NCBI GenBank assembly: GCA_914767715.1
Contig: OU612074.1
Span: forward strand, 6,833,501-6,897,500
Source of the DNA: Membranipora membranacea
Lineage: Eukaryota; Bryozoa; Gymnolaemata; Cheilostomatida; Membraniporidae
Direction of reading: 5' to 3'
DNA: 64,000 nt
The position numbers and the translations under genes were made by a program. Under the pieces are notes generated by a model that ran no database searches, had not been told where the DNA came from, and saw only the letters and a list, made by a program, of their open reading frames with translations. Shown here piece by piece: positions 1 through 64,000 of this stretch. Numbering within the stretch: position 1 is the stretch's first letter; each line of letters opens with the position of its first letter.

Positions 1-712
1 TAAATTTGCTAATTTAGAGCTACCTTCTGTAAGTGATTTTACATTTACTCTTGGCGAACGACACTTTAACAAAATAGCCTCTGATCCACAGCATCCACTT
101 TGTAATAGAGTACACTTTAACACATGCAGTAGAATATCCTCCCATTTTTCCCATTTTATATGTTTTATCTGAACAAGTGATAATTTTGCCTAGTAGACTT
201 TTTGTATTCTTTACACTGTTAACATTCTTTTTATCATACAATGATACTGAATGTAAAATAAACTGAAACTGAGGCCGTAATATACACTAAACTTGAAAGG
301 CATGAATACTGGGAGCTTGCAACATATTATTTAAACAAAAATTTGGTTCAATGCTTTAAACATCCCTTGAGCTCGGAATTATTACGAGGAGGGAAGGTTG
401 AAATATTCTCTCAAATAGCAGTTAGCTTTTATGTGGATAATCAAGTGCAGCCCTCAATAAAATTCTGAATAGATCACATTTGTTTTGACTTTTGACTTTT
501 TGATTTTTCCCCCCGAAGTAGCTATCACTACAACAGCTGTAGAAGTCAACAAGAACAGATATGCTGCTGTTACCCACCTGATTGTTGTTGGGGAACTGAA
601 GGTAATTTTTTTGCTAATTATGCATCTAGTAATACGCTTAGCAATTAATGCAATGGGTTATTTTCAATGTATTGTTTGAATAAAAACATCGGTTCCTGGT
701 TGACTTCTGAGA
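1..712. other. Left edge, no firm gene; one weak candidate exon
   Basis: No gene can be supported here. The only coding-like piece is 519-601 (+), an 83-nt open stretch preceded by a pyrimidine tract and AG and followed by GTAATT. It would encode a peptide starting VAITTTAVEVNKNRYAAV. It could be an exon of a gene lying mostly outside the window, or chance. Nothing else links to it, so it is only flagged. Confidence 0.25.
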
Positions 713-1195
713 TACAAAAAAATCCAGCAGAATCTTTGCATCTTCTGTGGGCAGAACATGATGAGTTGTGTCTCTCTGGACATAGAGAACACAATCTTCA
801 AGAGGCACATTTTAATTTGTGCTGAATTGTTGTTCATACCATTTGTAAGCTGAAGTCAGGATAAATGCTGGATATTCAAATTGTACCGCACCGGTTAAAA
901 TCGTCCAGATTTTAATAATTCAGCTAACTTAAGGCAACTACATTGCACTGCACATTGCACTGCACATTGCACTGCACATTGACTGCGGCTGGATACCACA
1001 AATCATTGTTATGATAGGAGATACGATGTACGATGTAGGATGCAATTTAAAGTGTTGCCAAGAAAGGGTACAACAAACCTAAAGAATACTAGAACACTTG
1101 TGATCAGCGGTAGGCTTATAAATATTTGAGCATAAAATTGCTCTATATTTATCATTATATACATGTTGACACTGTAGTGCTTTGACATTAATTTT
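713..1195 (-). repeat. Inverted copy of the spacer element found next to the hexamer arrays
   Basis: Read on the minus strand, this segment matches about 15,640-16,110 and its counterparts near 26.4-26.88 kb and 36.2-36.67 kb, including the stretch ending CAAAGATTCTGCTGGATTTT. In the other three blocks it is on the plus strand and runs into a (TTTGTA)n array; here it ends in a short A-rich stretch (GATACAAAAAAATCC) with no array. It is therefore either a dispersed element with a simple-sequence tail, or the edge of an inversion. No protein is encoded. Confidence 0.8.
942..985. repeat. Short tandem repeat, 12-bp unit
   Basis: About 3.5 copies of CACTGCACATTG in a row. The corresponding places in the other spacer copies have a single copy, so it is a local expansion. 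Confidence 0.85.
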
Positions 1196-1674
1196 TAAGT
1201 AGGTGATTTTCAAATCATGAAACATTTGAATGTGACTGGTTTTCAAACATCATCGGTCAAATCTGTATTATCACTTCTCATCTGGAACATCATAATAGGA
1301 CCTGAAAACACAATATATACCCCTATCTGATGCTCCCCCTCCTAAAGCTGTTGATCAAAAAAATGGTGACGTTTTAGCGAATGGAACTTTATTATCACAA
1401 ATGTCCTGAAGAAGTCCTGGGTACAAGTTCACAAAATCGACAGAAGCTGGTTTGACAGCCAGGTTTCAAAAATTCCCGTGTACCAGCAACAGAAATGAAA
1501 ATGTTGAAGGCTAGCTTGGTGGCAGGGCAGTGAAGCATTTTAAAATGAGAGGCTCAGAGACCAGATTTATAGTGCATGGAGGCAAATCATGGACACAAGC
1601 TTTGGGATACCCAGGGTCTGAGGGTGTTTTTGCACATCAGGGAGAAGATCTTTGGATAATGTTTGATACAAAAA

Positions 1675-1715
1675 AATATATATATATATATTTTTTTTTT
1701 TATATATATATATTA
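1675..1715. repeat. AT microsatellite with central poly-T
   Basis: An (AT)n run, a T tract and a second (AT)n run. The rest of 1196-2254 shows no gene, RNA or recognisable element. Confidence 0.8.
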
Positions 1716-2254
1716 ATATCAGAACATTAACTCTGGTTCCCCAGCAGCATGACGTGGGGCATTTTTAGTGAGCCGATTACACCACAGGTAATGGTAATAC
1801 GCTAAATAATAAGTACTATAGGATAATAAGAACATGTCCAGAACTTTCCCATGCTGTGGTGTTATTGCAAATATAATGTCCTGTAAAAAGGATCAGTCTT
1901 TGGCAGATCTTAATTGCTAGAACTAAAAGGTTTGAATCTAACAATATCATCGTGATAGACTTGACACATTCACATCAGTCATCTTCCACTGTTTTTTCCC
2001 AATAACGCTAAAAGTAAAAGATGCATCACATCAATCCCAAAACAGAAGCTCTGATGTATTTACTGGTTTCAGAACAGACAATAAAAAAAAAACAGAAGAA
2101 GAAGCTAAACTCACCAATCGAAGCCATGATCAAGGAAATATGTGCAAGTACCTTCATATTCTTGTTTCTAAATGAAAATAAGAAAATACATTCAATTAGG
2201 ATCCATAATTGAATAACTTGTTCCAGACACACAGTAAAGGTTCTTCAGTGATTA

Positions 2255-2664
2255 TTAATGGCTGGTGCACATTGTCCCAGACCACCATCCCAGATAGCCA
2301 TCCCAGTCAATGTGAATATGAAAATGACCCCAACCCAGACTGTCTGGGTCCGCCTGGGACAGTATCTGGAAAGTGCGAAAGCGTCTAACGTTCCCGATGT
2401 TATCCCAGACGGACCCAGACTCATTTGGCATCTGGGTGCTATGTGAATCAGACATTTGGATGATTTGGGATCATCTGGGTCGATCTGGGTCGATCTGGGA
2501 AGATCCTAAACAATGTGAACATCATCCCAGCACTATCCCAGACAAAAACCTAATTGCTCATCTGGGATGAATTTTGCAATGTGAACGTACCACTGGGACA
2601 ATCTGGGATAGGCATCTGGGATGGCATCCCAGTGTCATCTGGGAAAATGTGAACCAACCATTAA
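2255..2664. mobile_element. TTAA-flanked MITE, full copy
   Basis: The ends are inverted repeats: TTAATGGCTGGTGCACATTG at the left, and CCAACCATTAA at the right, which reads TTAATGGTTGG on the other strand. TTAA lies at both outer edges, as expected for a TTAA target-site duplication (typical of piggyBac-type transposition), though the family assignment is inference. The interior is packed with CTGGGA/TCCCAG words in both orientations and could fold extensively. There is no coding capacity. The right half recurs at 16,258, 27,004 and 36,909. Confidence 0.7.
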
Positions 2665-5460
2665 AAAAAAGACATGATAAGTTTATGGGGTGTCGATACT
2701 TACTATTGGTTGCTAAGACTTGTTATGACTGTCGCTATGAGCTTGAGCTTCTTTACCTGTGATGCCATAATCATTATCTTCCTATATACTTGTTGTGATG
2801 GCTGGAAGTTTGTCAATTCAAATTATTAAGCTAAAGGATATAACAAATAATTGCTTATGAATTATGAACTTTGATTTCCTGTTCCTATTTATGTTATGTT
2901 ATGTTAGTGCAAGTACAATTCATCATCAAACAATGGGCCACTTATAATACCATAAGTACCATTATGATAATCAATAATGGTGACAGATCCTTATAAGGTT
3001 TTTTCATGATGATCGCAGTTCAGCCGAACTATCCTCCACGAAAACAACAAATACCATATAAAACCTATGAACCTTTTTATTAATTTGAAGATTTCCTATT
3101 CGTTTCCACAATGGTGCAATGATTAATTTCTCCAGTAATATACAATTAATGAGCATACTTCCTCTTTCTTGGCATTGGTATCCTGCTATTTCTTTTTTTC
3201 ACCCAAAGCTCATGAACTTGTGTCAAATGACTGCATTGTAAACATAATTCAAACCAAACAACGAAGTTCTGAAACAAAAATGGACAATGAATATACTAAC
3301 TTGTCATCATTAATATGGGTTAAGAGTCAGATTATTACCCTTACTCTGTGATCACATTGTACATTGTCTTAGGTACATAACTGAGGTCAGTAGCCTCTTA
3401 ACCTCATTAGATGCAATACATTGAATACACTATAAACAGCTTTGTTTTCTTTATAATCTCATGGAAAATGCTCTATTCGTTTTAATTGCTATGGTACGAT
3501 TCATTATTCAAAAAGAATTTGACTGGCAGGCCGTATTATCAGGGTTAAATTGGATTTAAATTTACAGACACCAAAAATAATTGATGACGCTTGATCTATT
3601 GGATAGAGAAGAGCGGCAAATGAGAGGAATGACGAAACAATAAAACAGTCTGCCTTGAGAGTTAATATATTTCTACTATAATGACATCTTCCTGAATAAT
3701 GAAAATAATAAGTATCTGAGATTATTTCACAGGATTTACTATGACGAAAATACTGATGAGAGACGCGGCTTCAACAAAACCACCACCAAGATGCAATTAT
3801 AATACAATACCACCATACTACCACACATTTTTACTTGTTTCTCATTAATTTTGTCGTCTAAGATTGTGATACCAACAGATAAAGACACAAACCTGATGCG
3901 TAACACTTTTGGGATGGTTAGTTATAGTTTTATGTAGTGGTTTGTAGATGAGAGGGTACAGGCGTTGAATCCTCCCTGTAGAGTTTGATGCTGCTCAAAT
4001 ACTCTATGTGATGTATTCCTCCACAGAGATGGCCAATGAGCTTCGTTTTAAGCCTGGGACCACAATCTGGCTCTAACATTCTGCACAGAAGGCTGATAGG
4101 CTGGAGAATCTTTCAAGTAGATCTGAACTTCAGAATCGGATAAGCGCTATAATAAAGATGTATCAGTAAATTAATCAATCATTACATCATTAACTAATTT
4201 CCTCTTCTGTACACAATAATGATTGTTTTATTATGGTTTTGCCAATCAGTGGGTAAGATAAAACACATATTTACCAGGCTGGTTTCTCCGCTATAGTTTT
4301 TCAATCCTGTTTGATAAATTCAGGCAACGTTGAATGCTTTTTTATCAAACACCAAACTGCTCTCTACCATCTTAGGAGTGTCTCCCATTGGAAAAATTGA
4401 CTTTCTTTTAAACTGCTGCTATTTTGCAAGCTCAAGCACTAAGCAAGTTAATTTGGGTTTCCACCCTACATTATATTCAGCCATTACATTAATAGTATAT
4501 TAACATCGACATGGAAAATTAAATGTCTTTCTGGTAATCAATCCAAATTTGCGAAATCTTAGTCTTCAAATTTGCAATCAAGCAAACAAAAATGTGAAAA
4601 ATTCATCATTGCAACAGTTGTGTTTCTAAATTCATATTAATCAAGCTATTTTTAGTAGATTGAATTTTTATTGGCTAAGCCCAACACTGCATTTACAAGA
4701 TTCCTAGCAAAAGAAATTTTTTTACTGACAATCGGATCAGGCTATATTTGCTTTAAAATTTAGAAAAAATTGGATTCATAGTTAAACTGCTAGCTTCAAA
4801 TATTATCTACGTTCGAAGATATTGTTTCATTATTTTAACAAATTGGATCCAGCACAATAGTACTCTTGGACTCATAATTGGACGGACGCTAATTCTGGAG
4901 TACTTAAAATGGCAGTACTGGCAGACAGAGTATGTGACATAGATATGAGCTGTTCCCTTGTTCTCAGACAATTGGCTGACAAAGTGCAAAAACCAACACT
5001 TTCTTCTAAGTAAGATAGCGGGCCTGTAGAAGATGAATAGTTTAAAATATGATCATCACACAAAAGTCAAATTCTGTCACAGTAGCTAGTTTAATGAAAA
5101 ATCATAGAATCAGGTTGGTTGGTGCAGCCCATGTTGTGTGCTAAGATATATTTTATATACTAGGTCCGATCCAAAACCCGGGTGTTATGATTTATATAGA
5201 CAAGGCTTGGCGGACAGGAATCAGGATGTCCATTGTTATTAGATAGGATGAGGTCACGTTGTTCATGGAAAGAGATAACATTATGTTTAAGGATTTCCTA
5301 TCTTTCATTTATCTAACAAAAGAATGGCATCTATAATGATATTTGAAAAAAGTAAAAATTAGCTAGTCCCTGTAAATACTCATCAAAGTCATTTCCATTT
5401 TGCTTCCATCTTCCATTAAGGATATCTTGTCAAAGGAAGTCCGAACAGAATTTGTAGATG
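2665..5460. other. 5' flank of gene 1, diverged copy of the block upstream region
   Basis: The first several hundred bases after the MITE align by eye with 16,462 onward (shared words around the TTGGTTGCTAAGACTTGTTA stretch). Most of 3.2-4.8 kb has no obvious partner. Similarity resumes near 4.9 kb around GGCAGTACTGGCAGACAGAG. No ORF, RNA gene or clear transposon was recognised. It is the oldest-looking copy of this flank. Confidence 0.6.
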
Positions 5461-5527
5461 TATAAAAAGCTGGGGGGATCTGGAGAAGGCACACATCTCT
5501 CTGTAGACAGTCAGCAACGGAGATCAA
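5461..5527 (+). promoter_or_regulatory. TATA box and non-coding exon 1 of repeat-peptide gene 1
   Basis: TATAAAAAG at 5461-5469 is followed by a stretch almost identical in all four paralogues (CTGGAGAAGGCACACATCTC), ending in ATCAA before a GTAAGT donor at 5528. Transcription probably starts about 25-30 bp after the TATA box, giving a short 5' UTR exon. An intron then runs to the ATG exon at 5751. Confidence 0.75.
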
Positions 5528-5751
5528 GTAAGTTTTCTGGCCCCATATATATATATATATTACGATTTTAACCAATCTTTACATTTGTATACTTAGTGAA
5601 GTATCAAGTTTTATTGTCTCCTGATAATTCATGAATGCGCCTATCAGATCAAAGCCTACACATAGCCTATCAAGATCTTGAGAATCTTTTCATGCAACAA
5701 TCTGTTATCTCTGATTCTTAGGTTCCTAACTCATGTTAATCTCTTTGTAGA

Positions 5752-8700
5752 ATGAACAAGTTGATTCTCATCACCCTGGTTTTCACTATCCTTGGTGCAA
5801 GTGAGTAATAAAAGAGCTTATAATGGTCAGCTACAGTTGACTTTTTCTCGAAGTATTCTCTATTAACTCAGAGCTGTGCTTGATGACTATTCATGTTAAT
5901 CAGTATAGCGCGGTAGACTTAATACCTTCAACCAAGATAAAAGTTTAGTTTAGCAAGTCACGCTAAATAAAGTTTTAAACATATCCTAAAAGCCTGGTAG
6001 TTTTTGAGTTCGAAGTTCTATGTTTCAGGCTCCGTACTTGGTGGTAGGAAGCAAACAGGAAACCATGTAGCAAGAGAAAATGGTATTGAGAGGACAGGAG
6101 GACTAGGACCAGCACCCAAACAAGATAGATCACCAGCTCACAGAAACAAGAGAAGCGCAAGAGGAACAAGACCAGCACCCAAGCAAGATAGATCACCAAC
6201 TCACAGAAACAAAAGAAGCGCATCAGGACACAGACAGGCACCCAAGCAAGATAGATCACCAGCTCACAGAAACAAGAGAAGAACAAAAGGAATAATACCA
6301 GGACACAGAATATACAAGAGAAGTGCATCAGGACCAAGACCAGCACCCAAGAAAGATAGATCACCAGCTCACAGAAACAAGAGAAGCCCAAAAGGAATAA
6401 TACTAGGACACAGATACAAGAGAAGTGCATCGGCACCAAGACAGGCACCCAAGCAAGATAGATCACCAGGTCACAGAAACAAAAGAAGAACAAAAGGAAT
6501 AATACCAGGACACAGAATATACAAGAGAAGTGCATCAGGACCAAGACCAGCACCCAAGAAAGATAGATCACCAGCTCACAGAAACAAGAGAAGCCCAAAA
6601 GGAATAAGACCAGGACACAGATACAAGAGAAGTGCATCGGGACCAAGACCAGCACCCAAGAAAGATAGATCACCAGCTCACAGAAACAAAAGAAGCGCAT
6701 CAGGACCAAGACAGGCACCCAAGCAAGATAGATCACCAGCTCACAGAAACAAGAGAAGCCCAAAAGGAATAATACTAGGACACAGATACAAGAGAAGTGC
6801 ATCGGCACCAAGACCAGCACCCAAGAAAGTTAGATCACCAGCTCACAGAAACAAAAGAAGCGCATCAGGACCAAGACAGGCACCCAAGCAAGATAGATCA
6901 CCAGCTCACAGAAACAAGAGAAGAACAAAAGGAATAATACCAGGACACAGAATATACAAGAGAAGTGCATCAGGACCAAGACAAGCACCCAAGAAAGATA
7001 GATCACCAGCTCACAGAAACAAGAGAAGCCCAAAAGGAATAAGACCAGGACACAGATACAAGAGAAGTGCATCGGGACCAAGACCAGCACCCAAGAAAGA
7101 TAGATCACCAGCTCACAGAAACAAAAGAAGCGCATCAGGACCAAGACAGGCACCCAAGCAAGATAGATCACCAGCTCACAGAAACAAGAGAAGAACAAAA
7201 GGAATAATACCAGGACACAGAATATACAAGAGAAGTGCATCAGGACCAAGACCAGCACCCAAGAAAGATAGATCACCAGCACACAGAAACAAGAGAAGTG
7301 CATCAGGACCGAGACAGGCACCAAAGCGAGATAGATCACCAGCTCACAGAAACAAGAGAAGAACAAAAGGAATAATACCAGGACACAGAATATACAAGAG
7401 AAGTGCATCAGGACCAAGACAGGCACCCAAGCAAGATAGATCACCAGCTCACAGAAACAAGAGAAGAACAAAAGGAATAATACCAGGACACAGAATATAC
7501 AAGAGAAGTGCATCAGGACCAAGACCAGCACCCAAGAAAGATAGATCACCAGCACACAGAAACAAGAGAAGTGCATCAGGACCGAGACAGGCACCAAAGC
7601 AAGATAGATCACCAGCTCACAGAAACAAGAGAAGAACAAAAGGAATAATACCAGGACACAGAATATACAAGAGAAGTGCATCAGGACCAAGACAAGCACC
7701 CAAGAAAGATAGATCACCAGCTCACAGAAACAAGAGAAGCCCAAAAGGAATAAGACCAGGACACAGATACAAGAGAAGTGCATCGGGACCAAGACCAGCA
7801 CCCAAGAAAGATAGATCACCAGCTCACAGAAACAAAAGAAGCGCATCAGGACCAAGACAGGCACCCAAGCAAGATAGATCACCAGCACACAGAAACAAGA
7901 GAAGTGCATCAGGACCGAGACAGGCACCAAAGCAAGATAGATCACCAGCTCACAGAAACAAGAGAAGAACAAAAGGAATAATACCAGGACACAGAATATA
8001 CAAGAGAAGTGCATCAGGACCAAGACAAGCACCCAAGAAAGATAGATCACCAGCTCACAGAAACAAGAGAAGCCCAAAAGGAATAAGACCAGGACACAGA
8101 TACAAGAGAAGTGCATCGGGACCAAGACCAGCACCCAAGAAAGATAGATCACCAGCTCACAGAAACAAAAGAAGCGCATCAGGACCAAGACAGGCACCCA
8201 AGCAAGATAGATCACCAGCACACAGAAACAAGAGAAGTGCATCAGGACCGAGACAGGCACCAAAGCAAGATAGATCACCAGCTCACAGAAACAAGAGAAG
8301 AACAAAAGGAATAATACCAGGACACAGAATATACAAGAGAAGTGCATCAGGACCAAGACCAGCACCCAAGAAAGATAGATCACCAGCACACAGAAACAAG
8401 AGAAGTGCATCAGGACCGAGACAGGCACCAAAGCAAGATAGATCACCAGCTCACAGAAACAAGAGAAGAACAAAAGGAATAATACCAGGACACAGAATAT
8501 ACAAGAGAAGTGCATCAGGACCAAGACAAGCACCCAAGAAAGATAGATCACCAGCTCACAGAAACAAGAGAAGCCCAAAAGGAATAAGACCAGGACACAG
8601 ATACAAGAGAAGTGCATCGGGACCAAGACCAGCACCCAAGAAAGATAGATCACCAGCTCACAGAAACAAAAGAAGCGCATCAGGACCAAGACAGGCACCC

Positions 8701-9510
8701 AAGCAAGATAGATCACCAGCTCACAGAAACAAGAGAAGTGCATCAGGACCGAGACAGGCACCAAAGCAAGATAGATCACCAGCTCACAGAAACAAGAGAA
8801 GAACAAAAGGAATAATACCAGGACACAGAATATACAAGAGAAGTGCATCAGGACCAAGACCAGCACCCAAGAAAGATAGATCACCAGCACACAGAAACAA
8901 GAGAAGTGCATCAGGACCGAGACAGGCACCAAAGCAAGATAGATCACCAGCTCACAGAAACAAGAGAAGAACAAAAGGAATAATACCAGGACACAGAATA
9001 TACAAGAGAAGTGCATCAGGACCAAGACAAGCACCCAAGAAAGATAGATCACCAGCTCACAGAAACAAGAGAAGCCCAAAAGGAATAAGACCAGGACACA
9101 GATACAAGAGAAGTGCATCGGGACCAAGACCAGCACCCAAGAAAGATAGATCACCAGCTCACAGAAACAAAAGAAGCGCATCAGGACCAAGACAGGCACC
9201 CAAGCAAGATAGATCACCAGCTCACAGAAACAAGAGAAGAACAAAAGGAATAATACCAGGACACAGAATATACAAGAGAAGTGCATCAGGACCAAGACCA
9301 GCACCCAAGAAAGATAGATCACCAGCACACAGAAACAAGAGAAGTGCATCAGGACCGAGACAGGCACCAAAGCAAGATAGATCACCAGCTCACAGAAACA
9401 AGAGAAGCGCCTCAGGAACAAGACCAGCACCCAAGCAATATAGATCACCAGCTCACAGAAACAAGAGAAGCGCAACAGGATTAAAAATTAAGCCGATATA
9501 CTTTTTTTAG
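5752..9510 (+). CDS. Multicopy secreted cationic-peptide precursor, gene 1 (three peptide classes)
   Basis: Join 5752-5800 and 6029-9510; the intron has GTGAGT and TTTCAG ends, phase 1, and 3,531 nt encode 1,176 aa. Exon 2 gives a signal peptide (MNKLILITLVFTILGA); exon 3 starts SVLGGRKQTG. After a 41-residue leader come 60 units, each ending in Lys-Arg: 39 long units such as SASGPRPAPKKDRSPAHRN, 13 of RTKGIIPGHRIY, and 8 of SPKGIRPGHRY or SPKGIILGHRY. Long units end R-N-K-R and SPKG units R-Y-K-R, both furin-type sites; the RTKG units end in a plain Lys-Arg. No unit has Gly before Lys-Arg, so C-terminal amidation is not expected. The tail is SATGLKIKPIYFF. Expected fate: secretion and cleavage to about 60 small basic peptides. 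The family is unrecognised. Multicopy Pro/Arg-rich antimicrobial precursors (apidaecin-like layout), neuropeptide precursors or a structural secretion are the alternatives. Confidence 0.9.
6029..9480 (+). repeat. Coding minisatellite with 63-, 42- and 39-bp units and 333-bp higher-order repeat
   Basis: Units of 63 bp (long peptide), 42 bp (RTKG class) and 39 bp (SPKG class) are all multiples of three. A six-unit cycle of 333 bp (63+39+63+63+63+42) recurs, and a 501-bp variant equals 333 plus 63+63+42. Synonymous markers (GCTCAC versus GCACAC; AACAAA versus AACAAG) travel with the unit type, showing recent amplification of whole cycles, best seen in 7.6-9.3 kb. Confidence 0.9.
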
Positions 9511-9880
9511 AGACAAACATCTATTACATTATCACAGCGATCAATTAAGACAAAAAATCACTACAACTTTTAACTCCTTACCAATTCAGATGCGCTAAGA
9601 AACCAAACTTACTCATTTTAAACAACAATTATCAAAACACTTTAAACCTATTAATTTTTATTACTTGTGTATTTTTCTTTTTCTCTCCGCTTAAGTTTTT
9701 TTTGTTTTGTTCTGTCACTGCATGAAAAACATTCCTAAAGATGATTGTAGATTGACAATAAAAGTATATATTTAAGACCAGCACCCAAGCAAGATAGATC
9801 ACCAGCAAACAGAAACAAGAGAAGCTCAACAGGATCAACACAGGCACTCAAGCAAGATAGATCACCAGCTTTCAGAAACA
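9483..9880 (+). pseudogene. Insertion that ends gene 1's array, plus stranded repeat relics
   Basis: At 9,482 the repeat reading breaks into unrelated AT-rich sequence that supplies the stop codon. At about 9,773 repeat sequence resumes (GACCAGCACCCAAGCAAGAT) for roughly two decayed units to 9,880, outside the reading frame now used. The simplest reading is an insertion of about 290 bp into a longer ancestral array. The insert holds an AATAAA at 9757-9762, so it could supply a poly(A) signal. No inverted repeats or clear target duplication were seen. Confidence 0.65.
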
Positions 9881-10990
9881 AAATTTAAATATTCAGCAAT
9901 AGTCAGTGACCAGCATATATGACCACTTTCGTGTTTTGACATTTTTCTCAGCAGTCTAGAAAACTCTGACAAAATATAAACTTGAGAGTCCATGTTATCT
10001 ACCTAATTTAATTTAAATTATTATTAACCAATAAACCTCACAGCAAACAAAAGAAAGCAGTCTGTGATTCCACTCACCCACTCATCGTTACAGGATGTGG
10101 GCAGTTGTTTGGGATGCTGGACTGTTTATAGCAAAACTCCAGACCGGTAGAAGCAAGAGGATGTACATGATCTATACGATCTTTATTTAGCTTATCCTTG
10201 GAACTTCCATGTACAGCTTAGCAGGTTCTGTCTTTGCACAGTTGGACACAGTCAATATTTTCTGATGGATCGAGAAAAAATGTCAGTAATGTGCCTAAGA
10301 CAATGTACAACGTGATGAAATCAGGGAGGGTGAAATGTATCACCCTCCCTGATGAAATATATATTCTATATAACTATCAAACAGGAGTTGTGTCCACTAT
10401 AGGTAAGAAAGAGCAATTCCTACCAGATATATGTTCGTTTTCTTAAATTGTTTAATAACACAATGTTTCAATGAAATTCTGCCCGCATGTAGGCAGAATC
10501 TCGGCTTGCTAACTTTTGGAGTTGCCCTTTCCTATCGTAAATGTTACCCAGTTCAGTTGTCAACCCGAAGATAATAACTATTTGGTATGGCTAATATATC
10601 CATGGTTTGACCTTCATTAAAATACTGATATACATGAACGATGTAATAGTGGATGGTTCACAGTGTGAAAGAAAATTAAAACAAATAATTGTATTATGGA
10701 ATAAGCATGAAATGATACAGTATAAAAGTGCTATAGATTGAAGAGAGCTGACATGAATATATCTATGGTGTAAAAATCAACCACTTACAAAATTAGGATG
10801 CAAAAATATTGCAGTAAGTCATATTAATTAGCGATTACATATTCAGAAACACATGACGCATGGACTGATATTAGCAGTCAGGGAGCACAAGGCTGTGGTT
10901 TTTTCAGCTTTGCTGGGAGAGGCCTTGAGGTATAGGATCCTTCTGTCTAAACTACTCGTTTACCTCTTGGAGGAGTATAACTGTCAGCCT
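9881..10990. other. 3' flank of gene 1
   Basis: About 9,905-10,080 aligns with the flanks after genes 2 and 4 (20,805 and 41,810 onward) and contains AATAAA at 10030-10035, a likely poly(A) signal for transcripts reading past 9,762. About 10,084-10,340 is absent from the flanks of genes 2 and 4 but resembles 14,876-15,060. A hairpin lies near 10,325-10,357 (CAGGGAGGGTG ... CACCCTCCCTG). No gene was recognised. Confidence 0.6.
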
Positions 10991-11417
10991 ACAGAAACAT
11001 GAGAAACCAATATTGGATTTTATAATTGTTTACGATTCCAAGTTTATGATCGGGTTGATGGCGGTGGATCAAAGCTGCTGTTTCTTTATACAGCAATCTA
11101 TGAAGTCCCAACAAGAAGCTCTCTGGACAATATACAATGAATTTGATATACATATATATCCAGGGTCTGTTGTGATTGACATTAGCATTGTTGAAGACTG
11201 CTGTCTTATATCTTGTTTTTACCTGTTTAAAGAGCTGTGTGGCAGTCGGTGATCTCCATAATGGTGGATAGCTAACACCAGCTTCATCATCGCTGCTCAT
11301 CAGGGCAGAATCGAGGTGCAGCTCCATAACTGCCTTCACTCCAATTATTTTCATAAGCCTAGTCTTTCTGCGCTTGAGCTGTGAAGGCTCAATCTGATCA
11401 GTTTTGACTAAATTCAT
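10989..11417 (-). pseudogene. Fragment of a transposon-type uncharacterised protein
   Basis: A 142-aa open frame with a basic stretch (LKRRKTRLMKI, about residues 14-24), an acidic SSDDEAG around 41-47, then PPLWRSPTATQLFKQV at about 51-66. The order SSDDE-rich, then PLxWRSxxxxxLF, resembles a motif in mobile-element-associated proteins of invertebrates, as far as I can recall. After residue ~75 the sequence no longer looks coherent. It occurs only in this block. It is likely a decayed insertion; homology is not verified. Confidence 0.35.
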
Positions 11418-12095
11418 TGATTAATCTTTTTGTAAATGAACTTATATACTGCCATGCATTTTTTGTACTGTAAGTTTAGTAAAAAACTTTTTGTATATTT
11501 AATATCATTTTCATAAATGGCATCAGCTTGTGCTACTATATTCATTAAACACATTAAAACATACAGTATGTGAGTACTTCTACCTACCCGGTTCTAAGCA
11601 ATGTTCACATTTCTTCTTTCGACCATAGCAAGAAAGTGAACAAAAAACGGCATTCAGATATTTGTAGCTTCTACTGTTGAATAACAATTGCATGTATTTG
11701 TATGAGATCATGAGTAAACCAGTGACTTCCCACATACTGCATCATCTGTAGCATGATAATGTGCCCTACAGTCCAATAGCGGAAGGGCAACTCCAAAATC
11801 CAGCAAGCGCGGGCAGAATGTCGTTGTAACACTGTGTAATTCAATATAATTTGCAGATCTTGAGTAAAATTGTCCCAGATTCAAAGTAAACTTAGCTAAT
11901 GTGTATGAATTTGTTTTGGAAAGTGCCGAGTTAACATTTAGAATGTCATTGTCAACGGTCAAACTCAGGAGACTGTCACTGATTTAAAATTTCTAGCTGA
12001 GGTACAATATCATATTAATCAACGCAAGTTAACATTTGTCTAGATGCAGCTCAGTTACATTCCTGTCACATTAAAACTGACTTTAGTTATTAAGT
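11418..12095. other. Non-coding flank in block 1
   Basis: No gene was seen. The part from about 11,935 (GAATGTCATTGTCAACGGTC) is repeated at 22,490 and 43,243, where it leads into the same hAT-like MITE. Confidence 0.6.
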
Positions 12096-12325
12096 CAGGC
12101 CCGTAGTTCTAGGGGAGGCAGGGAGGCACTGCCTCCCCTAGAATGCTAAATACAGTGGCCTAAAAGCACTATAATTGAATAATCCATGTTTGAATCAGCT
12201 CCTCCAAGATTTCCATTTGCTTATTATATATGCCTAAAAGAGCTCGGGAAGGAGCTTACTGGTGATGCTTCTGACTCGCCTCGGACTTTTGCCTCCCCTA
12301 CCACCTTTTCTAAACTACGGCCCTG
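12096..12325. mobile_element. hAT-like MITE, block 1 copy
   Basis: The ends are CAGGCCCGTAGTTCTAGGGG and, at the right, CTAAACTACGGCCCTG, which is CAGGGCCGTAG on the other strand. Just inside the left end is a hairpin, CTAGGGGAGGCAG ... CTGCCTCCCCTAG. CAGGG-type ends suit hAT elements, but a clean 8-bp target duplication was not found. Non-coding. Confidence 0.6.
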
Positions 12326-12798
12326 TAAGTCCACTGTACCTCTATCATTAGATATCCTCTCCAACATCGATCGATCCGAATTTATCCAAATGCAGCCGAT
12401 CTGCATTTAAATTTGTCACCTCTTTTGCCGCAACTAGCTTTGACAGCTCCTAATGCAGGCAAACCTGGGCATTGGCTGCATTTGGCTCTTAATTTCTAAT
12501 TTCATACTATGGACTTATGATCAACGTGCTGAGATAGGGTGGGTGCCTCACCCTCTTTTGTTAGGTGCTCTGCAGATTCTCCTATATCAGTGTACTGAAT
12601 ATTTTGCATGAAACCTGCGCTCCCCTCATATTGACGAACTGACTCGAATTGTCATGCAAAGCATTTGATCTAACGGGTTTATTGTAGTGCTCAAAATATC
12701 AGGAAGCTTTGAAATGGCAGCTACAGGTTCCGCACCTTCATTTGTCCTGAGGAGAAAACACAAGGTGAGATAAAACCATAGACTTGATAATAAACCTA
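12326..12798. other. Non-coding interval between two MITEs
   Basis: Repeated almost unchanged at 22,872-23,344 and 43,626-44,090. A 64-codon minus frame at 12,626-12,820 is not supported as a gene. Nothing else was recognised. Confidence 0.55.
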
Positions 12799-13129
12799 GA
12801 CAGGACACTATGGAGCACAATTTTGAGCTATGTCTTTGTGGGTGACATTATTACATTGAACTGAGTAGTAACATTAGTGTTATCATCAACTTGCAGTCCA
12901 CATACCAGCTTTTTTATTGATAACTCGATCATTTTCGATCGGGTTTTGAGTTACTTTGTTTCGAAGGATCTTTTGAAGTAAAATCAACATCAATTGAATG
13001 TTAAGCAATTTTCAAACTAAAAATTGACAGACTTATCAACAAAAAATTTCTGGATAGAAAATCAATCATGGCGTCATTGATACTACACAATTCTAACTGC
13101 CTCACTTAAGCTGTTAATGGTGTCCTGTC
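12799..13129. mobile_element. GACAGGAC-ended MITE, short form, block 1
   Basis: Starts GACAGGACACTATGGAGCA. Its right end on the other strand is GACAGGACACCATTAACAGC, giving inverted ends of about 13 bp with one mismatch. It directly abuts the point where the LINE reverse-transcriptase frame to its right stops (after the residues NNDYR), so it apparently interrupts or bounds that element. A longer 959-bp relative is at 44,091-45,049. Confidence 0.6.
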
Positions 13130-14165
13130 CTGTAATCATTATTGCATGATGGATTTGGCTTCTTAGGAAGTGGTGTGATTGCTGATAGTTTCCATAAATT
13201 TGGAAGAGTAGAGACTTTAAACATAAATTAAAAATTTGACAAAAAATAGGAGCAAGTTCAATTTCAATTTTCAGTATTTTAATACTCTGGTTGAGATGTT
13301 ATCTGGATTAGCTGCCTTGGATGGATTGCACTGTCCGAACTGGTCTCGCACCTCCATTAAGCTGATATCGGGAGTTGGTCATCATCAGGTGGTTCGGTAT
13401 CAGGTAGGTCAGGAGGCTCAGCTGATGCATCAGTTTGATCAAGATTAAGTATTAAGGTCATCAGCTAATTTGGTCTGCTCAGTCGGTCACATCAGGTCAA
13501 AGTTACTGGTGGTTTTACTGGATAGGTTTGACACTGATTTTATTCCCTTCCACGTCAGCTTGATATCTTTTGACATTTTATCCAGTGTCTTGCTTTTGTA
13601 TTTTAGTTTCTGTTTTTCGATCAGTTTTTGTATTCCAGATTGAAGCTGTTTCATTATAACTTTATCATTATTATTCATGGCGATTTGTTTGGTATCTAAC
13701 AGATTCGCAAGCTCCTTCGTTATCCATGGCTTTTGATTGGTGTGGGTTTAAAACTGCTTGGTAGTACAGTTCAAGCTTACAACAAAATTGATGTTATTGG
13801 TTGTTGCTTCAACTGTTTGAACGATTTGTCCTGGTGTTATGAACAGTGACCAGTCAGTTGTATCAAGCGAGGCTTTCCATTTTTCGATCGTTTCATTTTC
13901 CATGACCTGCTTGGTGACCTTCTGTTTCGTTTGTTTACACTGTTTTGTCACATATGTCGGGACCAACTGCACAGCGTTATGGTCTGATGAGCCAAGTGAT
14001 GGGAGTTTGTATGACTTATATGCACATTTTACATTTGAGTAGCATAAGTACAATCAACGAGCCTCTCTGGTATTGATTGTGACATGTTGGAAAATTTGGG
14101 ACTTGAGTTTTGCCTCTTAGAATCGCCAACCATAATTTATGGCCGAGTCTGGGTGGTTGATTACA
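13130..14165 (-). pseudogene. LINE fragment: endonuclease end, linker, start of reverse transcriptase
   Basis: Minus strand, in order: end of an APE-type endonuclease (a GDSKRQNSSPKFSNMSQSIP-like stretch, then LGSSDHNAV, the SDH box), a Lys-rich linker (LIEKQKLKYKSKTLDKMSKD), a Pro/Asp-rich segment, then the N-terminal reverse-transcriptase motif W-KLSAITPLPKEPNPSCNNDYR-like, broken by frameshifts and stops. The catalytic region is absent. The layout suits a Jockey/CR1/L2-type non-LTR element. Homologous fragments with different internal deletions lie at 23,675 and 33,750. Confidence 0.8.
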
Positions 14166-16112
14166 CGAGTTTCAACATAATCAGTATCAGTATCAATTTA
14201 TTCCTAAGGCAATCATTTAAAAATTGTCCCAAATATGACCAAGAAAGCCCAGAAATGCCTCACAAAAGGCCTATAACTAGCCGTTTTCTGGGTGTTCCTT
14301 GGCATCAAATTTGGGAAAATTGGATATATAATGCAGAATTCTGCTGGCTTTTCCTGCGTTCAGCATGGATCATAAAAGCGGCTCTGCATGTGAAATCTTG
14401 GTCGGGTGGGATTGTTTTGTTGGGATTACAAACATAAAGAATTGCTTTGAAATTTGTTTTGAATTGTGGAGGTAGGCACAGATTAGTGTAGTAATAAGGA
14501 ATACAGTCTGCATTGTTTTCCTATCCAAATATCAAAATTAAAAACGTTATAACTTAGCAGTAGTGATTTAGTCCGAGGGCAATACTTTGAAAACTTTCCT
14601 AAATCTAACAGTATGAGGTATAATTTTTGGGCAAATATCCCATATCCTCATCCTCCCTTCCTCCCCTCCATGAGGGACATTTATCAGGGTGTACCTCACA
14701 CAATTATCCACACAGTTTTGATGTTGATGGTAAGTAGCTGGTAGCTTAGTTTTACCACCTATCACCTGCCAGGTATACAGGGGATGTCAATGATGTCAGA
14801 GGCTTCGGTTAACTTGAGATAACAATTTTTTACATACTTTATTAAGCTGCATAGTCCAACTGGTTCTAATGACATATCCTTACAGGATGTGGGGAGTTGT
14901 CATGGATGCTGGACTGTTTATTGTAAAACACTAGACCAGTGAAGACAACATGATGTCCGTTATCTCTTTGACCTATATTCAGCTTATCCTTAAAATTGCT
15001 ATGTCAATCCTTGCCAGGTTCTGTATTTGCACAGTGGACATAGTCAGTAATTAGTTACTGATGAATTGAGAAAAAAATATAATAAATAATAATGATTTTT
15101 TTCAAAATTACTAGAAATAACCTCAAAAATTTTAATTTTGCATTTTAAAGCAGTAACAGTATCATATCTTAGGTATGTTTCAAGTCCGTATCTATCTTAT
15201 GGTGAACAAATTTGATACCAGAAAGATTACACATTGTTTTTTTTTAATTTTTTCCAAGGTCTTTGATACAATTTATCACGATATTTTGATCAAAAAGTTA
15301 TTAATTATTAAAAATAAGGATGCGATTTCTGACATTAGATGGAAATAAGATTCAATCTTAAGATGATACAAAATAATCTTTGTACAGATAACCAGCTGAT
15401 AGCATCTCATCAAATTCAATCAGTGAACCAAAGTCATGCATCTCAAATACGCTCATTTTATATTATTAGAAGACCCATCAAGCTTTATTCAAAGCCCCCA
15501 AAATGCAGCATGAAAGCCAGAACTAAAATCCATGATGGGTTCTTGATTTTCCATATAAATAGAGAGAGATGTAGATTGTGGCTGAAATAAAGTATTTTTA
15601 GATATACAAGGCACTCATTTTTATGTTTCATTCATTAGCAAATCCAATAAAAATTAATGTTAAACACTACAGTGTCAACCTGTATATAATGATTATTATA
15701 GAGCAATTTTATGCTCAAATATTTATAAGCCTACCGCTGATCACAAGTGTTCTGGTATTTTTTAGGTTTGTTTTCCCCATTCTTGGCAACACTTTTAATT
15801 GCATCCTACATCATACATTGCATCTCCTATCACAACAATGATCTGTGGTATCCAGCCGCAGTCAATGTGCAGTGCAATGTAGTTTCCCTAAGTTAGCTGA
15901 ATTTTTAAAACCTGGACGATTTTAACCAGTGCGGCACAATTTGAATATCCAGCATTTATCCTGACTTGAGCTTACAAATGGTATGAAAAAAAATTTAGCA
16001 CAAAAGTAAAATGTGGTTCTTGAAGATCGTGTTCTCTATGTCTGGATAGACACAACTCATCACGTTCTGCCCACAGAAGATGCAAAGATTCTGCTGGATT
16101 TTTTTGTATTTT
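14166..16112. repeat. Block spacer, copy 1
   Basis: No gene was recognised. The same order of sequence recurs at 24,960-26,885 and 34,740-36,667, including AAGGCCTATAACTAGCCGTT, a segment starting CTTACAGGATGTGG, and the final 480 bp ending GATTCTGCTGGATT (also present inverted at 713-1195). Short frames here are not conserved as proteins. Confidence 0.7.
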
Positions 16113-16262
16113 GTATTTGTATTTGTATTTGTATTTGTATTTGTATTTGTATTTGTATTTGTATTTGTATTTGTATTTGTATTTGTATTTGTATTTGTAT
16201 TTGTATTTGTATTTGTATTTGAATTTGTATTTGTATTTGTATTTGTATTTGTATTTTGTATT
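16113..16262. repeat. (TTTGTA)n hexamer microsatellite, copy 1
   Basis: About 25 nearly perfect hexamers with one T-to-A change near 16,220. It joins the end of the spacer element to the middle of the TTAA MITE. All six frames are open and give low-complexity shadows. Confidence 0.95.
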
Positions 16263-16461
16263 TGGGATCATCTGGGTTGATCTGGGTCGGTCTGGGACGA
16301 TCCTAAACAATGTGAACATCATCCCAGCACTATCCCAGACAAAAAGCTAATTGCTCATCTGGGATGAATTTTGCAATGTGAACGTACGACTGGGACAATC
16401 TGGGATAGGCATCTGGGATGGCATCCCAGTGTCATCTGGGACAATGTGAACCAGCCATTAA
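16263..16461. mobile_element. Right half of the TTAA MITE, block 2 upstream
   Basis: Matches 2,466-2,664 of the full copy, ending CCAGCCATTAA. The left half is missing and replaced by the hexamer array. Confidence 0.75.
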
Positions 16462-19400
16462 AAAAAAGGCATGGTAAGTTTACGGGGCGTCGATACTTAT
16501 ACTATTGGTTGCTAAGACTTGTTATGACTGTCGCTATGAGCTTGAGCTTTTTTCACTTGTGATTATTTGAATAATCATTATCTTCTCATATACTTGTTGT
16601 GACTGGCTGGAAGTTTGTCAACTCAAATAATTAAGCTAAAGGATATAACTAATAATTGCTTATGAATTATGAACTTTGATTTCCTGTTCCTCCTTATACA
16701 CATGTTATGTTATTGCAAGTAGAATTCATCATCAAACAATGGGCCACTTAAAGTAACATTAAATTAATCAATAGTGGTGACACATCATTACAAGATTTTT
16801 TCATGATCATAGTTCAGCCAAAATATCCTCCCGGATAACAGCAATTACTTTATAAAAATATAGACCTTTTTATTAATTTGAAGATATCCTAATCATTTCC
16901 ACAATAGTGCAATGATTCTTGTCTCCAATAATATATAATTAATCAGCATACTTCCTCTTTCATGACATTTGTATCCTGCTAACTACTATAACTATTTCCT
17001 CCTGATACTCATGAAACTATGTCGTCAGAGAATACCTGCATTGTAAATATAATTCAAACCGAACATTGAAGTTCCTAGGGTCAGATTCTTTTTGTTTACA
17101 ATCCATATCTACATGCGCTCAGAAAATGCATCACATTCTTTTTTACATCCATTAGAATGAATATGACCTTCAGGACTCTCAATGACAACGTATGGTTTTT
17201 TCCGCCCTATTTAATAGGCCCCCTTTAGTGCTGCTGGTATGTGTGGGAAAGATACCTTATCCCCTTATACCTCTGTTGCCGGCTACTCTTTTATTCAAAG
17301 ACGCAGAGGGAGATATTCATATATGAGAAGTCACACCAAGGTACAAGTCGGTTATTGAATAATTGTATTATGATTTATGAAATTAAATCCTTGAAATTCA
17401 TTTCAATAATGCATTATTTCTAGTTTCGACAAGTAAACCAACATCGATAGGCAAGACAAGCATAAAAAATAGCTTCTTATTTGGAAGAAAGGGAAGGTTG
17501 TCAATTTATGTTGTTGTTTGAAATCAAAAGTATGGCTATATATATTCTTAGCATTGTGGAAATTGCACAAATGACATCAAGTCTTGAATTCTTGGCCACA
17601 CTGCAAAGAAGGATTTCCTAATCACTTCCATGAAATTTAATTACTGATGAGTGTGATGAAAAGAACACAGCTTATAAATATTTTATAACAGTGATGATTC
17701 ATGCTATTCATATCCTGCTAAACTATTTCCTCGGATTTTTAAAAATGACATTCATATCTTCTACAATTTGATTTCACCGTTTCACTCCATGCAAGGAGTT
17801 AGAGACAACGCTAACTCCTTGCTTCATGTGACTAGAAACTGTCAATATTCGATGCGGGCTTTGTGTCCCGTTCGATGCAATGGCACTGTGTCATACATTC
17901 ATTGTATAGCTGCAGTTGTTTGAACTGAATGGTTGCATTAGCTTATTTGCTTTTGCACAAACAACATATTACCCGGATAAGAACAAATTATATATAAAAA
18001 TATGAAATCCAAAGGTTTGCAATTTCCTGATACGAGAACCACCTAAGGAGTCCTGGGATGGTATTCAGATTTCTCAATCGAGAGTTTCAGGTTTAAATCC
18101 AAGTCACTACCCATGCTGCTAAAAGAGGACTCTCCATACATTACCCTAGCTTGCCAACCGTTACCTTGTACAATATTATATGAATTGCACTGTATCTTAT
18201 GTGACAATATTCTCATTGGCCAAGAAATGGGCACTGAATAGTAACTAGCAAGTAACAGACAACCACAAAAGTTATATTTAGATATTTGATGCGTAATGAT
18301 GTACTCCCTTTAAATTTGCATGTAATAATATTAAATTAGAAAATTTGGTTATTTAAATAGCAAACTCTCTATGAGTGTATTATTCAAAGAAGTTAATGTG
18401 TGAATGTATGGTTTCTAGAATAAAACCAGTTATATTTTGTTTCTTTTAATCATAATACATAAATAGTCATCTCAATTACAAAATCATCTACAAAAAATAA
18501 TGTTATGTTTTCAATATTAACAAATTTTCTATGAACGAAACATAGCTTCCCAACTTATTTCAGTTTATCGCATGATTATAATCTAAGTTACTTATAGTTC
18601 TTCTTTGATGAAACAAATGGGTTCAGGTTCTTTGCTACTCTTGAGCTCTCTTTATTAGATGGACACTCGTCCTACGCTACGTTAAAAAGGCAGTACTGGT
18701 AGACAGAGTATTTGTCAGAGATATGAGTTGCCTCCTTTTTTCCGGATAATTCGCACACAAAAATATAATAAATGGCTGACTGAGAACAAACTGGACAATC
18801 CACAAACCCCAAATCTCAAACCCTTATTTAAATCCTTATTAACTAGGAAGACTTTATATGAATGGCTTTTTTTAGTCATGTGAAAATGAACTTTTCATGA
18901 GAGTTGAGAAATGATCCTCTCTTCATGTTTCTGAGTTGCCAATTAGTGTACCAGATTTGATTTGGGGCCAACAGCTTCAACCGTAGACATGCCAGCAGGA
19001 GACTATTGCGAGAGAGCTCACATGATTGTCTTTTAGAAGCTCAAGATAAATTTATTCATCAAGCAGCGCTGGGCAGGAATCAGGATGTCCATACATTAAT
19101 TTTAACTAATTATATATATATATATATATATATATACTATTTTATTTGGCAGACAATAATCAGATAAGATGATGTCATTGTTCATAAAACTAAAAAGCAT
19201 TAGGGTTAAGGATTTCCTATCTTTCAATAACCTAGCAAAACACGGCGTTTTAAATGATAGTTGGAAAAATAAAATTAGCTGGTCTCTGGAAATACTCATT
19301 ATAGTCATTTCCAGTAAGCCTCCTTTCCTCTGATCATTTTCAAAATACCCTAATTACACAAATTAAACTGCCTAACCTTATGATCAAAAAACGTATTATC

Positions 19401-19468
19401 CTGATGAGCATCATAATAATTTTTTAATAATATCATCACAAAGGATGTCCGGACAAGAATTGTAGGTG
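16462..19468. repeat. Upstream region of gene 2
   Basis: Collinear with 27,216-30,687 and 37,110-40,686. Compared with those, a segment of about 610 bp is absent at 17,320. Contains an (AT)n run at about 19,111-19,136 and a hairpin near 17,797-17,822 (CAAGGAGTTAG ... CTAACTCCTTG). No gene was recognised. Confidence 0.7.
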
Positions 19469-19536
19469 TATAAAAGGCTGGGGGAGATCTGGAGAAGGCA
19501 CACATCTCTCTGTAGACAGACAGCAACAGAGATCAA
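19469..19536 (+). promoter_or_regulatory. TATA box and non-coding exon 1 of gene 2
   Basis: TATAAAAG at 19469-19476, then GCTGGGGGAGATCTGGAGAA and an exon ending ATCAA before GTAAGT at 19537. The sequence is nearly identical to genes 3 and 4. Confidence 0.75.
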
Positions 19537-19747
19537 GTAAGTTTTTTGATCCTATGTACAATTTGAACCAATCATTAAATTTGTACGCATAGTGAAGTAT
19601 CAAGTTTTATTGACTCCTTATGATACCATGAATGAGCGGATCAGATCAAAGCCTACACATAGCTCATCAAGATCTTGAGAATCTTTTCATGAACAATCTG
19701 GTATCTCTGATTCTTCTGTTCCTTACTCATGTTGTTATTTTTGTAGA

Positions 19748-20739
19748 ATGAATAAGTTGACTCTCATCGCCCTGGTTTTCACTATCCTTGGTGCCAGTGA
19801 GTAATAAAATATCTTATAATGGTCAGCTAAATGTGGCTTTTTCTCAAAGTATTCTCTACTAACTGTGAGCCGTGCCTGATGACTATTCATGTCGAACAGG
19901 ATAGCGATACAGACTGAATAGCTTCAAACGAGGAATTTTTTTCCATTAGCGAGCAACTCTCACTAAAATTCATACAAATTTTTTTATAAGCCTTGCAGTT
20001 TATAACTTAGCTGTTATATGTTCCAGGTGCTGTACATGGTGGTAGAAAGCAAACAGGAAACCATGTAGCAACACAAAATGGTAGTGAGAGGACAGGAGGA
20101 CAAGGATTAGCACCCAAGCAAGATAGAACACCAGCTCACAGAAACAAGAGAAGCGCAGCAGGACCAAGAAAGGCACCCAAGCAAGATAGATCACCAGCTC
20201 ACAGAAACAAGAGAAGCGCAGCAGGACCAAGACAGGCACCCAAGCAAGACAGATCACCAGCTCACAGAAACAAGAGAAGCGCATCAGGACCAAGACCAGT
20301 ACCCAAGCAAGATAGATTTCCAGCTCACAGAAACAAGAGAAGCGCATCAGGACCAAGACAGGCACCCAAGCAAGATAGATCACCAGCTCACAGAAACAAG
20401 AGAAACGCAGCAGGACCAAGACCAGCACCCAAGCAAGATAGATCACCAGCTCACAGAAACAAGAGAAACGCAGCAGGACCAAGACCAGCACCCAAGCAAG
20501 ATAGATCACCAGCTCACAGAAACAAGAGAAGCGCAGCAGGACCAAGACAGGCACCCAAGCAAGATAGATCACCAGCTCACAGAAACAAGAGAAACGCAGC
20601 AGGACCAAGACCAGCACCCAAGCAAGATAGATCACCAGCTCAAAGAAACAAGAGAAGCGCAACAGGACCACTACTTACTTGGAACAATCCGATACAATTT
20701 GGCACTCGAGTTTCTCTTGGTAGGATTCATTCAAGCTAG
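19748..20739 (+). CDS. Multicopy secreted cationic-peptide precursor, gene 2
   Basis: Join 19748-19796 and 20027-20739 (GTGAGT donor, TTCCAG acceptor, phase 1; 762 nt, 253 aa). The signal peptide MNKLTLIALVFTILGA is followed by a leader SAVHGGRKQTGNHVATQNGS and nine Lys-Arg-ended units of the long class only, such as NAAGPRPAPKQDRSPAHRN and SAAGPRQAPKQDRSPAHRN. One unit has RFPAHR and the last has PAQR. The array then changes to a unique tail, SATGPLLTWNNPIQFGTR, up to the stop. There are no RTKG or SPKG peptides, unlike gene 1. The R-N-K-R junctions fit furin-type cleavage. Exon 3 has no ATG of its own in frame, so the gene is only visible through the spliced model. Confidence 0.88.
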
Positions 20740-22643
20740 CTCTAAAACCGAAAAAAGAGAAGCTCAACAGGACCAAGACAGGCACTCAGGCAAGATATAT
20801 CAGTGACCAGCATTTATGACCACTTTCGTGTTTTGTCATTTTTCTCAGCAGTCTAGAAGACTCTGTTAAAATATAAACATGAGAGTCCATGTTATCTACC
20901 AAATTTAATTAAAATCATTATTAACCAATAAACCTCGCAACAAACAAAACAACGCAGTCTGTGATTCCACTCACCCACCCACTGGATATACCACCCTCCC
21001 TAATGAAATATATTTCTATCATTGGAAACAGGAGTTGTGTCCACTATAGGTAAGAAAGGGCAATTTCTACCAGATTTATGTTCGTTTTTTTTAAATTGTT
21101 TAATAATTCAATATAATTTGCAGCTCTTGAGTAATATTGTCCCATATTCAAAGTATACACAGCTAATGTGTATGAATTTGTTTTGGAAATTGCTGAGTTT
21201 TGCTGTCAAAAGATCATCATGATAATAATTAGACATCCACTGGGTTTCTTATAGCCCCTTTTGCAGTCATCCCCTTTTGACAATCAGTACTTTAAATGTT
21301 ACAACAACCAGCAGGTTCCAAATGGGCCATCTTTCTCCTTACTCACTGATATTATTGTGGAGAAAGAATCTCTTCCTAATTCATAAGATCAACGGGATAA
21401 TTCAATGATTATCAATACTGTTCAATTCATCTTCAGGGGAATGTTGCATGCTCGGACAGGGCAAATATTGTGTAAAACTTTACTATCCACAATATTGTTG
21501 AACTATTACATCAAGTTAGATTCAAGTCTTCTGGCATTCGGAGATGCTACTCTCTAGAGAAGAGTGTGGAGAAATTCAGGCGCGCTGACCGATCGCCCCA
21601 TCTCACCATCCCCACAAAACGAATGAGTATATGGTGCTAATTGGCATGGACCCTATTCACTACTCAGAGTTGTGTTCTCTCGCAATAACCAGGGATATTA
21701 CGACGCTTTTATGTGTCTCTCTATCTTGAAATCTCTGATGATTTCTTTTGCATATCGGGACAGAGATCGTATACGACAAAACTCCGCACTTATACAGACC
21801 TTTCTGTGCTAATCTCTTAACCAGGAAGTCTGATAAACCAGACCAAACTGCTGCTGGGCAAACCAGCTACAAAACATGAAGCAAGTCTCACTGTAGTTGT
21901 GTTATTAGGGTTTTATATTTTATTTTTGATATCACTTCATGATATATACAGGATGTCAACAATACATAAAATCTAGATCCATATGTAGTGCAGTGGCAGC
22001 CACCCTCCCAACCTAAAATAAACATCCGTGTGGTCTGTTGATTTTGCTCTAAGCTGCTAAGTTTCAATCGACATGTTTTCAGTCCGTTGGGTTATAATTT
22101 ACAATATACTCATATGAGTTTCTTCCTAGCCTGGGATTCATACCTAGGTTCGAAGTGTACAGACAAGACCCCTATGTTTGGTCTTAATCCCGGCAAGTTT
22201 CCACCCTATTGAGAAGTTTATTGTGTTTTTTTCACAGTCGCTTAAGGCTACGTAATTAAACCTAACCTTGTCCCCCGGCCACTTATTGACAAGGATAAAA
22301 ATTCACTGATAAAATTTGAGCTATTATCTATATAAATTCATATATTTCAATATCAATGCATTGTTTTCAATATTGTTTTTTTAAATAGTAATGAGCGTCT
22401 TATTTCATCCACAATTTTAATATCTATCTATGAATTGTTTATTGAACGTTTCAAGTTGAATGACTGCTTCCAACCAGGTTAAAATTTAGAATGTCATTGT
22501 CAACGGTCAAACTCAGGAGACTGTCACTGATTTAAAATTTCTAGCTGAGGTACAATATCATATTAATCAACGCAAGTTAACTTTTGTCTAGATGCAGCTC
22601 AGTTACATTCCTGTCACATGAAAACTGACTTTAGTTATTAAGT
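20740..22643. repeat. 3' flank of gene 2
   Basis: Begins with a decayed repeat relic (GAGAAGCTCAACAGGACCAA near 20,757), then a likely poly(A) signal at 20,927. It is collinear with 41,746-43,397 except for about 255 bp (21,655-21,908) missing there. No gene was recognised. Confidence 0.65.
20927..20932 (+). terminator. Candidate poly(A) signal for gene 2
   Basis: AATAAA about 190 bp after the stop, at the same relative place as 41,933 for gene 4 and 10,030 in the flank of gene 1. Confidence 0.5.
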
Positions 22644-22871
22644 CAGGCCCATAGTTCTAGGGGAGGCAGGGAAGCACTGCCTCCCCTAGAAGGCTAAATA
22701 CAGTGGCCTAAAAGCACTATAATTGAATAACCCATGTTTGAATCAGCTCCTCCAAGATTTCCATTTGCTTATGATATGCCTCAAAGAGCTCAAGAAGGAG
22801 CTTACTGGTGATGCTTCTGACTCGCCTCAGACTTTTGCCTCCCCCACCAGCTTTTCTAAACTACGGCCCTG
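22644..22871. mobile_element. hAT-like MITE, block 2 copy
   Basis: Same ends and internal hairpin as the copy at 12,096, and in the same place within the block. It was therefore duplicated with the block and not inserted independently. Confidence 0.6.
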
Positions 22872-23344
22872 TAAGTCCACTGTATCTCTATCTTTAAATA
22901 TCCTCTCCAACATCGATCGATCCGAATTTATCCAAATGCAGCCGATCTGCATTTAAATTTGTCTCCTCTTTTGCTGCAACTACCTTTGACAGCTCTTAAT
23001 GCAGGCAAACCTGGACATTGGCTGCATTTGGCCCTTAATTTCTAATTTATACTATGGACTTGTGATCACCGTGCTGAGATAGGGTGGGTGCCTAACCCTC
23101 TCTTGTTAAGGTGCTCTGCAGATTCTCCTCTATCAGTGTACTGAATATTTTGCGTGAAACCTGAGCTCCCCTCATTTTGACGAACTGACTCGAATTGTCA
23201 TTTAGGGCATTTGATCTAACGAGTTTATTGTAGTGCTCAAAATATCAGGAAGCTTGAAAATGGCAGCTACAGGTTCGGAACCTTCATTTGTCCTGAGGAG
23301 AAAACACAAGGTGAGATAAAACCATAGACTTGATAATAAACCTA
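22872..23344. other. Non-coding interval between two MITEs, block 2
   Basis: Collinear with 12,326-12,798. No gene was seen. Confidence 0.5.
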
Positions 23345-23674
23345 GACAGGACACTATGGAGCACAATTTTGAGGTATGTCTTTGTGGGTGACATTATTAC
23401 ATTGAACTGAGTAGTAACATTAGTGTTATCATCGACTTGCAGTCCACATACCAGGTTTTTTATTGATAACTCGATCATTTGCGATCGGGTTATGAGTTTT
23501 TTGGTTTCGAAGAATCTTTTGAAGTAAAATCAACATCAATTGAATGTTAAGCAATTTTCAAACTAAAAATTGACAGACTTATCAACAAAAAACTACTGGA
23601 TAGAAAATCAATCATGGCGTCATTGATACTACACAATTCTAACTGCCTCACTTAAGCTGTTAATGGTGTCCTGT
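23345..23674. mobile_element. GACAGGAC-ended MITE, short form, block 2
   Basis: Block 2 counterpart of 12,799-13,129, with the same ends and the same abutment to the LINE reverse-transcriptase start. Confidence 0.6.
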
Positions 23675-24800
23675 CCTGTAATCATTATTGCATGATGGAT
23701 TTGGCTCCTTAGGAAGTGGTGTGATTGCTGATAGTTTCCATAAATTTGGAAGAGTAGAGACTTTAAACATAAAGTAAAAATTTAACAAAGAATAGGAGCA
23801 AGTTCAATTTCAATTTTCAGTATTTTAATACTCTGGTTGAGATGTTGTCTGGATTAGCTGCCTTGGATGGATTGCACTGTCTCAACTGGTCTCGCACCTC
23901 CATTAAGCTGATATCGGGAGGTGGGTCAGCATCAGGTGGTTCGGTATCAGGTAGGTCAGGAGGCTCAGCTGATGCATCAGTTTGATCAGTATTAAGTATT
24001 AAGGTCATAAGCTAATTTGGTCTGCTCAGTCGGTCACATCAGGTCAAAGTTACTGGTGGTTTTACTGGATAGGTTTGACATTGATTTTATTCCCTTCCAC
24101 GTCAGCTGGATATCTGTTGACATTTTATCCAGTGTCTTGCTTTTGTATTTTAGTTTCTGTTTTTCGATCAGTTTTTTTATTTCAGATTGAAGCTGTTTCA
24201 TTATAACTTTAACATTATTCTTCATGGCGATTTGTTTGGTATCTAACAGATTCGCAAGCTCCTTCGTTCTCCATGGCTTTTGATTGGTGTGGGTATAAAA
24301 CTGCTTGGTAGTACAGTTCAAGCTTACATCGAAATTGATGTTATTGGTTGTTGCTTCAACTCTTTGAACAATTTGTCCTGGTGTGATGAACAGTGACCAG
24401 TCAGTTGTATCAAACGAGGCTTTCCATTTTTAGATTGTTTCATTTTCCATGACCTGCTTGGTGACCCTCTGCTTCGTTTGTTTACACTGTTTTGGTACAT
24501 ATGTCGGGACCAACTGCACAGCGTTATGGTCTGATGAGCCAAGTGATGGGAGTTTGTATGACTTATATGCACATTTTACATTTGTGTAGCGCAGTCTGGG
24601 TGGTTGATTTCACGAGTTTCAACATAATCATCTATTTTATCAGCGGCAGCTTTCTTGTCAGCATCAGGTGGGACATATACTGCAAAGAGGTGGATCACAT
24701 TTATCTCTCATCTTTAGAATTTTTCCGTTCATTGAACAATCTTAGACAGCTCTTCGCTGTCAATATTTTCATGCTTCTGTATGATGTCTTTTAATCTTGG
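23675..24800 (-). pseudogene. LINE fragment, block 2
   Basis: Same element as at 13,130. The reverse-transcriptase start is at the low end, with the SDHNAV endonuclease box near 24,530. This copy keeps an extra endonuclease stretch near 24,600-24,690 (LFAVYVPPDADKKAAADKID, with HPD after it), joined directly to the CYTNVKCAYKS part by an internal deletion. Further degraded sequence, possibly from the same element, continues to about 24,800. Confidence 0.78.
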
Positions 24801-26885
24801 TCCTATATGGGATTGTTTTATTGGGATTACGAACAGAAAAAAATGCTTCGAAATTTGTTGTGAATTATGAAAGTAGGCACAGATTAGTGTAGTAGTAAGG
24901 ACTACAGCCTGAATTCTTTTCCTATCCAAATATCAAAAGTAACAACGTTATAACTTCTAGCAGTATCAATTTATTCCTAAGGCAATAATTAAAAGACTGT
25001 CCCAAATTTGCCTAAGAAAGCCCAGAAATGCCTCACAAAAGGCCTATAACTAGCCGTTTTCTGGATGTTCCTTGGCATCAAATTTGGGTAAGTTGGATAT
25101 ATAATACAATATTCTGCTGGCTTTTCCTGCGTTCACCATGGATCATAAAAGCGGCTCTGTATGTGAAATCTTGGTCGGTGGGATTGTTTTATTGGGATTA
25201 CAAACATAAAGAAACGCTTTGAAATTTGTTTTGAATTGTGGAGGTAGGCACAGATTAGTGTAGTAATAAGGAATAAAGTCTTCATTGTTTTCCTATCCAA
25301 ATATCAAAAATAAAAACGTTATAACTTAGCAGTAATGATTTAGTCCAAGGGCAATACTTTGAAAATTGTCCTAAATCTAACAGTATGAGGTATAATTTTT
25401 GGGCAAATACCCCATATCCTCATCCTCCCTTCCTCCCCTCCATCAGGGACATTTATCAGGGTGTACCTCACATAATTATCCTTACAGTTTTGATGTTGAT
25501 GGTAAAGTAGCTGGTAGCTTAGTTTTACCGCCGATCACCTGCCACATATACAGTGGATGTCAATGATGTCAGAGGCTTCTGTTAACTTGAGATAACAATT
25601 TTTGACAAACTTTATTAAGCTGCATGGTCCAACTGGTTCTAACGACATATCCTTACAGGATGTGGGGAGTTGTCATGGATGCTAGACTGTTTATTGTAAA
25701 AAGCTAGACCAGTGAAGACAACACAATGTGCGTCATCTCTTTGACCTATATTCAGCTTATCCTTAAAATTGTTATGTCAATCCTTGCCAGGTTCTGTATT
25801 TGCACAGTGGACATAGTCAGTAATTAATTAATGATGAATTGAGAAAAGAATGTAATAAATAATTATTATTTTTTTCAAAATGACTAGAAATAACCTCAAC
25901 AATTTTAATTTTGTATTTTAAAGCAGTAACAGTATCATATCTTAGGTATGTTTCGAGTCCGTAGCTGTCTTATGGTGAACAAATTGGATACCAGAAAGAT
26001 TACACAATGTTTATTTTGTTTTTTTCCAAGGCCTTGGATACAATTTAGCACGATATTTTGATCGAAAAGTTATTAATTATTAAAAATAAGGATGCGATTT
26101 CTGACCATAGACTGAAATAAGTTTCAATCTTAAGATGATACAAAATAATCTTTGTACAGATAACCAGCTGATAGCATCTCATCAAATTCAATCAGTGAAC
26201 CAAAATCATGCATCTCAAATACGCTCATTTTAAATTATTAGAAGACCCATCGAGCTTTATCCAAAGCCCCTTAAATGCAGCATGAAAGCCAAAACTAAAA
26301 TCCATGATGGGTTCTTGATTTTCCAAATAAATAGAGAGAGATGTCGATTGTGGCTGAAGTAAAGTATTTTAAGATATACAAGTCACTCATTTTTTATGTT
26401 TCATTCATTAGCAAATCCAATTAAAATTGATGTTAAAGCACTACAGTGTCAACCTGTATATAATGATTATTATAGAGCAATTTTATGCTCAAATATTTAT
26501 AAGCCAACTGCTGATCACAAGTGTTCTGGGATTTTTTAGGTTTGTTTTCCCCATTCTTGGCAACACTTTTAATTGCATCCTACATCGTACATTGCATCTC
26601 CTATCACAACAATGATTTGTGGTATCAAGCCGCAGTCAATGTGCAATGCAATGTAGTTGCCCTAAGTTAGCTGAATTTTTAAAACCTGGACGATTTTAAC
26701 CAGTGCGGCACAATTTGAATATCCAGCATTTATCCTGACTTGAGCTTACAAATGGTATGAACAAAAATTTAGCACAAAATTAAAATGTGGTTCTTGCAGA
26801 TCATGTTCTCTATGTCCGGAGAGACACAACTCATCATGTTCTGCCCACAGAAGATGCAAAGATTCTGCTGGATTTTTTTGTATTT
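24801..26885. repeat. Block spacer, copy 2
   Basis: Counterpart of 14,166-16,112, with an extra partial copy of the AAATATCAAAA-type stretch near 24,830-24,960. No gene was recognised. Confidence 0.65.
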
Positions 26886-27006
26886 TGTATTTGTAATTGT
26901 ATTTGTATTTGTATTTGTATTTGTATTTGTATTTGTATTTGTATTTGTATTTGTATTTGTATTTGTATTTGTATTTGTATTTGTATTTGTATTTGTATTT
27001 TGTATT
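26886..27006. repeat. (TTTGTA)n hexamer microsatellite, copy 2
   Basis: About 20 hexamers with one interruption (TTTGTAATTG) near the left end. Same junction position as the arrays at 16,113 and 36,668. Confidence 0.95.
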
Positions 27007-27215
27007 TGGGATCATCTGGGTTGATCTGGGTCGGTCTGGGTCGGTCTGGGACGATCCTAAACAATGTGAACATCATCCCAGCACTATCCCAGACAAAAAG
27101 CTAATTGCTCATCTGGGATGAATTTTGCAATGTGAACGTACGTCTGGGACAATCTGGGATAGGCATCTGGGATGGCATCCCAGTGTCATCTGGGACAATG
27201 TGAATCAGCCATTAA
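27007..27215. mobile_element. Right half of the TTAA MITE, block 3 upstream
   Basis: As at 16,263-16,461, with one extra GGTCGGTCTGG repeat near its left end. Confidence 0.75.
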
Positions 27216-30200
27216 AAAAAAGGCATGATAAGTTTACGGGGCGTCGATACTTACTATTGGTTGCTAAGACTTGTTATGACTGTCGCGATGAGCTTGAGCT
27301 TTTTTTACTTGTGATTATTTGAATAATCTTTATCTTCTTATATACTTGTTGTGACTGGCTGGAAGTTTGTCAACTCAAATAATTACGCTAAAGTATATAA
27401 CAAATAATTGCTAATGAATTATGAACTTTGATTTCCTGTTCCTTTTTATACACATGTTATCTTATTGCAAGTACAATTCTTCATCAAACAATGGGCCACT
27501 TAAAGTTACATCAAATTAATCAAAAGTGGTGACACATCATTATAAGATTTTTTCACGATCATAGTTCAGCCAAATTATCCTCCCGGATAACAGCAAATAC
27601 TATATAAAAATATAGACCTTTTATTAATTTGAAGATATCCTAATCATTTCCACAATAGTGCAATGATTCTTGTCTCCAATAATATATAATTAATAAGCAT
27701 ACTTCCTCTTTCATGACATTTGTATCCTGCTAACTACTATAACTATTTCCTCCTGATACTCATGAAACTATGTCGTCAGAGAATACCTGCATTGTAAATA
27801 TAATTCAAACCAAAGAGCAAATTCTTAAGGTCAGATTCTTTTTGTTTTCAATCCATATCTACATGCGCTCAGACTTGGCGCAAGAAAATGCATCACATTC
27901 TTTTTTACATCCATTAGAATGAATTTGACTTTCAGGACTCTACATGAAAATGTATGGTTTTTTCCGCCCTATCTAATGGGCCCTGTTTAGTGCTGCTGGT
28001 ATGTGTGGGAAAGATACCTTATACCCTTATACCTCTGTTGCCGGCTACTCTTTTATTCAAAGGCGCAGAGGGAGATATTCATACTGTGTACAACCCCCTG
28101 TATTTTTGGTCCTGATCCGAACAGACCTGGTTAGGATGAGTGACTTGCCAATACCAAATCAGAAATGACGTACAGTGCCAGGGAATTGAATTTGGATCAT
28201 AAGACCACAAGTCCTTACCGTCAATCCACTCCTGACTCCTTGATATTAACACAATAGAATAGAAAGAGTGCTAAGATATACTGAGGAATACTGAGTTGGT
28301 CTTCAGTTGAAAGGAAGTGTTAAAAGGTGCGCTGCAGGGTGTGCAACAGTAAGCCAAATATTATTGCCCTGCTTGTAGCCTGCCCTGAGGGGATATACTA
28401 GGCGTCCTGGGAATTCCGATAATAGTTGTCTCGTTTCATGATTTCATAATTTATTGATGGAGAACCTTGAAAATATAACATAGGAAGTCACTGCATTGTT
28501 TTAATATATATGATATTAAGAGAAGTACAGAAGTTTTACTGTCTGTCAGATTAGAATGTTGCACACCTGCCTCAGAATAAGAAACATCACAAAACATGCT
28601 GGCAGGATACAATCAAGACAGTCCTTGAATGCATTTTTCACAATGCAAAAAATGCTATAAGAGGGAGTGTCACCTGCAGATAAAGCTGAACATATATGAG
28701 AAGTCACATCAAGGTACAAGTCGGTTATTGAATGATTGTATTATGATTTATGAAATTAAATTCTTGAAATTCATTTCAATAATGCATTATTTCTAGTTTC
28801 GAAAAGTAAACCAACATCGATAGGCAAGACAAGCATAAAAAATAGCTTTTCATATTTGGAAGAAAGGGAAGGTTGTCAATTTATGTTGTTGTTTCCAATC
28901 AAAAGTATGGCTATATAAGTTCTTAGCATTGTGGAAATTGCACAAATGACATCAAGTTTTGAATTCTTTGCCACACTGCGAAGAAGGATTTCCTAATCAC
29001 TTCCATGAAATTTAATTACTGATGAGTGTGATGAAAAGAACACAGCTTATAAATATTTTATAACAGTGATGATTCATGCTATTCATATCCTGCTAAACTA
29101 TTTTTCCTCGGATTTTTAAAAATGACATTTATATCTTCTACAATTTGATTTCACCATTTCACTCCATGCAAGGAGTTAGAGACAACGCTAACTCCTTGCT
29201 CCATGTGACTAAGAACTGTCAATATTGGATGCGGGCTTGTGTCCCGTTTGATGCAATGGCAATGTGTCAAACATTCATTGTATAGCTGCAGTTGTTTGAA
29301 CTGAATGGTTCCATTAGCTTATTACCTTTTGCACAAATAACATATTACTCGGATAAGAACAAATTATATTTAAAAATATGAAATCCAAAGCTGTTCAATT
29401 TCCTGATAAGAGAACCAGCTAAGGAGTCCTGGGATGGTATTCAGATTTCTCAATTGAGAGTTTCAGGTTTAAATCAAAGTCACTACCCATGCTGCTAAAA
29501 GAGGACTCTCCATACATTACCCTAGCTTGCCAACCATTACCTTATACAATATATGAATTTCACTGTATCTTATGTGACAATATTCTCATTGGCCAAAAAA
29601 TGGGCACTGAATAGTAATTAGCAGGTAGCAGACAACCACAAAAGTTATATTTTGATGTTTGATGCGTAATGATGTACTCCCTCTAAATTTGCATGTAATA
29701 ATATCAAAGTAGAAAATTTGGTTATTTGAATAGCAAACTCTCTATGAATATATTATTCAAAGAAGTTAATGTGTGAAAGCATGGTTTCTAGAATAAAACA
29801 AGTTATATTTTGTTTGTTTTAATCATAATACATAAATAGTCATCTCAATTACAAAATCATCTACAAAAAACAATGTTATGTTTTCAATATTAACAAATTG
29901 AGCATTTTCTATGAACAAAACATAGCTTCCAAACTTATTTCAGAGATACGAGTTGCCTCCTTTTTTCCGGATAATTCGCTAGCCCCACACAAAAATATAA
30001 TAAATGGCTGACTGAGAACAAACTGAGAACAACAAACCCCAAATCTCGAACCCTTATTTAAATCCTTATAAACTAGGAAGATTATATGAATGGCTTTTTT
30101 TAGTCATGTGAAAATGAACTTTTCATGAGAGTTGAGAAATGATCCTCTCTCCATGTTTCTGATGTTGCCAATTAGTGTACCAGATTTGATTTGGTAGCAA

Positions 30201-30687
30201 CAGCTTCAACTGTAGACATGCCAGCAGGAGACTTATGCGAGAGAGCTCACATGATTGTCTATTAGAAGCTCAAGATAATTTATTCATCAAGCAGCGATGG
30301 GAAGAAATCAGGATGTCCTTACATTAATTTTCACTAATTATATATATATATATAATATTTTATTTGGCAGACAATAATCAGAGAAGATGTTGTCATTGTT
30401 CATAAAACAAAAAAAACATTGGGGTTAAGGATTTCCTATCTTTCAATAATCTAGCAAAACAGGGCGATTTAAGTGATAGTTGGAAAAATAAAATTAGCTG
30501 GTCTCTGAAAATACTAATTATAGTCATTTCCAGTAAGCTTCCTTTCCCCTGATCATTTTCAAAATACCCTAATTACACAAATTAAACTGCCTAACCTTAT
30601 GATCAAAAGACGTATTATCCTGATGAGCATCATAATAATTTTTTAATAATATCATCACCAAGGATGTCCGGACAAGAATTGTAGGTG
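27216..30687. repeat. Upstream region of gene 3
   Basis: Collinear with the upstream regions of genes 2 and 4. Carries the 611-bp segment at 28,083-28,693 that block 2 lacks. Lacks the stretch with GCATGATTATAATCTAAGTT that genes 2 and 4 have near 18,570 and 39,790. A short AT run lies at 30,343-30,358. No gene was recognised. Confidence 0.7.
28083..28693. repeat. Presence/absence segment shared by blocks 3 and 4
   Basis: Bounded by CAT on both sides (28080-28082 and 28691-28693). Block 2 has a single CAT and no insert at 17,318-17,320. The partner in block 4 is 37,937-38,543. This is either a 3-bp target duplication or a microhomology deletion in block 2. No inverted ends or ORF were seen. 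Confidence 0.75.
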
Positions 30688-30755
30688 TATAAAAGGCTGG
30701 GGGAGATCTGGAGAAGGCACACATCTTTCTGTAGACAGATAGCAACGGCGATCAA
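30688..30755 (+). promoter_or_regulatory. TATA box and non-coding exon 1 of gene 3
   Basis: TATAAAAG at 30688-30695, then the conserved leader and an exon ending ATCAA before GTAAGT at 30,756. Confidence 0.75.
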
Positions 30756-30967
30756 GTAAGTTTTTTGATCCTATGTACAATTTGAACCAATCTTTAAATG
30801 TGTACGCATAGTGAAGCATCCAGTTTTATTGTCTCCTTATGATACCATGAAAGAGCGGATCAGATCAAAGCCTACACATAGCTTATCAAGATCTTTAGAA
30901 ATTTTTCATGCAATAATCTTGTCTCTCTGATACTTCTGTTCTCTTCTCATGTTGTTATTTTTGTAGA

Positions 30968-31905
30968 ATGAATAAGTTGATTCTCATCGCCCTGGTTTTC
31001 ACTATCCTTGGTGCCAGTGAGTAATTAAAGTTAGTAAACTTATAATGGCCAGCTAAATGTGGCTTTTTCTCGAAGTATTCTCTACTACCTCAGAGCCGTG
31101 CCTGATGACTATTCATGTTGAAAAGGATAGAGCTACAAACTGATTGGCTTCAAACCAGGAATGTTTTTCCATAAGCGAGCCACTCTCAATAAAATTTAAA
31201 CAAATTATCTTATAAGCCTTGCAGTTTATGAGTTAGCTGTTCTATGTTCCAGGTGCTGTACTTGGTGGTAGAAAGCAAACAGGAAACCATGTAGCAACAC
31301 AAAATGGTAGTGAGAGGACAGGAGGACTAGGACCAGCACCCAAGCAAGATAGATCACCAGCTCACAGAAACAAGAGAAGCGCAGCAGGACCAAGACAGGC
31401 ACCCAAGCAAGATAGATCACCAGCTCACAGAAACAAGAGAAGCGCGGCAGGACCAAGACAGGCACCCAAGCAAGATAGACCACCAGCTCACAGAAACAAG
31501 AGAAGCGCAGCAGGACCAAGACCAGCACCCAAGCAAGATAGATCACCAGCTCACAGAAACAAGAGAAGCCCAGCAGGACCAAGACCAGCACCCAAGCAAG
31601 ATAGATCACCAGCTCACAGAAACAAGAGAAGCGCAGCAGGACCAAGACCAGCACCCAAGCAAGATAGATCACCAGCTCACAGAAACAAGAGAAGCCCAGC
31701 AGGACCAAGACCAGCACCCAAGCAAGATAGATCCCCAGATCACAGGAACAAGAGAAGCACAGCAGGACCAAGACAGGCACCCAAGCAAGATAGATCACCA
31801 GCTCACAGAAACAAGAGAAGCGCAGCAGGACCACTCAATGACTTATACTTTCCTTCCCTTTACTCCCCCACTTTCCCTGTTATTTCCCCCTCACCTCAAA
31901 TTTAA
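30968..31905 (+). CDS. Multicopy secreted cationic-peptide precursor, gene 3
   Basis: Join 30968-31016 and 31253-31905 (phase-1 intron; 702 nt, 233 aa). The signal peptide MNKLILIALVFTILGA is followed by leader SAVLGGRKQTGNHVATQNGS, then eight Lys-Arg-ended long-class units, including SAAGPRQAPKQDRSPAHRN and SPAGPRPAPKQDRSPAHRN. One unit has RPPAHR and one has RSPDHR. After the last Lys-Arg the frame runs SAAGPLNDLYFPSLYSPTFP and ends PSPQI, a tail unrelated to those of genes 1, 2 and 4. Like gene 2, it is only visible with the spliced signal-peptide exon. Confidence 0.88.
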
Positions 31906-33749
31906 TTTGCCTCCAGCAGTTCCAAAACTCACGTAGCTTCCTATAAACCTGTAACTGTATTTCTTTTCGTTTCATGTTGTTATATCTTAAAACATATAAC
32001 ACTGAAGTCTAAAAAACATAACGTTTTAAAGCATTTTTATAAATTTTGTCTTTCAACTAAATTATATATCAGCCTTAACCCCACTAAAATAGACTGCCAG
32101 AGTTAAAATATAAATTTACTCCATAAGTTAAGGGGTTTTACATCAGGAGTCAACTATGGAACAAAAAATTCACAGTACTGCTATGATATTATCACGGACT
32201 TTTTACTGCCAATGTTAATTTCTTGTTTTACCTATAGGGTTAAATTTTTGTAATATATACTGTATATATGGTCAAACATAGGCATGTTAACTCGAAAATT
32301 CACAGACTTATTCGTCATGTTGATGCTGGGTATACATTTTCATTAAAAGAGATTCTGCTATTTTTGAGAAGAGTTATCGCAAAAAACTACATTTTTATAG
32401 CAATTTAGAAGTTTACAGGTTTAAATTTCAAAAGTTTAAACTTCTAGCTGAGGCCTAGTTTAGACTGACAAACTGACAATTCAATGAATACACATAGCAT
32501 TCATACATTGTCTTAGGCTATTGTCTAGATATATATATATATATACATTGACAATGATAATAATATAATTGACATTCGGCTGGTATTGTTACCTCACAAC
32601 GCAGCTTTAACAATGAATATTTAAGTTGAGCTGAGTTTAATATTACGTAATTTGCATCCACTCATATGTATAGAGGAATCATCGATATAATGATGACATA
32701 ACATGATGCTCAAATTAATTATCATTTTTCCACATTAATTTGCTATCCTGGGCCAGCTTGTCCTTGTTTTTAATCAACAAATAATTGAGGGCAACGAATT
32801 CGCTCATACATCTAGTTAAAACTGTCTCTGGACTAAAGTTTATAATACCATGGCTTTGCCCCAATTTTATCACTCATCTTACAAATATAAATCCTTAGCA
32901 TTGAACCTTACGAAATGATAGCGCCAAGCTTTACGAGACATGGCAAATTCCCTCCTCAGTTTAATAAGTATCGGCTGAAAGTAGTCATTATCACTTCCTG
33001 TTTTTGCATAAATGTGAATTGTACACAGACAAAATTTAACATGTTTATCAATCGACTGCAGAACACTTACAATTGCGCAATACATCAGAGAGTATAGCCT
33101 TCATTTCTCTCTTTTTCAAGCAAAGCACCTGATACAATCAAAAAACTGCTCTGACATTGTTTTTAGTAAAACCTATACTAGTAATATTTAACAAATGATA
33201 AAACATTTTCATCGAGCGCTGAAAAAGAATAGCAATGATTTAGACTCGGATAGTACTTCATCTTCCTCAGAACCTACACTGGTTTTCACAATGAAGCCTA
33301 AATCAACTGAGGAACATGACAACCAAGTGCCATATTATCTGGACAAGATAAATGCCATTCAGAAGAAGTTGGATAGTATCTTTAACCAAACATCAACTAT
33401 AGAAGTTAAGGGCACTACCAAAAACCCGCAGATAATGATTGTATGTAACACCGCTGCATTCGAGTGGATCAACACTTCACTAGCAAACTGTCTCAAAACT
33501 AAAGACATTTAAATCTAAGGTACAATAGTACTAAAAGCAGATGTAGAATCAACAAGTGAAGTTTGAACAAAACTTGATTGTTGTTCCAGGTGAGACTGTC
33601 AAAAATAATTAATACTAGTACATTCATCTTTGGTACTACGGTTCTTTCTGTACGCAAATTGACAGTCATATAGGGCTATAATATCTAAAATTCTTGATTT
33701 TCAAATGTTCTTTAATCACTTCATCACCACAGCTGTCGGCGCGATTGAT
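31906..33749. other. Block 3-specific 3' flank
   Basis: Sequence after about 31,833 is not shared with the flanks of genes 1, 2 or 4, so the block was broken right at the end of the repeat array. Homology to the other blocks resumes near 33,750 in the LINE fragment. An (AT)n run lies at about 32,528-32,546. The hAT-like and GACAGGAC MITEs are missing here. Confidence 0.65.
33195..33512 (+). CDS. Hypothetical 105-aa open frame
   Basis: Starts ATG and shows a Ser-rich acidic stretch (DSDSTSSSSEP, about residues 16-26), then a possible helix, YYLDKINAIQKKLDSIF, near residues 48-64. It could be a remnant of a retrotransposon ORF1-type protein or a chance frame. No partner copy exists in the other blocks. 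No function is proposed. Confidence 0.25.
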   Translation: MIKHFHRALKKNSNDLDSDSTSSSSEPTLVFTMKPKSTEEHDNQVPYYLDKINAIQKKLDSIFNQTSTIEVKGTTKNPQIMIVCNTAAFEWINTSLANCLKTKDI

Positions 33750-34710
33750 CTGTCATCATTATTGCATGATTGATTTGGCTTCTTAGGAAGTGGTGTGATT
33801 GCTGATAGTTTCCAAAAAATAGGAGCAAGTTCAATTTAACAGTATTTTGCTCTGGTTGAGATGTTGTCTGGATTAGCTGCCTTGGATTGATTGCACTGTC
33901 TGAACTGCGCTTGCACCTCCATTATGCTGATATCGGAAGGTGGGTCAGCATCAGGTGGTTCGGTATCAGGTAGGTCAGGAGGCTCAGCTGCTGCATCAGT
34001 TTGATCAGGATTAAGGATTAAGGTCTTCAGCCAATTTGGTCTGCTCAGTTGGTCGCATCAGGTCAAAGTTACTGGTGGTTTAATGGATAGGTTTGACATG
34101 GATTTTATGCCTTTCCACGTCAGCTTGCTATCTGTTGACATTTTATCCGGTGTCTTGCTTTTGTATTTTAGTTTCTGTTTTTCGATCAGTTTTTTATTTC
34201 AGATAGTAGCTGTTTCATTATAACTTTATCATTATTCTTCATTCTTGTTTGGTATCTAACAGATTTGAAAGCTCCTTCGTTATCCATGGCTTTTGAGTGG
34301 TGTGGGTATAAAACTGCTTGGTAGTACAGTTCAAGCTTACAACAAAACTTATGTTATTGGTTGTCGCTTCAACTGTTTGAACGATTTGTCCTGGTGTTAT
34401 GAACCGTGACCAGTCAGTTGTATCAAGCGAGGCTTTCCATTTTTCGATCGTTTCATTTTCAATGACCTACTTGGTGACCTTCTGTTTCGTTTGTTTACAC
34501 TGTTTTGTCACATATGTCGGGACCAACTGCACAGCGTTATGGTCTGATGAGCCAAGTGATGGGAGTTTGTATGACTTCTACGCATATTTAACATTTGAGT
34601 AGCACAAGTACAATCAACGAGCCTCTCTGGTATTGATTGTGACATGTTGGAAAATTTGGGTCTTGAGTTTTGCCTCTTAAAATCGCCAACCATAATTTAT
34701 GGCCGAGTCT
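33750..34710 (-). pseudogene. LINE fragment, block 3
   Basis: Same element as at 13,130 and 23,675. The reverse-transcriptase start is at the low end. The LGSSDHNAV endonuclease box is near 34,540 and GDFKRQNSRPKFSNMSQSIP is encoded near 34,630-34,690. Short deletions differ from the other copies (for example near 34,230-34,250). Confidence 0.78.
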
Positions 34711-36667
34711 GGGTGGTTGATTACACGAGTTTCAACATAATCAGTATCAGTATCAATTTATTCATAAGGCAATAATTTAAAGATTGTCCCAAATTTGCCT
34801 AAGAAAGCCCAGAAATGCCTCACAAAAGGCCTATAACTAGCCGTTTTCTGGGTGTTCTTTGGCATCAAATTTGGGAAAATTGGATATATAATGCAGAATT
34901 CTGCTGGCTTCTCCTGCGTTCAGCATGGATCATAAAAGCGGCTCTGCATGTGAAATCTTGGTCCGGTGGGATTGTTTTGTTGGGATTACAAACATAAAGA
35001 AATGCTTTGAAATTTGTTTTGAATTGTGGAGGTAGGCACAGATTAGTGTAGTGATAAAGAATACACTCTGCATTGTTTTCCTATCTAAATATCAAAAGTA
35101 ACAACGTTATAACTTGCAGCAGTAGTGATTTAGTCGAAGGGCAATACTTTGAAAACTGTCCTAAATCTAACAGTATGAGGTATAGTTTTTGGGCAAATAT
35201 CCCATATCCTCATCCCCCCTTCATCCCTTCCATCAGGGACATTTATCAGGGTGTACCTCACAGAATTATCCATACAGTTTTGATGTTCATGGTAGGTAGC
35301 TGGTAGCTTAGTTTTACCACCTATCACCTGCCAGGTATACAGGGGATGTCAATGATGTCAGAGGCTTCGGTTAACTTGAGATCACAGTTTTTTACAAACT
35401 TTATTATGCTGCATAGTCCAACTTGTTCTAATGACATATCCTTACAGGATGTGGGGAGTTGTCATGGATGCTGGACTGTTTATTGTAAAACACTAGACCA
35501 GTGAAGACAACACAATGTGCGTTATCTCTTTGACCTATATTCAGCTTATCCTTGAAATTGTTATGTCAATCCTTGCCAGGTTCTGTATTTGCACAGTGGA
35601 CATAGTCAGGAATTAATTACTGATGAATTGAGAAAAGAATGTAATAAATAATCATCATTTTTTTCAAAATGACTAGAAATAACCTCAACAATTTTAATTT
35701 TATATTTTAAAGCAGTAACAGTATCATATCTTAGGTATGTTTCAAGTCCGTAGCTGTCTTATGGTGAACAAATTGGATACCAGAAAGATTACACAATGTT
35801 TATCTTGTTTTTTTCCAAGGCCTTTGATACAATTTAGCACGATATTTTGATCGAAAAGTTATTAATTATTAAAAATAAGGATGCGATTTCTGACCATTGA
35901 TGGAAATATGTTTCAATCTTAAGATGATACAAAATAATCTTTGTACAGATAACCAGCTGATAGCATCTCATCAAATTCAATCAGTGAACCAAAATCATGC
36001 ATCTCAAATACGCTCATTTTAAATTATTAGAAGACCCATTGAGCTTTATTCAGAGCCTCTAAAATTCAGCATGAAAGCCAAATCTAAAATCCATGATGGG
36101 TTCTTGATTTTCCAAATAAATAGAGAGAGATGTCGATTGTGGCTGAAATAAAGTATTTTTAGATATACAAGTCACTCATTTTTTTGGTTTCATTCATTAG
36201 AAAATCCAATAAAAATTAGTGTTAAAGCACTACAGTGTCAACCTGTATATAATGATTATTATAGAGCAATTTTATGCTCAAATATTTATAAGCCTACCGC
36301 TGATCACAAGTGTTCTGGTATTTTTTAGGTTTGTTTTCCCCTTTCTTGGCAACACTTTTAATTGCATCCTACATCGTACATTGCATCTCCTATCACAACA
36401 ATGATTTGTGGTATCCAGCCGCAGTCAATGTGCAGTGCAATGTAGTTGCCCTAAGTTAGCTGAATTTTTAAAACCTGGACGATTTTAACCAGTGCGGCAC
36501 AATTTGAATATCCATCATTTATCCTGACTTGAGCTTACAAATGGTATGAACAACAATTCAGCACAAAATTAAAATGTGGCTCTTGAAGATCGTGTTCTCA
36601 ATGTCAAGATAGACACAACTCATCATGTTCTGCCCACAGAAGATGCAAAGATTCTGCTGGATTTTTT
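34711..36667. repeat. Block spacer, copy 3
   Basis: Collinear with 14,166-16,112 and the second copy. No gene was recognised. Confidence 0.7.
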
Positions 36668-36911
36668 TGTATTTTGTATTTGTATTTGTAATTGTATTTG
36701 TATTTGTATTTGTATTTGTATTTGTATTTGTATTTGTATTTGTAGTTGTATTTGTAGCTGTATTTGTATTTGTATTTGTATTTGTATTTGTATTTGTATT
36801 TGTATTTGTATTTGTATTTGTATTTGTATTTGTATTTGTATTTGTATTTGTATTTGTATTTGTATTTGTATTTGTATTTGTATTTGTATTTGTATTTTGT
36901 ATTTTGTATTT
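36668..36911. repeat. (TTTGTA)n hexamer microsatellite, copy 3
   Basis: The longest of the three arrays, about 40 hexamers, with a few variant units (TTTGTAATTG, TTTGTAGTTG, TTTGTAGCTG) in its left third. Confidence 0.95.
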
Positions 36912-37109
36912 GGGATCATCTGGGTTGATCTGGGTCGGTCTGGGACGATCCTAAACAATGTGAACATCATCCCAGCACTATCCCAGACAAAAAGCTAATT
37001 GCTCATCTGGGATGAATTTTGCAATGTGAACGTACGACTGGGCCAATCTGGGATAGGCATCTGGGATGGCATCCCAGTGTCATCTTGGACAATGTGAACC
37101 AGCCATTAA
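36912..37109. mobile_element. Right half of the TTAA MITE, block 4 upstream
   Basis: As at 16,263-16,461, ending CCAGCCATTAA. Confidence 0.75.
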
Positions 37110-40100
37110 GAAAAAGGCATGATAAGGTTACGGGGCGTCGATACTTACTATTGGTTGCTAAGACTTGTTATGACTGTCGCTATGAGCTTGAGCTTTTTTT
37201 ACTTGTGATTATTGGTATAATCATTATCTTCTTATATACTTGTTGTGACTGGCTGGAAGTTTGTCAGTTCAAATAATTACGCTGAAGAATATAACAAATA
37301 ATTGCTTATGAATTATGAACTGAAATTATTTCCTGTTCCTTCTTATACACATGTTATGTTATTGCAAGTAGAATTCATCATCAAACAATGGGCGACTTAA
37401 AGTAACATTAAATTAATCAATAGTGGTGACACATCATTATAAGATTTTTTCACGATCATAGATCAGCCTTTTTATTAATTTGAAGATATCCTAATCATTT
37501 CCACAATAGTGCAATGATTCTTGTCTCAAATAATATATAATTAATAAGCATACTTCCTCTTTCATGACATTTGTATCCTGCTAACTAATATAACTATTTC
37601 CTCCTGTTACTCATGAAACTATGTCGTCAGAGAATACCTGCATTGTAAATATAATTCAAACCAAACAGCAAAGTTCTTTAGGTCAGATTCTTTTTGTTTT
37701 TATTCCATATCTACATGCGCTCAGACTTGGCGCAAGAAAATGCATCACATTCTTTTTTTACATCCATTAGAATGAATTTGACTTTCAGGACTCTACATGA
37801 AAATGTATGGTTTTTTTCCGCCCTATTTAATCGGCCCGGTTTAGTGCTGCTGGTATGTGTGGGAAAGATACCTTAAACCCTTATACCTCTGTTGCCGGCT
37901 AGTCTTTTATTCAAAGGCGCAGAGGGAGATATTCATACTGTCTACAACCCCCTGTATTTTTGGTCCTGATCCGAACAGACCTGGCTAGGATGAGTGACTT
38001 GCCAATACCAAATCAGAAATGACATACAGTGCCAGGGAATTGAATTTGGATCATAAGATCACAAGTCCTTACCGTCAATCCACTCCTGACTCCTTGATAT
38101 TAACACAATATGAAAGAGTGCTAAGATATACTGAGGAATACTGAGTTGGTCTTCAGTTGAAATGAAGTGTGAAAAGGTGCGCTGCAGGGTGTGCAACAGT
38201 AAGCCAAATATTATTGCCCTGCTAGTAGCCTGCTGTGAGGGGATATACTAGGCGCCCTGGGAATTCCCATAATAGTTGTCTTGTTTCATGATTTCATAAT
38301 TTATTGAGGGAGAACCTTGAAAATATAACATAGGAAGTCACTGCATTGCTTTAATCTATATGATATTACAAGAAGTACAGAAGTTTTACTGTCTGTCAGA
38401 TTAGAATGTTGCACACCTGCCTCAGAATAAGAAACATCACAAAACATGCTGGCAGGATACAATCAGGACAGTCCTTGAATGTATTTTTCTCAATGCAAAA
38501 AATGCTATAAGAGGGAGTGTCTCCTGCAGATAAAGCTGAACATATATGAGAAGTCACATCAAGGTACAAGTTGGTTATTGAATAATTGTATTATGATTTA
38601 TGAAATTAAATCCTTGAAATTCATTTCAATAATGCATTATTTCTAGTTTCGACAAGTAAACCAACATCGATAGGCAAGACAAGCATAAAAAATAGCTTCT
38701 TATTTGGAAGAAAGGGAAGGTTGACAATTTATGTTGTTGTTTCCAATCAAAAGTATGGCTATATAATATATTCTTAGCATTGTGGAAATTGCACAAATGA
38801 CATCAAGTCTTGAATTCTTGGCCACACTGCAAAGAAGGATTTCCTAATCACTTCCATAAAATGTAATTACTGATGAGTGTGATGAAAAGAACACAGCTTA
38901 TAAATATTTTATAACAGTGATGATTCATGCTATTCATATCCTGCTAAACTTTCCTCGGATATTTGAAAATGACTTTCATATCTTCTACAATTTGATTTCA
39001 CCATTTCACTCCATGCAAGGAGTTAGAGACAACGCTAACTCCTTGCTCCATGTGACTAGAAACTGTCAATATTCAATGCGGGCTTTGTGTCCCGTTTGAT
39101 GCAATGGCACTGTGTCATACATTCATTGTATAGCTGCCGTTGTTTGAACTGAATGGTTGCATTTGCTAATTTCCTTTTGCACAAATAACATATTGCCCAG
39201 ATAAGAACAAATTATATTTAAAAATATGAAATCCAAAGGTGTTTAATTTCCTGATAAGAGAACCAGCTAAGGAGTCCTGGGATGGTATTCAGATTTCTCA
39301 ATCGAGAGTTTCAGGTTTAAATCCAAGTCACTACCCATGCTGCTAAAAGAGGACTCTCCATACATTACCCTAGCTTGCCAACCATTACCTTGTATAATAT
39401 ATGAATTGCACTGTATCTTATTTGACAATATTCTCATTGGCCAAAAAATGGGCACTGAATAATAATTAGCAAGTAGCCAGAAAAACCACAAAAGTTATAT
39501 TTTGATAATTGATGCGTAATGATGTACTCCCTCTAAATTTGCATGTAATAATATCAAAGTAGAAAATTTGGTTATTTGAATAGCAAACTCTCTATGAATA
39601 TATTATTCAAAGAAGTTAATGTGTGAAAGTATGGTTTCTAGAATAAAACAAGTTATATTTTGTTTGTTTTAATCATAATACATAAATAGTCATCTCAATT
39701 ACAAAATCATCTACAAAAAACAATGTTATGTTTTCAATATTAACAAATTTTCTATGAACGAAACATAGCTTCCCAACTTATTTCAGTTTATCGCATGATT
39801 ATAATCTAAGTTACTAATAGTTCTTCTTTGATGAAACAAATGGGTTCAGGTTCTTTGCTACTCTTGAGCTCTCTTTATTAGATGGACACTCGTCCTACGC
39901 TACGTTAAAAAGGCAGTACTGGTAGACAGAGTATGTGTCAGAGATATGAGTTGCCTCCTTTTTTCCGGATAATTCGCACACAAAAATATAATAAATGGCT
40001 GACTGAGAACAAACTGGACAATCCACAAACCCCAAATCTCAAACCCTTATTTAAATCCTTATTAACTAGGAAGATTTTATATGAATGGCTTTTTTTAGTC

Positions 40101-40686
40101 ATGTGAAAATGAACTTTTCATGAGAGTTGAGAAATGATCCTCTCTTCATGTTTCTGAGTTGCCAATTAGTGTACCAGATTTGATTTGGCGCCAACAGCTT
40201 CAACTGTAGACATGCCAGCAGGAGACTTATGCGAGAGAGCTCACATGATTGTCTATTAGAAGCTCAAGATAATTTATTCATCAAGCAGCGCTGGGCAGGA
40301 ATCAGGATGTCCATACATTAATTTTAACTAATTATATATATATATATATATATACTATTTTATTTGGCAGACAATAATCAGATAAGATGATGTCATTGTT
40401 CATAAAACTAAAAAGCATTAGGGTTAAGGATTTCCTATCTTTCAATAACCTAGCAAAACACGGCGTTTTAAATGATAGTTGGAAAAATAAAATTAGCTGG
40501 TCTCTGAAAATACTCATTATAGTCATTTCCAGTAAGCCTCCTTTCCCCTGATCATTTTCTAAATACCCTAATTACACAAATTAAACTGCCTAACCTTATG
40601 ATCAAAAAACGTATTATCCTGATGAGCATCATAATAATTTTTTAATAATATCATCACAAAGGATGTCCGGACAAGAATTGTAGGTG
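37110..40686. repeat. Upstream region of gene 4
   Basis: Collinear with the upstream regions of genes 2 and 3. Has the 607-bp presence/absence segment (37,937-38,543) like block 3. From about 39.7 kb to the TATA box it is nearly identical to block 2. An (AT)n run lies at 40,334-40,354. No gene was recognised. Confidence 0.7.
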
Positions 40687-40754
40687 TATAAAAGGCTGGG
40701 GGAGATCTGGAGAAGGCACACATCTCTCTGTAGACAGACAGCAACAGAGATCAA
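40687..40754 (+). promoter_or_regulatory. TATA box and non-coding exon 1 of gene 4
   Basis: TATAAAAG at 40687-40694 with the conserved leader and a GTAAGT donor at 40,755. By eye, identical to gene 2 over this stretch. Confidence 0.75.
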
Positions 40755-40942
40755 GTAAGTTTTTTGATCCTATGTACAATTTGAACCGATCATTAAATTT
40801 GTACGCATAGTGAAGTATCAAGTTTTATTGACTCCTTATGATACCATGAATGAGATCTAAAGGTGATCTTGAGAATCTTTTCATGCAACAATCTGGTATC
40901 TCTGATTCTTCTGTTCCTTACTCATGTTGTTATTTTTGTAGA

Positions 40943-41745
40943 ATGAATAAGTTGATTCTCATCGCCCTGGTTTTCACTATCCTTGGTGCCAGTGAGTAAT
41001 AAAATATCTTATAATGGTTAGCTGAATGTGGCTTTTTCTCAAAGTATTCTCTACTAACTGTGAGCCGTGCCTGATGACTATTCATGTCGAACAGGATAGC
41101 GCTACAGACTGAATAGCTTCAAACGAGGAATTTTTTTCCATTAGCGAGCAACTCTCACTAAAATTCATACAAATTTTTTTATAAGCCTTGCAGTTTATGA
41201 CCTAGCTGTTATATGTTCCAGGTGCTGTACTTGGTGGTAGAACGCAAACAGGAAACCATGTAGCAACACAAAATGGTAGTGAGAGGACAGGAGGACTAGG
41301 ATTAGCACCCAAGCAAGATAGAACACCAGCTCACAGAAACAAGAGAAGCGCAGCAGGACCAAGACAGGCACCCAAGCAAGATAGATCACCAGCTCACAGA
41401 AACAAGAGAAACGCAGCAGGACCAAGACCAGTACCCAAGCAAGATAGATCACCAGCTCACAGAAACAAGAGAAGCGCAGCAGGACCAAGACCAGTACCCA
41501 AGCAAGATAGATCACCAGCTCACAGAAACAAGAGAAACGCAGCAGGACCAAGACCAGTACCCAAGCAAAATAGATCCCCAGCTCACAGAAACAAGAGAAA
41601 CGCAGCAGGACCAAGACCAGTACCCAAGCAAAATAGATCACCAGCTCACAGAAACAAGAGAAGCGCAACAGGACCACTACTTACTTGGAACAATCCGATA
41701 CAATTTGGCACCCGAGTTCCTCTTGGTAGGATTCATTCCAGCTAG
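40943..41745 (+). CDS. Multicopy secreted cationic-peptide precursor, gene 4
   Basis: Join 40943-40991 and 41222-41745 (phase-1 intron; 573 nt, 190 aa). The signal peptide MNKLILIALVFTILGA is followed by leader SAVLGGRTQTGNHVATQNGS and six Lys-Arg-ended units, mostly the GPRPVPKQ variant such as NAAGPRPVPKQNRSPAHRN. Two units carry Asn in place of Asp (KQNRS). The tail SATGPLLTWNNPIQFGTR is the same as in gene 2, as is the 3' flank. It is the shortest array in the family. Long-class peptides only. Confidence 0.88.
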
Positions 41746-43397
41746 CTCTAAAACCGAAAAAAGAGAAGCTCAACAGGACCAAGACAGGCACTCAGGCAAG
41801 ATATATCAGTGACCAGCATTTATGACCACTTTCGTGTTTTGTCATTTTTCTCAGCAGTCTAGAAGACTCTGTTAAAATATAAACATGAGAGTCCATGTTA
41901 TCTACCAAATTTAATTTAAATTATTATTAACCAATAAACCTCGCAACAAACAAAACAACGCAGTCTGTGATTCCACTCACCCACCCACTGGATATACCAC
42001 CCTCCCTAATGAAATATATTTCTATCATTGGAAACAGGAGTTGTGTCCACTATAGGTAAGAAAGGGCAATTTCTACAAGATTTATGTTCGTTTTCTTAAA
42101 TTGTTTAATAATTCAATATAATTTGCAGCTCTTGAGTAATATTGTCCCATATTCAAAGTATACACAGCTAATGTGTATGAATTTGTTATGGAAATTGCTG
42201 AGTTTTGCTGTCAAAAGATCATCATGATAATAATTAGACATCCACTGGGTTTCTTATAGCCCCTTTTGCAGTCATCCCCTTTTGACAATCAGTACTTTAA
42301 ATGTGACAACAACCAGCAGGTTCCAAATGGGCCATCTTTCTCCTTACTCACTGATATTATTGTGGAGAAAGAATGTCTTCCTAATTCATAAGATCAACGG
42401 GATAATTCAATGATTATCAATACTGTTCAATTCATCTTCAGGGGAATGTTGCATGCTCGGACAGGGCAAATATTGTGTAAAACTTTACTATCCACAATAT
42501 TGTTGAACTATTACATCAAGTTAGATTCAAGTCTTCTGGCATTCGGAGATGCTACTCTCTAGAGTAGAGTGTGGAGAAATTCAGGCGCGCTGACCGATCG
42601 CCCCATCTCACCATCCCCACAAAACGAATGAGTATATGGTGCTAATTGGCATGGACCCTGGTTTTATATTTTATTTTGATATCACTTCATGATATATACA
42701 GGATGTCAACAATACATAAAATCTAGATCCATATGTAGTGCAGTGGCAGCCACCCTCCCCACCTTATATAAACATCCGTGTGGTCTGTTATTTTTGCTCT
42801 AAGCTGCTAAGTTTTAATCGGCATGTTTTCAGTCCGTTGGGTTATAATTTACAATATACTCATATGAGTTTCTTCCTAGTCTGGGATTCATACCAATGTT
42901 CGAAGTGTACAGACAAGACCCCTATGTTTGGTCTTAATCCCGGCCAGTTTCTACCCTATTGAGAAGTTTATTGTGTTGTTTTCATAGCCGCTTGGGGCTA
43001 GGCAATTAAACCTATATTTGTCCTGCGGCCACTTATTGACAAGGATAGAAATATTCACACTGATTAAATTTGAGCTATTATCTATATAAATTCATATATT
43101 TCAATATCAATGCATTGTTTTCAATATTGTTTTTTTAAATAGTAATGAGAGTCTTATTTCATCCACCATTTTAATATCTATCTATGAATTGTTTATTGAA
43201 CGTTACAAGTTGAATGACTGCTTCCAACCAGGTTAAAATTTAGAATGTCATTGTCAACGGTCAAACTCAGGAGACTGTCACTGATTTAAAATTTCTAGCT
43301 GAGGTACAATATCATATTAATCAACGCAAGTTGACTTTTGTCTAGATGCAGCTCAGTTACATTCCTGTCACATGAAAACTGACTTTAGTTATTAAGT
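41746..43397. repeat. 3' flank of gene 4
   Basis: Collinear with 20,740-22,643 except for the missing 255 bp near 42,660. Contains the repeat relic near 41,763 and AATAAA at 41,933-41,938. No gene was recognised. Confidence 0.65.
41933..41938 (+). terminator. Candidate poly(A) signal for gene 4
   Basis: AATAAA about 190 bp after the stop, in the same relative place as for gene 2. Confidence 0.5.
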
Positions 43398-43625
43398 CAG
43401 GCCCATAGTTCTAGGGGAGGCAGGGAGGCACTGCCTCCCCTAGAAGGCTAAATACAGTGGCCTAAAAGCACTATAATTGAATAATCCATGTTTGAATCAG
43501 CTCCTCCAAGATTTCCATTTGCTTATGATATGCCTCAAAGAGCTCGGGAAGGAGCTTACTGGTGATGCTTCTGACTCGCCTCAGACTTTTGCCTCCCCTA
43601 CCAGCTTTTCTAAACTACGGCCCTG
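43398..43625. mobile_element. hAT-like MITE, block 4 copy
   Basis: Same element and context as 12,096-12,325 and 22,644-22,871. Confidence 0.6.
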
Positions 43626-44090
43626 TAAGTCCACTGTACCTCTATCTTTAGATATCCTCTCCAACATCGATCGATCCGAATTTATCCAATGCAGCCGATC
43701 TGCATTTAAATTTGTCTCCTCTTTTGCCACAACTACCTTTGACAGCTCTTAATGCAGGCAAACATGGACATTGGCTGCATTTGGCTCTTAATTTCTAATG
43801 ATCACCGTGCTGAGATAGGGTGGGTGCCTCACCCTCCCTTGTTAAGGTGCTCTGTAGATTCTCCTCTATCAGTGTACTGAATATTTTGCGTGAAACCTGC
43901 GCTCCCCACATTTTGACGAACTGACTCGAATTGTCATTTAGAGCATTTGATCTAACGGGTTTATTGTAGTGATCAAAATATCAGGAAGCTTGGAAATGGC
44001 AGCTACAGGTTCGGTACCTTCATTTGTCCTGAGGAGAAAACACAAGGTGAGATAAAACCATAGACTTGATAATAAACCTAGACAGGACGC

Positions 44091-45049
44091 TATGGAGCAT
44101 AATTTTGAGGTATTTCATTGTGGGTGACACTATTACATTGAACTGTGTATTAACCAGGGAGAATGGTGTTTTCATCGACTTGCAGTCCACATAACAGGTT
44201 TTTTATTGATAACTCGATCAAGTTCTCACATACGAAGCCGCTTTCATTAACCATAGTGTACACAGGAAATATAAACAGAATTTTTCTTTGCATCTTCATT
44301 TTTCTTGAATTTAACGCAAAAGAATGCCAAAAAACAGCTATTTTTTGTGACTTTTGAGGTGTTTTTGGGTATTATTTTGCGTTGAATTCAAGAAAAATGA
44401 AGATGCAATGAAAAATTCTGTTAATATTTCCTGTGTGCACCATGATTAATGAAAGCGGCTTCGTATGTGAGAACTTTTAAAAAAACTTTGTTTGACCACA
44501 ACAATGGTCATTTGGACAGCATGTTTGACGTTATGCAAAGGTGGCGAAAATATTAGCTGTATTTGAGAGTCTACTGTCTTTGCAATATGCAAGCTAATTT
44601 GTTGAAAGTCAATGTGTATGACATTTGAAGAGTACTCTAAAAGAAAAGCATAACGAATTTTGTTTCAAGCCTTGGATCTGTTCTTAATTAATGATTGAAA
44701 TTTCACATATTTTTACGGCTTCACAAAAAAATGTGTTGTATGGCGTGACGTAAAAAGTCAGTTTAGACTAGTCAATATCAAAGAAAATAAAATCTTACGA
44801 TGAATGCAATCTCTAAGTATACATTTCACCTGTTCTGAAATTTCTTGCAATTAATTTGACTCCTCCATCTGCATTGACAAAAACAGCGTTTTCTGCCTCA
44901 TTTCATCCCTAAAATGACACAATGTCATGGAATCGAGTTTTTGTTCAGGTATTCATTTTCAGTATTTCGGCAGCTTTCCAACGGTATATGGAATTTTGAT
45001 ATTCGGATCGGTCTTTGACATTACCTTAAGCTGTTTATGGTGTCCTGTC
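44091..45049. mobile_element. GACAGGAC-ended element, long form with a foldback inside
   Basis: Left end GACAGGACGCTATGGAGCA; right end GGTGTCCTGTC, its inverse. It is 959 bp against about 330 bp in blocks 1 and 2. A foldback element lies at 44,221-44,475. The last 90 bp (CCAACGGTATATGGAATTTT onward) resemble the arms of the foldback at 63,265. No coding capacity was seen. Confidence 0.55.
44221..44475. mobile_element. Foldback element with about 100-bp arms
   Basis: The left arm, starting AGTTCTCACATACGAAGCCG, and the right arm, ending GAAGCGGCTTCGTATGTGAGAACT-like (44,377-44,475), are about 95% complementary by eye over 100 bp. A loop of about 55 bp separates them. Non-autonomous and non-coding. 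Confidence 0.8.
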
Positions 45050-45516
45050 AAGATTTGTTACTTATAGTCTAGTAAGTCTATGAGTAAAACACAATAGGTG
45101 CTTTTTATCTCATTAAGAAATCGTTTGGTTCAGCCACAATAAACAACAAACACATCTTAGAGAATTCAGTCTTTTAATCTCAGTTCAAACGTCTTTTATT
45201 CTCAACATTAAATAATTAATCATTAATCATTCCTTCATCTTTGCCTGCAAAAAGATGCATTTTAATTGTTCATGTATTATTTTATCAATAAAGAGTTCGT
45301 CATCATATAATATCACCCTTATACTTACTTGATACTTGCCGGAGTAATCTCCACTTCTTAGTGTAGAAGGTTTTGGAAATGTGGCAGCTCATGGTCCGTT
45401 AACGTTCCGAGGTTCAATTGCCAGAAAACCAAGGGAGGGACGGGACGTGGGCCAACCAGGGGGCAGAGATGTCTGCTTTGGGAATCCAGTTGGTTCCAAG
45501 AGCGGCTCGTGTTGAT
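45050..45516. other. Intergenic, nothing recognised
   Basis: AT-rich sequence between the composite element and the LINE. It may include the LINE 3' untranslated part. No gene was seen. Confidence 0.5.
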
Positions 45517-47130
45517 TTAGAATGAGTTCATGTGGGACTTGGTGTTGTGATGGTCCACTCGGTACTGTTGGTTGTGGCGGCGTGCGCTGGTTAGTCGATC
45601 AGTCATACAGACATAGTTGTTGATGTCAATGTTCACCTCCTTGAAGTGCATGGCTCTAAACAGGCAGAGACGCCTGTGGCTTCGTCGGTCCTCAAGCTTC
45701 TCCCAGTCCAGTTTTTGAAGGATGCTGGTAGTTGAGGCATGGCTGGTTCGGGATATGTTGAACACAGCACAGGCTGATCTTCTCTGTACTGCTTCACCTT
45801 TGGTGGCAAGTGTCTTTGGGAGAAGATCCCAGACACTAGATGCATATTCGAGGACTGGACGCACTAGTTGTTTGTAGGCTTTCACACGAAGGTTGGTGGA
45901 CTGTGGCGGTATGGTTCTCTTTATGAAGCCTAGTGTTGTGGAGGCTTTGCTGGTAATGTACTCAATATGAGAGTTCCATTTGAGATCTTCTTGTACTTTT
46001 ACTCCTTGGTATTTGATGGTGTTAACCTTGGGGATGACTTCCTGGTGTAGTTAGTAGGAGGGGGGCTCTGTCTTTGTGCGTTTTCTACTGAAATGGACAA
46101 ACTCGCATTTGGAGGGGTGGAACCCCATGTTCCAGTCGAGTTCCCATTTCTCTAGCTTGCACAGATCTTCCTTGAGCTGGTGTGACTTATCAGTCGTGGC
46201 ATATATGATTGTATCATCTTCGAAGAGTCTCACATGGGTTGTCACTGATCTAGGTAAGTCGTTTATGTAAAGCAGGAAGAGGGATGGGCCAATGACAGAG
46301 CCCTGTGGTACACCAGAGGTCACAGTACATAGATCAGATGAGACTCCTTGCAATGTGACATCTTGGGTTCGATTTCTGGGGAAGGATGCAGTCCAGTTAG
46401 TGATTTGGTCGCTTATACAGGCTGATTTCATCTTCTGGAGAAGTTTTGGACGGTTTACCTTATCGAAGGCTTTGCTGAAGTCGAGCAGGCACGCATCAAC
46501 TTCCTTTCCTGCATCTTCCAAGATCTTTCAAGATGTCCGATATCAATTCAACCAGCTGGGTTTCACAGCTCAGTTTAGCTCTGAATCCATGTTGTTGAGG
46601 GTGAAGCATTTTGTTGCCTTCTATGTACTTCATCATATTATGACTGGTGACGATATGTTCCATCAATTTGCTTGCAATGCAAGTCAAGCTGATAGGTCGA
46701 TAATTCTCTGGTTTGCTCCTGTCTCCCTTCTTGAAGATGGGTGTGACATTCGCATGTCTCCAGTCATCGGGGACAGAGCAGTACTGAAGTGACATGTTGA
46801 AGATGTTGCACAGTGGTCCAGCGAGCTCAGATGCTGCTTCTTTCAACACTCTGGCACTTATCGCGTCAGGCCCGGAGGCTTTGTTTGGTTTGCAGGTTTG
46901 TCAGTAATTTCAGGACCCCTTCCCGATGGTTAGATGTTTCATGGGAGGGAGGTTTGAATGTTGTCCAGCTTGGGTTTTGGTTGAGTCAGCTGTGGAGAAG
47001 ACAGACTGAAATTGGCGGTTCAGGGCATTTGCGATACCTTTTTCGTCAGTGATGAGGCGGTGTTGGGCCTTGATAGCTTAGATGGTGTTGCTATCGCCAC
47101 GTCTGTGCTTTATATATGTCCAGAATCGTT
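45517..47130 (-). pseudogene. Degenerate non-LTR retrotransposon, reverse transcriptase and C-terminal part
   Basis: Minus strand from about 47,130: FWTYIKHRRGDSN, then a linker with LITDEKGIANALNRQFQSVF, NKASGPDAISARVLKEAASE, a reverse-transcriptase core with VTPIFKKGDRSKPENYRPIS, LLDFSKAFDKVN and TSGVPQGSVIGPSLFLLYIN, and a C-terminal part with VRPVLEYASSVWD to a stop at 45,517. Several frameshifts and stops separate the pieces. The catalytic box reads LFEDDTIIYA where FADD is usual, so an Ala is Glu. The endonuclease is not visible. Order and motifs fit the Jockey/CR1 group. It is dead, and distinct from the LINE in the tandem blocks. Confidence 0.88.
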
Positions 47131-48314
47131 TGTTGATAAAATATACCTCATTCCTTCATGGGTTTTATTATTATACACTTCAAGAAGATGCAGATAGCAA
47201 ATTTCTGTGGATGTTAACAATTAACATTGTGGCCTTTTTCTCCCCTAAAAAATTAGTAACAATAATTGCTTTCAATATTATTTTGATATGGAGTTGCCCT
47301 TTCACACTTTTAAGCCTCTGTTCTCAAACTTATATCTAGCGGGGTGCATATTCAGGAACCACACCTATGTCACAATGATGTCTTACAAAATAATTATCAC
47401 GATTCCATCGATTGACATCAATTAAAATAAAGAGAGCATTGTACGTTTATTTCTAACAGTTGAAAAGTTAACTGGAGTTGCCAGACTTACAGCTGGTGGT
47501 GATACCTTCTGCAGAATTTCTCATAGTTTAACTGGCTGATATAAGTTGGATGAGGTAGTATATTAAATTCAGCATCTAATCACCTAGTGTCATTGGTTTT
47601 CATGTGCAGCAAGCTCTCATTTGGCAGATTTTGTGCGTCTTACTACATGATCGGTCCCTCATCTTCTTCAATATGTCTCATCAAATCAATAGTTAATATT
47701 ATTTATTTCATTTGCAAACTAGTGGTCCACTGAGAAGTAATGTAATGGGCCCATGGACTTGCTTGCTGGCTCACACTGTCGGAAGGCTACCCCTTCAGGC
47801 AATTTCAACCGTGACTTGACACCATTATCAATTTGATGGTTTTTGTGTTTGAAAATAGACCCACAAGTTTTGAGAATAGTAGACACTACATTATTTATAG
47901 TAGTTGCATGGATCAAAAGATGATTGTGCTAAAATAGTGTCCGGGAAACGGTCATCCACCACACATCTCTGTCAAAGGGCCATCCGCTCATGACAAATAC
48001 CCAACTGGCAGTGCTAAATGAGACTGTCACAAACCCATGTGGATTATCAGGCTAAGCAACCGCTGGATGTCCGCGTGGCATCCTCAGACTTGAATTCCAA
48101 ATCAAAAACCACCCTGATCCAGGTTCTTGATCTTGAGCTGTGTGGAAAATAACGGTAGACTTAATGACATAGTGGTAGGGCCTACGGGTTTTAAGCACTG
48201 TTTCATACCGATAAGGATATGCCAGGATCTGAGATGACTTGGTGATTTCGCTAAATCGGCAGTTGGTTCACATGTATAAACATAGACATAGACATATGTT
48301 ATGTATTGTAGATA
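47131..48314. other. Intergenic region upstream of malic enzyme
   Basis: No ORF, RNA or repeat was recognised. It should contain the malic enzyme promoter, but no TATA box or other clear signal decides its position. Confidence 0.5.
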
Positions 48315-63778
<15,464 letters not shown>

Positions 63779-64000
63779 AGACCCAAGGCTACGTCTGTCT
63801 GTATATCATTACACAAATCACAAAAGGAAACTTTAGCCTGGAATCCAAAGGGATCAAACTCTCATATCACATCATCATCCAGTATGCCTGAGGATTCCAG
63901 GGCGAAGTCTTATGATGTAATATTCTTAAAAATGCAGCTACTCTTGGTCATAATATATTGTCCTATTGTCTTACTGCCTAGTCTTGTAGAGTAAACCCGT

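Follow-up and report, generated by a model that had tools for sequence, protein, structure and literature searches.

We found that a group of four tandem genes (g1–g4), together with their relatives elsewhere in the Membranipora membranacea genome, very probably encodes genuine secreted precursors that would be processed into many short peptides. The genes lie in the stretch of 64,000 nucleotides that we analysed (the window). A sequence-only reading of this window had proposed four spliced genes with a common TATA box, leader exon, signal-peptide exon and repeat exon, all closing in frame with the same phase-1 intron. We rebuilt the models by script from the sequence: each of the four genes was recovered with a TATA box, a leader exon, a signal-peptide exon and an open repeat exon, all four models remained in frame, and in 4 of 4 cases intron 2 has the donor GTGAGT and joins in phase 1.

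All features are located on the + strand. The TATA box of g1 (5461..5467) is followed by an untranslated leader exon (5490..5527; donor GTAAGT, start deduced from the TATA box), exon 2 (5751..5800), which encodes the signal peptide MNKLILITLVFTILGA from an ATG at 5752, and exon 3 (6029..9510), which completes a model of 1176 aa consisting of a leader and 62 segments ending in Lys-Arg (KR) of the types A, B and C. Decayed A units are found past the g1 stop (9774..9881). For g2 the TATA box lies at 19469..19475, the leader exon ends at 19536, the signal-peptide exon 2 spans 19747..19796 and exon 3 spans 20027..20739 (253 aa model, 9 KR-ended segments), with a decayed unit past the gene at 20750..20802. 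The corresponding positions of g3 are 30688..30694 for the TATA box, 30755 for the end of the leader exon, 30967..31016 for the signal-peptide exon 2 and 31253..31905 for exon 3 (233 aa model, 8 KR-ended segments). In g4 they are 40687..40693, 40754, 40942..40991 and 41222..41745 (190 aa model, 6 KR-ended segments), and again a decayed unit follows (41756..41808). Genes g2, g3 and g4 are borne by tandem segments of ~10 kb (11930..44220) that share 87–98% identity in long aligned stretches. Judged by eye, the signal peptide MNKLILIALVFTILGASA and variants of it stand at the N-terminus of the family models.

The four genes contain 85 KR-ended segments (62, 9, 8 and 6 in g1 to g4), and 71 of these are of the R-x-[KR]-R type (48, 9, 8 and 6, respectively), which confirms the earlier statement that KR marks the unit boundaries, mostly as R-x-K-R. 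The other 14 comprise 13 B units, which end in I-Y-K-R and have no Arg at P4, and one segment ending in A-P-K-R. Units of g1 measure 21 aa (A), 14 aa (B) and 13 aa (C); among g1–g4, the 12- and 11-residue peptides are confined to g1. The A peptides end in RSPAHRN and the C peptides in PGHRY, so that A and C, not B, carry a penultimate Arg; this residue is also position P4 of the R-x-K-R site, and its conservation therefore has another possible cause. The peptides have a net charge of +2.5 to +3.5, are hydrophilic and partly Pro-rich (Pro content 16–21% in A, 8% in B and 18% in C). Gly was found directly before KR in 0 of 232 KR-ended units from 13 models (leader segments excluded), and an amidation signal is therefore absent from these units.

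The description of a tandem family of four genes was correct as to the four but too narrow: g1–g4 stand at the end of a cluster that spans 133 kb and holds 13 arrays, 10 of them uninterrupted and 3 disrupted, and that is itself part of a larger family in two clusters. Uninterrupted genes carry between 6 and 62 KR-ended segments, and decaying copies are present. The second cluster, 3 Mb from the first, comprises 15 related places; nine of them carry the signal exon together with a peptide exon that is open, and seven of these nine also have the TATA box and leader. Its boundaries are mostly R-x-K-R (6 of 6 in L034), though its peptides are distinct from types A, B and C as well as among themselves; several copies, L036 and L037 among them, have lost boundaries. 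The term 'cationic' fits the peptides of the window genes but not every second-cluster peptide, some of which are neutral (GTEGPTPASKHDRPDGHRN, net charge about 0).

Exon sequence was more conserved than intron sequence in all 10 pairs tested. Exon versus intron mismatches amounted to 19/216 vs 88/437 for g1-g2 (P 2e-4), 15/216 vs 94/438 for g1-g3 (P 1e-6), 17/216 vs 93/414 for g1-g4 (P 3e-6) and 10/216 vs 44/440 for g2-g3 (P 0.02); the pairs g2-g4 and g3-g4 were left out of the significance tests. Over seven pairs the contrast gave P values of 5.5e-4 to 1.5e-8, including g1-L013 (identity 89.6 vs 69.1%), g1-L019 (75.0 vs 55.0%) and g3-L021 (70.3 vs 50.9%). On this contrast a non-coding satellite was rejected. 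We regard it as highly improbable that the locus is a non-coding minisatellite whose frames stay open merely through a unit length divisible by three. The 63-base period does leave several frames open on both strands, among them an antisense frame of 885 aa, and in the disrupted arrays, too, units are spaced by multiples of three, so that spacing does not decide the question. However, splice sites, TATA box and leader exon are common to both clusters, and dN/dS in the leader also argues against a minisatellite: 0.039/0.156 for g1-g3, 0.047/0.219 for g1-L009 and 0.149/0.520 for g3-L019 (31 codons). The leader dN exceeded dS in 3 of 3 pairs among g2–g4 (0.027–0.043 vs 0–0.012, at few sites), the ratio was near 1 for g1-L016 (0.0232/0.0239), and for the second cluster the mean dN/dS was 0.58 (15 pairs, six models); constraint is therefore loose among recent copies. 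A reading-frame test on 187 A units with 83 variants, a weak test, counted 26 synonymous changes against 21.4 expected (P=0.067).

Of 202 A-type units in the 10 genes that combine exon 2 with an uninterrupted array, 196 retain KR (tiles with at least 46 of 63 bases matching; one is the relic past the g1 stop, and L012 was dropped), and five of the six losses concern the final unit of an array. At codon R18 we counted 18 silent versus 2 non-silent changes, at K20 17 versus 2. The convertase sites between copies appear to be kept by selection, but KR is likewise retained in arrays that lack exon 2 (11/13 in L015, 8/9 in the second array of L014 and 8/8 in L017). Retention of KR within an array thus partly reflects recent copying, and it does not tell live copies apart from dead ones. 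Likewise, KR periodicity within one array is weak evidence alone, since a tandem repeat copies any residue. Stops occur in 3 of 13 units of L015, which has no exon 2, and in 0 of 202 units of genes with exon 2, an absence that is partly built in because the arrays were read from open frames.

Comparison between the clusters speaks for cutting. A protein of the cuticle, an adhesive or the mineral matrix, secreted and built of basic repeats whose integral KR sites are uncut or partly cut, would suit the long arrays, their calculated net charge of up to +334 (g1) and the biology of Membranipora membranacea, a kelp dweller with calcified walls (PMC10290214). We nevertheless consider such a protein improbable, as most R-x-K-R sites persist across both clusters even though the remainder of the unit has changed, and as L047 carries two whole 18-residue units more than its relatives, bounded by R-x-K-R sites. 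In the processed-precursor reading, which we prefer, the precursor would enter the secretory route via its signal peptide, a furin/PC-type convertase would cut after each KR and a carboxypeptidase would then remove KR. Short unamidated peptides with a free C-terminus would be released, from g1 SASGPRPAPKKDRSPAHRN, RTKGIIPGHRIY and SPKGIRPGHRY, and peptide output would become large through unit number and gene number. The calculated average masses of these three peptides are 2029.2, 1410.7 and 1267.4, respectively. Of the earlier proposal of secreted, convertase-cut multicopy precursors, gene structure, signal and boundary types are backed by independent comparisons, whereas transcripts, cleavage and released peptides are predictions.

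From composition and evolution, extracellular host defence appears the likeliest role of the peptides, with about even chances of being right. Positive charge, hydrophilicity and partial Pro-richness point in this direction, as do variable unit number, decaying copies, three peptide types in g1 and the missing amidation signal. Against it stand a Pro content of 21% at most, neutral peptides in the second cluster and the fact that no known antimicrobial motif was found. Proline-rich antimicrobial peptides as a rule contain at least about 25% Pro, which neither A, B nor C reaches. Precedents exist for tandem defence polypeptides that are cut by furin (PMC8423362, PMC11549390). Like the bryozoan genes, the apidaecin polyproteins of bees and wasps (type II proline-rich antimicrobial peptides) consist of a leader and a series of short peptides that contain Pro and Arg and are delimited by processing sites, and they are sometimes encoded by several genes per genome (PMC11549390). 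A penultimate Arg also occurs in A, C and most second-cluster peptides, for which a free end is predicted, but this likeness may instead stem from the P4 position of the cutting site. The bryozoan peptides differ in having no PRPPHPRL C-terminus, no RREAEPEAEP-type spacer and less Pro, and their genes are clustered whereas the insect genes usually lie on different chromosomes (PMC11549390). Drosophila Baramicin A is likewise a single precursor cut by furin into tandem related peptides, but it uses RXRR sites and combines three IM10-like repeats (VXRPXRTV) with longer domains; its IM10-like peptides are not overtly cationic (PMC8423362). On reading the units and second-cluster peptides, we did not see the VXRPXRTV motif. 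A bolder version of the defence reading, which we hold to be a long shot, is that apidaecin-like polyproteins arose independently in bryozoans: each precursor would yield dozens of peptides, mostly with penultimate Arg and free carboxylate (-HRN, -HRY, -YRS, -NRN), which would act on a target inside bacterial cells, for example the terminating ribosome, and the second cluster would have swapped peptide bodies while keeping promoter, signal and cutting frame.

The main rival to defence, which we judge rather unlikely, is that the polyproteins yield secreted signalling peptides (neuropeptides, colony hormones, gamete or larval pheromones). The conserved C-terminal [HYN]-R-N would suit receptor ligands, and so would the last second-cluster peptide with its two Cys (ASVVSSLEACKKSKFCAVLS); on the other hand, the amidation signal is absent from the 232 units and the peptides are strongly different between the clusters. 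Multicopy neuropeptide precursors are usually encoded by single genes, and large tandem clusters, decaying copies and a wide range of unit numbers are unusual for neuropeptides, which counts against signalling. A signal peptide, dibasic sites and many copies are usual in neuropeptide and pheromone precursors (PMC4772807, PMC5850478). Echinoderm TRH-type precursors share the dibasic cuts and the many copies of one peptide, but their peptides are amidated (PMC4772807), whereas the bryozoan units have no Gly before KR. Yeast alpha-factor MFalpha1 also varies in peptide-repeat number; its pheromone output plateaus near 6 repeats, compared with 6 to 62 segments in the bryozoan genes (PMC5850478). 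We saw no sequence likeness to MFalpha1.

Database searches returned no Pfam match for g3 at E 1, two Pfam matches for L019 that were both below cut-off, 0 PDB matches at E 1 when 121 residues of g3 were searched, and no relatives of the family in GTDB prokaryote genomes. Pfam searches of ten flank ORFs gave nothing above cut-off; scanning the window against Rfam and for tRNA genes gave nothing relevant. Peptide strings retrieved no related peptide from the open literature (the only match was an unrelated acronym), and searches by topic listed no bryozoan precursor of comparable sort; among the 15 papers listed of 1,662, none names Membranipora membranacea. While multicopy secreted peptide precursors are known as a kind, the family itself is apparently new and unnamed. 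To our knowledge, little is known of bryozoan peptide biology, and a modular polyprotein family in two clusters, with up to 62 KR-ended segments per precursor, would offer testable effectors or messengers for bryozoans. It also provides a natural series for the growth of multicopy precursors by unit gain, gene duplication and decay, and for changes in the peptide bodies between cutting sites that persist.

Furthermore, an upstream block, AAGGATTTCCTATCTTTCA, lies before g1 (5289..5307, +). Since its core varies (GGATTTCC, GGGTTTCC, GGATATCC, GGATGTCC), we name no factor for a kB-like reading; the block as such is recognisable in 14 of the 15 family promoters aligned.

The sequence-only reading had proposed four spliced genes built from a TATA box, a leader exon, a signal-peptide exon and a repeat exon with a phase-1 intron, and scripted models confirmed this architecture for all four. 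The TATA boxes lie at positions 5461 (g1), 19469 (g2), 30688 (g3) and 40687 (g4); the leader exon runs up to a GTAAGT donor, exon 2 contains AATG and a hydrophobic signal peptide and is followed by the phase-1 intron, and the repeat exon is single, long and open. Precursors of 1176, 253, 233 and 190 residues with 62, 9, 8 and 6 segments ending in Lys-Arg (KR) were obtained for g1, g2, g3 and g4, respectively. The g1 repeat exon alternates unit types A (21 aa), B (14 aa) and C (13 aa) in a higher-order pattern, and unit C reads like unit A minus eight codons. Genes g2–g4 are carried on tandem segments of ∼10 kb. TTTGTA hexamer arrays of unequal lengths are found in three tandem segments (16103–16264, 26877–27008 and 36666–36912).

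A genome search placed the window at C10:6833501–6897500, that is on chromosome 10 of a cheilostome bryozoan. The sequence searched comprises 339.3 Mb (339,339,785 bases, 18 contigs), a small difference from the Membranipora membranacea assembly tzMemMemb1.1 as published: its description gives 339,374,674 bases in 21 scaffolds, with 28.51 Mb for chromosome 7 and 14.7 kb for the mitochondrion (PMC10290214). Searching with the peptide units yielded at least 133 matches, and 125 of the matches listed fall within 6.742–6.875 Mb of C10. They make up a first cluster of 13 arrays, in which the seven left-hand arrays are on the minus strand and the six right-hand ones on the plus strand. In ten of them exon 2 is present and the array is uninterrupted; L012 also has exon 2, but its array is broken by a stop, and stops without a recognised exon 2 are found in L015 and in the second L014 array. 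One further array of A-like units, L017, is located on another chromosome (C7:11388500–11402000, together with L026); it has a TATA-like leader, but exon 2 was not seen at its usual position. Some 3.5 kb beyond this C7 array comes an exon-2-like piece, MNKLILIALLFTILGK, after which no array was seen.

Another query revealed 15 related places in the 9.94–10.20 Mb stretch of C10. In nine of these (L019, L034, L036, L037, L038, L039, L041, L044 and L047) GT-AG sites join exon 2 to an open exon 3, and seven of the nine also carry TATA box, leader string and leader donor: TATAAAA was looked for and not found in L047, nor were TATA box and leader string in L041. L028 (C10:9938000–9941300) has TATA box, leader and exon 2, with the usual intron-2 acceptor altered from AG to GG, and five places are fragments or lack a recognised exon 2. 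Two fragments 11.6 kb apart, L031 (C10:10096417) and L032 (C10:10108030), share an identical 101-residue open frame, which points to recent duplication of segments in this cluster as well. The second-cluster peptides are unlike those of the first, for example AIKPLTLRLQPLGYRN, TLRFNPALSYRN and GTEGATLAYNQEQPHGHRN; R-N-K-R still bounds most of them. Boundaries are lost in several copies: L036 and L037 retain four R-x-[KR]-R, with SNKG and RNKS elsewhere. The last predicted peptide of L034, L036, L037, L038 and L044 ends in EACKKSKFCAVL plus S, F or Y, and such a C-terminus could possibly form a small disulphide loop. In a tree of the TATA-to-leader region of 13 genes the two clusters separate, and the first splits into three supported clades.

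Exons were more alike than introns in 10 of 10 distinct gene pairs (two test sets of four and seven, one pair common). Leader dN was below dS in every between-clade comparison run, strongly in most and weakly for g3–L009 (dN/dS 0.039/0.049). Within the 10 uninterrupted genes, 196 of the 202 A-type units retain KR, and five of the six losses affect the final unit. Changes at R18, N19 and K20 are seen in 2 of 202 units each, against 121, 57 and 31 at positions 3, 7 and 11. Arrays without exon 2 also retain KR (11/13, 8/9 and 8/8 units), so that the comparison between clusters carries more weight as evidence. A frame test on 187 A units, in which the absence of stops is partly built in, gave no significant excess of silent change (P = 0.067). 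Among g2–g4 themselves leader dN exceeds dS, and in the second cluster the mean dN/dS is 0.58 (15 pairs, six models). Constraint is thus clear between old copies and loose between recent ones.

We aligned 15 promoters: 13 picked for TATAAAA 200–400 bases before ATG, plus L015 and L017. TATA region and leader exon are similar across all of them, with TTTAAAA in L017. Of the 15 promoters, 14 share a recognisable block ∼170 bases upstream, which reads AAGGATTTCCTATCTTTCA in g1; in L012 it is deleted. Among seven representatives, no other window outside the core is conserved as well as this block (agreement 0.89 versus a median of 0.38). Since the core of this block varies, we name no factor.

Judging from their sequence, the precursors would be secreted and cut into peptides by a convertase. 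The closest known systems in the literature consulted are Baramicin and apidaecin, defence polypeptides with a tandem build that furin-like or other proteases cleave. Membership in the apidaecin family fails: its C-terminal motif is not found in these peptides. A penultimate Arg is common to apidaecin and to units A and C, not B; here it doubles as P4 of the cutting site, and the likeness therefore proves nothing yet. The family sequences had no match in Pfam above cut-off, PDB sequences or GTDB prokaryote genomes, and relative to these the family is new. The kind was already known; what is new is the family itself, how large it is and the phylum it comes from. As main rival, the peptides may act in signalling. 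We prefer a putative role in host defence because the predicted peptides are cationic, hydrophilic and unamidated, dosage would follow unit and gene number, and copies turn over.

Elsewhere in the window, a secreted-looking exon with a 30-base internal repeat and no Pfam match lies at 59029–59505 (minus strand). An intronless rhodopsin-type GPCR (55363–56343, plus strand; Pfam 7tm_1, E 3.5e-9) has melanin-concentrating hormone receptor 1 as top PDB sequence match (E 7e-8). A malic enzyme gene exon lies at 53386–53739 (plus strand), and a broken retroelement reverse transcriptase, with RVT_1 in two frames, at 45517–46900 (minus strand).
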